DNA of 64,000 nucleotides from Lichenicola cladoniae (lineage in GTDB: Bacteria > Pseudomonadota > Alphaproteobacteria > Acetobacterales > Acetobacteraceae): contig NZ_CP053708.1 of the NCBI RefSeq assembly GCF_013201075.1, positions 239,001-303,000 on the forward strand, given 5' to 3'. The notes beneath the pieces are model-generated. The model did no database searches. It saw only the letters and a program-made list of their open reading frames with translations, and was not told the DNA's origin. Made by a program: the position numbers and the translations under genes. Positions 1 through 64,000 of this stretch are shown here, one piece after another; the first letter of the stretch is position 1, and each line of letters opens with the position of its first letter.

Positions 1-1
1 C

Positions 2-1162
2 GCATTGCTCACCTTCACCTTCGCATCGCTCTGGTGCGGGCTGGCGCACAGCCTGCCGATGTTCGTCGCCGCCCGCGTGGCACAGGGGTTCGGCGGTGCG
101 CTGATGATCCCGATCGGCCTCGCCGTGGTGATGCGCAATACGCCGGCATCGGAGATGATGCGGATCACCGCCTACACGGTCTGGCCGGCGCTGCTGGCGC
201 CGGTCATCGGGCCGGTTCTGGGCGGCTTCATCACCCAGGCCGCCAGCTGGCGCTGGAACTTCTGGCTCAACCTGCCGATCGGCCTGGCCGGGGCAATGGC
301 AATGCTGCGGTATGTGCCGCAGGAGCGTGACGACGACAGGCCGCCCCTGGACATGCGCGGCTTCGCACTGTGCGCGCTCGGACTGACCTGCCTGCTGGCG
401 GGGTTCCAGCGCTCCTCGACCAGCGGCGTGGAGCGAGAGGTCGCGATCGGCCTGATCCTGGTCGGGCTCGTCGCCGGCTGGGCAGCCATCCGCCACCTCC
501 GCCGGCACCACTCGCCGCTGCTGTCGCTGGTGTCGTTGTCCCGGCGCAGCGTCACGTACGCCTCCCTCTATCCCGGTGGCCTGTTCCGTGCGGTTTTTTC
601 CACCGCCCCGTTGCTGTTGCCGCTGCTGTTCCAGCTTGGCTTCGGCCTGTCCCCGGTCGCCGCGGGTGGGTGGGTGCTGGTCTATTTCTGCGGCAATATC
701 GGCATCAAGCCGGCCACCAGCCTCATCCTGCGCCGCTTCGGCTTCCGCACCGTGATGCTGGTCGATGGCGTGCTGGTCACTCTGTCGCTGGTGGCACTCG
801 GGCTCGTCACGCCGGGGACGCCCAAGGTTCTCCTGGTCCTGCTGTTGCTGTTCGCGGGGGCGGTGCGCTCCATGCAACTGACCAGTGTCACGACGCTCGC
901 CTTCGCCGACATTCCCGGCCCGGAGCGCAGTGCCGCCTCGAACCTGTTATCGATGCTGCAGCAGGCCTTCTCGGCCGCGGGCGTGGCGATTGCCGCATTC
1001 AGTCTGTCGCTGTTCCAGGCGATATTCCACAGCTCGGTTGTGATGCTGCCCGAACTGCACGCCGCATTTCTCCTGACCGCTTGTATCTGTCTGGTTGCCA
1101 CCGTTGGTCTCGTCGCTATGCCGCGTGATCTCGGGCGTGAGGTTAGCGGTCACCCCGGATGA
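2..1162 (+). CDS. MFS drug exporter, DHA2/EmrB-like (5' end outside window)
   Basis: This is the C-terminal part of a multidrug-type major facilitator transporter in the inner membrane. The frame is open to the window edge, so the true start lies upstream. The visible part has the RVAQGFGGALMIP segment and the antiporter-type motif C region (APVIGPVLGGFI, then WRWNFWLNLPIG), both typical of 14-TM DHA2 proton antiporters, followed by about nine hydrophobic segments. Substrate cannot be read from sequence. No partner membrane-fusion gene is visible downstream. Family call is firm; function as drug exporter is inferred. Confidence 0.85.
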   Translation, partial: ALLTFTFASLWCGLAHSLPMFVAARVAQGFGGALMIPIGLAVVMRNTPASEMMRITAYTVWPALLAPVIGPVLGGFITQAASWRWNFWLNLPIGLAGAMAMLRYVPQERDDDRPPLDMRGFALCALGLTCLLAGFQRSSTSGVEREVAIGLILVGLVAGWAAIRHLRRHHSPLLSLVSLSRRSVTYASLYPGGLFRAVFSTAPLLLPLLFQLGFGLSPVAAGGWVLVYFCGNIGIKPATSLILRRFGFRTVMLVDGVLVTLSLVALGLVTPGTPKVLLVLLLLFAGAVRSMQLTSVTTLAFADIPGPERSAASNLLSMLQQAFSAAGVAIAAFSLSLFQAIFHSSVVMLPELHAAFLLTACICLVATVGLVAMPRDLGREVSGHPG

Positions 1163-1399
1163 TATACTCATGGTAGCGGAAGCTGCACAGGACACCGCGA
1201 CGTGACAGGTGCGTCCAGCAGGATCGACGCGGCCGGCTTGTCGGGCTGTTGCCGGCTTTGAAAGCTTGGGTATACAGAACCCTCGTGTCGACTGTCGGAT
1301 ACCGGTCTACCTCTTGACCTTTCAACCATGCCGGCTTGCATGCTGAGCAACTCGGAAGTAGCGCGGGATATGTAGCGTCCGTGCCGATCGGATGAATGC

Positions 1400-2635
1400 A
1401 TGGCCGCCCAGGAAGACTCCCTCGCATCGCTGAAACGAGGGCCGCTCGCAGTCCTTCGTGAACGAAACTTCGCGCTGTTCTTTGCGGCGACGACAGCCTC
1501 GACGCTGGGGTCGGCGGTCGTTCCGGTAGCACTCACCTTCGCGCTGCTCAGCCTTCACTTCTCTGCGACGAAAATCGGTCTGGTGCTTGCGGCGCAGACC
1601 ACCCCGACGGTCGTCCTCATGCTGGCCGGAGGCGTCGTTGGCGATCGATGGCCGCGCAGGCGCCTCATGATGGGAGCCGACTTCCTGCGCTGTATCGCTC
1701 AGGGCCTGCTCGCTCTCTTGTTGGCACTCGGCCATCCGCCCCTGCTGGCGCTGATGACGCTGGCTGCCGGCGTCGGTGTCGGCAATGCCTTCTTCGGGCC
1801 AGCTGAAACCGGCCTGATTCCCCAGGTGGTACAACCCGAGACCATCAAGGAGGCCAACAGCCTTCTCAGTATCACGGGCTCGCTGTCTGCGGTCATCGGC
1901 CCTTCGGTCGGCGGTCTTCTGGTCGGCCTCGGTAACGCGCCAATGGCGATCGGCCTCGATGCGACGTCGTATGCGCTCAGCGCAGCCTGTCTCGCACTCA
2001 TGCATGTTGCCGAGCAGGCGAGACCGCCGTCCACATCCTTTCTGGCCGATCTGATCTCCGGATGGCACGAGTTCCGTAAACATCGCTGGCTCGTACTCGT
2101 TACTCTTCAGTATGGACTGCTCAACCTCGCTGCTTTCGCGCCGTTCTTCGTCCTGGGCCCGGTCTTGTTCGGCTCGATTCCCCACGGTGCGCAACTTTGG
2201 GGATTGGTGGCGTCGGCGACCGGCGTCGGTGGCGTGATCGGTGGTTTGCTGATCCTGCGGTTCCGCCCGCATCGGCCTCTCGTCGCCTTCGAACTATCGG
2301 CGGCGTTCCTGACCATCCCCCTGGTCCTGCTGGCATTTCATGCGCGCGTGCTTCCATTGGTTCTTGGAAGCGCCATGTTCGGCGCCGCGCTGGCCGTGCT
2401 CAATGTCATGGTTCAGACAACCATACAGGAACGGATCCCCGGAGAGGTCTTGTCGCGTGTCAACGCGCTGTTCAGCCTGGTCGCGATGGGCCTGGGTCCG
2501 ATCGGTTACGCATTGTGCGGACCGGTCGCGCACGTGGTCGGCACACGAAACGCACTGGCGGCCGGTGCTGCTGTCATCCTGATCAGCGCCGCGCTGCTTA
2601 TCGGATCCCGTAGCATCCGCAACCTGGAGAGCTGA
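1400..2635 (+). CDS. MFS transporter, EntS/MFS_3-like
   Basis: A complete 411-residue major facilitator protein with about 12 hydrophobic segments. It begins with a short cytoplasmic tail and a FALFFAATTASTLGSAVVPVAL helix, then has GGVVGDRWPRRRLMMGAD, the classic loop 2-3 motif (GxxxDRxxRR). The IQERIPGEVLSRVNALFSLVAMGLGPIG stretch in the C-terminal half is typical of the enterobactin-exporter-like MFS_3 group. The ATG at the start has only a weak upstream ribosome site. It stands alone, 237 bases after the preceding MFS gene. Substrate unknown; export of a small molecule is the usual role. Confidence 0.8.
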   Translation: MAAQEDSLASLKRGPLAVLRERNFALFFAATTASTLGSAVVPVALTFALLSLHFSATKIGLVLAAQTTPTVVLMLAGGVVGDRWPRRRLMMGADFLRCIAQGLLALLLALGHPPLLALMTLAAGVGVGNAFFGPAETGLIPQVVQPETIKEANSLLSITGSLSAVIGPSVGGLLVGLGNAPMAIGLDATSYALSAACLALMHVAEQARPPSTSFLADLISGWHEFRKHRWLVLVTLQYGLLNLAAFAPFFVLGPVLFGSIPHGAQLWGLVASATGVGGVIGGLLILRFRPHRPLVAFELSAAFLTIPLVLLAFHARVLPLVLGSAMFGAALAVLNVMVQTTIQERIPGEVLSRVNALFSLVAMGLGPIGYALCGPVAHVVGTRNALAAGAAVILISAALLIGSRSIRNLES

Positions 2636-3031
2636 GGGGGAAGCTTCGCCAACCTTCATGGCACGCTTCCGGATCAGGTAGCTCGTGCGCGCCACTCCCG
2701 ACCGCATGATGTGTCTTCATCCGTTCGTGTCGTCGCCCGCATGCCGGCGCAGATATTCGAAGGCTGCGAAGTCGACCGCTACCTGACGCGGGGCAGTTGG
2801 CTGAAGGGCCGCCTCTCCATGCTTCGCAGTATGGAAATTGCAAGCCGATGTACAAAAATGTACATACTGTTTAAAAATAGCTACTGAAGCATCATCGATA
2901 TAATACTGCGTGAAGTTTCCATTAAAGACAGCGCTTCGTTGAATAACTGTCGACTGCAATGTTTTAGAAATTCAGTCGGGAATACGGCCAATAGTTCGTT
3001 AGGGTAGTGCCAACTGCGGAGCTACTACCTC
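2636..3031. other. Non-coding gap upstream of the GH5-like gene
   Basis: No convincing gene in these 396 bases. The right half (about 2840-2960) is clearly richer in A/T than its surroundings and is the likely promoter region of the following glycosidase. It holds paired TGTACA boxes and a TATAAT hexamer at 2899-2904, but no matching -35 box at normal spacing. Confidence 0.6.
2848..2864. promoter_or_regulatory. Tandem ATGTACA boxes, putative operator
   Basis: ATGTACA occurs at 2848-2854 and again at 2858-2864, exactly 10 bp apart, so both lie on the same helix face. Each contains the self-complementary hexamer TGTACA. They sit about 35 bp upstream of a TATAAT hexamer and 170 bp before the glycosidase start. 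Operator function is inference. Confidence 0.35.
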
Positions 3032-4879
3032 ATGATCAGAATCAAACGCCGTACCCTGCTGCTGGCAGCGGGGGCAGCGGCCTCGCCGCTGGGACGAGCT
3101 TCGGCTGCCGCCGACACGGCACTCGCGGGGGTCGATCCGGCCACGAATGCGATCCCGTATCTGGGCGTAAATCTTGGTATGAGCAATAGCGGTACCGGGG
3201 AGACCGAGCCCCTGGCAAGCTATGCGCAGATGACGGATATCGGTGCCAACATCTTCCGGATCGTCTGCAGGTGGAAGAGCCTGCAGCCCGAGGATGGCGG
3301 TCCGATCGATCCGGCGGCGTTGTCGGCGCTCGAAACCCAGATCAGCTATGCGACCGCGTCCGGCGGTGTCGCGGTGATCGACATCCATGATTATGCAAAC
3401 CGGAATACCAGCTTCACAGTGCAGGAGGATGCCGCGATCGGCACGAGCAAGCTCGTCCTGACGACGACGCCCACCGCCTTCTCGACCGGGGCGACCGTGT
3501 CTGCGAACGGGATTGGAAACCACCCCGGCACGACCGCAACTATCATCAAGGCCAGCCCGACCATACTCTTGTCGCAGCCGACGACAGCGGTCATTCCCGC
3601 GGGCAGCATCATCTCCCTGATCGGACGGATCGGCTCGACCTATGCGAGCGCTTATTTCGTCGATTTCTGGACAAAGCTCGCGCAGCATCAGGCGTTTCAA
3701 AGCAACTGGAAAATCTGGTTCGGCCTGATGAACGAGCCCGCGTTGGAGGCGGCGGCCTGGGTCCCGATCTGCAACCAAGTGATTGCAGGGATCAGGTCGA
3801 CCGGCGCCAAGAACACTATCAGCGCGCCCAACGCCCCGAACAGCGGTATCTACATCCAGGGCCTGGCGTTCAGTGGCTCGAGTCTTGTCTACGAGGTCCA
3901 CCTTTATGGCGACGTCAACAATTCGGGTACCGGCCCCGTCTCGAGCCCGACGATCTATGTCGAAGGCCTGACCCTGGCCGTCAATATCGCCCGGGCACAG
4001 AAACAGAAGCTGTTTCTCGGAGAGTGCGGGTTCGATACCTCGGATACGAGCCTAGCGGCTCTGACCGGCATGTTGTGCTACCTGCAACGTAATACCGATG
4101 TGCTGGAAGCAATCACCTTCTGGTACGACGGAGTGTTCTTCTCCGACGGATATTCCTACCAGCTGGGGTCGAGCGACAGCGTCGAGAAGCCGCAGACCGC
4201 CATCATCAGGCGCTTCATGCCGGGCGGCGATGCGAGGGGCCTCGCGATTCCTGCACCGGTCTATTCATTATCGCCCTATGGGGGGTCAACGGCACCGTCC
4301 TTTGCCTCGATGCCCAGCTTTGGCGGAAAGACGAAGGCCCTGACCGCAACGGCTACCGAAATCTACAGCAAGCATCCCACCTCGTACACGCTCTGCTCGA
4401 CCGCGGAAGGGCTGATCAGTCTCGACCAACCGCCCGCGTTGCTCTCCAGCGTCTGGGGTCAACTGCGCTATCACGCACTCCAGGTCACCACGGACGGCAC
4501 GCTACTTGTTACCTGCGGCAACGGAGCGGCTACCATCGTTCTGAACGGCAGTACCAATGTGTGCGATGGCGTCGAGCACCGGGTCGAAGTCAATTGCGGT
4601 CCGAAAGGCATCTGGGTGTTCGTCGACGGAAGGCTGGATGCACTCGACAAAACGCCATTCGAGAGCACCGATCCGCAGGCGCTGCGCTGGGGTGTCGGCG
4701 ACGTCGGGCAAAGCTCGAGCAACTGGTCAATGTGGCTCGGCACGTTGCGCGAGCACGCGCTGTGGGCGACGGTGCGCCATTTGCGGGACCATACGCCACC
4801 TGCCGCACCCTACACCGGTATGGAACGCGGCCTCGTCGGCTACTGGGATCTGAACGGTTCGCTGTCCGGATTCTGCTGA
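3032..4879 (+). CDS. Tat-exported GH5-like glycoside hydrolase with C-terminal LamG-like domain
   Basis: A 615-residue secreted enzyme. The N-terminus (KRRTLLLAAGAAASPLG, cleavage near an ASAA site) is a Tat-type signal. Residues about 40-400 read as a family 5 glycosidase barrel: NEP with Glu235 as likely acid/base, and LGECGFD with Glu331 as likely nucleophile. About residues 128-195 are a beta-rich, Thr/Ala-rich insertion not usual for a simple endoglucanase. The last about 170 residues resemble a LamG/concanavalin-like fold (HRVEVNCGPKGIWVFVDGRLDAL). Substrate is probably a beta-glucan or exopolysaccharide, but not readable. It is convergent with an RTX-type surface protein, with a terminator between them. 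Confidence 0.72.
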   Translation: MIRIKRRTLLLAAGAAASPLGRASAAADTALAGVDPATNAIPYLGVNLGMSNSGTGETEPLASYAQMTDIGANIFRIVCRWKSLQPEDGGPIDPAALSALETQISYATASGGVAVIDIHDYANRNTSFTVQEDAAIGTSKLVLTTTPTAFSTGATVSANGIGNHPGTTATIIKASPTILLSQPTTAVIPAGSIISLIGRIGSTYASAYFVDFWTKLAQHQAFQSNWKIWFGLMNEPALEAAAWVPICNQVIAGIRSTGAKNTISAPNAPNSGIYIQGLAFSGSSLVYEVHLYGDVNNSGTGPVSSPTIYVEGLTLAVNIARAQKQKLFLGECGFDTSDTSLAALTGMLCYLQRNTDVLEAITFWYDGVFFSDGYSYQLGSSDSVEKPQTAIIRRFMPGGDARGLAIPAPVYSLSPYGGSTAPSFASMPSFGGKTKALTATATEIYSKHPTSYTLCSTAEGLISLDQPPALLSSVWGQLRYHALQVTTDGTLLVTCGNGAATIVLNGSTNVCDGVEHRVEVNCGPKGIWVFVDGRLDALDKTPFESTDPQALRWGVGDVGQSSSNWSMWLGTLREHALWATVRHLRDHTPPAAPYTGMERGLVGYWDLNGSLSGFC

Positions 4880-4912
4880 AGCAGCAAGGTTTTAATCCGG
4901 ACACTGTACGCG

Positions 4913-4940
4913 AAAAAACCGGGCCATGAGGGCCCGGTTT
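4913..4940 (-). terminator. Rho-independent terminator of the RTX-like gene (possibly bidirectional)
   Basis: Perfect 10-bp stem AAACCGGGCC / GGCCCGGTTT (4916-4925 and 4931-4940) with a 5-base loop. Read on the minus strand the stem is followed by six T, a strong intrinsic terminator for the gene ending at 4988. Read forward it lies 34 bases after the glycosidase stop with a shorter T tract, so it may serve both genes. Confidence 0.85.
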
Positions 4941-4987
4941 CCTGCACGTCATTGGTCGGACCCGAAGGCCGAAGGGAAGCGGTCGGG

Positions 4988-6355
4988 TTATGCGTCGCCG
5001 ATGAAGCTGCCGGACTTGAGGTTGGTGACGTTGTTGAAGGTGATGGTCGACTTGTCGGACAAAGTGACCGTGGTGTTGGAACCGGAAACCACCGCGGTGC
5101 TGAGCGTCTTTGCAACTTCGTTGGCGCCGTAGCCATAAAGCTGGACCATGTTTCCGGCGGAGCTGCCGAAATCGCTGATCGTGATCGAGGCATTACCGGC
5201 CGTGCCGTTCGCGGCAATGATGAACTGGTTCATGCCGGCACCGCCGGAGAGGGTCTGGTTACCGATGCCGGCAACCAGCGTATCGTCGCCGCTGCCGCCA
5301 CTGATGCTGTCGCCAGCTGCCGTGGACTGGTTTGAAATAAATCCGATGAAGCCCTGCGTGCTCCCCGATCCGTTGAGGGTCTCGTTGCCGGAGCCTGCAA
5401 TGACCATCCCGTGGCCGGTGTAGGTGATGTTCGAGCCATTGGCACCGAACACGGTAGCAGCGCCGGCACCGGAGTTGACCGTTGCATTGCCCACGCCGCC
5501 GATGAACGTCAGCGAAGCGCTGCCGGTCTGGGTCAGGGACGTGCCGCCCGCGCCATAGACGGTTGTGTCGCCGGCTGCGTTGATGGTGTCGGACGTGCCT
5601 GCGAAGACGGTCGACGTGCCGTTCAGGCTATAGAAGCTGTTCGTCCCGCCGACGATCAAGGCGTTGCCGCTGCCACCGGCGAGGCTGGTGCCGGTGCCTG
5701 CCTTGTCATCGACGACCAGGTTGCCGGAGCCGCCATAGATGGTGCTGTTCGTGCCGGTCAGGCTGATGGTAGCGCTGCCCGTGCTCGCCAGGATGCGATC
5801 GGTGCCGTCGGAGACAACGGTATCGGCGCCGGAACCGAGACTGATCAGGTTGTTGCCGGTTCCGCCATAGATCGAGGTCGAGCCCGTTCCGGCAAAGATG
5901 CTGTCGTTCCCGTCGCTGGTGGCGATGGTGTAGGTGCCTGCACCGGATCCGAGGAACAGGTTGTTCCCGCCGCCGGCGATGAATGTGCCTGACTCGTTAC
6001 CCGAGATGAATGTCGCGCCACCGATGCCGACCAGCGTGTTGAGCGTGGTGCCGGCCGTGGCTGCAGACGCATCGATCAGGACGTGCGAGGTCGTTTCCGT
6101 GACGAAGTGGTTGTAACCTGCCGGGTAGGTATAGGTACCGCCGACGGTCGCGACATACTGATTGACCGATGAGCCGCCGGCAGTCGGTACGCCCGCGCCA
6201 TTTCCTTCAGCAGCGAAGAAGTTCCCGCTGCCCGATGCGCCCGCGACCGCGCTTTGATAAGCCTTGGCCAGTGAATAGGCCTGGCTGCCGTTGACCGTCA
6301 CCGGGATGATATGTCCCGACGCGCCCAACACCGTTACTACGCCACCGCTTGCCAT
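4988..6355 (-). CDS. RTX/beta-strand repeat surface or secreted protein
   Basis: A 455-residue protein of low-complexity Gly/Ser/Thr/Asn-rich repeats. From about residue 110 to 390 it carries imperfect nine-residue-like units (GGTGNNLI, GGSGNLVV, GGSGDDTLVAG, GGAGMNQF) resembling calcium-binding RTX turns, though most lack the full GGxGxDxUx consensus. The last about 65 residues (ITISDFGSSAGNMVQLYGY onward) resemble C-terminal type I secretion signals. There is no N-terminal signal peptide. The start is supported by AAGGGG six to seven bases upstream. No type I ABC exporter is in the window, so the exporter must be elsewhere. Adhesin or matrix protein is the likely role. Confidence 0.68.
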   Translation of the reverse strand: MASGGVVTVLGASGHIIPVTVNGSQAYSLAKAYQSAVAGASGSGNFFAAEGNGAGVPTAGGSSVNQYVATVGGTYTYPAGYNHFVTETTSHVLIDASAATAGTTLNTLVGIGGATFISGNESGTFIAGGGNNLFLGSGAGTYTIATSDGNDSIFAGTGSTSIYGGTGNNLISLGSGADTVVSDGTDRILASTGSATISLTGTNSTIYGGSGNLVVDDKAGTGTSLAGGSGNALIVGGTNSFYSLNGTSTVFAGTSDTINAAGDTTVYGAGGTSLTQTGSASLTFIGGVGNATVNSGAGAATVFGANGSNITYTGHGMVIAGSGNETLNGSGSTQGFIGFISNQSTAAGDSISGGSGDDTLVAGIGNQTLSGGAGMNQFIIAANGTAGNASITISDFGSSAGNMVQLYGYGANEVAKTLSTAVVSGSNTTVTLSDKSTITFNNVTNLKSGSFIGDA

Positions 6356-7350
6356 AATTAATCCCCTTTTGCTCGCATAACGACCGATCGATCATTACGA
6401 CTAACCAACGCGTGCATCGGTTAACTAGCATGGCAATCGAACAGCGCAACCAAAAACCATGTCGTCAGAAAGCTTTATCTCAAAAGAAGAGTTTTATTAT
6501 GCGTTTATAACGCTGGATGCGTTGCCGACTAGTTGTCGTGCCATGTCGTTTATTTGGCGAGGACTTTCCGAGCGTTAAATTCTCACTAATCTTCGCTCTT
6601 AAGGAAGCTGGTCGTTTAAACTATAATTAAGAGAAACTTAATGGCAATCTTCCTCTGTTACAGACTGTTTAAGCAAACTGTCGAAGTTTCGGGTTGTAAG
6701 GCGGAGTGCGATACGAATGAAACCTTTACGCATAAAAGGATAATTTAACGTTAAATCTATTCGGTAAAAGTTTGTTGGCAGGAACAGGCCTGACATGTCT
6801 CCGCCGCTTGAAGCGCCAAACCGTTCTGATTGCTCAGCATCCTGAGTAGACGAACGATTGAACAGACTGCACAAAACCCGGCTTTTGCTTCAGCTTGCTT
6901 GATGCACCAAGTAAATGCGGGCTGTTGAGTTTGCACGCGACGAGCATCATAAACGGCCACTGCATTGTGGCCAGGTAATATATTGCGAAATTAACGCGGC
7001 ATTGCCCGGAACACTCCTATCGCGGTCTTTCGGTTGCCCGCATGCGCCCTGAGGACAGATAGTCGTCAAAGCTCAAGACACCATTTATCGTTACTATGTC
7101 GTTGCAGCTGGCTTTGATTCCGCGACCCGATAGGACGGTCCGTCCCGGCTTGCTGCTTGCGTGCACAGACAGGGTAGATAAGGAGTATCCACGGCTTGCA
7201 TTAGGGGTTGCTGGTTCAATCGGATGCCGGAAACAGGCTAAACAATTGGCCTCGCAATCGCACCGCTCCCTGCGACACCAATACTGCAGAGGCCGCCCTG
7301 CCGTACTTAATCAACAACCCACATGACTGTGAATTGCAAGCGACCGAAAG
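6356..7350. other. About 1 kb non-coding, AT-richer region
   Basis: No ORF here has recognisable protein content; the short frames (61-78 residues) lack good ribosome sites. The first 500 bases are markedly richer in A/T than the flanks and presumably hold the regulatory region of the divergent RTX-like gene. A short palindrome GGACGG-T-CCGTCC lies at 7133-7145. GGTTCAATC near 7209 recalls a tRNA T-arm, but no cloverleaf can be built around it. Confidence 0.6.
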
Positions 7351-8241
7351 CTAGCCGTTGAAGTCGCTGATGGTCTGCGTTGCGAGAGAGGCAGCGGATG
7401 CCCGATTGGCGATACCAAGCTTGTTGTACACCTGCTCGAGATGCTTATCGACCGTTCGTGGGCTCAGTTTGAGTATATCGGCAATATCACGGGTCGCTTT
7501 GCCATAGCTGAGCCAGAGGAGGACCTGCGCTTCACGCGACGTCAGATCAAGCCGTTCCTTCAGGATCCTCTCCGGCTGTACCGCATGCGCGGACACCCTG
7601 AGAAGAAGTTCATCAGGTGCCGGCACACCGACGAAGCTGATCCGGACATCCGCGCCGGTCGTCCCCGATGAAGCGGGGAGAAGGCTGCCCGGAGCCATCG
7701 AACCGGCCGCGAGTTGTCGCGCGAGCTGTTCGGATACCGGTGCCTCGTCGCGGGCAAGCAGCGACGCAGCCTGCGGCGTAGCCCAGAGCAGACGGCCCGA
7801 CGGGTCAACCGCGAACAGGAACCGTCCTGCGCCATCCAGCGCGCGGTGCGCCACCTGTGCCCGCTGCGCCGCAAGCAGATGCACCTTGAGACGTGCCAGC
7901 ACTTCGTCGAGCTGAAGCGGCTTGGTGACGTAATCCGCAGCACCCGCTTCGAAGGCTCGTACCACGTGTTCGGTCTCGGATATGCCCGTCATGAACACGA
8001 TCGGGATCGCAGCCAGCGCCGCGGTAGCTTTCAGCCGCAGGCAGGCTTCCAGTCCACCCATGCCCGGCATGACGGCATCCATCAGGATAATGTCGGGCCG
8101 GTTATGGTCCAGCACCGTGAACGCTGCCTGCGCGCTCTGAGCCATGAGCACGACGTAGCCCGCATCCTCCAATACCGTGTCCAGCAAGCCCAACGTCTCG
8201 GGTGCATCGTCGACCACCAGGACGCATCCCCGCGGGCTCAT
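7351..8241 (-). CDS. LuxR/NarL-type two-component response regulator
   Basis: A 296-residue regulator. Residues 5-120 form a receiver domain with acidic DD at 11-12, phospho-acceptor Asp55 and Lys107 (YVTKP). Residues about 135-215 resemble a degenerate PAS-like sensor segment. Residues about 228-290 are a LuxR-type helix-turn-helix (LTSREAQVLLWLSYGKATRDIA, then LSPRTVDKHLEQVYNKLGI). Its ATG overlaps the stop of the upstream hybrid kinase by four bases, so the two are translationally coupled and surely partners. Position beside urtABCDE suggests control of urea uptake, possibly through the direct repeats at 11685-11750. Confidence 0.9.
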   Translation of the reverse strand: MSPRGCVLVVDDAPETLGLLDTVLEDAGYVVLMAQSAQAAFTVLDHNRPDIILMDAVMPGMGGLEACLRLKATAALAAIPIVFMTGISETEHVVRAFEAGAADYVTKPLQLDEVLARLKVHLLAAQRAQVAHRALDGAGRFLFAVDPSGRLLWATPQAASLLARDEAPVSEQLARQLAAGSMAPGSLLPASSGTTGADVRISFVGVPAPDELLLRVSAHAVQPERILKERLDLTSREAQVLLWLSYGKATRDIADILKLSPRTVDKHLEQVYNKLGIANRASAASLATQTISDFNG

Positions 8242-11200
8242 GCGGATGTCTCCAGCTCATCGAGGGCGTCCCGCAGCGCCTCCAGCTGATAGGATGAGAG
8301 CAATCGCCGGAGCGGCTGCAGGGCATAGGCGAGGCCGGGTGTCTCGCGCTCCAGGACGTTCATCTGCTCGCGCAGGGCCCGCATGGATCCTCCCTCGACC
8401 AGGACGCGCAGTGCGGCGACCTGCGCATGCGACAGGAACCGGGCCTGCCCGGTCGGCACGAGTTGCTGCTCGATGTTTTGCCCGGCCAGCGCTGCCGTTC
8501 CGTCCGATTGCACCCAGTTCAGATCCAGCGCGATCCCGATCTCCCTCAACAGGGCAGCCAACTCCACCGGCTTGCTGAGCAAAGTGCAGTCTTTCAAGTC
8601 GAAATCGGATCTGAGACCGACATCGGAAGGCCGGCCATGCTGCACATCCCCGGAGATGAAAATGATCGGAGCCCGTCCTGCCTTGGTTTCGCGCAGGCGC
8701 CGGGCGAGCTGGAACCCGTCCATGACAGGCATCGACAGGTCGAGCAGGAACAAATGCGGCTGGAACCCGACGGCCGCCAGGAGGCACTCCGGCCCGTCGC
8801 TGGTGGTCACGACATCGAAACCGAGCGGCATCAACAGGTCGCTGATCAGGGCGCGATGAGCAGCGTTGTCGTCCGCTACCAGGATGCGTCGCAGTGCACC
8901 TGCATGACCGGTTACGTGCTTCGGTATCGGCACCGAACCGGTATCCGCGGTGTCGGACAGCAACAGCCGCACCCGGAACCGGCTTCCCTCGCCCGGGGTG
9001 CTGCCGACGGTGATCTCGCCGCCCAGGATCTCGGTCAGCAGCCTGGTGATGGTCAGTCCCAGGCCGGTGCCCGGGATCGTCGCAGGTGCGGCGCGCTCGA
9101 ACGGCTCGAAGATGCGCTCGAGGTCGCCGGCCTGGATGCCGGGCCCGGTATCGGTGACCACGAACTCGGCGATCTGCGCGCGCCACGACGCGGACAGGTG
9201 CACCGAACCGGCCACGGTGAACTTGATCGCGTTCGACAGCAGGTTGATCAGGATCTGGCGCAGTCGGTGTTCATCGGCCAGGACGATTGCGGGAAGCCCG
9301 TGTGCCTCGAAGGTTAGCCGGAGACCCTTGGCCTCCGCCTGCGGGCGCAGCATTTGCGCCAGGCCCTCCAGCAACTCGGGCAGGCGGATGCGGTCGCGGT
9401 AGAGTTCGATGCGGCCAGCCTCGATCCTCGATATGTCAAGCAGGCCGGCGATGATTGCACTCAGGTGTTCACCGCTCTCGCGGATGATCCGCACGCCGCG
9501 ATGGCGTTCCGGCGGAATGCGCGGATCGCCTTCCATCAGCTGCGCATAGCCCAGGATTGCATTGAGCGGGGAGCGCAGCTCGTGACTGATGCCCACGACG
9601 TAGCGGCTTTTCGCCAGGCTGGCGGCCTCGGCCTTGTCGCGCGCCTTCTGCAGGGCGGCATCGGTACGGCTATGCGCGGCGATCTCGTTCATCAGCAGGC
9701 GAGTCTGCCGGTGAGTCTCCTCCACCGCGTTGCGGCGGCTCTCCCCAGACAGCACGATCAGCCAGGACAGGATCGCCGCGATCAGCACCGCTGCAAGCCG
9801 GCCAACACCCGGCGCCGTGCTGCCGACCGAGGCGAGCAGCCCGTAGATCCCCGCGAGTGCGACCAGCAGCAGCAGGACGAAGCGACTGAGGCGCGTCTCG
9901 AGCAGGCCACGGAACCGCAGCGGCAACAGGCGCAGCGGCGCGGCGAGGGGGGCCATCAGCTGAACCGGCAGTCGGGTTGCGGCCGGCTTGCAGCTATCGC
10001 CGCAGCGGCTGTCCAGCGAGCAGCAGAGCGAGCAGATCGCGCCGCCATAGGCCGGGCAGAAGGCCATGTCTTCATGCTCGAAGCCATGCTCGCAGATCGT
10101 GCAGGTGATGATCCCGCGCTTCGACCAGCTGGCCCGTGGCCGCCTTGCAAGATAGGTGCGGCCGCCGGTCGCCCAGGCGATGCCGGGCGCCGCCAGGAAG
10201 GCGACGGCGAGTGACAGGAACGGTCCGAACGCGCCCGGCGTGGTGCCGAGCACTCCTGCATAAGCGGCCAGGCCGACCACGCTGCCGAGCACCATGGCGC
10301 CGATGCCGACCGGGTTGATGTCCGGCAGATGCGCGCGCTTGAACTCGATGACCGGCGGGCTCCAGCCGATCGGCTTGTTGATGACCAGGTCGGCGACCAG
10401 CGCGCCCATCCAGGCGGCGGCGAGATCGGCGTACAACACGAGGCCGCGCTGGATGGTGTCGACGATGCCGGCCTCCATCAGGACCAGCGCGATGGCCACG
10501 TTGAAGAAGACGTAGAACACCCGGCCGGGATGGCTATGGGTCAGGCGCGAGAAGAAGTTCGACCAGGCGAGCGAGCCCGCATAGGCGTTGGTCACGTTGA
10601 TCTTTACCTGGGAGACCGCGACCAGCGCGATCGTCGCGGCGATCGCCGGCACCGGCGGCAGGAAGGCCGAATAGGCCAGCCGGTACATCTGCGTCGGCTG
10701 GACCGCGTCGAAGCCGGCATATCCGGCAGCGAGCCCGGCCCACATGAGCAACGACCCGGCCAGGATCTTGAACGCGTCGAACAGGATCCAGGCGGGACCA
10801 CCCAGCACGACGGCACTCCACCATGCGACGTCCCGTGCGTGCCGGCGGGCGGGCATGAAGCGGATGAAGTCGACCTGTTCCGCCGTCTGGCTGACGAGCA
10901 CGAACATGATCGACGCGGCCATTCCGATCGCGCCGACATCCAGCCCGCGTGCCTCGGTGCCCTGGAAGTGCGACCAGCCCGACAGCCAGCCGGGATGCAG
11001 GACCAGGACGGCCACCAGCGGCGCCAGGTTCAGCACGAGCCAGACCGGCTGCGTGACCAGCTGGAAGCGGGCGATGAAGGTGACGCCGTGGGTGACCAGC
11101 GGCACCACGACGATCGCGCACAGGATGTAGGCGATCCAGGGTGGGATCAGGAGGAAGCGGTTCAGCATGCCGGCGAAGATCGCCGCCTCGATACCGAAGA

Positions 11201-11600
11201 ACAGGAAGGTGAAGGTTGCGTAGATCAGCGATGTGATGGTCGAGCCGATATAGCCGAAGCCGGCGCCTCGCGTCAGCAGGTCGATATCCAGCCCGGAACG
11301 GGCGGCCGCCGCGCAGATCGGCAGGCTTATCATGAAGATCAGCAACGAAACCGCCACGACGGCGATGCAGACGTTGGCAAAACCGAACGACAGGGTGAGC
11401 GTACCGCCGATCGCCTCCAGCGCCAGGAAGGAGATCGAGCCGAGTGCGGTGTTGGCCACGCGTAGCGGCGACCAGATGCGGGCGCTCTTGGCGGTGAAGC
11501 GGAGCGCATAATCCTCAAGCGTCTGGTTCGCGACCCAGCGATTATAGTCCCGTCGCATACGGACTATGCGCAGCCTGGTCGTATTGGCTGGCCCGATCAT
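8238..11600 (-). CDS. NCS1 permease-hybrid histidine kinase fusion
   Basis: About 1120 residues with the start placed at the ATG at 11600, which has GGGAG five to six bases upstream. Residues about 15-480 form a 12-TM purine-cytosine/NCS1-type permease. A Cys-rich segment (residues 500-537, beginning CTIC-EHGFEH and including CSLCC and CGDSC) looks like a metal-binding knuckle. Two further TM helices follow, then HisKA with His673 (ISHELRSPLN), HATPase with an N-box (NLLSNAIKFT) and GTGLGL, and a receiver domain with Asp954 (LLDLSMPVMDGF). A helical tail ends the protein without an obvious HPt histidine. It most likely senses urea or a related solute through the permease part and signals to the coupled regulator downstream; ligand identity is inference. 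Confidence 0.88.
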   Translation of the reverse strand: MIGPANTTRLRIVRMRRDYNRWVANQTLEDYALRFTAKSARIWSPLRVANTALGSISFLALEAIGGTLTLSFGFANVCIAVVAVSLLIFMISLPICAAAARSGLDIDLLTRGAGFGYIGSTITSLIYATFTFLFFGIEAAIFAGMLNRFLLIPPWIAYILCAIVVVPLVTHGVTFIARFQLVTQPVWLVLNLAPLVAVLVLHPGWLSGWSHFQGTEARGLDVGAIGMAASIMFVLVSQTAEQVDFIRFMPARRHARDVAWWSAVVLGGPAWILFDAFKILAGSLLMWAGLAAGYAGFDAVQPTQMYRLAYSAFLPPVPAIAATIALVAVSQVKINVTNAYAGSLAWSNFFSRLTHSHPGRVFYVFFNVAIALVLMEAGIVDTIQRGLVLYADLAAAWMGALVADLVINKPIGWSPPVIEFKRAHLPDINPVGIGAMVLGSVVGLAAYAGVLGTTPGAFGPFLSLAVAFLAAPGIAWATGGRTYLARRPRASWSKRGIITCTICEHGFEHEDMAFCPAYGGAICSLCCSLDSRCGDSCKPAATRLPVQLMAPLAAPLRLLPLRFRGLLETRLSRFVLLLLVALAGIYGLLASVGSTAPGVGRLAAVLIAAILSWLIVLSGESRRNAVEETHRQTRLLMNEIAAHSRTDAALQKARDKAEAASLAKSRYVVGISHELRSPLNAILGYAQLMEGDPRIPPERHRGVRIIRESGEHLSAIIAGLLDISRIEAGRIELYRDRIRLPELLEGLAQMLRPQAEAKGLRLTFEAHGLPAIVLADEHRLRQILINLLSNAIKFTVAGSVHLSASWRAQIAEFVVTDTGPGIQAGDLERIFEPFERAAPATIPGTGLGLTITRLLTEILGGEITVGSTPGEGSRFRVRLLLSDTADTGSVPIPKHVTGHAGALRRILVADDNAAHRALISDLLMPLGFDVVTTSDGPECLLAAVGFQPHLFLLDLSMPVMDGFQLARRLRETKAGRAPIIFISGDVQHGRPSDVGLRSDFDLKDCTLLSKPVELAALLREIGIALDLNWVQSDGTAALAGQNIEQQLVPTGQARFLSHAQVAALRVLVEGGSMRALREQMNVLERETPGLAYALQPLRRLLSSYQLEALRDALDELETSA

Positions 11601-11684
11601 CGCGTCTCCCACAGGCGCCGGGTATGCACCGCAACTCGGAATGGAGCAGGTGGCCCCGCTGCCCGGGATCGATCCGTGCCCCCG

Positions 11685-11750
11685 ACGTAATACCACGGAT
11701 GACCGTGCGGCCTGCGAGCGCCGGGCCCGATCATACGTAATACCGCGTAT
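11685..11750. promoter_or_regulatory. Direct repeats ACGTAATACC in kinase/urtA divergent region
   Basis: ACGTAATACC occurs exactly at 11685-11694 and 11735-11744, each followed by a purine then CG, with starts 50 bp apart. The second copy is embedded in an imperfect dyad ATACG-N8-CGTAT (11733-11750). They lie between the divergent kinase and urtA starts and are good candidates for binding sites of the adjacent response regulator. No clear sigma-70 promoter was found. Confidence 0.45.
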
Positions 11751-11808
11751 TGGACCATGTGCCGCCGCTGGATACGGTCATCCGCAACCCATCAGACCCG
11801 GAGCCGGC

Positions 11809-13128
11809 ATGAATTCGAGCAGCACTGGTTTCACGAGACGTACGTTCGGACGCATGGGCCTCGGTCTGCTTGCGGCAACATCGACCGCCCGCTACGCGAC
11901 GGCCGCACCCTCCGGGGAGCCGATCCGGATCGGGATCCTTCATTCCCTTTCGGGAACGATGGCGATCAGCGAGACCACGCTGAAAGACGTCATGCTGATG
12001 CTGATCGCGCAGCAGAATGCCAAGGGCGGCGTGCTCGGGCGCCCGCTCGAGGCGGTCGTGGTCGACCCGGCGTCCAACTGGCCGCTGTTCGCCGAGAAGG
12101 CCCGCCAGTTGCTCTCGGTGGACAAGGCGGCCGCAGTGTTCGGATGCTGGACCAGCGTATCCCGCAAGTCGGTGCTGCCGGTGTTCGAGGAGCTGAACGG
12201 CATCCTGTACTATCCGGTCCAGTACGAGGGCCAGGAATGCAGCCGCAACGTTTTCTATACCGGTGCCGCGCCGAACCAGCAGGCGATCCCGGCGGTCGAC
12301 TACCTTGCGTCCGAGGAGAAGGTGGAGCGCTGGGTGCTGGCCGGCACCGACTACGTCTATCCGCGCACCACCAACCAGATCCTGCAATCCTACCTGAAGG
12401 GCAAGGGTGTCGCCGATGCCGACATCATGATCAACTACACGCCGTTCGGGCAGTCGGACTGGCAGAACATCGTCGCACAGATCAAGGCATTCGGGTCGAC
12501 CGGCAAGAAGACCGCCGTGGTCTCCACCATCAACGGCGACGCCAACGTGCCGTTCTACAAGGAGCTCGGCAACCAGGGCATCCACGCGACGGATATTCCG
12601 GTCATGGCCTTCAGCGTCGGCGAGGAAGAGCTGGCCGGCATGGACACCAAGCCGCTGGCCGGCCAGCTCGCCGCCTGGAACTACTTCGAGAGCATCGATA
12701 CGCCGGCGAACAAGACCTTCATTGCCGAGTGGCATACATTCACCAAGAACCCGAAGCGCACCACCAACGATCCGATGGAAGCCCATTACATCGGCTTCAA
12801 CATGTGGGTGCAGGCGGTCGAGGCGGCGAAGACGACCGACCATGACGCGGTCATCGAGGCGATGATCGGCATACGCCAGCCCAATCTGACCGGCGGCGTC
12901 GCCACGATGCTGCCCAATCATCATCTCACCAAGCCGGTCTTCATCGGCGAGATCCAGGATGACGGCCAGTTCAACGTGGTCTGGCAGAGCCCCGACCTGA
13001 TCCCGGGCAAGGCGTGGTCGCCGTATATCGCATCGACCAGGGACCTGATCGGCGACTGGCGCAAGCCGGTCTCGTGCGGAAACTACAACGTCGTGACCAA
13101 GGCCTGCGTCGGCACCAAGCATGCGTAG
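11809..13128 (+). CDS. urtA: Urea ABC transporter substrate-binding protein
   Basis: Periplasmic urea receptor of the UrtABCDE importer, 439 residues. The start at 11809 gives a Tat-type signal (TRRTFGRMGLGLLAAT) followed by the mature IRIGILHSLSGTMAISE segment diagnostic of UrtA/AmiC-type Leu/Ile/Val-fold binding proteins. Other family stretches are AVFGCWTSVSRKSVLPVFEE and LLYYPVQYEGQECS-like (here ILYYPVQYEGQECS). Length matches the family. It is first in a tight five-gene operon and overlaps urtB by eight bases. An in-frame extension upstream to 11566 lacks protein-like content. Confidence 0.95.
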   Translation: MNSSSTGFTRRTFGRMGLGLLAATSTARYATAAPSGEPIRIGILHSLSGTMAISETTLKDVMLMLIAQQNAKGGVLGRPLEAVVVDPASNWPLFAEKARQLLSVDKAAAVFGCWTSVSRKSVLPVFEELNGILYYPVQYEGQECSRNVFYTGAAPNQQAIPAVDYLASEEKVERWVLAGTDYVYPRTTNQILQSYLKGKGVADADIMINYTPFGQSDWQNIVAQIKAFGSTGKKTAVVSTINGDANVPFYKELGNQGIHATDIPVMAFSVGEEELAGMDTKPLAGQLAAWNYFESIDTPANKTFIAEWHTFTKNPKRTTNDPMEAHYIGFNMWVQAVEAAKTTDHDAVIEAMIGIRQPNLTGGVATMLPNHHLTKPVFIGEIQDDGQFNVVWQSPDLIPGKAWSPYIASTRDLIGDWRKPVSCGNYNVVTKACVGTKHA

Positions 13129-14695
13129 CGTCTCCGTCCTCCTTGCTGTCCTGGTGCTGCTCGTCTTCGCAACGACGGCCCGGGCGCAGGAGGACGGATA
13201 TGCCGGACTGGCATCCGGCCGTTATGCGAGCATTGCCGACGGGGCGACGCAGCTGGCGGCCTCCGGCGATCCCCATGCGGATACGGTGCTGCATGCCCTG
13301 GCAGAACATCGCCTGCTGGCCGGTCCGCCAGGCGGTCCGCTCTATATTCGAGCCGGCGATGCCCTGACGGATGCGCGCACCGGGGCAACCGTCGGCGCCA
13401 AACCGGAGGGTCTCCGGCCTGTCCGCCTGAACAACCGTGTCCGCGAGGCACTGGATGCGGCGCTGGCCGTGCTCGATCTGCAATCCCCGGACCGCGGCAA
13501 GCGCCTGCATGCGGTCGAGGCGATCTACGACACCCATCCGCCGGCACTCCTGCCGGCCCTGGACCGCGCCCTGGCGCACGAACCCGATGCCGGCATCCGG
13601 CGCGGCCTGGCCGAGGCACGGGCGGCCATGCTGCTGAGCGCGCCGGTGCTGCCGGGACCCGCCGAGGCTCTCGGCGCGGTCAGGATCCTGGCCTCGCGCG
13701 GCGGCCTTCCCGCGCGTGCCATCCTTGCCAGGCTGCAGCATGACGCATCGCCCGAACTGCATCATGCCGCGACCGAGGCGATCGCCGCGATCGACCTGCG
13801 CCTGCGCCTGTGGAGCATTCTGCAGGACCTGTTCTACGGCATCAGCCTAGGTTCGGTGCTGCTGCTTGCAGCCATGGGCCTCGCCATCACCTTCGGGGTC
13901 ATGGGCGTCATCAACATGGCGCACGGCGAACTGATCATGATCGGCGCCTACGTCACCTACCTGGCGCAGCAGGCGACCGGATCGCCCGGGGTCGGGCTGG
14001 TGCTGGCGATCCCGCTGGCCTTTCTGGTGACCGGTGGCCTCGGCGTTCTCATCGAGCGCGGGCTGATCCGCTTCCTGTATGGACGCCCCCTGGAGACGCT
14101 GCTGGCAACCTGGGGGCTGTCCCTGGTGCTGCAGCAGGCGATCCGCTCGCTGTTCGGCCCGACCAACATCTCGGTCACGACCCCGGCCTGGATGTCGGGC
14201 TCGATCGCCGTCGGTGGCCTAGTGATCACCCTGAACCGGCTGGTGATCATCGTGTTCGCCGCCCTGGTGATGCTTGCCTTGACGCTGGTGCTGAAGCGCA
14301 CGTCGCTCGGGCTGCAGATGCGGGCGGTGACGCAGAACCGCCGCATGGCGTCGCTGATGGGGATCCGGACGCCGCGCGTCGATGCGCTGACCTTCGGCCT
14401 CGGCTCCGGCGTCGCCGGGCTTGCAGGCGTGGCGATCAGCCAGATCGACAATGTCAGCCCGAACCTCGGCCAGGGCTACATCATCGACAGCTTCATGGTG
14501 GTGGTGTTCGGCGGCGTCGGCAATCTCGGCGGCACGCTCGCCGGCGCGGCTACGCTCGGGATCGCCAACAAGGTTCTCGAGCCGGTGGTGGGCGCGGTGC
14601 TCGCCAAGATCATCGTGCTGCTGCTGCTGATCGCGTTCATCCAGCGAAAGCCGCGGGGGATGTTCCCGTTGCGTGGACGGGGCATCGAATCATGA
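13121..14695 (+). CDS. urtB: Urea ABC transporter permease UrtB
   Basis: Inner-membrane permease, 524 residues. It has a cleavable-looking signal (LLAVLVLLVFATTARAQ), then about 200 residues of an Ala-rich helical periplasmic domain that is normal for UrtB, and then a LivH-type membrane domain from about residue 230 (GISLGSVLLLAAMGLAITFG, GVINMAHGELIMIGAY). It overlaps urtA by eight bases and urtC by four (ATGA), so translation is coupled. Confidence 0.94.
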   Translation: MRSVSVLLAVLVLLVFATTARAQEDGYAGLASGRYASIADGATQLAASGDPHADTVLHALAEHRLLAGPPGGPLYIRAGDALTDARTGATVGAKPEGLRPVRLNNRVREALDAALAVLDLQSPDRGKRLHAVEAIYDTHPPALLPALDRALAHEPDAGIRRGLAEARAAMLLSAPVLPGPAEALGAVRILASRGGLPARAILARLQHDASPELHHAATEAIAAIDLRLRLWSILQDLFYGISLGSVLLLAAMGLAITFGVMGVINMAHGELIMIGAYVTYLAQQATGSPGVGLVLAIPLAFLVTGGLGVLIERGLIRFLYGRPLETLLATWGLSLVLQQAIRSLFGPTNISVTTPAWMSGSIAVGGLVITLNRLVIIVFAALVMLALTLVLKRTSLGLQMRAVTQNRRMASLMGIRTPRVDALTFGLGSGVAGLAGVAISQIDNVSPNLGQGYIIDSFMVVVFGGVGNLGGTLAGAATLGIANKVLEPVVGAVLAKIIVLLLLIAFIQRKPRGMFPLRGRGIES

Positions 14696-15789
14696 TCGCC
14701 GTCCGCACCACGGCGGCCCTGACGGTGCTGGTGGCGATCCTGCTGGCGGTGCTGAACCTGTTGTCGCCCGGATCGCCGCTGCATGTATCGGATTTCGCGG
14801 TTGGACTGGCCGGCAAATACCTCTGCTTCGCGATCCTGGGCGTCGCGGTGGACCTGGTCTGGGGTTTCGCCGGCATCCTGACCCTGGGCCACGCCGCATT
14901 CTTCGCCCTGGGCGGCTATGCCATGGGGATGTACCTGATGCGCGAGATCGGCGCGCGTGGCGTGTATGGCAACGCGGCCCTGCCCGACTTCATGGTGTTC
15001 CTGTCCTGGCCGCGGCTGCCCTGGTACTGGTGGGGCTTCGACCATTTCAGCTTCGCGTTGCTGATGGCGCTGGTGGTTCCGGCGTGCCTTGCGGGACTGT
15101 TCGGATGGCTCGCGTTCCGCTCGCGCGTTTCGGGCGTCTATCTCTCGATCATCACCCAGGCGCTCACGTATGCGCTGCTGCTGGCTTTCTTCCGGAACGA
15201 CATGGGGTTCGGCGGCAATAACGGCCTGACCGATTTCAAGGACGTGCTTGGGTTCGACCTGCATTCGTCGGCCACGCGCGCCTGCCTGCTGATCATCACT
15301 GCCCTGTTGCTGGCGGCGAGCCTGCTGCTGACGCGTGCGCTGCTGTCCGGCCGCTTCGGCCATCTTCTCACCGCCGTTCGCGATGCGGAAAGCCGGACCC
15401 GGTTCCTCGGCTACCGCCCCGACCACATCAAGCTGTTGATCTGGGTGTTCTCCGCGATAATCGCCGGGCTGGGCGGCGCGCTCTATGTCCTGCAGGTCGG
15501 CATCATCAACCCGGGCGAGTTCGCACCGGCCAATTCGATCGAGGCGGTGATCTGGGTGGCGGTCGGTGGACGCGGCACCCTGTCCGGGGCGGTGCTGGGC
15601 GCGGTGCTGGTCAATCTTGGCAAGACGGTGTTCACGGGCCTGCTCCCGGAACTCTGGCTCTACGCGCTCGGGGCCCTGTTCATCCTGACGACCCTGTTCC
15701 TGCCGCGCGGGCTCATGGGGCTGCAATGGAGCCGCCTGGGATTGATGCGCAGGCTGGGTATCGGGCGGCGCACGGGTGCTGCGTCATGA
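14692..15789 (+). CDS. urtC: Urea ABC transporter permease UrtC
   Basis: LivM-type permease of the urea importer, 365 residues with about ten hydrophobic segments. The start at 14692 overlaps the urtB stop as ATGA; a much longer upstream frame is only urtB read out of phase. Family stretches include DLVWGFAGILTLGHAAFFALGG (split here: GFAGILTLGHAAFFALGGYAM) and GRFGHLLTAVRDAESRTRFLG, the EAA-like coupling loop. The gene is coupled to urtD by another ATGA overlap. Confidence 0.94.
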   Translation: MIAVRTTAALTVLVAILLAVLNLLSPGSPLHVSDFAVGLAGKYLCFAILGVAVDLVWGFAGILTLGHAAFFALGGYAMGMYLMREIGARGVYGNAALPDFMVFLSWPRLPWYWWGFDHFSFALLMALVVPACLAGLFGWLAFRSRVSGVYLSIITQALTYALLLAFFRNDMGFGGNNGLTDFKDVLGFDLHSSATRACLLIITALLLAASLLLTRALLSGRFGHLLTAVRDAESRTRFLGYRPDHIKLLIWVFSAIIAGLGGALYVLQVGIINPGEFAPANSIEAVIWVAVGGRGTLSGAVLGAVLVNLGKTVFTGLLPELWLYALGALFILTTLFLPRGLMGLQWSRLGLMRRLGIGRRTGAAS

Positions 15790-16529
15790 GCACGCCGAAC
15801 CTGCTGTATCTCGATGCCGTCTCGGTCAGTTTCGACGGCTTCCGTGCGCTGAATGCGCTGTCCCTGCTGCTGGCCCCGGGCGAAATGCGGGCGATCATCG
15901 GGCCGAACGGCGCCGGCAAGACGACGATGATGGATGTGATCACCGGCAAGACCCGTCCCGACAGCGGCGTGGTCGAGTTCCGTGGCACGCACGACCTGAC
16001 CCGCCTGGACGAGCCGGCGATCGCGCGCCTCGGCATCGGGCGCAAGTTCCAGAAGCCGACCGTGTTCGAGAAGCTGAGCGTGCGCGACAATCTTCTGCTG
16101 TCGCTGAAGGGAAAGCGGCGGCCGTTCGCTGTCCTGGCAGCGCGCGAGACCTCGCACGAGGCTGGGCTGATCGCCGATATCCTGCGCACGACGCGCCTGT
16201 CGGATCATGCCGCCCGCCTCGCCGGTGCGCTCAGCCACGGCCAGAAGCAGTGGCTCGAGATCGGCATGCTGCTCGGCCAGGATCCGGAACTGCTTCTCGT
16301 CGATGAGCCCGTCGCCGGCATGACCGATGCGGAGACCGCGCAGACCGCCGAACTGCTGCGCGAGATCAACCGCACGCGCAGCGTGGTCGTGGTCGAGCAC
16401 GACATGGATTTCGTCCGGGCCCTGAACGTGCGGGTCACGGTGCTGCATGAGGGGTCCGTGCTGGCCGAGGGCTCCATCGACGAGGTAAGCGCCGATCCTC
16501 GCGTGGTCGAGGTGTATCTTGGACGCTGA
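15786..16529 (+). CDS. urtD: Urea ABC transporter ATP-binding protein UrtD
   Basis: ATPase subunit of LivG type, 247 residues. Walker A is GPNGAGKTT (about residue 42), the signature is LSHGQKQWLEIGM in place of LSGGQ, as is usual in UrtD, and Walker B is LLLVDEPVAGM. The start at 15786 overlaps the urtC stop. The next gene begins 12 bases later. Confidence 0.94.
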   Translation: MSTPNLLYLDAVSVSFDGFRALNALSLLLAPGEMRAIIGPNGAGKTTMMDVITGKTRPDSGVVEFRGTHDLTRLDEPAIARLGIGRKFQKPTVFEKLSVRDNLLLSLKGKRRPFAVLAARETSHEAGLIADILRTTRLSDHAARLAGALSHGQKQWLEIGMLLGQDPELLLVDEPVAGMTDAETAQTAELLREINRTRSVVVVEHDMDFVRALNVRVTVLHEGSVLAEGSIDEVSADPRVVEVYLGR

Positions 16530-16541
16530 AAGCGGGGGCGC

Positions 16542-17237
16542 ATGCTGCAGGCCGAGTCCATAGACCTGCATTACGGCGCCGCGATCGCCCTGCGTGGCGT
16601 TTCGGTCAGCGCGCGGATCGGCGACGTCACCTGCCTGCTCGGCCGCAACGGCGTCGGCAAGACCAGCCTGCTGCGCGCCATCACCGGCGTCCACCCGGTG
16701 ACGCGGGGCCGCATCCTGTGGAACGGCGAGGACATCACCCGCCTGTCCGCGCACGAGCGGGCAGGGCGACGCATCGCCTCGGTGCCGCAGGGACGCGACA
16801 TCTTTGCGCTGCTGAGCGTGCGGGAGAATCTTGAAACCGGGTTCGGCCTGCTGCCGAGACGGGAGCGCAAGGTGCCGGACGAGATCTTCGAACTGTTCCC
16901 GGTGCTGGCACAGATGCAGCGCCGCCAGGGCGGCGATCTTTCAGGTGGTCAGCAGCAGCAGCTGGCGATCGCCCGGGCGCTGGTAACCCGTCCCCGCCTG
17001 CTGGTGCTGGACGAGCCGACGGAGGGAATCCAGCCCAGCATCATCAAGGATATCGGTCGCATCATCACCCTGCTGCGCGCGCGTGGCGACATGGCGATCC
17101 TGCTCGTCGAGCAGTATTATGAATTCGCCCGTGCACTCGCCCAGCACATTACCGTGCTGGATCGCGGCCAGGTGGTCATGCAGGGGGAGGCCGATATGCT
17201 TGACGAGACGGCCCTGCGGGGTCACGTCACGATCTAG
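16542..17237 (+). CDS. urtE: Urea ABC transporter ATP-binding protein UrtE
   Basis: Second ATPase of the importer, LivF type, 231 residues. Walker A GRNGVGKTS, signature LSGGQQQQLAIARAL and Walker B LLVLDEPTEGIQPSI are intact. It closes the urtABCDE operon, 12 bases after urtD. Downstream lies a short convergent gap before a phosphatase gene. Confidence 0.94.
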   Translation: MLQAESIDLHYGAAIALRGVSVSARIGDVTCLLGRNGVGKTSLLRAITGVHPVTRGRILWNGEDITRLSAHERAGRRIASVPQGRDIFALLSVRENLETGFGLLPRRERKVPDEIFELFPVLAQMQRRQGGDLSGGQQQQLAIARALVTRPRLLVLDEPTEGIQPSIIKDIGRIITLLRARGDMAILLVEQYYEFARALAQHITVLDRGQVVMQGEADMLDETALRGHVTI

Positions 17238-17295
17238 GCGTTTATCCTACTGGCTGATTTTCACAACAAGCCAGCGTTAGAGCCTGCTGTGGCTC

Positions 17296-17314
17296 GCCCG
17301 AAGCGTCATCGGGC
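17296..17314. terminator. Hairpin in the urtE/phosphatase convergent gap
   Basis: Perfect 6-bp stem GCCCGA/TCGGGC with a 7-base loop. It lacks a T tract in either direction, so it is at best a weak or Rho-assisted terminator. A looser CTGGCT/AGCCAG pair lies at 17250-17274. Confidence 0.3.
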
Positions 17315-17401
17315 AAGGCTGTCGAAGGACAGGGCGGGCAGCAGCAACGTAATCAAGAAATCGACAGTAATCAGCCCTCTGGTGTCTTTCACCGACAGCG
17401 A

Positions 17402-17974
17402 TCAGACCGCTTCAAGGTCCAACTCGATCATCCCGCAGTTGGGTAGGAAGACGCCGGTGAGGTAGTAAAAGAAGGTTCCGTGGCCAACCACCGCAATGTT
17501 GCGTTCCGGGCGGCCGGCAAGAAACGCTCTGAACTCTGCAATCCGCTGCAGTGCGGTTTCAAGCGGCTCAACATGGATACCTCGATCGTCACGCTGGCCT
17601 TCGGCGTGCCACCAGACGTCCGGTAGGTGCTGAAGCTCAAGATCCGGGTAATCTGTCAGCAATGTCGCAGGCGATCGTCCGACATCACAACTGCTTTCCA
17701 GGCGCTCGCGATGTAGAGCCTCGACCACGAAGCGTGGTTTTGAATAATGATTATCGAAAATGCCTCGAGCGGTTTGTAGCGCACGCGTGAGGGGCGTCAC
17801 CACGACGAGGTCGAATGGTGTATTCCGCAGAAGTTCACGTGCTGTAAGGACTTGAGCTTCCCCTTTTGAAGTCAGTCGCGCATCCGGCAATAACGGATCG
17901 ATGCCAGTCTCATCGTACGCTGCGTTGAAGGCAGATTGGCCGTGGCGAATGCAGAGGATTTTCTGGGTTTGCAT
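17402..17974 (-). CDS. Histidine phosphatase superfamily protein
   Basis: A 190-residue member of the phosphoglycerate-mutase-like family. The catalytic RHGQSAFN motif is at residues 9-16 (phospho-His10), a second Arg lies in PLTRALQTA, and the C-terminal GHGTF supplies the other active-site His. The substrate cannot be assigned. It is monocistronic and lies beside a GNAT gene; neither is linked to the urea module by any visible signal. Confidence 0.85.
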   Translation of the reverse strand: MQTQKILCIRHGQSAFNAAYDETGIDPLLPDARLTSKGEAQVLTARELLRNTPFDLVVVTPLTRALQTARGIFDNHYSKPRFVVEALHRERLESSCDVGRSPATLLTDYPDLELQHLPDVWWHAEGQRDDRGIHVEPLETALQRIAEFRAFLAGRPERNIAVVGHGTFFYYLTGVFLPNCGMIELDLEAV

Positions 17975-18038
17975 ATGTCAGACTTACCGGCTCGTTTGAA
18001 TCAGGGCAACGCGTCGGGATTGCGGGTGATGCGGAAGG

Positions 18039-18566
18039 TCAGATATCGATGGCTGATCGATTTACCGTCTCCGCCAGCGGCGTCTTCTCCTGTAGATCCT
18101 CGTGGACAGACGCAGGCGGCGTGGGATCCAGCGTCTTCCACATGCACCGGTGCGCGATCGTCACCTCCTCGAACACGCGATCCTCCGCCAGATAGCCGTG
18201 CCCGGTATAGAATCCAACCGCGCTTTCACGGGCATGCAACATGACCTCCGGAGCGTCCTGATCACGCATCTCGCGCTCAGCCGCGGCGATAAGCGTTGCG
18301 CCGCCTCGCTTTCCACGGAACGCTGGGGCGACAGCCATCTGCCGCAGCTTCCATATCCGCGAGTCGCTCGTTGGCGGAACAAGCACAACCACGCCCGCGA
18401 GCGTCGTGCCAGCGTAGAGCCCGAGATGTAGCTGCGATGCTTCCTGCTCCAACTCGGCCTTCGAGAAGGCTAGCCCCAGCGGCGTGCGCAGAACAGCATC
18501 TCGCAGCCGCACCGTTTCGTGCCATCCCACACTCCCGTAAGCGACTGGCCGTGTCCGAAATTCCAT
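18039..18566 (-). CDS. GNAT family N-acetyltransferase
   Basis: A 175-residue acetyltransferase. The acetyl-CoA loop is visible as RQMAVAPAFRGKRGGATLI (motif A, RGKRGG in place of RGxGxG/A), followed by VMLHARESAVGFYTGHGYL, the motif B helix typical of ElaA/PhnO-like enzymes. The C-terminal about 25 residues are extra and polar. Acceptor unknown. Confidence 0.82.
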   Translation of the reverse strand: MEFRTRPVAYGSVGWHETVRLRDAVLRTPLGLAFSKAELEQEASQLHLGLYAGTTLAGVVVLVPPTSDSRIWKLRQMAVAPAFRGKRGGATLIAAAEREMRDQDAPEVMLHARESAVGFYTGHGYLAEDRVFEEVTIAHRCMWKTLDPTPPASVHEDLQEKTPLAETVNRSAIDI

Positions 18567-18686
18567 GCCGGCAGAGCATCACCTGACCGTCATTGCCACA
18601 ACCCCGATAGCTTACAAAAATTTGGGGGGATGGGCGTGACCCGATCCCGCTGCAACTGCCACGTAACGTGGTAGAATGCGCGTGTC

Positions 18687-21173
18687 TCAGAATTTGTAGC
18701 CGACATTCAGATAGTAGAATCCACCATTGAAGCCGATCTGCTGGGCATAACGGTCGTATTTGACCTGGTTATAGTAGGAAGCCAGCACCGGAACCTTGTT
18801 CGGGTAAGTATTGAAGAGATTATTGGCACCTGCGCTGACGGTCAGACGGTCGGTCGCATGATAGCTGACCAGGATGTTGGTCAGATAGCGTGGGCGGAGC
18901 GTGTAGGCCTGGAAGACCGAGCTCGAGAATGCGTTGGCGCCTTGCTGATACGTCATCTGGTCGAAGATATGGCCGTAGCGCATCTCATGTATTGAGAGGT
19001 TCCATTTCTGGAAGGTCCAGTTTCCTCCCAGGATGACCACGTTATGCGGCGCGTCGGTGGTCAGGTAGCCGACCTGCTGCAGGTTCAGATCGCTGCGGCC
19101 GAAGCGGTTGGTGTTCGTGTGACGGATCGTGGTCTCGTTCAGGTTGAGGGCTGCGTCGAGGACCAGGAAGCCTGCGCTGGCCAGGTCGATCCGGTAGTTG
19201 CTGGTAATGTCGACGCCGCGGGTCCGCGTGCTGGCGGCGTTCGTGAGGTAGGACGCCGATACCGCCGAACTTGCGACCCCGGTCGGGAGCGTACGGCCAT
19301 CCGCTGCGAAAGCCGCAAGCGCAAGCGCGCCGTTGTAGGTGCCGCCATCGAGGATGCGATCGCGGATGTCGATCTGGTAGCCGTCGATCGCGACGTCGAG
19401 GTTCCTGATCGGATGAAACGTCAAACCGGCCGTGACACTGGTCGAGCGCTCCGGTTTCAGTGCGTTCGCGCCCAGGACCTGCGCGCCGGCAGAACTCGGT
19501 GCGAGCTCGCCGGTGGCACCCGACGTCGTGACGGTAGCGGATGTATGATGTTCTTCAGCCAGTGTCGGCGCGCGAATGCCATTGCTGATCGTGCTGCGGA
19601 ACCCGACGACACGGTTGAAGTCATAGCGGGTGGAGAGTTTCGCTGACCCGGTATCGCCAAAGTCGGTGTAATGTTCGAGCCGGCCTGCTGCATCGACCTG
19701 CCACTTGTCGGTCAGCTTGGTCGCAAGGTCCGCATAGACTGCATAGACGTCGCGCGAGTGCGGTCCGGCACTTTGCGGCTGAGTGCCCGGAACGGATTGA
19801 GAGCCGCCGACCGCGTAGGACGCGTAGCTGCCCGAACCGACCGAATAGCTCTCGAAACGGTGCTCGGCGCCTACCGCGATATCGATCGGGAAGCGGTAGA
19901 ACGACGGCGCGAACCGCCGCTTCAGGTCCAGGTCGGTTGTAACCTGCACGGTCGCGGAATCGGTCAGGTGGAAGCTCTGCGGCGTCGACCCGGTCAGGGC
20001 ATACAGGCTGGTGTTCGCCGAGTTCGACATATCGATGTTGCTGCGGTCGGTGCCGAACGTGGAACTGAAGTCCCAGTGCCAGCCGGCAAGATCATCGCCG
20101 CGGAACCCGGCCGTCGCGGCGTAGTCGTTCTCGTCGATCTCGAGCTTGGGCGAGAAGCCGTTCGCGTAGATGGGCCTCAGGATCGACGGCAACCGATAGA
20201 TCTGGAACGTGCTGGCATCGCGATGTGCATATGTCAGCAAGCCATAGGATTCGATCCCCCCGGTAAGCCGGTAGGCGCCCTGGGCGGCAACCGATATGCG
20301 GTCGCTGAGCGGCTCGCCGATCCAGTGGCTATCGAACAGTCCCGTGCGTCCGTCTATCCCGGTCCGGTCGGTCCGCTCATGATGCTGGTAGCTCAACCCG
20401 AGATGGACGTAGCCGCGGCTGCCGAGGCTGAAGCCATGGTCGAGATCGATGTTCTGGGTGAAGCCATCCCCGGCCGCATAGGCACCGCTTTCCTCGTTGA
20501 AGCTGCCGCCATGATCGGAGGTCTTCAGAATGATGTTGATGACGCCGGCAACCGCGTCCGAGCCGTACTGCGCGGACGCGCCGTCACGCAGGACCTCGAT
20601 ATGATCGACCATCGAGATCGGGATGAGATCGATGTCGACAGGTGTTGCGCCCCGGAAAGGTCCCGCATCGGTCTGGGTGTTCGTGGTGGTGTGGCGCCGC
20701 TTGCCGTTGACCAGGACCAGGGTTTCATTCGGACTCAGTCCGCGCAGATTGATCGAATCTGTCAGCGCGCCGACGGTGGTGCCCTGGGTCTGGCGATTGA
20801 CCGACGGCAGCAACTGCATCAGGGCATCGCGCAGATTGTTCTGCCCGGTTTCGCGAAGCGCACGCGACGAAACGACATCGATGGGACTGAGGCTCTGGCG
20901 CGCAAGCTTGCCGGTTACGCGCGTGCCTGTAACGATCACGCTTTCTTCCGAGGTCGCGGGCCGCGTATCGGCCCGTGTCGTGGGCGTGGAAACGCCTGCC
21001 TGGGCGGCCGGGATAACCTGCTGGGCCCATGCCGTATCCGTAACGGCACAGATTGCTGTCACTGTCATGAGGGTTTGCCGCCAACCCGGCAAACGGCCGT
21101 TTGCGCGGCATAGTCCGGTTCCGGCAAGGACGGCAAGCGATCGTGCGGCGGTCAGGTTCGGACTGTTCCCCAT
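18687..21173 (-). CDS. TonB-dependent outer-membrane receptor (regulon A)
   Basis: An 828-residue outer-membrane transporter. After a long N-terminal leader there is a signal-like stretch ending TDTAWAQQ, the TonB box region ESVIVTGTR, a plug domain (LSPIDVVSSRALRETGQNNL, DGASAQYGSDAVAGVINIILK) and a 22-strand-type barrel closing with YLNVGYKF, whose terminal Phe is standard. An internal Met at 21068 is an alternative start giving a more usual leader. An ATATC-N6-GATAT motif lies 20 bases upstream. The receptor resembles the one at 48910-51432. It likely imports the substrate handled by the neighbouring racemase/amidohydrolase genes. Confidence 0.88.
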   Translation of the reverse strand: MGNSPNLTAARSLAVLAGTGLCRANGRLPGWRQTLMTVTAICAVTDTAWAQQVIPAAQAGVSTPTTRADTRPATSEESVIVTGTRVTGKLARQSLSPIDVVSSRALRETGQNNLRDALMQLLPSVNRQTQGTTVGALTDSINLRGLSPNETLVLVNGKRRHTTTNTQTDAGPFRGATPVDIDLIPISMVDHIEVLRDGASAQYGSDAVAGVINIILKTSDHGGSFNEESGAYAAGDGFTQNIDLDHGFSLGSRGYVHLGLSYQHHERTDRTGIDGRTGLFDSHWIGEPLSDRISVAAQGAYRLTGGIESYGLLTYAHRDASTFQIYRLPSILRPIYANGFSPKLEIDENDYAATAGFRGDDLAGWHWDFSSTFGTDRSNIDMSNSANTSLYALTGSTPQSFHLTDSATVQVTTDLDLKRRFAPSFYRFPIDIAVGAEHRFESYSVGSGSYASYAVGGSQSVPGTQPQSAGPHSRDVYAVYADLATKLTDKWQVDAAGRLEHYTDFGDTGSAKLSTRYDFNRVVGFRSTISNGIRAPTLAEEHHTSATVTTSGATGELAPSSAGAQVLGANALKPERSTSVTAGLTFHPIRNLDVAIDGYQIDIRDRILDGGTYNGALALAAFAADGRTLPTGVASSAVSASYLTNAASTRTRGVDITSNYRIDLASAGFLVLDAALNLNETTIRHTNTNRFGRSDLNLQQVGYLTTDAPHNVVILGGNWTFQKWNLSIHEMRYGHIFDQMTYQQGANAFSSSVFQAYTLRPRYLTNILVSYHATDRLTVSAGANNLFNTYPNKVPVLASYYNQVKYDRYAQQIGFNGGFYYLNVGYKF

Positions 21174-21192
21174 GTCGGCGATCCCACTCTTA

Positions 21193-21212
21193 GTATATCA
21201 GCTAAGATATCA
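21193..21212. promoter_or_regulatory. Shared operator motif, copy 1 (before TonB receptor)
   Basis: On the minus strand this reads TGATATCTTAGCTGATATAC. Its core ATATC-TTAGCT-GATAT is a perfect inverted repeat and matches the copy at 40707-40727 in core, spacing and distance (about 20 bp) from the start codon. Probable site for the GntR regulator encoded at 22115. Confidence 0.6.
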
Positions 21213-21260
21213 AGAGAGACATTAACGATCGTCATCTGGTTTGCAAGCTAGAACCAACAC

Positions 21261-21305
21261 CGATTTAAAACTTTTATGTTAGTTAATCTTGCAGGGTTTA
21301 AATCG
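21261..21305. repeat. Inverted repeat after the racemase gene
   Basis: CGATTTAAA (21261-21269) and TTTAAATCG (21297-21305) form a perfect 9-bp inverted repeat with a 27-base gap. It begins ten bases beyond the racemase stop and precedes the TonB receptor on the same strand. It could slow or attenuate read-through; no T tract follows. Confidence 0.35.
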
Positions 21306-21314
21306 AAGAAACGT

Positions 21315-21974
21315 TTACCGAGTCGGTACAAGATCCAGCGACAGGAACGTCGCCGCCTGGGCGACTGCCGCCTGGACCGGATCGATGACCGGAATGCGAA
21401 GTGCTGCCTGGAGGGCCGCCCGATACGTTCCAAGACCTGCACATCCCAGAATAATGGCTTCGGCAAGGTCCTGGTCGCGTAGCGCCATGCCGACCGCAAC
21501 GAGGCGTTCCATGACTCCCTCTTGCTGTAGGTCGTCGACGCTCACGTTGATTGCCCGATCGCCGGCCAGTCGGGATATGAAGCCGAGGTCGCTTAGCCTG
21601 ACTGCGTGGCGACGTATGGATGCATCCACGATTGAGACCACACCGAACCGGCCGGCGAGACCCATCGCGGTCAGATAGGCCGCCTCGGCAATGCCGATGA
21701 CGGGGTGACCGGACGCGGCCCGCGCAGCCCTGACGCCGGGATCCGAGAAGCATGCGACGACGGCGATGTCGGCACCGGCGGCACGGATCGCGCCTAGTAC
21801 CGCCGGGACGACTTCGGCCACATGAGCGTCAGTTTCGATTCCGGACGGACCGTTCTGGTTGGTTGCGCAGTCGATCTGCAGCGCGCAACCCGCCCGCAAG
21901 CCATCGAGTGTTGCATCGAAGCCGGACGTGACGCGCTCGGAGGAATTTGGATTGAAAACGAAGATGCGCTTCAT
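21315..21974 (-). CDS. Asp/Glu/hydantoin racemase family protein
   Basis: A 219-residue racemase. The start at 21974 gives MKRIFVFNPNSSE, the conserved N-terminus of hydantoin/Asp-Glu racemases; the longer frame upstream is promoter sequence. Both catalytic cysteines are present, in VVACFSDPG and ILGCAGLGTY, as needed for cofactor-independent two-base racemisation at a C-alpha. It is divergent from a GntR gene whose operon encodes a cyclic amidohydrolase, a pairing known from hydantoin utilisation. The exact substrate (hydantoin, allantoin or amino acid) is not shown. Confidence 0.85.
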   Translation of the reverse strand: MKRIFVFNPNSSERVTSGFDATLDGLRAGCALQIDCATNQNGPSGIETDAHVAEVVPAVLGAIRAAGADIAVVACFSDPGVRAARAASGHPVIGIAEAAYLTAMGLAGRFGVVSIVDASIRRHAVRLSDLGFISRLAGDRAINVSVDDLQQEGVMERLVAVGMALRDQDLAEAIILGCAGLGTYRAALQAALRIPVIDPVQAAVAQAATFLSLDLVPTR

Positions 21975-22023
21975 GACCCGTTTCGAGGCTGAGACAAGAC
22001 TTCCGGACATCCGGGAGACAAGG

Positions 22024-22052
22024 TTGAGTTGATATCTCTCCAAATATATCAT
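22024..22052 (+). promoter_or_regulatory. GntR-gene promoter with overlapping operator copy 2
   Basis: TTGAGT (22024-22029), a 17-base spacer and TATCAT (22047-22052) form a good sigma-70 promoter for the GntR gene at 22115. The shared motif occupies 22030-22051, i.e. the whole spacer, with core ATATC-TCTCCA-AATAT (one arm base off perfect). On the minus strand TATGAT at 22053-22048 is a possible -10 for the racemase. Binding here would block both directions, implying autoregulation. Confidence 0.6.
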
Positions 22053-22114
22053 AAGCAGGTCGGGCTTTGATCTGCAAACCGCATGTGCGGGGTTGCGATG
22101 GGCAGGGACGATAG

Positions 22115-22816
22115 ATGCAGAAGCATGGCAAGGCGGGAGACGCAGGCAGCGCACGTGGTCCGTCGTTGATGGATCGGGCCTATGCGATCCTGCGGCGCGA
22201 GATCATTACATGCCAGTTGCCGCCGGGCAGCGAGATCTCCGAGCTTGAAATCGCCGACCGGCTCGGCATGAGCAAGACGCCGGTGCGCGAGGCACTCGGT
22301 CGCCTGGATATCGAAGGGTTCGTAGAGACCTTTCCGCGTCGTGGCTATCGGATCAAGCCGATCACGCTGCGCGACATCAACGATCTTTTCGCCGTCCGTT
22401 CGGTACTCGAGCAATCGGCAGCGACACTCGCCGCCAGATCGATGTCGGACCTGCAGCTCGATCATTTGTCCGCCCTGGCAGCCGCTTCCTATCGGCTCGA
22501 AGAGCATCACAGCCTCGATCATTTCGTGGAGACAAACCGGCTGTTCCATGAAGCGATCGCGGAGGGCTCGGGCAACCCGCGCCTAGCGGCGTTGGTGATG
22601 GCTCATATCGAGGAGAGCGAGCGCTTCTTCTATATCGGCGCCCGGTCCCGCGACGTGAACGTCGAGACCAATCACGATCATGCGGGCATTGTCGAAGTTC
22701 TTCGCAAGCGCGATGGCCCGGCCGCCGGCCACATCATGGGCCAGCATATCGACAATACCCACAGAGGCCTGGCAACCTCGCTGCTGACCTCGGCGACCGG
22801 CGGAGTCAGCCTGTGA
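22115..22816 (+). CDS. GntR family regulator, FCD subfamily
   Basis: A 233-residue ligand-responsive repressor. Residues about 18-80 are a winged helix (DRAYAILRREIITCQLPPGSEI, LGMSKTPVREAL, ETFPRRGYRI). Residues about 90-220 form an FCD ligand domain with metal-ligand-like residues (NRLFHEAIAEGSGNP, HDHAGIVEVLRKRD, HIMGQHI). It leads a forward operon; its stop overlaps the next start. It probably binds the ATATC-N6-GATAT sites at 21193, 22030 and 40707. Ligands of FCD regulators are usually carboxylic or amino acids. Confidence 0.9.
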   Translation: MQKHGKAGDAGSARGPSLMDRAYAILRREIITCQLPPGSEISELEIADRLGMSKTPVREALGRLDIEGFVETFPRRGYRIKPITLRDINDLFAVRSVLEQSAATLAARSMSDLQLDHLSALAAASYRLEEHHSLDHFVETNRLFHEAIAEGSGNPRLAALVMAHIEESERFFYIGARSRDVNVETNHDHAGIVEVLRKRDGPAAGHIMGQHIDNTHRGLATSLLTSATGGVSL

Positions 22817-23688
22817 TGCGCGCGCCGGACCCGGACGATGTGCGCAGCCGGGTCCTGATCACCGCCGAGGCGCTGGCCCGGCGTCGTGCCGCGGGGGAGG
22901 CGTTGGTCATTGTCGCGATACGGTCGGATGACAGTACCGCGCCGCGTCCCTTCGAGACGTCGCCGCGCCTGCCTGGCGCCTTCGACGGCTCGCTGGCGAA
23001 CGACTTCGCCGCCCCGTCGGATCCGGTGCTCGGCTCGCGCCCTCTTCCCTCGATCGCGCCGCTGCAGGACGTGGTCCGGCGCTGGGGCGTCACGCCGGAA
23101 ACGCTGGTTGTGGTCTATGACCATGACGGCAACCTGCAGGCAGCACGGGCCTGGTGGGTATTGCGCTGGGCCTCCCTGTCCAACGTCGTCATGCTCGATG
23201 GCGGTTTTGCAGCCTGGATGCGGGCCGGCCTGCAGGTCGATACGATGGTGCCCCCCGATCCGAAGCCAAGCGCGGTGATCCTGTCCGCAGGTCATATGCC
23301 GATGCTGGATGCAGAGGGGTCAGCCGCGCTGGCACGACGCGGAACCCTGTTCGACTCACGCATCTCGCCCAACTACGTCGGCGGTCCGACCGCTCCGGAT
23401 CAGGCGGCGCGCGGTCACATTCCCGGAGCATTGAACGTGCCCGCATCCGACAACCTCGACGCGGACGGTCGCTTTGCGGACGTGAACATCCTGCGTGCAC
23501 GTTATCGCGCCGAACACCCGGACTCGCTCGAGCCCGTCGGCATCTATTGCGGTGCAGGCGTCTCGGCAGCCCACACCGTCGCCGCCTTGGCGACGCTCGG
23601 CATCCAGGCGTCGATGTATCCCGGCTCGTGGTCCGCCTGGAGTTCCGACCCGGGCCGGGCGGTCGCCCGGGGACCGGAACCCGGCTGA
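22816..23688 (+). CDS. Sulfurtransferase, 3-mercaptopyruvate/thiosulfate type
   Basis: A two-domain rhodanese of 290 residues. The N-terminal domain (about 10-135) is the inactive rhodanese repeat with VVVYDHDGNLQAARAWW and MLDGGFAAW. The C-terminal domain carries the catalytic Cys near residue 245 in YCGAGVSAAH, matching the CGSGVTA loop of mercaptopyruvate sulfurtransferases more than the CRKGVT of thiosulfate enzymes. ATG at 22816 overlaps the GntR stop (TGATG). Next to a PatB/MalY C-S lyase, it suggests that sulfur is released or moved in this pathway. Confidence 0.85.
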   Translation: MRAPDPDDVRSRVLITAEALARRRAAGEALVIVAIRSDDSTAPRPFETSPRLPGAFDGSLANDFAAPSDPVLGSRPLPSIAPLQDVVRRWGVTPETLVVVYDHDGNLQAARAWWVLRWASLSNVVMLDGGFAAWMRAGLQVDTMVPPDPKPSAVILSAGHMPMLDAEGSAALARRGTLFDSRISPNYVGGPTAPDQAARGHIPGALNVPASDNLDADGRFADVNILRARYRAEHPDSLEPVGIYCGAGVSAAHTVAALATLGIQASMYPGSWSAWSSDPGRAVARGPEPG

Positions 23689-23737
23689 ACCACTGCGGCG
23701 GCGCAAGCGCGTCGCGCAGTTTCGACAGGATCGCCTG

Positions 23738-25102
23738 ATGGCTTATGACGACCTCATCTGCGGCACAATCGTCACGCCCGATGGCCCGATACAAGACGGC
23801 TGGGTCGCCGTAGCAAGCGGACGCATTGCCGAGATCGGCACCGGTGCGGAGCCGGATGCCGAACGGCGGCACGATTCCGGAGGCGGCCTGGTGCTGCCCG
23901 GTGTCATCGATGGCCAGACCCACGCCGGCAGCTACGGCGGCCTGGCCGGGCTCGCCTCGACCACCCGCTCGGCGATCGCCGGCGGCGTTACCACGATCGT
24001 CGACATGCCGTACGACAATCCCGAGCCGCTCAGCACGGTTGCCCTGCTGCACGACAAGATTGCCGCGATCGACGCGGATGCACATTGCGACGTGGCACTC
24101 TATGCGACGGTGATGCCGGGGCGGGGCGTCGGTGATGTCCGTGCATTGATCGAAGCCGGCATCGTTGCCTTCAAGATATCGTCTTTCGAGAGCAGCCCGA
24201 CGCGCTTCCCGCGTATCGCCGCCGACCTCATGCTCGACCTGCTGGAGGAACTGGCAGGCACCGATATTCCGCTCGGCCTGCACAACGAGGACCAGGAGAT
24301 CGTCCGTGCGCGGATGGCGCTGGCGCGTGCCCAGGGCCAGGACGGTATCGCCGCGCATTCCGCGAGCCGCCCGCTTGCCGCCGAACTGTCGGCATCCGCG
24401 GCGTTCCTGGAACTTGGTGCGGCAGCCGGTGGGCATGCGCATCTGGTGCATCTGTCGCACCCGCGCGGGTTCCGTCTGGTCGAGCATTATCGCGGCGATG
24501 GGTTTCGGTCGACCGGCGAGCTGTGCGTCCATTATCTGTGGTTCGACCCCGACACGGACGGCAAGACCCTCGGCGCGCTGATGAAGGTCAATCCGCCGAT
24601 CAGGCCCGGGCAGTGCGCGGCACTCTGGGCCGAGATCACCGAAGGCCGCGTGGCGTTCGTCAGCTCGGACCATTCGAGCTGGCCGATCGACAGCAAGCAG
24701 ACGCCGTCGATGTTCTCGGCCGGTGCCGGCGTGACCGGGCTCGAAACCCTCCTGCCGGCGTTCTTCACCGGTGCGGAGGCGCAGGGGCTCGATGCGGCCG
24801 CGCTCTGTGCCGCGCAGCTCAGCGAGCGGCCGGCGAAGTTCTTTGGCCTTTGGCCGCAGAAGGGCGCGATCCAGGTCGGTGCCGATGCCGACCTTGCGGT
24901 TCTCACGCCAGAAACTTTCCGATGGGACAGTGCGCACGCGCATGACGGGCTGAACTGGAGCCCGTACGATGGTCGCCAATTCTCGGCACGGGTCAGCCGC
25001 ACCTACTTGCGTGGCAAGCTCGCCTGGGATGGCACGGATGTTCGAGCCCAGGCCGGTCAGGGCCGTTACGTCCGGCGCGGCACCTCCGCCTGGTTTCGGT
25101 GA
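23738..25102 (+). CDS. Cyclic amidohydrolase, allantoinase/hydantoinase/dihydroorotase superfamily
   Basis: A 454-residue cytoplasmic metal-dependent hydrolase that would open a cyclic amide ring. Family features are LPGVIDGQTHAGS (metal loop), TTRSAIAGGVTTIVDMPYDNPEP, VAFKISSFES (position of the bridging Lys), GLHNEDQE, AHLVHLSHPRGF and SSDHSSWP (catalytic Asp). In the first metal motif the usual His-x-His is Gln60-Thr-His62, so one zinc ligand is replaced. The start at 23738 follows a weak ribosome site 49 bases after the sulfurtransferase; upstream frame is a shadow. Substrate may be a hydantoin or allantoin-like ring; the altered motif makes this uncertain. Confidence 0.8.
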   Translation: MAYDDLICGTIVTPDGPIQDGWVAVASGRIAEIGTGAEPDAERRHDSGGGLVLPGVIDGQTHAGSYGGLAGLASTTRSAIAGGVTTIVDMPYDNPEPLSTVALLHDKIAAIDADAHCDVALYATVMPGRGVGDVRALIEAGIVAFKISSFESSPTRFPRIAADLMLDLLEELAGTDIPLGLHNEDQEIVRARMALARAQGQDGIAAHSASRPLAAELSASAAFLELGAAAGGHAHLVHLSHPRGFRLVEHYRGDGFRSTGELCVHYLWFDPDTDGKTLGALMKVNPPIRPGQCAALWAEITEGRVAFVSSDHSSWPIDSKQTPSMFSAGAGVTGLETLLPAFFTGAEAQGLDAAALCAAQLSERPAKFFGLWPQKGAIQVGADADLAVLTPETFRWDSAHAHDGLNWSPYDGRQFSARVSRTYLRGKLAWDGTDVRAQAGQGRYVRRGTSAWFR

Positions 25103-25166
25103 CGGTGACGAACCTGGCCGGCGTCCCTTCTGAAACAATCAAGCAGTGCCTGGAGGCATACATCTG

Positions 25167-25931
25167 ATGGATCTCGGATTGACCGGAAAGCGTGCCCTGG
25201 TGCTGGGCGCCAGCCGCGGCCTCGGCGCCGCCAGCGCATTGGCCCTTGCACGCGAGGGCGTGCAGGTGATTGCAGCCTCGCGCCACCCGAAGCCGCTCGA
25301 GCCGGAAGCGAGCGTGGACATCTCGAAGCTCGTGCTCGACCTCTCCGACCCGGCATCGATCGGCGCGATGATCGATGCCGTCCTGGCCCAGGGCGGCGTC
25401 GATATCCTGGTCAACAATACCGGCGGCCCGGCACCGGGGCCGGTCGAGGGACAGCCTGCCGACGCCTGGAGCAACAGCTTCGCCATACTGGCGGCGTCCT
25501 TGTTCCGGATCACCGAGGCAATGCTGCCGACGATGCTGGCGCGCAACTGGGGACGGGTGATCACCATAGGCTCGTCGGGCGTCGAGCAGCCGATTGCCGG
25601 CCTCGCGCTTTCCAATGCGGTGCGTGGTTCGATCGCCGGCTGGTCGAAGACGCTGGCCACCGAGGTCGCGGCGCGCGGCGTGACCGTCAACATGGTGTTG
25701 CCGGGTCGGATCGCCACCGACCGGGTCGCCGAGCTCGATGGGGCACGCGCTGCACGCACCGGGCTGCCGATCGAGCAGGTGCAGCAGGCCTCGCGACAGG
25801 AGATCCCGGCCGGCCGCTATGGTCGACCGGAGGAGTTCGGCGCGGCGGTTGCCTTCCTGGCCGGTGTCCCGGCGTCGTACATCACCGGATCGATGATCCG
25901 GGTCGATGGCGGCGCGATCCGATCGATCTAG
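25167..25931 (+). CDS. Atypical SDR-fold protein
   Basis: A 254-residue Rossmann protein with LVLGASRGLGAASALALAREG for nucleotide binding and VNNTGGPAPGP in place of the NNAG motif. Where normal short-chain dehydrogenases have Tyr-x3-Lys, this one reads LALSNAVRGSIAGWSK, so the catalytic Tyr and Lys are absent. That matches a recognised atypical SDR subgroup annotated as ketoacyl-reductase-like. ATG at 25167 has GGAGG ten bases upstream and is preferred over a GTG at 25146. Role in the operon unknown. Confidence 0.75.
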   Translation: MDLGLTGKRALVLGASRGLGAASALALAREGVQVIAASRHPKPLEPEASVDISKLVLDLSDPASIGAMIDAVLAQGGVDILVNNTGGPAPGPVEGQPADAWSNSFAILAASLFRITEAMLPTMLARNWGRVITIGSSGVEQPIAGLALSNAVRGSIAGWSKTLATEVAARGVTVNMVLPGRIATDRVAELDGARAARTGLPIEQVQQASRQEIPAGRYGRPEEFGAAVAFLAGVPASYITGSMIRVDGGAIRSI

Positions 25932-25933
25932 CC

Positions 25934-27082
25934 ATGCCGCTGGACTTCGACGCGCCGGTCGACCGGATCGGGACCGACTGCTCGAAATGGAGCCGATACG
26001 GCCCGGACGTGCTGCCGCTCTGGGTGGCCGACATGGACTTCGCCGTCGCGCCCGGCATCGTCTCGGCACTGCAGGCCCGGCTGCAGCATCCGGTGTTCGG
26101 CTATGCCGCCGCCGGCGATGGTCTGCGCGCGCAGATCGTTGCCGAACTGCGGGAGAGTCACGACTGGACCGTGGGGCCGGAGGAGATCGTGTTCCTGCCC
26201 GGGGTGGAACCGGGTTTCAACATGGCCCTGCGCGCGCTGCTGCGTCCCGGCGACACCGTCGCGGTGCAGACGCCGATCTACCGGCCTATCCTGAACGCTC
26301 CCGGCCATTGGGGCATGCAGCGGCTCGACCTGCCGCTCCATCGGGAGCCAGGCGGCTGGTCGATGGACAGGGAGGCGCTGGAGGAGGGGATCGGCCGGTC
26401 CCAGGCACTGCTTCTGTGCAATCCGCATAACCCGACCGGCAAGGTCTTCACGCGCGACGAGCTTGCCGAGATCGCGGTCACATGCCTGTCGCATGGCACG
26501 CTGATCATTTCCGACGAGATCCATTGCGACCTGCTGCATGACGGGAGGCGTCATGTTCCGATCGCGTCGATCGACCCCGGCGTGTCCGACCGGACGATCA
26601 CGCTGATGGCGGCAAGCAAGACCTACAATATCGCCGGGCTGAAATGCGCCTTCGCCATCATCCGAAATCGGGCGATGCGCGCGACGTTCGAGGCGCATCG
26701 GCTCGGCATGGTCGACAGCGTGAACGCGCTGGGCCTGGTCGCGACCGAGGCGGCCTATGCCACCGGCAAGCCTTGGAAAACGGCGTTGCTGACCTACCTG
26801 CAAGCGAACCGCGATTACCTGGTCGAAGCGGTGCGGACACGCCTTCCGGGCCTGTCGATGCAGGCTCCGGAGGGAACGTTCCTGTCGTGGCTGGACTGCA
26901 CCGAGGCCAGGCTCGGCATGCCGGCGCAGCAGTTCTTTCTCGACCGGGCCAAGGTCGGACTGAATAATGGTTCGGACTACGATGCCGCCGCCGGCGACTT
27001 CGTTCGGCTGAATTTCGGATGCACCCGTGCTGTGCTGGAGGCGGCGATCGGCCGGATGGAAGCGAGCCTGTCGGCAGGATGA
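25934..27082 (+). CDS. PatB/MalY family PLP-dependent C-S beta-lyase or aminotransferase
   Basis: A 382-residue fold-type I PLP enzyme. Typical PatB/MalY features are LPLWVADMDF near the N-terminus, CNPHNPTGKVF, ISDEIHCDLL (Asp/His cofactor contacts) and ASKTYNIAGLKC, with the Schiff-base Lys in SKTYN. Such enzymes cleave cystathionine or S-substituted cysteines to thiol, pyruvate and ammonia. It begins two bases after the SDR-like gene and overlaps the OppD gene by four bases, so it is firmly in this operon. Confidence 0.86.
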   Translation: MPLDFDAPVDRIGTDCSKWSRYGPDVLPLWVADMDFAVAPGIVSALQARLQHPVFGYAAAGDGLRAQIVAELRESHDWTVGPEEIVFLPGVEPGFNMALRALLRPGDTVAVQTPIYRPILNAPGHWGMQRLDLPLHREPGGWSMDREALEEGIGRSQALLLCNPHNPTGKVFTRDELAEIAVTCLSHGTLIISDEIHCDLLHDGRRHVPIASIDPGVSDRTITLMAASKTYNIAGLKCAFAIIRNRAMRATFEAHRLGMVDSVNALGLVATEAAYATGKPWKTALLTYLQANRDYLVEAVRTRLPGLSMQAPEGTFLSWLDCTEARLGMPAQQFFLDRAKVGLNNGSDYDAAAGDFVRLNFGCTRAVLEAAIGRMEASLSAG

Positions 27083-28089
27083 GCGAGGCCTGCGCCCGTC
27101 CGACGCCGGACCTTCCGGTCCTTGCCGTGGACCGGCTCTCGGTCACGTTCGCGAGCGGGCGAGCATCGGTCCGTGTGGTCGACGATGTCAGTTTCACACT
27201 CGGGCAAGGCGAGATCCTGGCGCTGCTGGGGGAGTCCGGCTGCGGCAAGAGCATGACCGCACTGGCGATCATGGGGCTGGTCCCGGGCGCTGGACGGCCG
27301 GGTGGGCGGGTCATGCTGGATGGCGAGGCGCTGCTGGACGTGCCTCCGGACCGTTTGCGCGCGCTGCGTGGCCAGCGCATGGCGATGGTGTTCCAGGACC
27401 CGATGTCGGCGCTCAACCCGGTGCTGAGCTTGGGCAACCAGATCGGCGAGGCGCTGCGTTGTCACACCGGCCTGCGTCGCGCGGCACTGCGCGATCGCGT
27501 GGTGGCGCTGCTCGGCGAGGTCGGGCTGGCAGATCCGGCGCAGGTGGCCGACCGGTTCCCGCATGAACTGTCCGGCGGCATGTGCCAGCGCGTCATGATC
27601 GCGATGGCGATCGCCTGCGACCCGGGATTGCTGATCGCCGATGAGCCGACCACGGCGCTGGACGTGACCGTGCAGAAACAGATCCTCGACCTGCTGCATG
27701 GCCTGCGCCGGCGGCATCGCACCGCCATCCTGTTGATCACCCACGATCTCGGCGTAGTCGCCGAGAATGCCGACCGGGTCGCGGTCATGTATGCCGGGCA
27801 GGTGGTCGAGGAGGCGCCGGTCGCCGTGTTGTATGCCCGGCCGGCGCATCCCTACACGCTGGGGCTGCTGCGCTCGATGCCCCGGCTGGAGTCCCGGCCG
27901 GACGATGACCCCGGCAGCTTCTACGCCATCCCGGGCACGGTTCCCGATCCGGCGAACCTGCCGCCGGGCTGCCGGTTCGAACCGCGCTGCGACCGGGCCG
28001 ACCAGGCCTGCCGCGAGACCGCCCCGGCACTGGAGGCGCTCCGGCCGGATCATCGGGTGCGTTGCTGGCATCCGGTCGCGGGTCCATGA
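27079..28089 (+). CDS. Oligopeptide/dipeptide-type ABC ATPase, OppD/DppD-like
   Basis: A 336-residue ATPase with Walker [10 protein letters not shown], signature [15 protein letters not shown], Walker [15 protein letters not shown] and the C-terminal oligo_HPY extension ([20 protein letters not shown] with Cys-rich end). ATG at 27079 overlaps the C-S lyase stop. No permease or binding-protein gene lies next to it; the matching DppB/DppC-type genes are on the other strand at 37248-39097. Confidence 0.92.
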
Positions 28090-29072
28090 GCGCGCCGCTG
28101 CTGCAGGTCACCGGCCTCGGCAAGAGCTATCCGGTTCGCAACGCCTGGCCGTTCGCCGCGCGTCGCACGGTGCGTGTGCTCGACGATGTCAGTTTCAGCC
28201 TCGACCGTGGCGAAACGCTCGGGCTGGTCGGTGAGTCCGGAAGTGGAAAATCAACCACCGGGCGGGTCATCCTCAAGCTGGTTCCGGCCTCCGGCGGCTC
28301 GGTGCGCTTCGATGGCCAGGAAATCCTCCCGCTGTCCGAGCCCGCGTTCCGCCCGTTGCGCCAGGCGATGCAGATGGTGTTCCAGGATCCCGCCGGTTCG
28401 CTCAACCCGTCGGACCGCGTCGGCCGGATCATCGGCGAAACGCTCGGCGTACATGCGCCAGGCCTGTCCGCATCCGACCGGGTGGCGCGCACCAACGAAC
28501 TGCTTGGGATGGTCGGGCTCGATCCAGCCGCATCCGGGCGCTATCCGCACGAGTTTTCCGGCGGGCAGCGGCAGCGGATCGGGATCGCGCGGGCGCTTGC
28601 AGTCGGCCCGCGCCTGATCATCGCCGACGAGCCGGTCTCCGCACTCGACGTCTCGGTGCAGGCGCAGATCCTGAACCTGATGCGCGACCTGAAGGCGCGG
28701 CTGGGCTTGTCCTATCTGTTCATCGCGCACGATCTCGCGGTGGTGCGGCAGATGAGCGACCGGGTCGCGGTCATGTATCGCGGACAGATCGTGGAGACTG
28801 CGAGCAGCCACGACATTTATCGTACACCGGCGCACCCCTATACGCGGCTGCTGCTCAGTGCGATCCCACGTCCCGAAGTGCCGAAACCGGTGAGGGATCA
28901 GGCGGCGCCCGATCTGCCGATGGCTAGCCAGCCGTCGGACGCATCGTCCGTGGGGACGGGGGGCTGTGTCTTTACGGCACGCTGTCCGATCCGCAGCCCG
29001 ATCTGCGTCGAGGTGCGACCGCAGACGCGGCTGGTTGGCACGAACCATCATGTGGCGTGCCACAATAGCTGA
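28086..29072 (+). CDS. Oligopeptide/dipeptide-type ABC ATPase, OppF/DppF-like
   Basis: A 328-residue partner of the preceding ATPase. Walker A GESGSGKST, Q-loop QMVFQDPAGSLNPSDRV, signature FSGGQRQRIGIARAL, Walker B LIIADEPVSALDVS, and a Cys-containing C-terminal oligo_HPY region (GCVFTARCPIRSPIC). The start overlaps the OppD stop as ATGA. It ends the operon; a hairpin with a T-rich tail follows. Confidence 0.92.
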   Translation: MSAPLLQVTGLGKSYPVRNAWPFAARRTVRVLDDVSFSLDRGETLGLVGESGSGKSTTGRVILKLVPASGGSVRFDGQEILPLSEPAFRPLRQAMQMVFQDPAGSLNPSDRVGRIIGETLGVHAPGLSASDRVARTNELLGMVGLDPAASGRYPHEFSGGQRQRIGIARALAVGPRLIIADEPVSALDVSVQAQILNLMRDLKARLGLSYLFIAHDLAVVRQMSDRVAVMYRGQIVETASSHDIYRTPAHPYTRLLLSAIPRPEVPKPVRDQAAPDLPMASQPSDASSVGTGGCVFTARCPIRSPICVEVRPQTRLVGTNHHVACHNS

Positions 29073-29104
29073 GTGACTTTCCGAGGGTGCTGCTGCGATA
29101 GCCT

Positions 29105-29135
29105 GGTGGAAAAATCAGACGGTTTCCACCTTATT
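29105..29135 (+). terminator. Probable intrinsic terminator after OppF-like gene
   Basis: Perfect 8-bp stem GGTGGAAA/TTTCCACC with a 10-base loop, followed by TTATT, 33 bases past the stop. It separates the GntR operon from the amidohydrolase operon. Confidence 0.55.
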
Positions 29136-29327
29136 GCGCCGAAATCAGGTGTGCGAGCCAGGTCGATGGACGGACGATCCCGCCTGACCCGGCCACATCG
29201 ATCCATTGGCTGCACCTGTCGCGCAGTCCCGGCGCACGGGTTTACACCGACGAACGGCGAGAGCAGTATGCCCGGGAATTAAATAATTGCCCGGACGAGG
29301 TCAACTCAAGTGGGGCGGGAGCGATCG

Positions 29328-30050
29328 ATGTCGATCATCGTGGACGCGCATAATCATATCGGCGACCGTCCCGGCGCACGCCAGACCGGGCCCGAGCTGG
29401 TCGCCAAGATGGACCAGGCCGGCGTCGACCGCGGCGTGATCTTTCCGTTCGTCGAAGGGAACTTCACGAACGATGCCGTCAAGGTCGCGATAGATGCATG
29501 CCCGGACCGGTTGATCGGCTACTGCGCCGTCAATCCCTGGCAGCCGGACGCCGCGGCCGAAGTAAGGCGTTGCGTGAAGGACTGGGGCTTCCGTGGCCTC
29601 AAGCTGCACCCGACACTGAATGGCTTCCACCTGTCCGACCCGAAGCTGGTGGACCCGCTGTTCGAGGAAGCGCAATCGCTCGGCATTCCGATCATCGCGC
29701 ACGGGGCCAGCGATCTCTACAACAGCCCGCCTGAATTCGCGGAAATGGCTCGTCGCTTTCCGAAGGTCTGCCTGCTGATGGCGCATATGGGCTTCTTCTG
29801 GTCGGTAGACCAGGCGATCACCTACGCAGCCGCATTTCCAAACCTGATCCTCGAAACGTCCCGTGCGCCGATCTTCGAGATCACCACGGCGGTTGCGGCA
29901 CTCGGTCCCGACAAGGTCGTCTGGGGCACCGACTCACCGTTCGTCGATTACGAATGGGAGTTTCGCAAGATGGAGCGATGCAGTCCCGATCCCGGGATAC
30001 GGCGCCGCGTGCTCGGCGAAACGATGGCCGAGATGCTGGGCCTTGGCTGA
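29328..30050 (+). CDS. Amidohydrolase family 2 metal-dependent hydrolase/decarboxylase
   Basis: A 240-residue TIM-barrel protein. VDAHNHIGD near the N-terminus gives the His-x-His metal motif, GLKLHPTLNGF and IIAHGAS give further barrel ligands, and WGTDSPF carries the conserved Asp. The amidohydrolase-2 group includes ACMS decarboxylase-like enzymes and lactone or amide hydrolases, so the reaction is open. The chosen ATG has GGGAG six bases upstream; a longer start at 29310 lacks one. It heads a second forward operon of region 4. Confidence 0.82.
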   Translation: MSIIVDAHNHIGDRPGARQTGPELVAKMDQAGVDRGVIFPFVEGNFTNDAVKVAIDACPDRLIGYCAVNPWQPDAAAEVRRCVKDWGFRGLKLHPTLNGFHLSDPKLVDPLFEEAQSLGIPIIAHGASDLYNSPPEFAEMARRFPKVCLLMAHMGFFWSVDQAITYAAAFPNLILETSRAPIFEITTAVAALGPDKVVWGTDSPFVDYEWEFRKMERCSPDPGIRRRVLGETMAEMLGLG

Positions 30051-31038
30051 CAAGCCAGGGCCGCAATCGGCGTCCTTCGGCGGCGCCGACGCGCCGGAGA
30101 TCCTGAGCGAGAGGCGTCTCGAACTCGCGGCGCGTGCCGCCTGGCTCTACTACGCCAAGGGACAGCGGCAGGACGATATCGCCCGCACGCTCGGCCTGTC
30201 CCGCCAGGTGATCCAGCGCCTGATCGCGACAGCGGCGGCCGAGAAGCTCATCCGGTTCCAGCTGCTGCATCCGCTGGCGGCCTGCATCGAGCTCGCCGAC
30301 CAGCTGGCCGACCGCTTCCAGCTGGTTTGTGCCGAGGTTGTGCCGAGCCTGCCCGACCGGCGGGACAACATCTCGTCGATTGCCGACGCTGCAGCCTGCA
30401 CCATGGAGACGCTGCTGATGAAGACCGAGCCGGCGATCGTCGCGATCGGCGGCCAGCGGGTCATCCGCGACGCGACCCTGCGCGTGGCGCCGATGCACCG
30501 TCCCATGCATCGACTGGTCTCGCTGATGGGCAACATGACCCGCGAGGGACGGGCCACCCACTATGACAGCATCATGGGCCTGGCCAAACGCGTCGGCGCG
30601 CAATGCTATCCGCTGCCGATGCCGGTGGTTACGGACTGCGTCGAGGCAAAGACCGTCCTGGAATCGCAGCCCGGCTATCGAAGCTGCGCCACCCTGGTTC
30701 GCGATGCCGACCTGCTGATGACCGGCATCGGCTATATCGACGGCACCGCTCCGCTTCTGCGCGACGGCTTCGTCACCGAGGCCGAGCTTGCGCGCGCGAC
30801 CGAGCTCGGGGCGGTCGGTGAGTTGCGCGGCTACTGCTTCGATGCCGGGGGATCTGTTATCGATGCGCCCCATCATGCGCGCCTGACATCGTTTCCGCTG
30901 GTGTCGCCTGCCACCTCGCGCACCATCCTGGTGCAATGCGGCGCGTTTCGGGTGCGTGCCTTGCGTGCCGCATTCCGCGGCGGCCTGGCCAACGGCCTGA
31001 TTACCGATGAGGAAACGGCACGTCTGCTCCTGGACTGA
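30043..31038 (+). CDS. SorC/DeoR-type sugar-binding transcriptional regulator
   Basis: About 331 residues if translation begins at the TTG at 30043, which overlaps the preceding stop; no ATG or GTG lies between it and the DNA-binding domain. Residues about 25-75 hold the HTH (AARAAWLYYAKGQRQDDIA, LGLSRQVIQRLI). The rest is the SorC effector domain with IVAIGGQRVIRD, LMTGIGYIDGTAPLL and GEL-RGYCFDAGG. These regulators respond to phosphorylated or free carbohydrate-like effectors. It presumably controls the hydrolase/MFS/MBL operon in which it sits. Confidence 0.82.
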   Translation: MADKPGPQSASFGGADAPEILSERRLELAARAAWLYYAKGQRQDDIARTLGLSRQVIQRLIATAAAEKLIRFQLLHPLAACIELADQLADRFQLVCAEVVPSLPDRRDNISSIADAAACTMETLLMKTEPAIVAIGGQRVIRDATLRVAPMHRPMHRLVSLMGNMTREGRATHYDSIMGLAKRVGAQCYPLPMPVVTDCVEAKTVLESQPGYRSCATLVRDADLLMTGIGYIDGTAPLLRDGFVTEAELARATELGAVGELRGYCFDAGGSVIDAPHHARLTSFPLVSPATSRTILVQCGAFRVRALRAAFRGGLANGLITDEETARLLLD

Positions 31039-31100
31039 GCGAAAATCACGCACTTAACGAAATGGAAGAGCCGCCAAGCGGCCTCTAGGGGGAATATGTC

Positions 31101-32519
31101 ATGAACAGCGAAAGCACTGCTTCCGCCATCCGCGTAACGGCTCCGGGCGGCCTGCTGTCCCGGATCGGCGGCCGCCTGTCCTGGGCGGCGATGGTGTATC
31201 TCTGGATCATCTACGCGCTCAATTCGAACATGCGCCAATGGTTCTCGATCGTGCAGCCGTCCGTGGTCGAGGAGTTCCACCTGACACCGGCGACGATGGG
31301 ACTTTATTCCGGTCTGCTCACCGCGGCCGTCGGGGTCTCCGGCATCGTGTTCTCGCCGCTGCTTGCAGGCGGCGGGCGCGGATGGGCTCGCAAATACCGG
31401 CATCTGCCGATAGTCCTCTGCTACGGGATTTTCTCCGTCCTGACCGGCATCGGCGCGCTGACCACCACCATCGCCGCGATCTTTGCATTCCAGCTCATAA
31501 AGAACCTCGCCAGCGGTATCGGAGAAGTGGCGGAAGTGACAGCCATTGCCGAATGGTGGCCGCTGGAACGACGTGGCTTCGCGCAAGGCCTGCACCATAC
31601 CGCCTTTCCCTGGGGCTCGCTGATCGGCGGGCTCGCGATCTCGGCCGTGCTCGGGATTTTCGGCAGCACCCATTGGCGCTACATCTTCCTGATCCTGCCG
31701 TTCTTCCTGCTGCCGGTGTTTTTCTTCTACTGGCGCTTCTCGACAAAAGATAACTATGCCGGCTTCGTCGAGGACACCCGTGCACGCGGGGAGACCCCGC
31801 CTCTGGCGGAGGACGAGCAGACCCATCGCGCACCGCCGGGCGCCTTCTGGCGAACGGTCCGCAATCCGAACGTGCTGGTCGTCTCCATCGCCTCGGGCTT
31901 CGGCAACTTCAGCCTCTACGGGCTGGGCTTCTGGCTCCCGGCCTATCTTGCGTTCATCGTGCACTATCCGCTGGCGAAAGTTGCCGCGTATTCCGTACTC
32001 TTCACCATCACCGGCGGCATCGGCCAGATCGTGTGGGGAGCGATCTCGGATCGGTTCGGGCGGAAACTCAGTCTTGTCCTGATGTTCCTGTGGCTGACCG
32101 TCGCCTTCTCCCTGTTCCGCTTCGTCGGCGTCGGTCTCGGCACGATGATTGCCATCCAGCTCTTTGCCGGCATGGCGACCAATGGAATCTATCCAGTGCT
32201 CTATGCGATGGGCTCGGATTCCTGCGAGCGCGGAACCATTGCCATCGCCAACGGGCTCAACATCGGCGGCGTCATCCTGGGAGGCCTGGGAACCGTCGTC
32301 GTTGGCGTGCTGATCCAGTGGGGCGGCGGCTATTCCTCACCGGTGGGCTTCAATCTCAGCCTGTATTTCCTGGCCGGCACGATGGCCCTGTCGGCAATCA
32401 TGATCGCGCTGTTCACACGCGAGACCAACGGCCCGTTCATCCACCTCGATCGCGCCCTGGTGTCGCGCGAGTCCTGCCTCCGGAACGAGTATCGGCATTC
32501 CAACGAACAAGGAGATTAG
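31101..32519 (+). CDS. MFS transporter, anion/organic acid symporter type
   Basis: A 472-residue transporter with 12 hydrophobic segments. WFSIVQPSVVEEFHLTPATMG at the first loop and GIGEVAEVTAIAEWWPLERRGFAQG with WGAISDRFGRKLS are typical of the MHS/ACS-like symporters for carboxylates. It has an AGGGGGA ribosome site seven bases before ATG, and a small GCCGC-CAA-GCGGC hairpin precedes it at 31070-31082. The MBL-fold gene follows after two bases. Probably imports the operon's substrate. Confidence 0.85.
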   Translation: MNSESTASAIRVTAPGGLLSRIGGRLSWAAMVYLWIIYALNSNMRQWFSIVQPSVVEEFHLTPATMGLYSGLLTAAVGVSGIVFSPLLAGGGRGWARKYRHLPIVLCYGIFSVLTGIGALTTTIAAIFAFQLIKNLASGIGEVAEVTAIAEWWPLERRGFAQGLHHTAFPWGSLIGGLAISAVLGIFGSTHWRYIFLILPFFLLPVFFFYWRFSTKDNYAGFVEDTRARGETPPLAEDEQTHRAPPGAFWRTVRNPNVLVVSIASGFGNFSLYGLGFWLPAYLAFIVHYPLAKVAAYSVLFTITGGIGQIVWGAISDRFGRKLSLVLMFLWLTVAFSLFRFVGVGLGTMIAIQLFAGMATNGIYPVLYAMGSDSCERGTIAIANGLNIGGVILGGLGTVVVGVLIQWGGGYSSPVGFNLSLYFLAGTMALSAIMIALFTRETNGPFIHLDRALVSRESCLRNEYRHSNEQGD

Positions 32520-32521
32520 CA

Positions 32522-33307
32522 ATGTCTGCAACAGGTTTCGTCAAACGCCTCTGGGCGCTGGAAGGTGGCACGCTGCAGGACGACCGCGGCAAGCTGGTCG
32601 TCGGAGAGTCGGGCCAGGTGACGCTGCCCTGCCCGAGTTTCCTGATCGAGCACGAACGCGGCCTCGTGCTGATGGATACCGGCCTGGTCCCGGCCACCGC
32701 GGACGATCCGATGGCCGTCTATGGCGAGATGGGCAAGGAACTAAGCGTTTCGCTCACCCACGCGCAGCGCATCGACCGGCAGATCGAGGCGCTGGGCTTC
32801 GCGCTGACCGACGTCAAGCACGTCATCATGAGCCATCTGCACTGGGATCACACCGGCGGGATGTATCTTTTCCCGCACGCCGAATTCCACGTCATGAGCG
32901 GCGAACTGCAATACGCCCACTGGCCGCTCCCGGCCGGGCCGACTTATCGTCTCGAGGACATCACGCCCACTCGCGGCTTCAAATGGAATGAAATCGAGGG
33001 CGCCGAGCTGGATTTCTTCGGCGACGGCAGTCTGGTCATCCTGCACATGCCGGGTCACACCCCAGGCAATGCCAGCCTGCTGGTACGCCTGCGCAGCCGC
33101 ACCATCCTGCTCGCCGCCGACAGTGCCCATCTACGCTCCGGCTACCTCTCCGACCTGCCGATGCCGTCGGACTGGAATACCCTGCAATCCGTCCAGTCGT
33201 TGCGACGCCTGCGACAGATCGCCAGGAGCCACGACGCGATGGTCTGGATACTGCACGATCCCGAGGACTGGGCGGAATACAAGCACGCGCCGGAATTCTA
33301 CGAGTAG
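32522..33307 (+). CDS. MBL-fold metallo-hydrolase, N-acyl homoserine lactonase-like
   Basis: A 261-residue hydrolase with the dinuclear zinc motif HLHWDH in SHLHWDHTGG, PGHTPGNASLLV and later Asp in LLAADSAH. This arrangement is that of the AiiA-like lactonase group, which opens lactone rings, but in a catabolic operon it may act on another lactone or ester. The ATG has AGGAG seven bases upstream. It is the last gene of the forward operon and is convergent with the NTPase-FGE gene. Confidence 0.83.
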   Translation: MSATGFVKRLWALEGGTLQDDRGKLVVGESGQVTLPCPSFLIEHERGLVLMDTGLVPATADDPMAVYGEMGKELSVSLTHAQRIDRQIEALGFALTDVKHVIMSHLHWDHTGGMYLFPHAEFHVMSGELQYAHWPLPAGPTYRLEDITPTRGFKWNEIEGAELDFFGDGSLVILHMPGHTPGNASLLVRLRSRTILLAADSAHLRSGYLSDLPMPSDWNTLQSVQSLRRLRQIARSHDAMVWILHDPEDWAEYKHAPEFYE

Positions 33308-33411
33308 AGGCTGGGTCCGTCCCGACGCGCATCTTCGATGCCGAAGCGAGCAGGCGGAAATCCGATTCCGGAACCGTCTGCGCCGCCTCCGAAAGAACGT
33401 CTCACGGCCCC

Positions 33412-35436
33412 TTACGCCGAGACGACGATCCTGAAGCCATTGCCGCGCCAGAACCCGTCCGGTTCGAGGCTGCCCCTATAGGTGCAGCAGGCTTTCGCCT
33501 TGCCACTGGAGAAGCAGCCGCCGCGCAGCACGCGCCGGATCGATGCGTCCGCCGTAGGATTTTCGCGTCCATCCGTCCGGTAGGGATAGGCCCAGGCCGG
33601 ATGAGCCATGTCGGGGCCCCAGAGGGTGCTGGTCCATTCCCAGACCTGACCCGTCATGTCGTCCAGCCCGAACAGCGATCGCCCCGCCGGGAACAGGCCC
33701 ACGGCGCAGGTATCGTTCAGCCCGGTTTCGCTGGAATTGGCACGGCTCGGGTGCCAGCCTCCTTCCCACGGATAGACGATTAAAGGGTCCTGATCAGGCT
33801 GGCCGCACCGGGCGGCGTGTTCCCACTCCGGTTCGGTCGGCAGCCTCACCCGCTCCTGCATCGCGATCCGGCCGTCGGCGCGCCACCGGTCCGTCAGCCA
33901 GTCGCAGAACGCGTTCGCATCGTGCCAGGTCAGGTCGACCGCCGGCACATTGGCGCGTTCGGCACGCGGCCCGTCGGCGCTTCGCCACGGCCGTCCGGTG
34001 GCGGCGATGAAACCGGCATAGGCCCGGTTCGTGATGGGATACCGGCCGACCCGGAAGGCGGCCGTCGCGGCGGCATGGACCGGCATCGAGTTGGGGTGGG
34101 TCGTCGACCCCATGACGAACCCGGCGGCCGGGATCGAGATCAGCAAGTCGAGGTCGCGCGGATCACCCGCTTGCGCCAGGTGCCGGCCAGCCGCGACGCG
34201 CAGCGGTATCGGCAGCCTATCTCCTGCAATGGCGGCCAACAGCGCCTGCACGACCGTGTCCCAGGCACCTGGCCATGAGGGCAGCCCCTCGGTTTCGATA
34301 ACACCGGCCGCCACCAGCGCGCCCCGCCCGCCGGCTGCATCCGGGAGGGAGGCCAGCCCGTCCACCAGGCTGGCGAGCGAGGTTGCGGCGCCTGTGTCAC
34401 CGGTTGCCCTGTCCGAGAGCCGTCGACCGGTCAGTCCGGCGGGCTCGGCCCAGCGGACGGGGTCGCTGGCGAACATCGCGAGAATTGCGGATGGGCCGAT
34501 CGTCTCGAGATGGCGGGCCACGAGATGAAGCGAGACCAGCGACGACAGGTCGTTCGGTGCCGGTACTGCGTCGCGATGGTTGTCGAATGCCTGCGCGGCC
34601 AGCTGGGCGACCGCGTTGTCCGAGCCAAGGGCCGCAAGAAGCCAGGCATCGACCAGTCGATAGGGCGTCTCGGGCGGATCGACGAGATCGAGCGACAACA
34701 GGAACAATTCGGGCAGTGCCGGCCCACCGCGTGCCGACATGGCTTCGGCCGCCGGCGCGACGGCCTTGCGGTAGGCATCCCGCTGCGTCTCCAGCAACGG
34801 CAACAGGCTGTATGTGGCAAAAACGTCCGGCAGCGACCAACCAGCGCAGTGCCCGGTTTCACCGAGCACCAGCACACGCAGCGTCGGCACGCGTGCCAGC
34901 AGGTCGCCGAGTGCGGCGAACATCTCCGCGGCCGACGCGTCAAGATGCTCCGCGCCATCGAGGATCAGCAACATCGGCTCGCCTGCACCGAGCGTCGGCG
35001 CACCGGGGAGGGCTTCCAGCACCGCAGCGAGCGTGGTCGGCCCGGTGACCCGCAGATAGACCGGCACCGGTAACTTCCCGCTCCAGGCTTCCGGTGCGAC
35101 ATCCCCGAGATCGTTGCGCGGCAGCACGCGCTCCAGGCGGGCGAGGTTGAAGGCGGGATCGCCGATCCGCTCGCCCGCGAGGTTGAGAGCGAGATCGAGC
35201 GCGAAGCTCGTCTTGCCGGCACCGTGCGGTCCCAGCAGGAGCACGGCGCGGTCCTGCGCCACGACCTCGACGGCGGAATAATGGATCGGTGGTCGCGCCG
35301 CACTCGGGTCGGCAATGGTCCGAAGTCCCTTTGCCGCTCTGTCTTCGTGCGTATAGTTCACCAGCAGCGGCAGATATGTCTTCCGCGCCCCGAAACGCGC
35401 GATCAGCGTACGGCACGCGGCATCCGCCTTGTTCAT
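33412..35436 (-). CDS. STAND-like NTPase fused to FGE-sulfatase (SUMF1/EgtB/PvdO-like) domain
   Basis: A 674-residue fusion. Walker A is GPHGAGKTS at residues 69-77 and Walker B-like LLILDGAEHL has Asp160, the arrangement of NACHT/STAND-type NTPases. Residues about 200-440 are helical. From about 440 to the end is an FGE-sulfatase domain (AAGFVMGSTT, VGRYPITNRAYAGFI, VRLPTEPEWEHAARCG, VWEWTSTLWG, VLRGGCF and GFRIVV). Near the active-site position it has CCTYRG, but the first cysteine of true formylglycine generators is not in its usual place, so it may be a non-catalytic or EgtB/PvdO-like domain. It is last in a transporter operon and overlaps the VOC gene by four bases. No sulfatase is nearby. 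Function unknown. Confidence 0.78.
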   Translation of the reverse strand: MNKADAACRTLIARFGARKTYLPLLVNYTHEDRAAKGLRTIADPSAARPPIHYSAVEVVAQDRAVLLLGPHGAGKTSFALDLALNLAGERIGDPAFNLARLERVLPRNDLGDVAPEAWSGKLPVPVYLRVTGPTTLAAVLEALPGAPTLGAGEPMLLILDGAEHLDASAAEMFAALGDLLARVPTLRVLVLGETGHCAGWSLPDVFATYSLLPLLETQRDAYRKAVAPAAEAMSARGGPALPELFLLSLDLVDPPETPYRLVDAWLLAALGSDNAVAQLAAQAFDNHRDAVPAPNDLSSLVSLHLVARHLETIGPSAILAMFASDPVRWAEPAGLTGRRLSDRATGDTGAATSLASLVDGLASLPDAAGGRGALVAAGVIETEGLPSWPGAWDTVVQALLAAIAGDRLPIPLRVAAGRHLAQAGDPRDLDLLISIPAAGFVMGSTTHPNSMPVHAAATAAFRVGRYPITNRAYAGFIAATGRPWRSADGPRAERANVPAVDLTWHDANAFCDWLTDRWRADGRIAMQERVRLPTEPEWEHAARCGQPDQDPLIVYPWEGGWHPSRANSSETGLNDTCAVGLFPAGRSLFGLDDMTGQVWEWTSTLWGPDMAHPAWAYPYRTDGRENPTADASIRRVLRGGCFSSGKAKACCTYRGSLEPDGFWRGNGFRIVVSA

Positions 35437-35837
35437 GATCGCGATGGTCCGGCCGTGTGAAACAGGGCGGCGACAGCCGGATCCCGGAATCGCTGCACCT
35501 CGATGGCGTAGCCGCTGGGGTCCTCGAAAAAGAAATGTTCGCAGAACCGGCCGAACAGGATCTCCGACATGCCCGGCACCCCGTCCTGCCGCAGGCGATT
35601 ATGCCAGGCGATGACGTCGTCGACCACGATCGTCAGCAGCACGGCGCTGTTCGGCTGGTGGTGAAGATGGCCGCGATTGCCATCGACGATGCCGAAATAG
35701 CTGCCGCCGCCGATACGGTAGATCCGCGCCATTCCCTGGTCGAGCACGAGCTCGAACCCGAGCGTCTGCTCATAGAACGGGATCACCACGTTGAGGTCAT
35801 CGTAATAGAAGAACGTGATAGTATAGTCCGCGGTCAT
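35433..35837 (-). CDS. VOC (glyoxalase/dioxygenase) superfamily protein
   Basis: About 134 residues with paired beta-alpha-beta-beta-beta units: YDDLNVVIPFYEQTLGFELV near the start and HFFFEDPSGYAIEVQRF at the end, both typical of glyoxalase-like proteins. The Glu in YAIEVQ is a probable metal ligand; the rest of the metal set is not clear. ATG at 35837 has AGGA eight bases upstream; ATG at 35858 is possible. It sits between a binding-protein gene and the NTPase-FGE gene in one operon. Confidence 0.8.
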   Translation of the reverse strand: MTADYTITFFYYDDLNVVIPFYEQTLGFELVLDQGMARIYRIGGGSYFGIVDGNRGHLHHQPNSAVLLTIVVDDVIAWHNRLRQDGVPGMSEILFGRFCEHFFFEDPSGYAIEVQRFRDPAVAALFHTAGPSRS

Positions 35838-35850
35838 CGAGATGTCCTGG

Positions 35851-37251
35851 TCATGCATCAAGTTTCAGGATGCCCTTGTGGTCGAGGCCGATACCGGACC
35901 GGAGCCGGGTGGCGAGCACGCCGACCGGGTGGAACAGATACAGCCAGGGCGGATCGGCGTTGAGCCGCGACAGGCAGCGTCCATAGGCCACGGCGCGATC
36001 GCCATCCTCGACGCTGTCGTTGGCGGCCCGGATCAGCGTCTCGATCTCCGGGTTCTCGTAGCCCTGCCACCAGACGCCGTGCGTCGTGCTGGAAATCTTG
36101 TCGTTCAGCACCCTGTAGGTGCTGTGCGGCGAAGAGTCGAAGATGGCGAGATCGCCCATGTGCCCGGCGCCGATCTCGCGGGCGTATTCCGGCCGGTCCG
36201 GCTGTTCGTCGAGCCTGACCCGCACACCGACCTCGGCCAGCGCGTCCTGCACCATCAGGCTGATCCGCAGGGCACGTGTCGGCATGTGGTGCGGAGTGCG
36301 CAGGACTAGCTCGCCGGATGGGGCGGCCCGGTCCAGCAGCCGTCGCGCCATGTCCGGGTCGTAGGCAAGTGGCGCTACCGCCGCGTCGCGATACCCGAGA
36401 TGGAACGGGCTGACGATCGTTGCAGCCGGTTCGGCAAGTCCGCCGAACAGATCACGCACGATCCGTGTCTTGTCCACGGCGTGATTGATCGACCGACGCG
36501 CCTCAGCGGAGCGGAAGAACCCGGTGGCGCAGTTCAGGTAATACATCACCGACAAGGTGCCGGTCGCCCGGTGCCAGTTGAGATCGTCGCCGAAGTCCGG
36601 GCCGCGCTCCAGCAGTTCGAGGCCGCAGGCGATGTCCGCTTCGCCGGCCCGTACACGCCGCCGCCGCTCCTCCGCACTCGGCACCGCGATTGCCACGAGG
36701 CGCGATGTGTCGTTCCCGTGCACCGGCTCGAGTATCGCGCGGTCCTGCGGCGTGAACTCGGCAACCCGATAAGGCCCGGTCCCGAGCACGGGGAAGCCTG
36801 CCGCATCGTTTTTCGAGATATAGAACTCGGAGAACACGTCGAGCATGTCGGCGAACGGGTGCGGGCTGGAGACACCGAGCGCGGTGTCTGATAGGACGCT
36901 GAAGCGCGTGTGTTCGAAGTAGCGCGCATACGACCATTTCATGCCGAACATGTCGAGCGAGTCGAGGATCGCCTCGATGAAGGCGAGGATATCGGCCGCC
37001 GTGCAGGGTGTTCCATCGTGGAACCGTGCGTTCTCGCGGATCTCGAACCGCCATGTGCGGCCGCTGCCGTCGTGGCTCCAGCGCGCGAACAGGGCCGGGC
37101 GGACAAGCCCCTCGTGCCAGCGGCAGAGCGGCTCGAACACCAGCGATTTCAGCGTCAGGATACTGGCATCGTCGGTGACGCGGTTCGACGGCAGGAAGTC
37201 GACGCGTTCGAGGACGATCACACGCTCGGTCATCCGCAAGGCCCTGGTCAT
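35851..37251 (-). CDS. Oligopeptide-type (SBP_bac_5) binding protein lacking a signal peptide
   Basis: About 466 residues. Family stretches include LTLKSLVFEPLCRWHEG, TWRFEIRENARFHDGTPCTAADI (split across the conserved FHDG motif), GTGPYRVAEF and ARRSINHAVDKTRI. The ATG at 37251 overlaps the DppC-type stop as ATGA and leads straight into the mature fold, with no hydrophobic leader; an upstream 37-codon extension is only the tail of the permease frame. So it may be cytoplasmic, unlike the partner at 39094-40689. It could be a solute sensor or a degenerate duplicate. Confidence 0.8.
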   Translation of the reverse strand: MTRALRMTERVIVLERVDFLPSNRVTDDASILTLKSLVFEPLCRWHEGLVRPALFARWSHDGSGRTWRFEIRENARFHDGTPCTAADILAFIEAILDSLDMFGMKWSYARYFEHTRFSVLSDTALGVSSPHPFADMLDVFSEFYISKNDAAGFPVLGTGPYRVAEFTPQDRAILEPVHGNDTSRLVAIAVPSAEERRRRVRAGEADIACGLELLERGPDFGDDLNWHRATGTLSVMYYLNCATGFFRSAEARRSINHAVDKTRIVRDLFGGLAEPAATIVSPFHLGYRDAAVAPLAYDPDMARRLLDRAAPSGELVLRTPHHMPTRALRISLMVQDALAEVGVRVRLDEQPDRPEYAREIGAGHMGDLAIFDSSPHSTYRVLNDKISSTTHGVWWQGYENPEIETLIRAANDSVEDGDRAVAYGRCLSRLNADPPWLYLFHPVGVLATRLRSGIGLDHKGILKLDA

Positions 37252-38090
37252 GATGAACGGCGCCGCTGGCGCGGGTCGAGCAGCGCACCGAGAGAATCGC
37301 CGATCAGGTTGAACGACAGCACCGTCAGCAGGATGGCGAGCCCGGGAGCCAGGGCCACCCAAGGCGCGCTACGAACAGTTTCGAGGTTGGCGGCGATGTC
37401 GGCACCCCATTCCGGCAATGGCGGCTGCGCGCCCAGCCCGAGGAACCCGAGGCTCGCGGTCTGCAGGATGGCGCTGCTGATCGACAGGGTCGCCTGGGTC
37501 AGCAACGGCCCGATCCCGTTGCGCAGGATGTAGCGCACCAGGATGCGGCCGGTCGGTATGCCGATGCAGCGTGCCGCCTCGACATGCAGCGCGGTCGACA
37601 GCAGGGCGGCCTGCGCGCGGGCCACGCGGGCGAACTGCGGCGCCAGGGTGATGGAAATCGCCATCATGGCGTTGCCGAGGCTCGGACCGAAGGCCGCCGC
37701 CAGCGCGATGGCCAGCACCAGCGCCGGGAAGCTCAGCAGCGCGTCGACCAGCCGCATGATCACGCTGTCCAGCAACCCGCCGAAGAATCCGGCGATGGTG
37801 CCGACCGTGACTCCGGCGATGAACGCCGATGCCACCACGAGCACGCCGATCGCCAGCGTGGCGCGACCGCCGTAGAGCACGCGCGACAGCACGTCCCGGC
37901 CGAACATGTCGGTCCCGAACGGATGTGCCGCCGACGGTGGCCGCAGCATGTGCAGCACGTCGAGCCGGTCCGGGGGCGCGCCAGCCAGCAGCGGCGCGGC
38001 GGCGATCGCCAGCAGCAACAGCGTCAGCATGGCGAGGCCGGCCGTCGCCAGGGGGCTTGCACGAAGCAGCGTGCGCACGCGGGCGATCAT
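37248..38090 (-). CDS. DppC/OppC-like ABC permease
   Basis: A 280-residue inner-membrane permease with six TM segments. The N-terminus has RASPLATAGLAMLTLLLLA, followed by HPFGTDMFGRDVLSRVLYG, the hallmark of DppC-type subunits, and an EAA-like loop with HVEAARCIGIPTGRIL. The start at 38090 overlaps the DppB stop as ATGA. Its ATPases are most likely the OppD/OppF proteins at 27079-29072. Confidence 0.92.
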   Translation of the reverse strand: MIARVRTLLRASPLATAGLAMLTLLLLAIAAAPLLAGAPPDRLDVLHMLRPPSAAHPFGTDMFGRDVLSRVLYGGRATLAIGVLVVASAFIAGVTVGTIAGFFGGLLDSVIMRLVDALLSFPALVLAIALAAAFGPSLGNAMMAISITLAPQFARVARAQAALLSTALHVEAARCIGIPTGRILVRYILRNGIGPLLTQATLSISSAILQTASLGFLGLGAQPPLPEWGADIAANLETVRSAPWVALAPGLAILLTVLSFNLIGDSLGALLDPRQRRRSS

Positions 38091-39097
38091 CTCGATTGCC
38101 GGCGCAGGCGGGGATCCAGCCGCAGCGCGATCAGGTCGACCAGCAGCGAGGTCAGCACGAACATCAGCGCGAACACCAGGGTCGCACCCTGGATCGCCGG
38201 GTAGTCGCGGTTGCGGATCGCCTCGAACGTGTAGCGGCCGAGGCCGGGCCAGGAAAACACCGTCTCGGTCAGGATGGCGCCGCCCAGCATGTCGCCGAAC
38301 TGCAGGCCGATCACGGTCACCGCCGGCAGGATCGCGTTGCGCAGCGCATGGCGCACGATCACCGCGCGTTCCTGCAATCCCTTCGCCCGGGCGGTGCGGA
38401 TGTAGTCGCTGGTCATGGTGGCGATCATGGTGTTGCGGACGAAGCGGCTGAGCGTGGCGGCGAGGAAGCTCGCCAGCACCGAGGCCGGCAGCAGCACGTG
38501 CCGGATCGCGTCCCACAGCGCGCTCCCGTCGCCCTCGAGCACCGCGTCGAGCATGACGAAGCCGGTGATGCCGGTGCGGATCTCCCAGGGATCGGTGCGG
38601 CCGGCGACCGGCAGCCAGCCGAGCCAGACCCCGAAAGCGTATTGCAATCCCAGCGCCAGCAGGAATGCCGGCACCGACACCCCGGCCAGCGCGACGAGCC
38701 GCAGCGCCTGGTCGAGCGGTCCTTCCGGCCGGCGCGCCGCCCAGACCCCGAACGGAATGCCCACCGCGAGCGCCATCAGCAGTGCCGTGACGGAAAGCTC
38801 GATCGTCGCCGGCAGCCTGGTCGCCAGCGCCCGCGAGATCGGCTGGCCGGTCTTGAGCGAGGTGCCGAAATCGCCGTGCGCCAGGCCGCCGACATAGGAC
38901 AGGAACTGCCGTGCCTCGGGTTCGTCGAGATGCAGTTGATGCCGGAGCGCGTTCAGCTGCGCGTTGGTGGCGCCGGGCCCGAGCAGGGTAACCGCGGGGT
39001 CGCCGGGGATAAGCCGGGTCAGGCCGAACACCATTACCAGGACCAGCGCCAGCACCGGCACGACGGCCAGCAGGCGGCGGCCGAGATAGAGGCTCAA
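38087..39097 (-). CDS. DppB/OppB-like ABC permease
   Basis: A 336-residue permease. It begins SLYLGRRLLAVVPVLALVLV, has the DppB signature FGLTRLIPGDPAV, and the EAA-like loop DYIRTARAKGLQERAVIVRHALRN. The only start compatible with the family N-terminus is TTG at 39097, which overlaps the binding-protein stop (TTGA), so it depends on translational coupling. Longer upstream frames are shadows of the binding protein. Confidence 0.9.
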   Translation of the reverse strand: MSLYLGRRLLAVVPVLALVLVMVFGLTRLIPGDPAVTLLGPGATNAQLNALRHQLHLDEPEARQFLSYVGGLAHGDFGTSLKTGQPISRALATRLPATIELSVTALLMALAVGIPFGVWAARRPEGPLDQALRLVALAGVSVPAFLLALGLQYAFGVWLGWLPVAGRTDPWEIRTGITGFVMLDAVLEGDGSALWDAIRHVLLPASVLASFLAATLSRFVRNTMIATMTSDYIRTARAKGLQERAVIVRHALRNAILPAVTVIGLQFGDMLGGAILTETVFSWPGLGRYTFEAIRNRDYPAIQGATLVFALMFVLTSLLVDLIALRLDPRLRRQSR

Positions 39098-40689
39098 GGA
39101 CCGGTTCCGGCTGCAGGATCGCGGTGAACCGACCGGTATTCGGTCAACGGGGGGGCGCCGCTGAGCTTCAGTCCCCGGATGTCGGCCCGCGCGAACACGA
39201 TCACCCTGTTGCTGAACAGATAGATTCCGGGCACGCGGTCCATGATCCGGTGCTGGATCTCGCCATAGAGCGCCTTGCGCCGGACCGGATCCGGACAGGA
39301 CTGGGCCTCGAGGATCAACCCGTCCAGCGCCCGGTCGGGTGGCATCCTGAAGGTCATCGCGGTGTCGGCCAGGCTCGACAGGTACCCGATCGTGATGTGC
39401 GCATCCGGATCGTTGTACCAGGCCTCGCGGCCATCGAGTGCCACCTCGAAATGGCCTCCGGTCTGGATGGTACGCAGGCTCGGGAACTCGACCTGCTCGA
39501 TCCGCACGTCCAGGCCGACCGCGGCGAAGTTCGCCTGCAGGAAGGTCGCCACCGTCGCCCATAGGCTGCCCTGGAAGGTGTAGAGGGTCAGGTGGATGCT
39601 GCCAGGGGCGTAACCGGCCTCACGCAACAGGCGGCGGGCCTGGACGGGGTCATAATGGAACGCGGTGCGTTCCATGGTCGGGTCGTACGCCCAGTTGCTG
39701 CTGGGCAATGGCCCGTAGGCACGATCGACGGTGCCGTCCATGACGCCGTCGATCAGGCCGTCGTAATCGACCGCGAGGGCCATCGCACGCCGCACCCGCA
39801 GGTCCCGCGTCGGACCGCCGGCGGCCCGGTTGTTGAACTCGAGCTGGCGCATGATCTGGCTCGGGGCCTCGATCACCTGGATCGCTGGGTTCCTGCGATA
39901 GGCCTTCAGATCCTCCATCGGCAGCGCCGAGAGCTGTCCGTTCTGCTGGCAGATGTCGATGTCGCCATTCTCGAGCATCAGGCGACGCGTCGAGGCATCG
40001 GCGATGACCAGATAGACGATCCGCCGCATTCCGGGTGCGCCCCGGAAATAGGTGGGAACCGCATCCAGGATGAGGCTCACGTCGGGATCGTAATGGCATA
40101 TGCGAAATGGCCCGCTGCCGACCGGCGTGTTGGCAAACGCGGCCCCCATCGAACGCACCGCCGTCGGGCTCACGATCGCCGCCTGGGGCTGGGCCAGCAG
40201 GGTCAGCAGGAAAGGGATCGGCCGCGAGAGCCGGATCTCGACGATCCAGCGACCCGTGACCGTGACGGCCTGCACCGCATCGAGGCTCGCGCGCGTGTAG
40301 GAGTTGTGCGTCAGGCTGCGATCCAGGGAGAATTTGACCGCTTCCGCATCGCAGGCAGTACCGTCATGGAAGCTCACGTCGGTGCGCAGCTGGAATGTGG
40401 TGACGCACCCGTCCGGCGAAACCGTCCAGGATCGTGCCAGCCTGGGTTCCGGCATGGTCTGGCTGGCATCGCCCCAGGCGACCAGCGTGTCGAACACGTT
40501 GAGGATGATCTCGCTGCCGATCGGTTCGGCGCGATTGACCGCCGGCTCGAGCCCGACCGGGTCGGACGCGACGGCGATCACCAGTGTCTGTGCCCGCAAC
40601 GATGCGGACGATGCTGCCCTGGCCCACGCTGGCAACAGGAAGCCGGCGCCTGTGGCGAGCACCATCTCCCGTCGCGCCAGCATGACCAT
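39094..40689 (-). CDS. Oligopeptide-type ABC substrate-binding protein, exported
   Basis: About 531 residues. The N-terminus (LARREMVLATGAGFLLPAWARAAS) is a Tat-like or Sec signal, then VIAVASDPVGLEPAVNRAEPIGS and SFHDGTACDAEAVKFSLDR identify SBP_bac_5. The ATG at 40689 is preferred to TTG at 40704 and ATG at 40683. It is first in the reverse operon binding protein-DppB-DppC-second binding protein-VOC-NTPase/FGE. The shared ATATC-N6-GATAT motif lies 18 bases upstream, matching the arrangement before the TonB receptor. Confidence 0.88.
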   Translation of the reverse strand: MVMLARREMVLATGAGFLLPAWARAASSASLRAQTLVIAVASDPVGLEPAVNRAEPIGSEIILNVFDTLVAWGDASQTMPEPRLARSWTVSPDGCVTTFQLRTDVSFHDGTACDAEAVKFSLDRSLTHNSYTRASLDAVQAVTVTGRWIVEIRLSRPIPFLLTLLAQPQAAIVSPTAVRSMGAAFANTPVGSGPFRICHYDPDVSLILDAVPTYFRGAPGMRRIVYLVIADASTRRLMLENGDIDICQQNGQLSALPMEDLKAYRRNPAIQVIEAPSQIMRQLEFNNRAAGGPTRDLRVRRAMALAVDYDGLIDGVMDGTVDRAYGPLPSSNWAYDPTMERTAFHYDPVQARRLLREAGYAPGSIHLTLYTFQGSLWATVATFLQANFAAVGLDVRIEQVEFPSLRTIQTGGHFEVALDGREAWYNDPDAHITIGYLSSLADTAMTFRMPPDRALDGLILEAQSCPDPVRRKALYGEIQHRIMDRVPGIYLFSNRVIVFARADIRGLKLSGAPPLTEYRSVHRDPAAGTGP

Positions 40690-40706
40690 CCAGAGTTCAC
40701 CCAATC

Positions 40707-40727
40707 TGATATCTCAAATGATATATC
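40707..40727. promoter_or_regulatory. Shared operator motif, copy 3 (before binding-protein operon)
   Basis: Core ATATC-TCAAAT-GATAT, a perfect inverted repeat extended by TG on the left and ATC on the right. It is nearly identical to copies at 21193-21212 and 22030-22051. Location immediately upstream of the operon start codon fits a repressor site. Confidence 0.6.
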
Positions 40728-40787
40728 CGGGTAGGGCTCCCGTCAAAGCTTCCGATCAAGCCTGGTGTTTTACGGGCAGCGTAGCTG

Positions 40788-41801
40788 TCAGACTAGGTGC
40801 TGGTTGAGGCACGCGCGCAAGGCTCCGGTGCGCAGGAAATCGATCGCGGTCGACGTCGTCAGGCGGCGTTTGTCCGCGATCGATTCTGGCGCATAGAAGG
40901 CCGAATGCGGGGTGATGATCAGCCGGTTGCGGATCCAGTCCTCGCCCTCGCGCCACGCACGCAGCAACGGGTGCCCGTAGTCCGGCGGCTCGGTCGGCAG
41001 CACGTCCAGGCCGGCCGCCTGCAGGCGGCCGCCCCGCAACGCATTGGCGATCGCATCGAGGTCGACGACGCCGCCCCGGCTGGTGTTGATCAGGATCGCA
41101 TCCGGCGGCAACGCGGCCAGGGCATCCGCATCGATCATGCCCCTGGTATCCGGCGTCAGCGGCGTATGCAGCGACACGATGTCGGAGTCGGCCATCAGGT
41201 CATGCAACGAGATATGCCGCCTGTAGCCGACCGCGAGTTCCGCGCCGGGCGGCAGATGCGGATCGAAGAAGCGGACCTGCATGTCGAAGCCGGATGCGCG
41301 CCGCGCGGTGGCAACGCCGATCCGGCCCAGTCCGACGATGCCGAAGCGAAGACCGCGGAGACGACGCACGGTCGGCATGCCCAGCGCCGCCCAGCCTCCT
41401 GCTTCGCGCAGGGTCGCGTCATAGCTCGCGATGCCGCGGGTCAGCGACAGCAGCAGCGCGAGCGCATGGTCCGCAACCTCGGTGGTCCCGTAGTCTGGAA
41501 CGTTGCAGACCGGAATACCGCGCCGCGCCGCTGCCACGATGTCGATATGGTCGTAGCCGACGCCGGACGTGACGATGATCCTGCACCGGGTCATCTTCGC
41601 CAGGATGTCGTCGGAGAGACGATGCCGGCCGCGATAATTCAGCCAGGCATCGGCACGCGCATAGACAGCGTCCGGCAGCGCCGTGCCGGGTGCCAGGTCG
41701 TAGGGCATGAATTCGAGATCGAAGTCGCTGCCGCACAGCGCGTGCTCGATGTCCCGCTCCGGATGCTGGGGATCGACGACGACGATAAGCGGCTTGTTCA
41801 T
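40788..41801 (-). CDS. D-isomer-specific 2-hydroxyacid dehydrogenase
   Basis: A 337-residue NAD-dependent enzyme interconverting 2-oxo and 2-hydroxy acids. The Rossmann motif is GIVGLGRIGVATARRA; the catalytic set is Arg in NTSRGGVVD, Glu in the PTEPPDYG region and His in TPHSAFYAPES. ATG at 41801 starts MNKPLIVVVDPQHPE; upstream frame has no family similarity. It is the last gene of the TonB-receptor/amine-oxidase operon, where it may reduce the oxo acid made by the oxidase. Confidence 0.88.
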   Translation of the reverse strand: MNKPLIVVVDPQHPERDIEHALCGSDFDLEFMPYDLAPGTALPDAVYARADAWLNYRGRHRLSDDILAKMTRCRIIVTSGVGYDHIDIVAAARRGIPVCNVPDYGTTEVADHALALLLSLTRGIASYDATLREAGGWAALGMPTVRRLRGLRFGIVGLGRIGVATARRASGFDMQVRFFDPHLPPGAELAVGYRRHISLHDLMADSDIVSLHTPLTPDTRGMIDADALAALPPDAILINTSRGGVVDLDAIANALRGGRLQAAGLDVLPTEPPDYGHPLLRAWREGEDWIRNRLIITPHSAFYAPESIADKRRLTTSTAIDFLRTGALRACLNQHLV

Positions 41802-41826
41802 CGGCAACCTCTTGGACGAGCCGCGA

Positions 41827-42573
41827 TCACGCGTAATGGGAATGCGACAGGAAAGCCCGGATGTCTGGATGGGAGGCTTCGTTGAAGAACATATCGGTGG
41901 GTTGCTGCTCGAGAATGCGACCCTGCTGCATGTAGACGATCCGGTTCGCGACACGACGCGCGAAGCTCATTTCGTGGGTAACCACCAGCATCGTCACCTG
42001 CTGTTTCGCAAGGTCCGCGATGGTCGCCAGAACCTCCGCGGCTAGGCCGGGATCGAGTGCCGATGTCGGTTCGTCGAACAACACCACCAGGGGCTCCATC
42101 GCCAGCGCACGCGCGATCGCCACGCGCTGCTGCTGGCCGCCCGAAAGCTGCGACGGGAACTTGTCCGCGTGCGACGACAGGCCGACCTGCGCCAGCAGCC
42201 GAAGCCCGAGTTCGTGCGCCTGTGCAGGGCTTTGGCGGCGGACCCGGATCGGTCCCTCGACGACGTTCTGCAGCGCGGTCATATGCTGCCAGAGATGGAA
42301 GCCCTGGAAGACCATGCCGACCCGTGCACGAACGGCCGCAAGGGCGCGTGTCGGCATGGTGCTGGTCACAGGCTGCCCGTCTATCAGCAGCGTGCCGGCC
42401 TGGTGCGGCTCGAGCTGGTTGATGACCCGCAGCATGGTACTTTTCCCGGCGCCGGACGGCCCGATGATGCCGATCACGTCGCCCGCGAATACGTCGAGCC
42501 GGATATCCTGCAACACCGGATCGGCGCCGTAGCTTTTGCAGATCCCATCCAGGCGGACGACGGGCACGGTCAT
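41827..42573 (-). CDS. Polar amino-acid ABC transporter ATPase, GlnQ-like
   Basis: A 248-residue ATPase. Walker A GPSGAGKST, Q-loop GMVFQGFHLWQHMT, signature LSGGQQQRVAIARAL, Walker B VVLFDEPTSALDP and the switch His in VVTHEMSFARRVANR are all present. Q-loop and VTHEM are characteristic of glutamine/polar amino-acid importers. ATG at 42573 overlaps the permease stop. Confidence 0.94.
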   Translation of the reverse strand: MTVPVVRLDGICKSYGADPVLQDIRLDVFAGDVIGIIGPSGAGKSTMLRVINQLEPHQAGTLLIDGQPVTSTMPTRALAAVRARVGMVFQGFHLWQHMTALQNVVEGPIRVRRQSPAQAHELGLRLLAQVGLSSHADKFPSQLSGGQQQRVAIARALAMEPLVVLFDEPTSALDPGLAAEVLATIADLAKQQVTMLVVTHEMSFARRVANRIVYMQQGRILEQQPTDMFFNEASHPDIRAFLSHSHYA

Positions 42574-43232
42574 GGTGAGCCTCCTACGCCGGGTGCCAGG
42601 CGTCGTTCCAGCCAGATCTGCAGCAGCTGCAGGACCGACGTCATCGACAGATAAAGCACGCCCGCGGTCCCCAGGATCTCGGCAACCTTGTAGGTGGAGC
42701 TGTAGATCGACTGGCTGGTGAACATCAGTTCCTGCACGGAAATGACCGACACCAGTGACGAGTTTTTCAGCAGGTTGATCGACTGGCCGATATAGGGCGG
42801 CAAGGCCGGGCGAAGTGCCTGCGGCAGCACGATCCGCCGCATCACGAGGCCCGGCGTCATGCCGACCGCCAGGGCCGCCTCGCGCTGCCCACGCGGCACG
42901 GTCAGGATCGCAGACCGGAAAATGTCGATGTAGTAGGCGGCCGAGTTGAGCGCCAGCACCAGCACGCCGGCGGTGAATGCCGGCATGCGTATGCCGATCC
43001 CTGGCAGCCAGTAGTACACGACGAAGATCTGCAGCAGCAGCGGCGTGCCCCTGATCAGCCAGACGTAGATCCCGACGATGATCCGCAGCGGCCGCGCCTT
43101 GGAGAGACGCAACATGGTCAACGCCAGGCCGAGGATCGATCCGCCGATCAGCGATAGACCCGACACGGCGATCGTGGTCCCGCTCGCCTGCAACAGGTAG
43201 GGAAGGTAGTTCCAGACGATTGCCCAATCCAC
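42570..43232 (-). CDS. Polar amino-acid ABC permease, GlnP-like
   Basis: A 220-residue permease with five TM segments. Family marks are LLQASGTTIAVSGLSLIGG, IRGTPLLLQIFVVYY and the EAA loop EAALAVGMTPGLVMRRIVLPQALR. It starts with GTG at 43232, 15 bases after the amine-oxidase stop. With the GlnQ-like and GlnH-like proteins it forms a full importer. Confidence 0.92.
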   Translation of the reverse strand: MDWAIVWNYLPYLLQASGTTIAVSGLSLIGGSILGLALTMLRLSKARPLRIIVGIYVWLIRGTPLLLQIFVVYYWLPGIGIRMPAFTAGVLVLALNSAAYYIDIFRSAILTVPRGQREAALAVGMTPGLVMRRIVLPQALRPALPPYIGQSINLLKNSSLVSVISVQELMFTSQSIYSSTYKVAEILGTAGVLYLSMTSVLQLLQIWLERRLAPGVGGSP

Positions 43233-43246
43233 GCGCGTCGCCTCGA

Positions 43247-44794
43247 TCAGAGCTTCGCGGATTGTCGATGGGCGGCGATACCGTCGATCGCATAGTACGC
43301 CGACTGGATCGCGCCCTCCTGCCAGCCATTGATATGCGTCAGGTAGTCGGCCGCGAAGAAGAACGGTCCGTCGGGCTTGTTGAGCCGGTCATAGGCCCAT
43401 TGCGTATCTGTCTCGAAGACCGCTCCGGTGCCGAGACTGTAGGGGATATTGCCCCATGTCACGGATACCGGCCGGGTCAGGCTGTCGCCGTGGCCGGGAT
43501 AGACCTTGCCGATCGCCGCACGCGCGAGAGTGGCCTGCTCGCCCAGGGGTTTCGGGCTGATTTCGGTTTCTCCGCCATACAGGACCAGGACACCTTGCGG
43601 CGAGAGCAGGCCGCCGCTCGGATGCCAGATCACCGCGTTCGGCGATTTCAGATAGGTGATCCCGCCGAGGACATCGTAATCGGTCTCCCAGAAGCGCGGG
43701 GCCTGGAAGGCGATCTTCTGGCGCATGTGGCTGCCGGGGGTGCTGATCGCGCGTTTCACATCGGGCGAGAAGTCCGACGGGATCGAGGAGAGCACGGCGA
43801 GCGGAATGGTCGAGAGGCAGATGTCGGCATCGACGGCATGCGACGTGCCGTGCTTCTTGTCGGTGTAGATAATCCGCACGCCGTCGCCGCGGCGTCCGAC
43901 ATGGGTGACTTCGGCATTGGTCGTGATGACCGGGCCGAGCTGGCGTGCGAACGCCATCGCGATGCGATCCATGCCGCCGATCGGCTGCAGCATCGTCGCC
44001 TGCATCACGAAGAGCTCCTCGTACATGATGCTCTTCCACATGTCGGCATCCAGCAGCACCGACATCGGCACCGGCGGAAGAATGGTGCCGACATCCTCTG
44101 CCGCGCCGGGGACGGTCACGTAACCCGATTTGGACGAGCCCTTATAGAGAAGATCCGGCGCGAGATCGCCGTAGACGCGCAGGAACGCGATCATGCGGTC
44201 CCGGTCCTGCACGGTCATCACCGCATCGAGGCCGTGCTGGTTGATCGATTTCGCCAGCATCTCGGATATGTGGCCCCGCGTGTCGTTGGCAGCCTGGCCG
44301 AGCGTGATCGGCCGGCCGCCATTGACGGCATCGTCCTGGATCGCCGCCTTGTGGTTGGCGTTGATTTCCACTTCCATCGCGACGCCGAACTGTCGGCAAT
44401 AGCCCAGCAGCGCCTTGTGATGGCTCGGGATCCGGCCCGGACCCGCGTTGAAATACTGGCCCTCGTCGAAACTGCAATGCTGCGTCCGGCCGTCCGCGAA
44501 GCGTACCGTGTCGCCACCGCGGATCGTCCAGCTCTTGCCGCCGACCCGCTCGCGTGCCTCGAGTATGGTGCAGCGGTAGCCGGCGCGGCCGAGTTCGTAG
44601 GCAGCAGCCATTCCGGCAATACCGGCGCCCAGGATCACCACGCTGCGCCCGTTGCCGGAACCCGGGGCCAGAACCGGGCGCTTCGTTTCGGCATAGGCTG
44701 GCGCGATGTCGAGACCTTGCAGCGCCAGGTGCGCCGCACCCAGTCCACCGGCAAGGCCGACGCGCATGATCCAGTCGCGACGTGTCATCGACAT
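43247..44794 (-). CDS. Tat-exported flavin monoamine oxidase
   Basis: A 515-residue FAD enzyme. The N-terminus MTRRDWIMRVGLAGGLG is a twin-arginine signal, so it acts folded in the periplasm. The FAD motif VVILGAGIAGMAAAYELGRAGY is followed by ERVGGKSWTIRGG, both typical of amine oxidases including L-amino-acid oxidase. The C-terminal flavin-binding region reads PFFFAADYLTHINGWQEGAIQSA. AAGGA lies eight bases before the ATG. It lies inside the amino-acid transporter genes, so substrate would be oxidised outside and the product imported, or the reverse order. Confidence 0.9.
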   Translation of the reverse strand: MSMTRRDWIMRVGLAGGLGAAHLALQGLDIAPAYAETKRPVLAPGSGNGRSVVILGAGIAGMAAAYELGRAGYRCTILEARERVGGKSWTIRGGDTVRFADGRTQHCSFDEGQYFNAGPGRIPSHHKALLGYCRQFGVAMEVEINANHKAAIQDDAVNGGRPITLGQAANDTRGHISEMLAKSINQHGLDAVMTVQDRDRMIAFLRVYGDLAPDLLYKGSSKSGYVTVPGAAEDVGTILPPVPMSVLLDADMWKSIMYEELFVMQATMLQPIGGMDRIAMAFARQLGPVITTNAEVTHVGRRGDGVRIIYTDKKHGTSHAVDADICLSTIPLAVLSSIPSDFSPDVKRAISTPGSHMRQKIAFQAPRFWETDYDVLGGITYLKSPNAVIWHPSGGLLSPQGVLVLYGGETEISPKPLGEQATLARAAIGKVYPGHGDSLTRPVSVTWGNIPYSLGTGAVFETDTQWAYDRLNKPDGPFFFAADYLTHINGWQEGAIQSAYYAIDGIAAHRQSAKL

Positions 44795-44837
44795 GAATGA
44801 TATCCTTGGGGAAAATCGTACGGATCTAAAATCGCGA

Positions 44838-45656
44838 CTAGCCCACCGAGGGTGGAGCCACATGAAAATACTGCCGGTAGAGGCGGTCGTAGGTGCCGTC
44901 GGCGACCTTGGCCTTGATCACCGCGTCGATGGCACTCTTGAGTGCGATCGCGTCGTGGCGAAGCACCACCCCCTGCGCCATCGGCGCGGCCCCTTCGCCG
45001 ACGATACGCATGTCGGTATTGCCGGCCTGCTGGTAATGGGTGATCGCGCTCATGCCGAGCACGGCGATCTCGGCATGACCGGTGCGGAGCGACATGAACA
45101 CGTCGCTGGCGCCCGGCAGCGCCATGACCGACGAAACCCCCGGCGTGGCGCGGGTGATCTGTTCCTGGAACGATCCGGCGACCACGGCGACATCATGGTG
45201 CGCGACATCGGCAAAGCTCTTGAGCGTCGTGTTGGTCGAGGGCGCCACCGCGACAGTCGCCTCGTAGGAGTATGGCACCGAGAACGCGAACACCGTTTCC
45301 CGTTGCGGCGTGATCCGGATGCCGGACATCAGCGCGTCGACCTGTCCGGCCTGAAGTGCCGTCATCAACCCGCGGAAATCGCTCTTGACCCAATCGACAT
45401 GGAGCCCAAGTGCTGCTCCGATCAGGTTTCCCCACGCGATATCGTATCCGGTCAGCTGGTTGTGCGGATCAACGCCGGTATAGGGTGGCGCACTCCCCGA
45501 CGTGCCGATCCGGATCGATCCGGCCTTTTTCAACGAAGACAGCGAGTCATCCGACGCATAGGCGGCTCTGCTCCAGGATGGCAGCAGAAGCGCCCCGGCC
45601 AGTCCCGAAAGGCAGGCTCGGCGTGACAGGGCCTGGATCATTGCTGACGCCTTCAT
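44838..45656 (-). CDS. Polar amino-acid-type ABC substrate-binding protein, GlnH-like
   Basis: A 272-residue periplasmic receptor. A leader with twin arginines (SRRACLSGLAGALLLPSWSRA) precedes IRIGTSGSAPPYTGVDPHNQLTGYD, GLMTALQAGQVDALMSGI and RTGHAEIAVLGMSAI, standard SBP_bac_3 features. The start overlaps the stop of the monooxygenase gene (ATGA). It supplies the GlnP/GlnQ-like importer encoded on the other side of the amine oxidase. Confidence 0.92.
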   Translation of the reverse strand: MKASAMIQALSRRACLSGLAGALLLPSWSRAAYASDDSLSSLKKAGSIRIGTSGSAPPYTGVDPHNQLTGYDIAWGNLIGAALGLHVDWVKSDFRGLMTALQAGQVDALMSGIRITPQRETVFAFSVPYSYEATVAVAPSTNTTLKSFADVAHHDVAVVAGSFQEQITRATPGVSSVMALPGASDVFMSLRTGHAEIAVLGMSAITHYQQAGNTDMRIVGEGAAPMAQGVVLRHDAIALKSAIDAVIKAKVADGTYDRLYRQYFHVAPPSVG

Positions 45657-47101
45657 GACCGGGTGGTATCCGCATCGGGTTTCGGCTGGTCGCGTGCGAA
45701 CAGGAGCGGAAACTCGGGGATGTCGTAGGCGCGGATCGAGGTTTCCTGCGCCGGGAAATCGGCGCGGAACAGGTCGTTGGTCATCGCATGAACCAGCCGT
45801 GGAACAGCGAACTTCATCGCGCTGATCGAGGAACCGGATGGGCCCATGCTCATCGTGGCGCCGAAGTTGAAGCAGTGGATGTCGGCAATCCAGGGTGCGG
45901 CGCCGGGTGTCCGTTCCTGGAACTGCAGCCCGGGGCCGAGATACGGATAGAAGCCGAGCCGGTCATCGCGCTCTTCGGCCGATGGCTGGAACCGATCCCG
46001 CCAGAGCGCCACATGCGGCGCCACTTCGGCGAGTTCGGGCCGCTGCATCAGGTCGATCTCCAGACCGGTGCCGCAGATCACGAAATCCGCCTCGATGGTT
46101 TCGCCGGGGATGGTGATGTGCACGACGCCGTTGTGCGAGGACGCGGCAAGCACCGGCGCACCGGTCCGCACCGAGAAGTTCGGATGCACGGTGGCACGGT
46201 TCCAGGTCTCCAGCGTCAGCGCTTCGCGAACCGTCAGCAGGTGACGCATCATCCGCCACCGTGTGGCATCGTCGAGCGTGCCGAAATGCCGCAGGAATCC
46301 GGGGGTCGAGATGATCTTGAAGGGCTGGGTCCGCTGGATGACCGGGCGGCGGCACAGCAGTTCGACCGAGGCGGCCCGGTGCTCGAGCGCCGTGGCTGCA
46401 TTGTCGAACGCCGAAGCGCCGGCCCCGATGACCACGACCCGCTTGCCGGCCAGCGCCGCGAAATCGATCGGGTCGGCGGTATGGGCACGGACGTTGGAGG
46501 GCAGGGCGGCGATCTCGGGTGGCATCCACCAGCGCCCGCTGGTCTCGATTCCGCCGGCAAGCACCAGCTTGCGCGCCATCACGTGGCGGATGACGCCATT
46601 CTCCAGCAACGTGACGCGAAGACCATCGGCGGCCGGGACGACGCCTTCGAATCGGGTGTTGTTCTGGACCGGGATGGCCATCATGCGGCGAAGCCAGCCG
46701 AGGTAGCTGTTCCAGTCCTCCTTGGCGATCTTGACGAGCCGTTCGAAGGCGATCTCGCCTTGCTGCGCTTCGAACCAGGCCTGGAAGGTCAGGCTGGGGA
46801 TGCCGAGATCGGGGCCGGTGACGGTCTTTGCGGTGCGCAGGGTGGGCATCCGCGCATAGCGCAGCCACAGGCCTTCATCGCCTTCCGCGGCCTCGTCGAT
46901 GACGAGGATGTTGTCGACGCGCTCATGCAGCAGTTGCGACGCCACGGTTAGCCCGCCCTGACCCGCGCCCACGATCAGCACGTCGATGATCCGCTCGCCG
47001 TCCAGATGTCGCGGTGGCACCCAGGACGCGTTCGGATAGCCGATCAGCCGAAGGTCCCGCACCACCTGTCGTTCGAGCGCGTCCAGGCCGGTCGCGATCA
47101 C
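45653..47101 (-). CDS. Flavin-containing monooxygenase-like NAD(P)/FAD oxidoreductase
   Basis: A 482-residue two-dinucleotide-fold protein. FAD binding is seen at VLIVGAGQGGLTVASQLL (about residue 40) and NADP binding at VVVIGAGASAFDNAATAL (about residue 225). The family includes lysine/ornithine N-hydroxylases and Baeyer-Villiger enzymes; the FxGxxxHxxxW motif is not evident, so the reaction is unassigned. Its start region overlaps the epimerase stop, and its stop overlaps the binding-protein start. Confidence 0.8.
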   Translation of the reverse strand: MIATGLDALERQVVRDLRLIGYPNASWVPPRHLDGERIIDVLIVGAGQGGLTVASQLLHERVDNILVIDEAAEGDEGLWLRYARMPTLRTAKTVTGPDLGIPSLTFQAWFEAQQGEIAFERLVKIAKEDWNSYLGWLRRMMAIPVQNNTRFEGVVPAADGLRVTLLENGVIRHVMARKLVLAGGIETSGRWWMPPEIAALPSNVRAHTADPIDFAALAGKRVVVIGAGASAFDNAATALEHRAASVELLCRRPVIQRTQPFKIISTPGFLRHFGTLDDATRWRMMRHLLTVREALTLETWNRATVHPNFSVRTGAPVLAASSHNGVVHITIPGETIEADFVICGTGLEIDLMQRPELAEVAPHVALWRDRFQPSAEERDDRLGFYPYLGPGLQFQERTPGAAPWIADIHCFNFGATMSMGPSGSSISAMKFAVPRLVHAMTNDLFRADFPAQETSIRAYDIPEFPLLFARDQPKPDADTTRS

Positions 47102-48108
47102 GCTGCAAATCCGGACATGGCACTCTCGCGGATGAAGCTGTCGTACTCGTCGAATGCGCGGTCTAGCGTGTAGCCCGGCCCTGCATCGAGGTCGTTTCGG
47201 CCGCGCTGCCAGGACAGCAGGCCGCCATCATTGTCGCCCCAGAGATCGATGCGTTCACCTGCCGAACTCTGCTCGGCTTCGACCGCGTAGGTGAATCCGG
47301 GATAGCGGACACGCAGGCGTTCGCACCAGTCGGCGAGCGACCAGACCTGCGAGGTGCCCAGGTTGTAGACGCGGTGGGGGGGCGCGTGGTGGTCGAGAAG
47401 TGCCACCAGCGCGCCGGCTGCATCGCGGGAATAATGCCAGTTCTTGCTGCAGGGCCGGGGCAGGCTGGCATGGCCGTAGCGACGGGCGATCGCGGTCACG
47501 CTGTAGACCTGGCTGAGCGTATCGCGCACGCCGGATGAATATTCGTACGGTCCGAACACCCGGCCGAGGCGGCCGATCCGCCAGTCCAGTCCGAAGGCGT
47601 CGCCAAGCCTGGCGGTCAGTTGCTCGCCGCTCATCTTGGTGATGGCGTAGAGGGTGCTGGGAGAGCGCAGGCTATCTTCGTCGAGCAACGTGCCATCGGG
47701 CACCGAGGAGCCGAACACCGCGACCGATCCGGCAAACACGAAGCGTGTCGCGCCGACCACATGGGCCGCACCCAGAACATTGACCAGTCCGGAGATGTTG
47801 ATGCCGACGGTATCGGCGGCTCGTGCGGCTTCCTGGCCTGCGCCCGTGGTCATCGCGGCCAGGTGCAGCACGCTGCGTACGCCGTGCTGCCGCATGATCA
47901 TGGTCAGCCGTTCGGCATCCCGGATATCGCCGACTTCGTGCAACAGGCTACCGGGCAGCGTCCGGAGGTGTGCCAACCACGGAGCAGGCATTTCCGTCGA
48001 TGAATATCCCACGACGTGACGGCCGGCTGCCAGCAGAAGCTCCAGCACGTTCATGCCCACGAAGCCGGTGGCGCCGGTGACCAGGACCGGGTCGGCCGCG
48101 ATGGTCAC
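47098..48108 (-). CDS. NAD-dependent epimerase/dehydratase
   Basis: A 336-residue extended SDR. NAD motif VLVTGATGFVGMNVLELL, active-site Tyr-x3-Lys in LYAITKMSGEQL, and Ser in VAVFGSS are all present. The start is GTG at 48108, overlapping the upstream RraA-like stop as GTGA. A related group acts on D-erythronate or sugar-acid intermediates; pairing with an RraA-like protein is seen in such pathways, but the substrate here is open. Confidence 0.87.
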   Translation of the reverse strand: MTIAADPVLVTGATGFVGMNVLELLLAAGRHVVGYSSTEMPAPWLAHLRTLPGSLLHEVGDIRDAERLTMIMRQHGVRSVLHLAAMTTGAGQEAARAADTVGINISGLVNVLGAAHVVGATRFVFAGSVAVFGSSVPDGTLLDEDSLRSPSTLYAITKMSGEQLTARLGDAFGLDWRIGRLGRVFGPYEYSSGVRDTLSQVYSVTAIARRYGHASLPRPCSKNWHYSRDAAGALVALLDHHAPPHRVYNLGTSQVWSLADWCERLRVRYPGFTYAVEAEQSSAGERIDLWGDNDGGLLSWQRGRNDLDAGPGYTLDRAFDEYDSFIRESAMSGFAA

Positions 48109-48893
48109 GCAGCGCTGTCTTGCTGCGCGCACCAGAGACGATAGGCGGCGAGCGTATCGGCATTCGGCGGATAGGCGATGTCGATCGGCACACCCGCGCG
48201 GACCCGCTCGATCACGTAGGCCTCCAGGCGTTCCTGCTCGGCCGCCATGCCGGCGATCTGCATGGCGAGATGCCGTGGAACACAGACCGCGCCGTCCGCG
48301 TCGCCGACGATGATGTCGCCTGGAAAGACCGCAACATGGTGCACCCCGATGGGCTCGTTGCAGCCGACCACCATGATCGCGGAAAAGGAGGAAACCGCAT
48401 CCCGGCCGGCGCACACGACCGGCAGGCTCATCCGCGCCACCAGGGAGGCATCGGAGATCCCGGTATCGAGCACGATGCCGGCCACGCCACGCGAGATCAG
48501 CGCGGTGCTCATGATATCGCCCATGAACGCGACCGACGGATGACCACCGGAACCGCAGACCACGACACTGCCCTCCGGCGCGGCATCGAGGGCCAGACGG
48601 TTCAGGCTAGGTGCCGCACGCGAGGAAATCGCGGTGCGGATATCCTCGCGCACCGGGATGGCACGCACCGTCCACGCCGCGCCGCAGAAGCGCGGCTGGT
48701 CCGGGTTCAGCGGCCGCAGACCGGTAAAGAAGCGGCTGTGCAGCCCCATCTGGAACATCACTGCGGACAGTGTCGGTACAGCCACGAGCAGTAGTGCGTC
48801 ACGAAGCTCGGGTTCGATCGGTGCATAACCAGGCGATGCCAGCGGCCCGAGCGGAGGCAATGTGAAACCGTTCAATGTCTTGTCCTGCATCAT
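48105..48893 (-). CDS. RraA/HMG-aldolase-like family protein
   Basis: About 262 residues. The family core is VCGSGGHPSVAFMGDIMSTA, GVAGIVLDTGISDAS and PGDIIVGDADGAVCVP. In pyruvate aldolases of this fold the loop reads GAVRD with a catalytic Arg; here the equivalent is TGISD, so aldolase activity is doubtful. Start chosen at ATG 48893 (GGTGGA upstream), with ATG 48890 equally possible. First enzyme gene after the TonB receptor, 16 bases downstream of it. Confidence 0.78.
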   Translation of the reverse strand: MMQDKTLNGFTLPPLGPLASPGYAPIEPELRDALLLVAVPTLSAVMFQMGLHSRFFTGLRPLNPDQPRFCGAAWTVRAIPVREDIRTAISSRAAPSLNRLALDAAPEGSVVVCGSGGHPSVAFMGDIMSTALISRGVAGIVLDTGISDASLVARMSLPVVCAGRDAVSSFSAIMVVGCNEPIGVHHVAVFPGDIIVGDADGAVCVPRHLAMQIAGMAAEQERLEAYVIERVRAGVPIDIAYPPNADTLAAYRLWCAQQDSAA

Positions 48894-48909
48894 GACTCTA
48901 TCCACCCGA

Positions 48910-51432
48910 CTAGAAATTGTAGTTCGCGTGGATGTAATAGAACCCGCCACTGATGCCATACGGAGAGTTCGCGTTGTAGATCTGCGCGCCGTTGAAGGTG
49001 TTTGATGAGAAATTCAGGGAGTTCGTGCGATCGGGATATGCGTTGAAAAGATTCTGCGCACCGATCGAGACGCGCAGTCGTTGGAGCACCATGTAGCCGG
49101 CATCGAGATCGGTTGTCCAATGCGGGCTGAGAAAAGAATCGCCGCCGGTCACGGTCGATGTGGCGACAAGAGAACCCCAGCGATGCTCGCGCAGCACGAT
49201 GTTGAGGCGTCCGAGTGTGTAGTTGATCCCGAGTGCCAGGTTGTTCTTTGGGTTGGTCTCGGTGAGATTGTGCTGGGCCGTTTTGTCCAGCACCTGGGTT
49301 CCGAAGACAGTGCTTCTGGCAAGTGTGCTCAGCCCGAGGATCTGCGTCTCGTTGAGGTTCAACCCGGCAGTCCAGAGAACTCGGCCATAATTTTGAAAGT
49401 CGGAGCGATAATCCGCAACGATATCGAGACCACGGGTCCTGGTCCGGGCACCGTTGAGGAAGTAGCGCGCTGCGCCGACGCCTTCGACGCCGATACCTTT
49501 CAGAAGCGATGCTACGCCGGGATCGAGGGTGCCGCCCGGAGAGAGTCCGATATATCCACTCTCGACGATCCTGTTGGCAATGCCGATCTGGTAGCCATCG
49601 ACCGTCACGGTCATCCGGTGCATCGGTTTGAGTACGAAGCCGGCGCTGTAATCGATCGAGGTTTCCGGCCGCAGTGCCTGCGCACCCAGTGCCTGGGCAC
49701 CGGCCGAATAGACCGGAAGATTGACCGAATTGTAGGGCACGCCCTTATAGAAGCTGGTGTTCTGGGCCTGGTAGCCCTCCTCGCCCAGTGACGGCGCGCG
49801 GAACCCGTTGCTGATCGCCCCCCGCAACGCGAGCCACTTGGTCACCTCGTACCGGGTCGAGACCTTGCCGATCTTGTTGTTCCCGAAATCGTCATAATGT
49901 TCGAACCGTCCGGCGGCGCCGACCTGCCATTGCGGCAGCAGCTTGGTCTCGAGGTCGATATAGCCGCCCACGTTGTTGCGCCAGAGATTGGCGGTCTGGC
50001 TTGGCAGGAAACCGGCCTGCGACTGTGCGCCCGGCGTATTCAGGAACTTTCCGGCGTTCGGCCCGGTCAGGATCGGCACGCCGCCATTCAGGTAGGATGA
50101 CGGTTCGCCCGCGATGATGCGATAGCTGTCGATACGCTGTTCCAGTCCGGCTGCAACGTTCAGCGGTGCTGCAAGAACCGGCAGGTTGAAGGCGCGCGTG
50201 ACGTCGAAATCGTTGGTGATTTCGGTGGCTTCCCATGCCCCATCGCGAAACTGGGTCGGGCTGTTCACGCCGTAGGTCGAGTTGACGGTGTTGAGTGTCT
50301 GGATGTTGGCGTAGTTGCGGCCATAGGTGGAACTCAGATCCCATTTCCACCCGAACAGGTCGGCCCCCTTGAAGCCGACGGTCGCGGACACGTCGTCCTG
50401 GGTGATGTCCTCGCGCGGCTGGTAGCCGTTCGGGAAGATCGCCAGCACGGCGTCGTTCGCGGCAGGCTGCCGGAAGTTCTCCCACTGTACGCCCTCGTTA
50501 TGGGCATAGGTCCCGAAGCCGTAGAAGGTGATCCCGGGCGTGATCGGCTTTTCGAGATTGACCGCGATGCTCTGGGTACGCTGCTCGGGTTGTCCGTAGC
50601 CGCTATAGGTGACCCGGTGCGGCAGCGAGTTCCGGGGGTCGCCCGCATAGTAGTAAGGCAATGTCGAGGTGAGTGCGCGGCCTGTATGATCCTGCCGGAC
50701 GCCCTCGTAGGACAGGTGAATGAAGCCATCCTGTCCCAGCTTGAAGCCGATATCGTCGTCGGTCTGCCAGGTGATGCCGTCGCCCTCGCCATAGATCCCG
50801 CTGCTGGCATAGGCACTCCCGCCGTGGTCGCCGCTCTTGAGGATGATGTTGATGACGCCGGCGATCGCGTCCGAGCCGTACTGTGCGGCGGCGCCGTCCC
50901 GCAGGATCTCGATGTGGTCGATGGCGGCAATCGGGATGAGGTTCAGGTCGACGGCCTGCGAGCCGGTATTGACCGTGCCCGAGACATTGACCACCGAGCT
51001 GACGTGGCGCCGCTTGCCGTTCACCAGAACAAGGACCTGGTCGGAGTCCAGACCTCTGATCGTGGCTGTCCGCACGATCGAGCTGATGTTGCCGCCGGCC
51101 TGGCTGGGCAGGGCGAACGAGGGCAGGAGATCCGAGAGCGCCTCCTGCAAACCGGACTTGCCGGTGCTCCTCAGATCCTTGGATGTCACGACATCGATCG
51201 GCGTCGAACTGGATGCGACCGAGCGGCGAACGCCGCGGGCCCCGGTGACGACGATCGCCTCGTTCACATCGGTGACCGCCGTGGCGGTGGATGAAGGACC
51301 CGGTGCCGTTGCCTGCTGTGTGCCGATAGTTTGTGCGTACGCTGCACCTATCGGAAGCACCGGCAGCGAAAGCGTCAGGCCAACGCGCAGAAGATGACGA
51401 TCATATCGATGATGGGTCCGCCGCTTGGTCAT
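48910..51432 (-). CDS. TonB-dependent outer-membrane receptor (regulon B)
   Basis: An 840-residue receptor. The N-terminus ends with a Sec-type site (PIGAAYAQ), then TonB box EAIVVTGAR, plug with TPIDVVTSKDLRSTGKSGL and DGAAAQYGSDAIAGVINIILK, and a barrel ending YIHANYNF. The plug and barrel strongly recall the receptor at 18687-21173, so they are probably paralogues with different ligands. It leads the reverse operon of RraA-like protein to 2-hydroxyacid dehydrogenase and is divergent from the DapA-like/urease genes across a region with GGTATACC motifs. Confidence 0.9.
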   Translation of the reverse strand: MTKRRTHHRYDRHLLRVGLTLSLPVLPIGAAYAQTIGTQQATAPGPSSTATAVTDVNEAIVVTGARGVRRSVASSSTPIDVVTSKDLRSTGKSGLQEALSDLLPSFALPSQAGGNISSIVRTATIRGLDSDQVLVLVNGKRRHVSSVVNVSGTVNTGSQAVDLNLIPIAAIDHIEILRDGAAAQYGSDAIAGVINIILKSGDHGGSAYASSGIYGEGDGITWQTDDDIGFKLGQDGFIHLSYEGVRQDHTGRALTSTLPYYYAGDPRNSLPHRVTYSGYGQPEQRTQSIAVNLEKPITPGITFYGFGTYAHNEGVQWENFRQPAANDAVLAIFPNGYQPREDITQDDVSATVGFKGADLFGWKWDLSSTYGRNYANIQTLNTVNSTYGVNSPTQFRDGAWEATEITNDFDVTRAFNLPVLAAPLNVAAGLEQRIDSYRIIAGEPSSYLNGGVPILTGPNAGKFLNTPGAQSQAGFLPSQTANLWRNNVGGYIDLETKLLPQWQVGAAGRFEHYDDFGNNKIGKVSTRYEVTKWLALRGAISNGFRAPSLGEEGYQAQNTSFYKGVPYNSVNLPVYSAGAQALGAQALRPETSIDYSAGFVLKPMHRMTVTVDGYQIGIANRIVESGYIGLSPGGTLDPGVASLLKGIGVEGVGAARYFLNGARTRTRGLDIVADYRSDFQNYGRVLWTAGLNLNETQILGLSTLARSTVFGTQVLDKTAQHNLTETNPKNNLALGINYTLGRLNIVLREHRWGSLVATSTVTGGDSFLSPHWTTDLDAGYMVLQRLRVSIGAQNLFNAYPDRTNSLNFSSNTFNGAQIYNANSPYGISGGFYYIHANYNF

Positions 51433-51582
51433 GTCGTTGTCCTGGGTTCGAAATGTAGGTCTTCGGCAATCGAGGGAAGGAATTATGGAATGCGGCGATA
51501 CGGCTCTTGCGGTGCATGAACGAACGCGAGCCTGCCGATGACAGGGCCCGTTTCAGCTTACGTCCGCCATGGGAATGCAAAC

Positions 51583-51601
51583 GGTATACCACTCAGATAC
51601 C
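51583..51601. promoter_or_regulatory. GGTATACC operator-like site 1
   Basis: GGTATACCACT at 51583-51593 is followed by GATACC, making an inverted GGTAT-N9-ATACC. It lies in the TonB-receptor/DapA-like divergent gap and is repeated exactly at 51704. GGTATA repeats are known operators of FCD GntR regulators such as NanR, and a GntR gene closes the urease operon. Confidence 0.45.
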
Positions 51602-51692
51602 GAGCTCGTCGCAACGGATTTCAGGCTCCAGGCACTACCCGTAATATGCATTCTCGGACCGGGTAGTCAGCGATCGATTGCAATCGCTGAAA

Positions 51693-51714
51693 GGTATAAA
51701 TATGGTATACCACT
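51693..51714. promoter_or_regulatory. GGTATACC operator-like site 2 overlapping a start codon
   Basis: GGTATA at 51693 and GGTATACCACT at 51704-51714 are 11 bp apart, one helical turn. The pair covers the ribosome-site/start region of the DapA-like gene at 51702, so bound regulator would block expression directly. Confidence 0.45.
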
Positions 51715-52667
51715 GGTTCAGAGATGGCGGGGTCGACTTGGGCAGACTTATTACCGAGGCCGAAGTCGGCGTGTTTGCAATCGCCGTCACCCCGTTCGAT
51801 ACGGGCGGCCAGCTTCTGGTCGGCGACATAGAAACTCTGGTCGAGTTCTATGTTGCGGCCGGGGTCAGCGGCCTGACTATTCTGGGCATGATGGGAGAAG
51901 CGGACAAGCTGCTTCCGGAGGAGTCTCTCCTCGTCGCCGAACGGTTCCTGGCAGCGGTTTCCGGGCGGGTGCCGGTCGTTGTCGGCGTCAGTTCACCCAA
52001 TCCGCGCAGCATGGGCAGGCTCGCCGGCCTGGTGATGGACAAGGGTGCCGCGGGCGTGATGATCGCCCCGGGCGGAAACCTGAAGCACGATGCTGCGGTC
52101 AGCGACTATGTCCGCACCGCCTGCGAGGTGGTCGGCGAGCGGACGCCCGTCGTCCTCCAGGACTTCCCGCAGGCGACCGGCGTGCAGATGCCGGTCACGG
52201 TCCTCAATTCCCTTGTGCGGGACCTGCCGCAGATCGTCATGCTCAAGCACGAGGACGTGCCGGGCCTGGCCAAGCTGAGCCGCATCCGGGCGACCGTCGC
52301 CGAGGCCGGCCGGCGCATCAGTATCCTGACCGGAAATGGCGGGCTCTTCCTGCCGCAGGAGATGGGGCGCGGCGCGGACGGCGCCATGACCGGCTTCGGC
52401 TATCCCGAGATGCTCGTAGGCGTCGTCCGGCTGGCGCGGGAGGGCAGGATGGATGCCGCCGAAGATCTGTTCGATGCCTACCTGCCGCTGGTTCGCTACG
52501 AGCAACAGCCGGTCATGGGGCTCGCAGTGCGCAAGGAGATCCTGTTCAGGCGCGGAGTGCTGTCGTCCGCATCGCTCAGGCGCCCAGGCTATGTCCTGAC
52601 GCGCGAGGATCGGACCGACCTGGATACCATGATGAACAGGCTGCAACGCCGTCTGACCAGCGTCTGA
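51702..52667 (+). CDS. DapA-like (dihydrodipicolinate synthase/NAL family) protein
   Basis: A 321-residue TIM-barrel protein. FAIAVTPFD, GMMGEADKLLPEE (for the GTTGE loop) and the Schiff-base Lys182 in IVMLKHEDVPG are present. The catalytic Tyr of DapA (YNVP) is replaced by Gln153 in LQDFPQATG, so the aldolase chemistry must differ. ATG at 51702 has AAAGG seven bases upstream. It precedes the urease genes on the same strand with a 24-bp palindrome between. Link to urea release is by position only. Confidence 0.82.
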   Translation: MVYHWFRDGGVDLGRLITEAEVGVFAIAVTPFDTGGQLLVGDIETLVEFYVAAGVSGLTILGMMGEADKLLPEESLLVAERFLAAVSGRVPVVVGVSSPNPRSMGRLAGLVMDKGAAGVMIAPGGNLKHDAAVSDYVRTACEVVGERTPVVLQDFPQATGVQMPVTVLNSLVRDLPQIVMLKHEDVPGLAKLSRIRATVAEAGRRISILTGNGGLFLPQEMGRGADGAMTGFGYPEMLVGVVRLAREGRMDAAEDLFDAYLPLVRYEQQPVMGLAVRKEILFRRGVLSSASLRRPGYVLTREDRTDLDTMMNRLQRRLTSV

Positions 52668-52723
52668 TCCATGTGAGGCGCGACGCATGGTTCCCGCTGC
52701 AAGACGGCCCGCACGGTGTTGTT

Positions 52724-52747
52724 CCTGCGTCGGCATGCCGACGCAGG
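52724..52747. repeat. Perfect 24-bp palindrome before ureD
   Basis: CCTGCGTCGGCA joined directly to its reverse complement, with no spacer. It lies 56 bases after the DapA-like stop. It could be a transcript hairpin that lowers or processes the urease part of the message, or a protein site. No T tract follows, so simple termination is unlikely. Confidence 0.5.
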
Positions 52748-52843
52748 CATCGTGGCGGCGTTGTCGAGCCGACTGGTTCCCGGTCTGCCCCGATGATGCC
52801 GGTGCGGTTGCGGCACCCGCGAATTGCCCGCTTACTGCCGCCG

Positions 52844-53704
52844 ATGCACGCCAATGACGCAGCGCCGCCGGGGCTCCAACGGTCCCGCGGCTCGTTCCAG
52901 CTCTCCGTCGGCGTTGCTGGCCCCCGGGCGGGCGCGCCGACGCGGATCCGGACCCTCGGCCAGGTGGGCTGCCTCAAGCTCCTGTTCCCACGCACGGACC
53001 CGTCGGCCCCGCTCGAAGCCGTCATGGTCAACATCTCCGGCGGCATTGCCGCCGGCGACAAGCTCTCCGGCCGGATCGCCTGCCTGCCCGGGTCACGGCT
53101 GGTCGTGGCGAGCCAGGCCGCCGAACGGTGCTATCGCGCGCGTGCCTGCGAGGATGCTGCCCGGGTCGACATGTCCATCCGGCTCGACGCGGGCGCGTCG
53201 CTCGACTGGCTCCCACAGGAGACCATCCTGTTCGATGGTGCCGTGCTTGAGCGCAGGCTCGAGGTCGACATGGAAGCCGATGCACGGTTCCTCGGGATCG
53301 AGAGCCGCGTGTTCGGACGAGCCGGTTCCGGGGAGACGGTCAATACCCTGCGTCTGCGCGACAGCATGCGCATCCGTCGCGGCGGCCGGCTGTGTTTCGT
53401 CGACGCACTGAAATGGGATGGCGATGCCGCAGCGGCGCTGGCCCAGCCGGCAATCGGCAACGGTGCCACCCTGTCCGCGATGATCGTGCTGGTGAGCCCC
53501 GATGCGCCCGCGCGTCTCGGAGGCGTGAGAGCGGCCCTGGGCGATGATCTGCCTGCCGGTGTCTCGGCGGCGGCATCGGCGTGGAACGGGCTGCTGGTGG
53601 TGCGGGTTCTGTCGACGCACGATATTGGCCACAGACGCGTGACCCGTCGCGTCTTGGAGCGTCTGCTCGATCAGGGCATGCTTCCCAGGGTCTGGCAGGG
53701 TTGA
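52844..53704 (+). CDS. ureD: Urease accessory protein UreD (UreH)
   Basis: A 286-residue scaffold that joins UreF and UreG for nickel delivery to apo-urease. Family motifs include [41 protein letters not shown] and MLPRVWQG at the end. Start at 52844 gives normal length; ATGs at 52793 and 52796 are alternatives. First of the seven-gene set ureDABCEFG. Confidence 0.9.
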
Positions 53705-53747
53705 TGCATCTGCAAACGCGGACGCCCAGGGACGGAGACAGGACACC

Positions 53748-54050
53748 ATGAATCTCACGCCGCGTGAGAAGGACAAGCTGCTCATTGCCATGGCAGCAAT
53801 CGTGGCCCGCCGGCGGCTCGATCGCGGCGTCAAGCTGAATTATCCGGAGGCGATCGCGCTGATCAGCGATTTCGTGGTCGAGGGCGCCCGGGACGGCCGC
53901 AGCGTTGCCGATCTCATGGAGGCGGGCGCCTACGTCGTCACCCGTGACCAGGTCATGTCGGGGATCGCCGAAATGATCCCGGACGTCCAGGTCGAAGCAA
54001 CCTTCCCCGACGGGACAAAACTGGTGACGGTGCATGAACCGATCCGCTGA
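53748..54050 (+). CDS. ureA: Urease gamma subunit
   Basis: A 100-residue structural subunit. The sequence begins [17 protein letters not shown] and ends [11 protein letters not shown], both invariant-looking ends of UreA; length equals the family norm. Overlaps ureB by 17 bases. Confidence 0.97.
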
Positions 54051-54381
54051 CGCAGCCGGTCCGGTGCCGGACATGATCCCCGGGGAAATCCTGACCCGGG
54101 CGGGGGAGATCATCCTCAACGAGAACGCCGACTGCCTGTCGATCGAGGTGGTGAATACCGGCGATCGGCCGATCCAGGTCGGTAGCCATTACCATTTCGC
54201 GGAAACCAATCCGGCCCTGCGTTTCGATCGCGGTCTCGCGCGCGGGCGTCGGCTCGATGTTCCGTCCGGCGGCGCGCTGCGCTTCGAGCCGGGGCAGACC
54301 CGCGAGGTCGTGCTGATCCCCTTCGGCGGGGCGCGACGCGTCATCGGGTTCCGGTCCGAGATCATGGGAGACCTGGACTGA
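54034..54381 (+). CDS. ureB: Urease beta subunit
   Basis: A 115-residue subunit with [30 protein letters not shown] and the C-terminal [10 protein letters not shown] region. Start at 54034 lies inside ureA; an internal ATG at 54073 would give the minimal core. Ends with a TGATG junction into ureC. Confidence 0.96.
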
Positions 54382-56087
54382 TGGCTCGCCTCAGCCGACG
54401 CGCCTATGCGGACATGTACGGCCCGACCACCGGCGACCGCGTCCGGCTTGCCGATACTGCGCTGCTGATCGAGGTCGAACGCGATCTCACGCAGTATGGC
54501 GAGGAGGTGAAGTTCGGCGGCGGCAAGACCATCCGCGACGGCATGGGCCAGTCGCAGCTCAGCAACGCCGAGGGGGCCGTCGACACCGTCATCACCAATG
54601 CCCTGATCCTGGACCACTGGGGTATCGTCAAGGCCGATATCGGGATCGTTGCAGGTCGGATCTACAGGATCGGAAAGGCCGGTAATCCGGACGTGCAGGG
54701 CTCGATCGACATCATCATCGGACCGGGCACCGAGGTGATCGCCGCCGAGGGCAAGATCGTCACCGCCGGCGGCATCGACAGCCACATCCATTTCATCTGC
54801 CCGCAACAGGTCGATGAGGCGGTCGCGTCGGGCATCACGACGATGATCGGCGGCGGCACCGGCCCGGCGACCGGAACGTCCGCCACGACCTGCACGCCGG
54901 GGCCATGGCACCTCGCGCGCATGCTGCAGGCGGCCGAGGCTTTGCCGGTCAACATCGCGTTCGCGGGCAAGGGCAACGCCTCGCGGCCGGCGGCGCTCGA
55001 GGAGATGGTGCGGGCCGGCGCCGCGTGCCTGAAGCTGCACGAGGATTGGGGCACCACGCCGGCTGCGATCAACTGCGCACTCTCGGTCGCCGACCGGATG
55101 GACGTACAGGTGATGATCCATACCGACACGCTGAACGAAAGCGGGTTCGTCGAGGATACGATTGCCGCGTTCGAGGGCAGGACGATACACGCATTCCACA
55201 CCGAGGGCGCGGGAGGCGGGCATGCTCCCGACATCATCCGCGTCGCCGGCCTGCCGAACGTCCTGCCATCCTCGACCAATCCGACGCGGCCGTTCACGGT
55301 CAATACGCTGGACGAGCATCTCGACATGCTCATGGTCTGTCATCACCTCGACTCCAGTCTCCCGGAGGATATCGCCTTCGCGGAAAGCCGGATCAGGAAG
55401 GAAACGATCGCCGCCGAGGATATATTCCACGATCTCGGCGTGCTCTCGATGATCTCGTCGGACAGCCAGGCCATGGGCCGGGTCGGCGAGGTCATCATCC
55501 GGACATGGCAGACGGCGCACAAGATGAAGATGCAGCGGGGCGCGCTCGCCGGCGATGGGGACGCCGACAATGCACGCGCAAAACGCTATGTCGCCAAATA
55601 CACGATTAACCCTGCCATCGCGCACGGGATCAGCCACGAGGTCGGTTCGATCGAACCCGGCAAGCTTGCGGATCTCGTGGTGTGGCATCCTGCGTTTTTC
55701 GGCGTGAAGCCGGATCTCGTGATCAAGGGTGGCGCCATCGTGCATGCCCTGATGGGAGATCCGAACGCATCGATCCCGACGCCGCAGCCGGTGCATGGCC
55801 GCATGATGTTCGGCGCACTCGGCGGCGCCCTGGCCGCGAGCTGCATCACCTTCGTCTCCAACGCGGCCCTGGAAGACGATATCGGCCAGAGACTGGGCCT
55901 GAAGCGGATGCTGTCGGCGGTCCGGGACACCAGGGGTGGGATCGGCAAGCGGAGCATGATCCACAACGACGCGATGCCGATGATCGAGGTCGATCCGGAA
56001 ACCTACGAAGTGCGGGCGGACGGTGTGCTGCTCACATGCGAACCAGCGGCGGAGTTGCCCATGGCACAACGGTATTTCCTGTTTTGA
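54381..56087 (+). CDS. ureC: Urease alpha (catalytic) subunit
   Basis: A 568-residue nickel hydrolase splitting urea to ammonia and carbamate. Opening [17 protein letters not shown], metal HIHF, carbamylated Lys218 in CLKLHEDWG, and [13 protein letters not shown] and MVCHHLD (flap Cys and His) are all intact. The enzyme is cytoplasmic. Its ATG overlaps the ureB stop, and the TTG start of ureE overlaps its own stop. Long antisense frames over this gene are shadows. Confidence 0.98.
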
Positions 56088-56593
56088 TCAGGGTCACGGT
56101 GGTCCTGCCGGCGGGACACTGGGATCCGGCGCGCGAAGTCGATCGACTCGTCGCCGATCATGACGGAAGGTTTCGGCGCCGTGTGCTGATGCAGGGAACG
56201 AAAGGCACCGAGTTTCTCCTCGATCTCGAAACGGCGCGGCACCTGTACGACGGCGACGGCCTTCTGCTTCCGGACGGGGCGGTCGTGCGCGTCACGGCAG
56301 CGCACGAGGCACTTCTCGAGATCAGGGCGGGGAGCATGACCTTGCTGCTCCAGCTGGCCTGGCATCTCGGAAACAGGCACCTGGCCGCATCCATCGAGAC
56401 CGACCGGATCCTGATCCGGAACGACCATGTCATTGCCGCCATGGTTCGGGGGTTGGGCGGACTGGTTCAGGAAATCGATGCGCCGTTCGATCCGCAGAGC
56501 GGCGCCTATCATGAACAGGATAGCCGGGCCCCGGACGTTCATGCGCACCACCATCACGAGCATGACGGACATGGACATACCCACGATCACTGA
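56084..56593 (+). CDS. ureE: Urease nickel metallochaperone UreE
   Basis: About 169 residues. The start is TTG at 56084, inside the ureC stop (TTGA); no ATG is suitably placed. The body has [14 protein letters not shown] and [10 protein letters not shown], standard UreE motifs. The C-terminus is His-rich ([17 protein letters not shown]), the nickel-storage tail found in many UreE proteins. Confidence 0.93.
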
Positions 56594-57251
56594 CAGCCAG
56601 CTGGTCAGGCTTATGGTGTGGCTGTCGCCATCGTTCCCGACGGGCGCATTCGCCTATAGCCACGGACTGGAGTGGGCAGTCGAGAAGGGGCTGGTGCATG
56701 ACCGGGCAAGCCTGATCGACTGGATGACGACCGTGATCACCAACGGATCCGGCTGGACCGACTGCGTTCTTCTCCGTCTCGCATGGCGATGCGACGATGA
56801 TGCGGCCCTGCAGGATGTGGCGGACCTGGCCGCGGCGCTGGCTCCGTCCCGGGAACGGCATGAAGAGATGACCGCACAGGGAAATGCATTTGCCCGTGCG
56901 ATCGGAACCTGGGGTGTGGTGCCCGGAATAATCGTGTCGGACGATCGCGCCCTCTGGCCGCTTCCGGTCGTGATGGGAGCGACGTTCCGGATCGCCGGGA
57001 TCGGGGAAGATCATGCCGCTCTGCTCGCGCTGCATGGTTTTGTGGCAAACCTGATCTCGGCCGCGGTGCGCCTGGTGCCACTTGGGCAGACCGATGGTCT
57101 CCGCGCCCTGGCAGCCCTGGAAGACCAAATTATTTCGACGAGCGCCGCAAGTGCATGCGCCGGCGCCGGGGATCTGGGCGGGTTCAGCCTGAACGCCGAT
57201 CTTGCGGCACTTCATCACGAAACACAGCAAACGAGACTGTTCCGCACATGA
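56562..57251 (+). CDS. ureF: Urease accessory protein UreF
   Basis: About 229 residues. [24 protein letters not shown] near the start is diagnostic. It acts with UreD and UreG as gate for GTP-dependent nickel insertion. ATG at 56562 lies within the ureE tail; ATG at 56571 is equally plausible. Overlaps ureG by four bases. Confidence 0.93.
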
Positions 57252-57898
57252 CACTTGCAGTTGCAGAGCCGCATAAGGACACCACCAACGGCCCGCTTCG
57301 TGTCGGGATCGGAGGTCCGGTCGGATCAGGCAAGACCGCGCTGATGGACGCATTGTGCCGAAAGTTCCGGGACCGGTATGATGTCGCCGCCATCACCAAC
57401 GACATCTACACGAAGGAAGATGCAGAGTTCCTGACGCGGGCTGGTTCCCTGGCACCGGAACGTATTCTCGGGATTGAAACCGGCGGTTGCCCGCACACGG
57501 CCATTCGGGAAGATGCCAGCATCAATCTCGCTGGCGTGGCGCAACTCAATCGGCAATATCCTGCGCTGGACGTCATCCTGATCGAGAGTGGCGGCGATAA
57601 CCTTGCCGCGACCTTCAGCCCCGAACTGGCCGACCTGACCATCTATGTCATCGACGTGTCCGCTGGAGACAAGATACCACGCAAGGGAGGGCCCGGGATA
57701 ACACGCAGCGACCTCCTGGTGATCAACAAGATCGACCTGGCGCCGCATGTCGGGGCCAGCCTCGAGATCATGGACCGGGACACGCGGCGGATGCGGCAGG
57801 AGCGCCCCTTCGTGTTCGCAAACGTCCGGGCGGGAACGGGCGTCGAGGAAATCGCGAGCTTCATCGAGCGCGCCGGGGGATTGGCGTCGTCCGGTTAA
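57248..57898 (+). CDS. ureG: Urease accessory GTPase UreG
   Basis: A 216-residue SIMIBI GTPase. P-loop [11 protein letters not shown], metal CPH motif in [34 protein letters not shown] and NKIDLAP are intact. ATG at 57248 overlaps the ureF stop. Last urease gene; a hairpin and a GntR gene follow. Confidence 0.97.
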
Positions 57899-57907
57899 AG
57901 CGACGGG

Positions 57908-57932
57908 CAACCGCAACGTCCGCGTGCGGTTG
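57908..57932 (+). terminator. Hairpin between ureG and the GntR gene
   Basis: Perfect 8-bp stem CAACCGCA/TGCGGTTG with a 9-base loop, starting ten bases after the ureG stop. No T tract; may attenuate read-through into the regulator gene. Confidence 0.4.
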
Positions 57933-57982
57933 GCGTCGCCCTCGGCGCTCGTGTAAGACGGGATCCAACCTTCTGGTGCCAG

Positions 57983-58624
57983 ATGTCGATCGTTCCTGAG
58001 TCCACACTGTCCCAGAGCGCGTTCGAGACCATGCGCGGCTGGATCGTGTCGGGTGAACTCGCCGCCGGCTCCGTGGTAAGCGAGCGACGTATTGCAGAGC
58101 GTCTTGGACTGTCCCGTACGCCGGTCAGGGAAGCGCTCGGCCGACTGGAAGGCGAGGGGCATCTGCGGCGGGACGGCCGTACGATCATCGTTAATGCGAT
58201 CGACTCACGCGAGATCATGGAAATCCTCGCACTGCGTGTCCTGCTCGAGGCCGAGGCGGCGCGCCTTGCCGCACGACGGGTTTCCGCATCCAAGGTCAAG
58301 GCCATTCGAACCGCGGTCAAAGCGATGCGTCAGGAAAAGGTGACGCCGGAACAGCATTGGCTGGTCGACGATCAGCTTCATAACGGGATAGCCGAAGCCA
58401 GCGGCAACCGGACCTTGCAGCGGCTCGTGGCCGATCTACGTGACCGTACCAGGATGTTCGGGATCGACAAGATCCCGGCGCGGTTCGCACCCGGTCAGAC
58501 GGAACATCTCGCCATCCTGGACGCACTCGAGAAGCAGGATCCGGATGCGGCGGCAGCGCAGATGGAGCTTCATCTGCAGAATGTCAGGAAAGCTATTCTC
58601 TCGAGTTTTTCCCTGGACGAGTGA
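57983..58624 (+). CDS. GntR family regulator, FCD subfamily (urease/amine locus)
   Basis: A 213-residue regulator. The winged helix spans about residues 8-70 (SAFETMRGWIVSGELAAGSVV, LGLSRTPVREALGRLEGEG) and the FCD domain follows (LRVLLEAEAARLAARRVS, HNGIAEASGNRTLQRLV, HLAILDALEKQD). It sits 84 bases after ureG and is convergent with a dehydrogenase gene. It is the natural candidate to bind the GGTATACC sites at 51583 and 51704. Confidence 0.88.
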   Translation: MSIVPESTLSQSAFETMRGWIVSGELAAGSVVSERRIAERLGLSRTPVREALGRLEGEGHLRRDGRTIIVNAIDSREIMEILALRVLLEAEAARLAARRVSASKVKAIRTAVKAMRQEKVTPEQHWLVDDQLHNGIAEASGNRTLQRLVADLRDRTRMFGIDKIPARFAPGQTEHLAILDALEKQDPDAAAAQMELHLQNVRKAILSSFSLDE

Positions 58625-58644
58625 GCGACTGCTCCACTGAAGCC

Positions 58645-58665
58645 TCGTCCGGCCGAACCGGACGA
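58645..58665. terminator. Hairpin between convergent GntR and dehydrogenase genes
   Basis: Perfect 8-bp stem TCGTCCGG/CCGGACGA with loop CCGAA, placed midway between the two stops. No T tract, but the placement suits a shared terminator. Confidence 0.5.
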
Positions 58666-58685
58666 AGATGCTGCCGGACTGAGCG

Positions 58686-59714
58686 CTAGCTGCCACCCGG
58701 CGGAATGATCACGGACTTGATTCCCTGCCGCTGCCATGAATGCTCGAGAGCCTTGCCCCAGTCTTTCAGCTTGAACTCGTGCGTCACGATCTCGTCCACC
58801 TTGACCTGACCGGTCTCGAGATAGGCGAGTGCCCGCCCGAAATCGTGGATCTGGGCAAAGGATCCCTTGATCGTGATCTCGTTGCGAAAGACGTCGAACG
58901 GGTTGACCGGAAATGTCGCCGGTTCGGGGTAGACGCCATAGATCAGCACGGTGCCGCCGCGACGCGTCTGCCGTACGGCTTCCGCGCACATCTCCGGCGC
59001 GCCCGTGGCTTCCACCACATAGTCGAACCCGTTGGGGCTGATGTCGCGCAACGCAGCACGATGCGCCTCGGGATGATGGCGGTCCACGGCAACCACCCGG
59101 TCCGCCGACAGCCGCTCGGCCAGTGTCAGCTTCGGGCCTGCAGGTGCGGCGACGGTCAGGCGCGCAGCACCGTTCCGCTTAAGCAGCTGTGCCAGTACCT
59201 GTCCGGTCGGCCCGGCGCCGAACATCAGAACATCCGCACCAGGTCTGACATCTAGTACGTCCATGCCATGCACCGCGCAGGCGGTCGGTTCAACCATGAC
59301 GGCCTCGCGCCACGGCAGGCCCGACACGGAGAAGAGCTCGCGCGCCTTGATCCGCATGAACTCCGCGAATCCGCCATCCATCTGAATGCCGTAGGCCACC
59401 AGGTTCTCGCAGCGTAGCTGCTCGCCGCGGCGGCAATAGAAGCACTCCATGCAGGCGCGGTTGCAGTTGGCCACCACCCGGTCGCCGGCCCGCCAGTTTC
59501 CTGCGGCCTTGCCGACTTCGACGATCTCGCCGGCAAATTCATGTCCCGGGATGAGCGGGAACCGTGGCCCGAACTCGCCCTCGTGAATATGCAGATCGGT
59601 GCCGCACAATCCACAGGCGCGAACGCGGATCACCACCTCGTCGTCCTCGACCTTCGGTTCTGCGACATCGCGATACGAAAACGAGCGCGGTGCATCGTAG
59701 ACAATGGCCTTCAT
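58686..59714 (-). CDS. Zinc-dependent medium-chain alcohol/polyol dehydrogenase
   Basis: A 342-residue NAD(P) enzyme. Catalytic zinc region GLCGTDLHIHEGEFG and PLIPGHEFAGEIVEVG, structural zinc site in NRACMECFYCRRGEQLRCENL, and the Rossmann motif MFGAGPTGQVLAQLL. This is the sorbitol/threonine/arabinitol dehydrogenase group. Beside a DeoR regulator, a kinase-like gene and a sugar/polyol ABC importer, polyol oxidation is the likely role. Confidence 0.88.
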   Translation of the reverse strand: MKAIVYDAPRSFSYRDVAEPKVEDDEVVIRVRACGLCGTDLHIHEGEFGPRFPLIPGHEFAGEIVEVGKAAGNWRAGDRVVANCNRACMECFYCRRGEQLRCENLVAYGIQMDGGFAEFMRIKARELFSVSGLPWREAVMVEPTACAVHGMDVLDVRPGADVLMFGAGPTGQVLAQLLKRNGAARLTVAAPAGPKLTLAERLSADRVVAVDRHHPEAHRAALRDISPNGFDYVVEATGAPEMCAEAVRQTRRGGTVLIYGVYPEPATFPVNPFDVFRNEITIKGSFAQIHDFGRALAYLETGQVKVDEIVTHEFKLKDWGKALEHSWQRQGIKSVIIPPGGS

Positions 59715-59774
59715 GACATGCTTCTCCCTTTTTTCGGACCGTGGGCGCGCCGTGTCGCGGCGGCCTGTTCCGTT

Positions 59775-60590
59775 TCAACCCGCCACGACGATCTTGACCC
59801 CGGCCTCTTCCAGTGCTGCTGCGAGGTCGCCATCAGGCTGGGCGTCGGTGACCAGATATTCCACCAGATCGTAGTTCGCCACCATCGCGAAAGCCTGGAC
59901 GTCGAACTTGCTGCTGTCGGCCAGCAGGATCGTTCGCTGGCACGCGGCCATCATCTCCCTGGTGGCCGTCGCTTCTTCCAGTTTGCTGATCGAGCAACCC
60001 TTCGACGACAGGCCCGACACGGCCATGACCGCGGTATCGACCGAGATCTGGGGCATTGCCGCGAAGCCGGCAAAACCGACCATGACCTGTGAACTCGCGA
60101 TGTAGGTACCACCGAGAACATACACGGCCCGGACGGCATGCGCCGGCAGGATGGACGGCACATGCAGGTTGTTGGTGACGATCGTAAGGTCGTGATGGCT
60201 GCCGAGCTCGTCCGCGAAGTAGGCGATGCTCGATCCGCCGTTCAGCATCAGCGTCTCGCGATCCCGAATCAGTTGCGCCGCAGCCTTGCCGATGCGCTCT
60301 TTCGGATTCCGCTGCATGTTCATGCGGCTATCCAGCGTCGTGATGGAGGAGGTCACCAGCCGCTCCCGCGGGACGGCGCCGCCGTGGGTGCGGACCAGCA
60401 GGCCGCGCTCCTCCAGAAGAGTGAGGTCGCGCCGGATCGTGTCCCTGGAGACGCCGAAGATATTGACGAGTTCGCTGGCGGAGACCTGACCGCGCTTCTT
60501 CACCAGCTCGACCAGCTTGGTCTGGCGCGCCGCCGGCAGGTTGCTGCTTACCTCATCCTGGTTGCCGGTCCGAAGCAGCATCTCGTCCAC
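59775..60590 (-). CDS. DeoR/GlpR family transcriptional repressor
   Basis: A 271-residue sugar-operon repressor. The start is placed at GTG 60590, with GGAGG six bases upstream. Residues about 20-75 hold the HTH (RQTKLVELVKKRGQVSASELV, GVSRDTIRRDL), followed by ALLVRTHGGAV-type hinge (LLVRTHGGAVPRE) and a phosphosugar-sensing domain (LMLNGGSSI, TIVTNNLHVPSILP). It is divergent from the kinase/ABC operon and probably controls both directions. Confidence 0.9.
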   Translation of the reverse strand: MDEMLLRTGNQDEVSSNLPAARQTKLVELVKKRGQVSASELVNIFGVSRDTIRRDLTLLEERGLLVRTHGGAVPRERLVTSSITTLDSRMNMQRNPKERIGKAAAQLIRDRETLMLNGGSSIAYFADELGSHHDLTIVTNNLHVPSILPAHAVRAVYVLGGTYIASSQVMVGFAGFAAMPQISVDTAVMAVSGLSSKGCSISKLEEATATREMMAACQRTILLADSSKFDVQAFAMVANYDLVEYLVTDAQPDGDLAAALEEAGVKIVVAG

Positions 60591-60666
60591 CAATTACCTC
60601 CAGATCACCCGGCTGATCAGCCCGCCGAATTAACACAAACCTGGCACGGATGACCAGCATCGCAGG

Positions 60667-60695
60667 TTGACAGCATGCAGCATGCTGCAGATAAC
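60667..60695 (+). promoter_or_regulatory. Sigma-70 promoter with palindromic operator in the spacer
   Basis: A perfect -35 TTGACA (60667-60672), a 17-base spacer and GATAAC (60690-60695, four of six). The spacer contains the perfect 14-bp palindrome TGCAGCATGCTGCA (60676-60689). This drives the kinase/ABC operon starting at 60784; the palindrome is the probable DeoR-family operator. Confidence 0.62.
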
Positions 60696-60783
60696 CGCAG
60701 AACTGCGCATGCTCAGGCATGAAGATGGCATAAACGCCACAGAGCGGACGGTCGGGGTGCACGCGCCCCGGGGAGGTCGAACC

Positions 60784-62052
60784 ATGAGCTGGAATGACGA
60801 CTATCGACATGCTGCGAGCCGTCTCGACGATCATATAGCGCATGCCAGGCTGACCTTGTGCGGTCTGTCTGCCTGCGTCGATGCGATGGTCTCGTTGCAT
60901 GACGCACAGGCGCTTCTGGAAGCGACTGCACCTGCCGAGGCCGTCGAGTTCGCCGGGATGCTCGTCGCTCGCGCAAAGGCCGGGATCGGCGGCGAGATTC
61001 GTGTCGACTGGCCCGGTGGCCCGGATTGGCTCGATAACACCCTGGCGTTCCGGCACCTCCCCGGAGGGACCGGGCCACATGCGGCGCGAATCCTCACGCG
61101 GCTTGGCGCGCCGGCGTTGCTCGCACTCGCAACCCGCAGTCCCGAGCAGATGGCTGCCCTGGATCCAGGTCTTCATCTTGCGCATGAGGGACAGGCTGTC
61201 GAGATCGCCCAGCTCCGGCCGACACAGCCGAATGCGAACAAGATCTATATTTTCGAATTCAGCGCCGGACGCGCGCTCGACGGCGCACTCCTGAAGCGAT
61301 CGTCACGGATCATCGTAAGGTTCGATGATCCCGGTCTCGAGGATGACAGCGAATACAACGCGCTCAGTGCCCGGCTTGCCCGCAACGCCGGTGCCGGCGT
61401 GCTCTCCGGCTATAACTGCGTGGGGCGGGGTGACCTCGAGGGCGCGCTTGCCAGAACGCGGCGCCTGGTCGGGGAATGGCGCAGGCAAGGCACGTTCGTG
61501 ATCCACCTGGAGCTGGCCGGGTATGAGTGCGACGCCTACCGCGACGCGGTCCTCGAGGGATTGTCCGGGCACATCACCTCGCTGGGACTGAGCCTGTCGG
61601 AATACGAGGCGCTGGTCCCTCCGGATACGTCTCTCGCGACCGGGATGTTCGACCTGGCAGTCCGTCTGCACCTTCAGAGGATATGCGTGCATGCCGACAA
61701 CTGGGCAGCGTCACTGACCACCGGCGATGCTACGCAGGAGCGGGAGGCGCTGCTGGCCGGATGTCTGCTGGCCAGTTCCAGGGCGGCGACCGGGCAGGTC
61801 TCGAAGCCGGAGGGCGCGTCCGCCGAGGCTATCTTCGAGCCACCACCGGAGCTTCCAGCATCCCTCGGAGGACGCAGCTTCGTTGCTGTTTCCGCGCCCT
61901 ACGTGGCGAGGCCGGCAACGACGTTGGGCCTGGGCGACACGTTCATGGCCGGATGCCTCCTTGTGCTGGGGCAGGACGACAGGCCCCGGCTGGCGGCCTG
62001 GCAGCGGCCGGACGCCGCGATCACCGCCGCGACTCACGAAAGCGTCGAATAA
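60784..62052 (+). CDS. ADP-dependent phosphofructokinase/glucokinase-like protein
   Basis: A 422-residue ribokinase-fold protein. NANKIYIFEF, the extended alpha/beta core, and GLGDTFMAGCLL with catalytic Asp385 match the ADP_PFK_GK family, which phosphorylates sugars using ADP or is of uncertain specificity in bacteria. The ATG at 60784 has GGGAGG seven bases upstream; a longer frame from 60667 crosses the promoter and is rejected. It leads an operon with a sugar/polyol ABC importer, so it probably phosphorylates the imported substrate or its oxidised product. Confidence 0.8.
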   Translation: MSWNDDYRHAASRLDDHIAHARLTLCGLSACVDAMVSLHDAQALLEATAPAEAVEFAGMLVARAKAGIGGEIRVDWPGGPDWLDNTLAFRHLPGGTGPHAARILTRLGAPALLALATRSPEQMAALDPGLHLAHEGQAVEIAQLRPTQPNANKIYIFEFSAGRALDGALLKRSSRIIVRFDDPGLEDDSEYNALSARLARNAGAGVLSGYNCVGRGDLEGALARTRRLVGEWRRQGTFVIHLELAGYECDAYRDAVLEGLSGHITSLGLSLSEYEALVPPDTSLATGMFDLAVRLHLQRICVHADNWAASLTTGDATQEREALLAGCLLASSRAATGQVSKPEGASAEAIFEPPPELPASLGGRSFVAVSAPYVARPATTLGLGDTFMAGCLLVLGQDDRPRLAAWQRPDAAITAATHESVE

Positions 62053-62072
62053 GAAAAGTTGGAGATGTCCAG

Positions 62073-63395
62073 ATGAAACAAACGCGCACACTCGCAACGA
62101 TGCTCGCCATTAGCTTCGGCATCGCATCGAACGCCCCTGTTCAGGCCGCCACGACGATCACGATCGCAACCGTGAACAATTCCGACATGATCGTCATGGA
62201 GAAGCTGTCGTCGCAGTTCGAGAAGGAAAACCCGGACATAAAGCTGCACTGGGTCACGCTCGAAGAGAACGTGCTCCGTCAACGCGTCACGACCGACGTC
62301 GCCACGCATGCGGGTCAGCTCGATCTCGTTACGGTAGGCGTCTACGAGGTTCCGATCTGGGGCAAGCTGGGATGGCTGTCGCCATTCACCGACATCCCAG
62401 CCTCCTACCAGGTAGACGATTTGCTGAAGCCGATCCGCAACGCGCTGACCGTCGACGGTCATCTCGACGCGTTGCCGTTCTACGGCGAAAGCACCTTCAC
62501 GATCTATCGGACCGACCTGTTCAAGGCCAAGAACCTGGTGATGCCTGCAAACCCCACCTGGACCCAGATCGCGGACTTCGCAGCCAAGCTGAACGATTCG
62601 TCGCAGGGCGTCTATGGCATCTGCCTGCGTGGCAAGCCGGGCTGGGGCGAGAACATGGGCACGATCGGGGACCTCGCCAACAGCTTCGGCGGCCGCTACT
62701 TCGACATGAACTGGAATGCCCAGCTCGAGTCGGCGCCTTGGAAACAGGCTGTCAATTTCTACGTCAAGCTGCTGAAGGATTCCGGACCGCCGGGTGTGGT
62801 CTCGAACGGCTACAATGAAACCCTGGCATTGTTTGCCAGCGGCAAGTGCGCGATGTGGGTCGACGCCACCGTGTCGGCGAGTTTCCTCGGCAATCCGACC
62901 CAGAGCAAGGTGGTCGGCAAGGTCGGCTACGTGGCGGCACCTTATGAGACGTCCGCCGTCGGTTCGCATTATCTTTGGGCCTGGACGCTGGCAGTCCCGA
63001 AAACCTCGCGCAAGGCGGAAGCCGCCAAGCGTTTCGCGCTGTGGGCAACCTCGCCGGCCTATATCGCGCTTGTCGCCAAGACCTCCGGATGGGGTGCCGT
63101 CCCACCCGGAACGCGCACCTCGACCTATGCCAATCCGGACTATCTGAAGGCCGCGCCCTACGCGCCGATCGTGCTGCAGGCCATGCAGACGGCGGATCCG
63201 AGGCATCCGGTCGATCAGCCGGTTCCCTATGTCGGGATCAGCTATGTCGGCATCCCCGAGTGGCAGGATATCGGCACGAATATCGGCCAGCAGATCGCCG
63301 CGGCGGTGTCGGGCCAGGAGAGCGTCGATAACGCGCTCAAGCAGGCCCAGCAGGACACGACCCGCGCCATGACGCAGGGCGGGTATCTCAAGTAG
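62073..63395 (+). CDS. Sugar/polyol ABC transporter substrate-binding protein
   Basis: A 440-residue periplasmic receptor. A Sec signal (TMLAISFGIASNAPVQA) precedes TITIATVNNSDMIVMEKLS. The sequence FYGESTFTIYRTDLF, GKPGWGENM and the C-terminal SYVGIPEWQDIGT are typical of polyol (mannitol/sorbitol, SmoE-like) binding proteins. GGAG lies nine bases before the ATG. The frame upstream is kinase shadow. Confidence 0.9.
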   Translation: MKQTRTLATMLAISFGIASNAPVQAATTITIATVNNSDMIVMEKLSSQFEKENPDIKLHWVTLEENVLRQRVTTDVATHAGQLDLVTVGVYEVPIWGKLGWLSPFTDIPASYQVDDLLKPIRNALTVDGHLDALPFYGESTFTIYRTDLFKAKNLVMPANPTWTQIADFAAKLNDSSQGVYGICLRGKPGWGENMGTIGDLANSFGGRYFDMNWNAQLESAPWKQAVNFYVKLLKDSGPPGVVSNGYNETLALFASGKCAMWVDATVSASFLGNPTQSKVVGKVGYVAAPYETSAVGSHYLWAWTLAVPKTSRKAEAAKRFALWATSPAYIALVAKTSGWGAVPPGTRTSTYANPDYLKAAPYAPIVLQAMQTADPRHPVDQPVPYVGISYVGIPEWQDIGTNIGQQIAAAVSGQESVDNALKQAQQDTTRAMTQGGYLK

Positions 63396-63402
63396 ACGCG
63401 CG

Positions 63403-64000
63403 ATGAGCATGCTTCAGGAACGTCCGGGGATGGCGTTTGGCTCGGAGGCGCAGGTCGGCCACGGCGGCAAGACAGGCGGACATGGCGCAGCGCAGGCACG
63501 TTTGATGTTGTCGCCGACGGTCATCGTGCTGCTGATCTGGATGATCGTCCCGCTTGTCCTGACGCTGTGGTTTTCGTTCCAGCGCTACAACCTGCTCCGG
63601 CCGGCCGGCGGGTTCGTCGGTTTTGACAACTATGCCTATCTGCTGGAAGGGCATGACCTCTGGCGGTCGATCTGGAACACGGTTCTTCTCGTCGGAGGGG
63701 TCCTGATCGCCACCATAACGTTCGGCACGCTATCGGCGGTCCTGCTCAACCAGCCGCTGATCGGCCGGGGTATCCTGCGACTGCTGTATATCGCTCCTTT
63801 TTTTGTCATGCCGACGGTTGGTGCGCTGATCTGGAAGAACCTGCTGCTCAATCCCGTCACCGGACTGTTCGCCTGGTTCGCGCACCTGCTGCGTGTGACG
63901 CCGATCGACTGGTTCTCCAACGTTCCCTTGCTGGCAATCGGGATCATCGTGGCGTGGCAGTGGATACCGTTCGCCACCTTGATCCTGCTGACCGCACTGC
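63403..64000 (+). CDS. Sugar/polyol ABC permease, MalF-type (3' end outside window)
   Basis: The first 199 codons of an inner-membrane permease, running off the window. After a hydrophilic N-terminus come MLSPTVIVLLIWMIVPLVLTLWFSFQ-type first helix, FVGFDNYAYLL, WNTVLLVGGVLIATI, and FFVMPTVGALIWKNLL. This is the MalF/SmoF type. Starts eight bases after the binding-protein stop. Confidence 0.9.
   Translation, partial: MSMLQERPGMAFGSEAQVGHGGKTGGHGAAQARLMLSPTVIVLLIWMIVPLVLTLWFSFQRYNLLRPAGGFVGFDNYAYLLEGHDLWRSIWNTVLLVGGVLIATITFGTLSAVLLNQPLIGRGILRLLYIAPFFVMPTVGALIWKNLLLNPVTGLFAWFAHLLRVTPIDWFSNVPLLAIGIIVAWQWIPFATLILLTAL

Follow-up and report, generated by a model that had tools for sequence, protein, structure and literature searches.

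A predicted tandem-palindrome operator at three promoters of a GntR-linked uptake gene cluster in Lichenicola cladoniae

Genes at the locus

The window (the whole 64-kb stretch of L. cladoniae DNA that was analysed) exhibits a TonB receptor gene, a racemase gene divergent from a GntR regulator gene and the ORFs that follow the latter, and a binding-protein/permease operon (Table 1). Pfam agrees with the gene calls for the TonB receptor, the Asp/Glu/hydantoin racemase, the regulator (GntR+FCD) and the transporter components (SBP_bac_5, BPD_transp_1). By its domain content the protein encoded at 22115 is a member of the FCD (FadR) subfamily of the GntR superfamily, with an N-terminal GntR wHTH (PF00392, 55.6 bits for a cut-off of 27) and a C-terminal FCD domain (PF07729, 83.7 bits for a cut-off of 24.3). 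The start of the TonB receptor is uncertain, because none of its matches to relatives starts before residue 32.

The best match of the amidohydrolase at 23495 is ErtD (ergothioneine utilisation, NCBIfam), but its score against the ErtD model NF058538 (500.8 bits) is below the cut-off of 600; the family match starts at residue 85, and the start listed for this ORF lies too far 5'. Other enzymes of the ergothioneine pathway are ergothionase and thiourocanate hydratase, neither of which was seen among the genes scanned. The gene at 25934 scores above the cut-off of TIGR04350 (415.5 versus 340 bits). The listed starts of the two permease ORFs overlap the upstream genes, the real starts being probably near 39100 and 38080. 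The gene order of the distal part of the predicted S3 operon (33412-37362) is kept in Gluconacetobacter (L087).

Table 1. Positions of genes, predicted operators and predicted promoters in the window
Feature	Position	Strand	Remark
TonB-dependent receptor	18687..21173	-	69-71% identity to three relatives' receptors; start uncertain
Operator S1 (predicted)	21191..21212	-	5' of TonB receptor gene
Asp/Glu/hydantoin racemase family protein	21315..21974	-	
Predicted sigma-70-like promoter, GntR operon	22024..22052	+	TTGAGT-17-TATCAT, consensus scan only
Operator S2 (predicted)	22030..22051	.	divergent promoter racemase/GntR
GntR-FCD regulator	22115..22816	+	proposed S1-S3 binder
Rhodanese / 3-mercaptopyruvate sulfurtransferase-like protein	22813..23688	+	
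Cyclic amidohydrolase	23495..25102	+	related to ErtD hydantoin-5-propionate amidohydrolase
Short-chain dehydrogenase	25146..25931	+	
PatB-family C-S lyase	25934..27082	+	
Two Opp/Dpp-type ABC ATPase genes	27019..29072	+	27019-28089 and 28062-29072; starts approximate
Remainder of S3 operon	33412..37362	-	
FGE-sulfatase-domain protein	33412..35436	-	S3 operon
Glyoxalase-like protein	35433..35861	-	S3 operon
Second SBP_bac_5	35851..37362	-	S3 operon
Two ABC permease genes	37248..39562	-	ORFs 38087-39562 and 37248-38516
Family-5 solute-binding protein	39094..40689	-	lead gene of S3 operon
Operator S3 (predicted)	40707..40728	-	5' of binding-protein/permease operon
Predicted promoter, SBP operon	40718..40746	-	TTGACG-17-TATCAT, consensus scan only

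Operator-like sites and predicted promoters

A pattern scan of the window identified ATATC-N6-GATAT exactly at 21195-21210 (ATATCAGCTAAGATAT) and 40709-40724 (ATATCTCAAATGATAT), and with one mismatch at 22032-22047 (ATATCTCTCCAAATAT). A preliminary description had placed this motif at three loci, the first and third sites being perfect inverted repeats. All three lie within 2 bp of the places it gave and the two perfect repeats are indeed exact, but the middle site is imperfect. The first and third had also been put 18-20 bp from start codons. The distance from the repeat to the nearest plausible start is 19 bp for the third (40709; ATG at 40689), as claimed, but 21 bp for the first (21195; ATG at 21173), where the TonB receptor start is the uncertain one.

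As a conserved register, ATATC-N6-GATAT had to be given up. The geometry conserved in relatives, which describes the motif better, is TGATAT-N10-ATATCA, corresponding to two 10-bp palindromes TGATATATCA at a 12-bp pitch; the N6 repeat is one register inside it. The consensus of 13 aligned sites reads TGATATATCA-NN-TGATATATCA. S2 matches TGATAT-N10-ATATCA exactly, and is the sole exact match in the genome. S3 is composed of two 10-mers, each with 9 of 10 positions matching, and encloses its exact N6 repeat. S1 likewise contains an exact N6 repeat, and exhibits two TGATATATCA-like 10-mers (8/10 each) at the 12-bp pitch with a weaker third (6/10) beyond. In relatives, a third and a fourth unit are hinted at in the TonB promoters.

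The proposal that the middle motif occupies a -35/-10 spacer agrees with the consensus scan: S2 fills the spacer of the predicted promoter of the GntR operon and overlaps five of the six bases of its -10 box. The predicted -10 box of the SBP operon sits inside S3. The location of predicted -10 boxes within the operator at both the GntR and the transporter promoters suggests repression.

Conservation in relatives and background frequency

Gluconacetobacter tumulisoli, Ameyamaea chiangmaiensis and Gluconobacter albidus, three other Acetobacteraceae, each have a related site at their orthologous TonB receptor, GntR and binding-protein/permease operons, which supports the earlier idea of one operator at three promoters. 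Within the 57 kb of the relatives' loci L046-L048, all 12 matches to TGATAT-N10-ATATCA with at most two mismatches precede those three operons. A site is present at the GntR promoter in the window, in L046-L048 and in L054, where the GntR identity is at least 50%; L049, L050 and L052 (also at least 50%) exhibit weaker GntR-promoter sites of 5 to 9 bits. No site at E<=5 was found around 27 GntR homologues of 37-46% identity (L019-L045), within up to 1.5 kb on each side. The recognition helix reads [GT][KR]AP[VI]RAAL in 26 of these 27 distant loci (L020-L045) versus SKTP[VI]REAL in the close clade, the 27th having the same helix as the close clade. By these comparisons, from which L051 (Kushneria, GntR identity 27%) was excluded, the sites track the close GntR clade and not the distant homologues. 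The exception is genome G178 (GntR 46%, same helix), whose own GntR gene lacks a site; one is present on a different contig, upstream of a gene set that includes an SDR. A match in genome G007, with a GntR homologue (34-35% identity) about 1 kb away, was counted as background.

The Gluconobacter albidus locus (L048) retains the GntR, rhodanese, C-S lyase and transporter genes with all three sites. Racemase and amidohydrolase matches are absent from its 15.7-kb stretch at 1e-10, so that those two enzymes are probably not core. No counterpart of the short-chain dehydrogenase at 25146 was matched in L046-L048.

The preliminary description had called for a genome-wide scan. The exact N6 pattern proved rare, with three places in the 6,061,304-base genome, two of which are the S1 and S3 sites, but allowing one mismatch yields 104 places (20 for the reversed pattern). 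Because of these 104 places the loose N6 pattern alone is not diagnostic, and it was dropped as such. With up to two mismatches it gives 27 matches in the window, against a mean of 9.08 (sd 3.11) in shuffles. The 22-mer scan returned S2 alone without mismatch, two places with one mismatch (S3 and C1:4132734, the latter inside listed ORFs and rejected), and 42 with two mismatches, S1 included. At two mismatches the N10 pattern occurs at 45, 50, 33 and 58 places in this genome and the relatives (reversed controls: 18, 14, 11 and 18); being so common, it supports an operator only through its concentration at these promoters. The two-mismatch places inspected outside the cluster, three AT-rich ones (L074, L075, L076), are accompanied by no cluster genes except a generic SDR match (29%) in L075.

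A model, R1, was built from nine relatives' sites only (18 rows, both strands); window sequences were excluded, a hold-out of sequences only, the nine sites having been picked after the window motif was known. With filters off, R1 ranks S3 (16.7 bits), S2 (14.7) and S1 (11.1) first to third in the 64-kb window, the next match scoring 5.3. Across the 6.06-Mb genome (150 of 222 first-look candidates scored) it reports only S2 and S3. The R1 scores are modest, S1 being weak and missing from the genome-wide list. Model R2 finds matches in 5 of 20 family genomes without a GntR match at 1e-30 (six sites in total, best 14.9 bits); single sites of about 15 bits are also seen in genomes that lack the regulator. 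In front of the window's second TonB receptor gene (48910-51432) there is no site at E<=5.

Proposed regulation and comparison with known systems

We consider with good confidence that S1-S3 are operators of an autoregulated FCD-type GntR repressor encoded at 22115, which would co-control uptake and a C-S lyase/hydantoinase-like pathway. The three operons are very probably controlled together by this regulator; comparative evidence favours the regulon, with uptake across both membranes, that had been proposed at first. The recognition unit would be the 10-bp palindrome TGATATATCA, bound by one dimer, each operator providing two such units at the 12-bp pitch. Dimers bound side by side would occlude the -10 box and keep RNA polymerase out, until the regulator is released by an inducing metabolite, probably a small carboxylate, that derives from the imported compound. 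The set predicted to be co-induced comprises the TonB receptor, the racemase, the GntR-rhodanese-amidohydrolase-SDR-C-S lyase-ABC ATPase operon and the binding-protein/permease operon. Outer-membrane uptake and catabolic enzymes would in this way be brought together with one ABC transporter whose two halves are transcribed separately; since the two transporter ATPases are in the predicted S2 operon, the shared operator would join these halves. An uncharacterised uptake pathway of acetic acid bacteria gains in this way a candidate regulator, operator and gene set, and a substrate hunt is defined: whatever cargo is taken up through the TonB receptor and bound by the family-5 proteins should end as a C-S lyase substrate. 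Candidates are cysteine S-conjugates, hydantoins and 2-aminothiazoline-4-carboxylate.

The sites could also be common to two regulators, which is an extension of the above explanation and not exclusive of it; we regard this as possible though rather unlikely. Contig C2 encodes a paralogue of the 22115 GntR (65% identity) in a cluster of its own, with a near-identical recognition helix and related sites that precede the paralogue gene, adjoin a TonB receptor gene start and precede an FMO-TonB gene pair (C2:196140, 199550 and 209801). Against a common set, these sites score only 5 to 10 bits by R1 or R2, C2:196140 being unreported by R1 at E<=5, which suggests a partly diverged specificity.

It is improbable that a single dimer binds the 16-bp inverted repeat ATATC-N6-GATAT as the operator unit of the same regulon. 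S1, S3 and one relative site (L046 20635) carry that repeat without mismatch, but these are only 3 of the 13 aligned sites, and no other exact copy exists in the window, L046-L050, L052, L054 or L055. The information in the 13 sites, which were chosen by the N10 pattern, peaks instead in the 10-mer recurring at 12 bp and, within the 22-mer, at positions 3-6 and 17-20.

Binding by a different transcription factor appears very unlikely. A SorC-type regulator is encoded in the window at 29863, another factor might be encoded elsewhere, and binding of the sites by the GntR protein is itself a prediction; yet SorC matches at 1e-10 are absent from all eight relative loci (each a stretch of 12-21 kb selected for its GntR gene), and in L046-L048 and L054 a site lies in the promoter of the GntR gene itself. 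Chance, or AT-rich promoter sequence with no operator role, can hardly account for the sites: predicted -10 boxes do overlap S2 and S3, and matches turn up in genomes that lack the regulator and at dozens of loose N10 places per genome, but dyad and tandem structure recurs in four species at the three orthologous promoters, and the window sites hold the first three ranks by a model built without them.

The proposed GntR operators may be compared with known systems. FadR-subfamily regulons studied by comparative genomics have operators in divergent promoters and additional boxes at a distance of 7-12 nt from the main one, according to PMC4494728, where the consensus is TKGT/ACMA boxes and BioR and NanR are named as exceptions. 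The consensus of the 13 sites has an AT/AT core in place of GT/AC and lacks those boxes; the named exceptions imply that the GT/AC core is not universal. The Escherichia coli NanR, a GntR-type repressor, binds a tandem-repeat operator as side-by-side dimers; its unit (PMC8012715) is GGTATA in three direct repeats, with cooperativity through a 32-residue N-terminal extension. In S1-S3 a 10-mer recurs at a 12-bp pitch, on which adjacent dimers are predicted; the unit here is a 10-bp palindrome. The GntR Pfam match of the 22115 regulator starts at residue 20 of 233, leaving an N-terminal extension of about 19 residues at most.

Atu1419 of Agrobacterium fabrum (PDB 6z74) is a sequence homologue of the 22115 regulator (E = 4.8e-16). 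According to PMC7797058, Atu1419 is an FCD GntR of the VanR group that binds a 10-bp AT-rich palindrome over -10 boxes, repressing its own and catabolic genes. Atu1419 recognises the palindrome ATGTATACAT, in which Arg45 reads an essential G at position 3, and binding is lost once this G3 is replaced by A (PMC7797058). Its sites lie 109-190 bp apart and the protein is a tetramer that can loop DNA (same source), in contrast to the 12-bp spacing of units in S1-S3. Lys54 of the 22115 regulator aligns with the base-reading Arg45, and position 3 is A in its predicted operators where Atu1419 has G.

Among the literature matches listed for the motif, for the FadR subfamily/Acetobacteraceae, for GntR with hydantoin racemase, TonB or C-S lyase, for tandem operators and for ergothioneine, the regulon is undescribed. 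We tentatively propose, at somewhat less than even confidence, a new operator code of this GntR clade (tandem TGATATATCA at a 12-bp pitch, side-by-side dimers, Lys for the base-reading Arg and A for the otherwise essential G) together with an undescribed acetic-acid-bacterial uptake/C-S-cleavage pathway, in which two co-regulated operons share out the genes of one ABC transporter. The joint change of Arg to Lys and G to A may represent a specificity switch of the GntR recognition helix, for which the solved Atu1419 structure offers a reference.

Proposed operator sites and their geometry

The preliminary description had proposed a common operator, ATATC-N6-GATAT, before the TonB receptor gene (S1), in the racemase/GntR divergent promoter (S2) and before the binding-protein/permease operon (S3). 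All three copies were found in the window, exact at 21195-21210 and 40709-40724 and with one mismatch at 22032-22047. The genome (6,061,304 bases, 8 contigs) contains only three exact copies, two of them these; with one mismatch, 104 places are found (20 for the reversed control), and this loose form is therefore not evidence by itself.

The N6 repeat is better read as one register of an array of 10-mers at a 12-bp pitch. A gap-free alignment of thirteen sites (three from the window, nine from the related loci L046-L048 and one from L054) gives TGATATATCA-NN-TGATATATCA; every one of the 13 agrees with the 10-mer in 6-9 of 10 bases at both offset 0 and offset 12. These sites were picked by the pattern TGATAT-N10-ATATCA (hereafter N10), the fit of which is thus partly by construction. 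In the mean of the four TonB promoters, offset 24 has the third-highest value (6.25/10) and offset 36 the sixth (5.0), and the L046 TonB promoter scores 9, 8, 7 and 8 at offsets 0, 12, 24 and 36. NanR is an earlier example of adjacent GntR dimers on repeats (PMC8012715), and boxes additional to the main site, 7-12 nt away, have been described in the family (PMC4494728).

Recurrence in relatives and site models

The regulator query against genome contigs yielded six loci, L046-L051: Gluconacetobacter tumulisoli (L046, regulator 64% identical), Ameyamaea chiangmaiensis (L047, 63%), Gluconobacter albidus (L048, 58%), two MAG loci (L049 and L050, 56% and 54%) and a Kushneria locus (L051, 27%), the last left out of comparisons. 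In 57 kb of L046-L048, N10 with up to 2 mismatches has 12 matches (including one overlapping pair each in L046 and L047), all of them upstream of one of three units: TonB receptor gene, GntR gene, binding-protein operon. The L048 match at 3736 directly adjoins the probable TonB start codon, and the L046 match at 20631 partly coincides with the end of a listed ORF. Orthology of the operons behind the three promoters was confirmed by tblastn. Compared with L048, the binding-protein operon of the window has the opposite orientation and lies apart from the ATPase genes, but still has its site. In Gluconacetobacter this operon lies just past the fetched end of L046 (in L087), with the gene order of the window, FGE protein included. 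Related sites recur before the same three operons, in support of a single regulon over three promoters. We consider the finding sound and the regulon very likely real.

Genome-wide, N10 (up to 2 mismatches) is not rare, with 45 places in the window genome and 50, 33 and 58 in the three relatives (reversed controls: 18; 14, 11 and 18). A GntR match at 1e-30 is present in 48/299 genomes of the family and absent from all four same-genus genomes in this sample; the matches are 65% identical for a paralogue on contig C2 of the window genome, 62% for G009, 50% for G011 and 46% for G178, with lower values elsewhere.

The site model R1 was built solely from the nine relatives' sites (18 rows). Run on the window with filters off, it placed S3 on top (16.7 bits), then S2 (14.7) and S1 (11.1), the next score being 5.3; this hold-out is not blind in one respect, the nine sites having been chosen after the window motif was known. 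Across the genome at E up to 10, R1 reported S3 and S2 only, and not S1 (150/222 first-look candidates scored). A second model, R2, returned exactly S3, S2 and S1 from the genome (150/316 candidates scored), a circular result with the window sites in its training.

Around 27 more distant GntR homologues of the family (L019-L045, 37-46%, up to 1.5 kb each side), R1 at E<=5 gave no site. By helix comparison, 26 of them (L020-L045) carry AP[VI]RAAL, versus TP[VI]REAL in the site-bearing clade. The 27th, from G178 (L019 = L055), reads SKTPVREAL; no site is present at its own GntR gene (46%). G178 does have one site of 15.1 bits, TGATATATCACACGACATATCA, on another contig, C227 (L088 1230-2960); it stands 62 bp upstream of an ORF of 308 aa, behind which comes an SDR-like frame matching the window SDR in two pieces (60-64% identity). 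In four genomes with a GntR match, R2 found three sites in G009 and one in G011 (all training sites), one in G178 and none in G256. It also found 6 sites, the best at 14.9 bits, in 5 of 20 genomes drawn from the 251 family genomes without such a match; lone sites of about 15 bits therefore arise by chance or serve other regulators. What gives the case its strength is three sites at three related promoters, recurring in four species.

The MAG loci offer weak candidates: the best site of L050 (10.2 bits with R1; 15456-15478) precedes an SBP_bac_3 gene by 31 bp, and one of 9.2 bits in L049 (13241-13258) precedes a DAO-type oxidoreductase gene by 133 bp.

Predicted promoters and the proposed regulator

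A consensus scan placed TTGAGT-17-TATCAT over S2, in agreement with the proposal that this site fills a -35/-10 spacer, and TTGACG-17-TATCAT over S3; it found no promoter at S1. By eye, TTGACC lies ahead of the operator in the L047 and L048 binding-protein promoters. The predicted -10 boxes at S2 and S3 fall inside or nearly inside the operator, a placement that favours repression as the mode of action.

The best structural guide to the 22115 regulator is Atu1419 (PDB 6z74; E 4.8e-16). According to the published work on this protein (PMC7797058), it is a repressor whose sites overlap -10 boxes; its dimer binds a 10-bp palindrome, ATGTATACAT, in which G3 is read by Arg45, and a G3 to A change abolishes binding. 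Arg45 aligns with Lys54 of the window regulator, and window-type sites have A at position 3, unlike the G of the Atu1419 site. This pairing is consistent with a recognition switch relative to Atu1419, but is not proof of one, because 24/26 distant homologues without sites also carry Lys at the equivalent position. We regard the system as a new regulon with a somewhat unusual operator and a regulator of known family.

Gene content and a second cluster

Sites and genes of the window cluster (gene identities from Pfam and NCBIfam)
Feature	Position	Remark
S1	21191-21212	putative operator
S2	22030-22051	putative operator
S3	40707-40728	putative operator
TonB receptor	18687-21173	
Asp/Glu/hydantoin racemase	21315-21974	
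GntR-FCD regulator	22115-22816	
Rhodanese/mercaptopyruvate sulfurtransferase-like	22813-23688	
ErtD-related cyclic amidohydrolase	23495-25102 (ORF)	500.8 bits, under cut-off 600
SDR	25146-25931	
PatB-family C-S lyase	25934-27082	
Two Opp/Dpp-type ATPases	27019-29072	
Binding protein, two permeases, second binding protein, glyoxalase-like, FGE-sulfatase-domain protein	33412-40689	opposite strand

The ATPase genes lie downstream of the GntR gene and the likely permeases in the S3 operon; since they are in separate operons, a common operator would keep the transporter halves in step. The ATPase-permease pairing as one transporter, like the operon limits, is suggested by gene content and order.

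Common to L046-L048 are the TonB receptor, GntR, rhodanese, C-S lyase, two ATPases and first binding protein. L087 and L048 also contain permeases; the L047 stretch stops too early, inside the binding-protein gene. The G. albidus stretch (L048 1355-15694) has no racemase or amidohydrolase match, and retains the regulator, transporter, C-S lyase and all three sites. Most likely, the cluster serves to scavenge an organic compound that contains sulfur, cyclic-ureide steps being optional additions.

The last gene of the transporter operon (33412-35436) encodes an FGE-sulfatase domain, weakly similar to EgtB/SenA, fused to an AAA-type region; its FGE part is conserved in Gluconacetobacter (64%). 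At 32033-33307 is a metallo-beta-lactamase-fold protein nearest to AttM-type N-acyl homoserine lactonases (154.9 bits, far under the cut-off of 390). At 48910-56087, a second TonB receptor gene, whose product is 37-38% identical to the relatives' versions of the first, lies beside urease genes; no operator site was seen before it.

Weaker sites, of 5 to 10 bits, occur on C2: C2:196140 before the gene of the 65% paralogue (not reported by R1 at E<=5), C2:199550 close to the start of a TonB receptor gene, and C2:209801 before an FMO-TonB gene pair. Cross-talk between the paralogue and the window regulator is possible. Near the FMO-TonB pair is a hydantoin-racemase-like and ErtD-like amidohydrolase pair (L072 9312-11296; 46% and 54%). 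Part of the cluster is also duplicated on C2 in a decayed form (L052 7330-8826): an SDR 96.6% identical to that of the window adjoins rhodanese fragments in two frames, and of the amidohydrolase just the C-terminal portion is present (89%).
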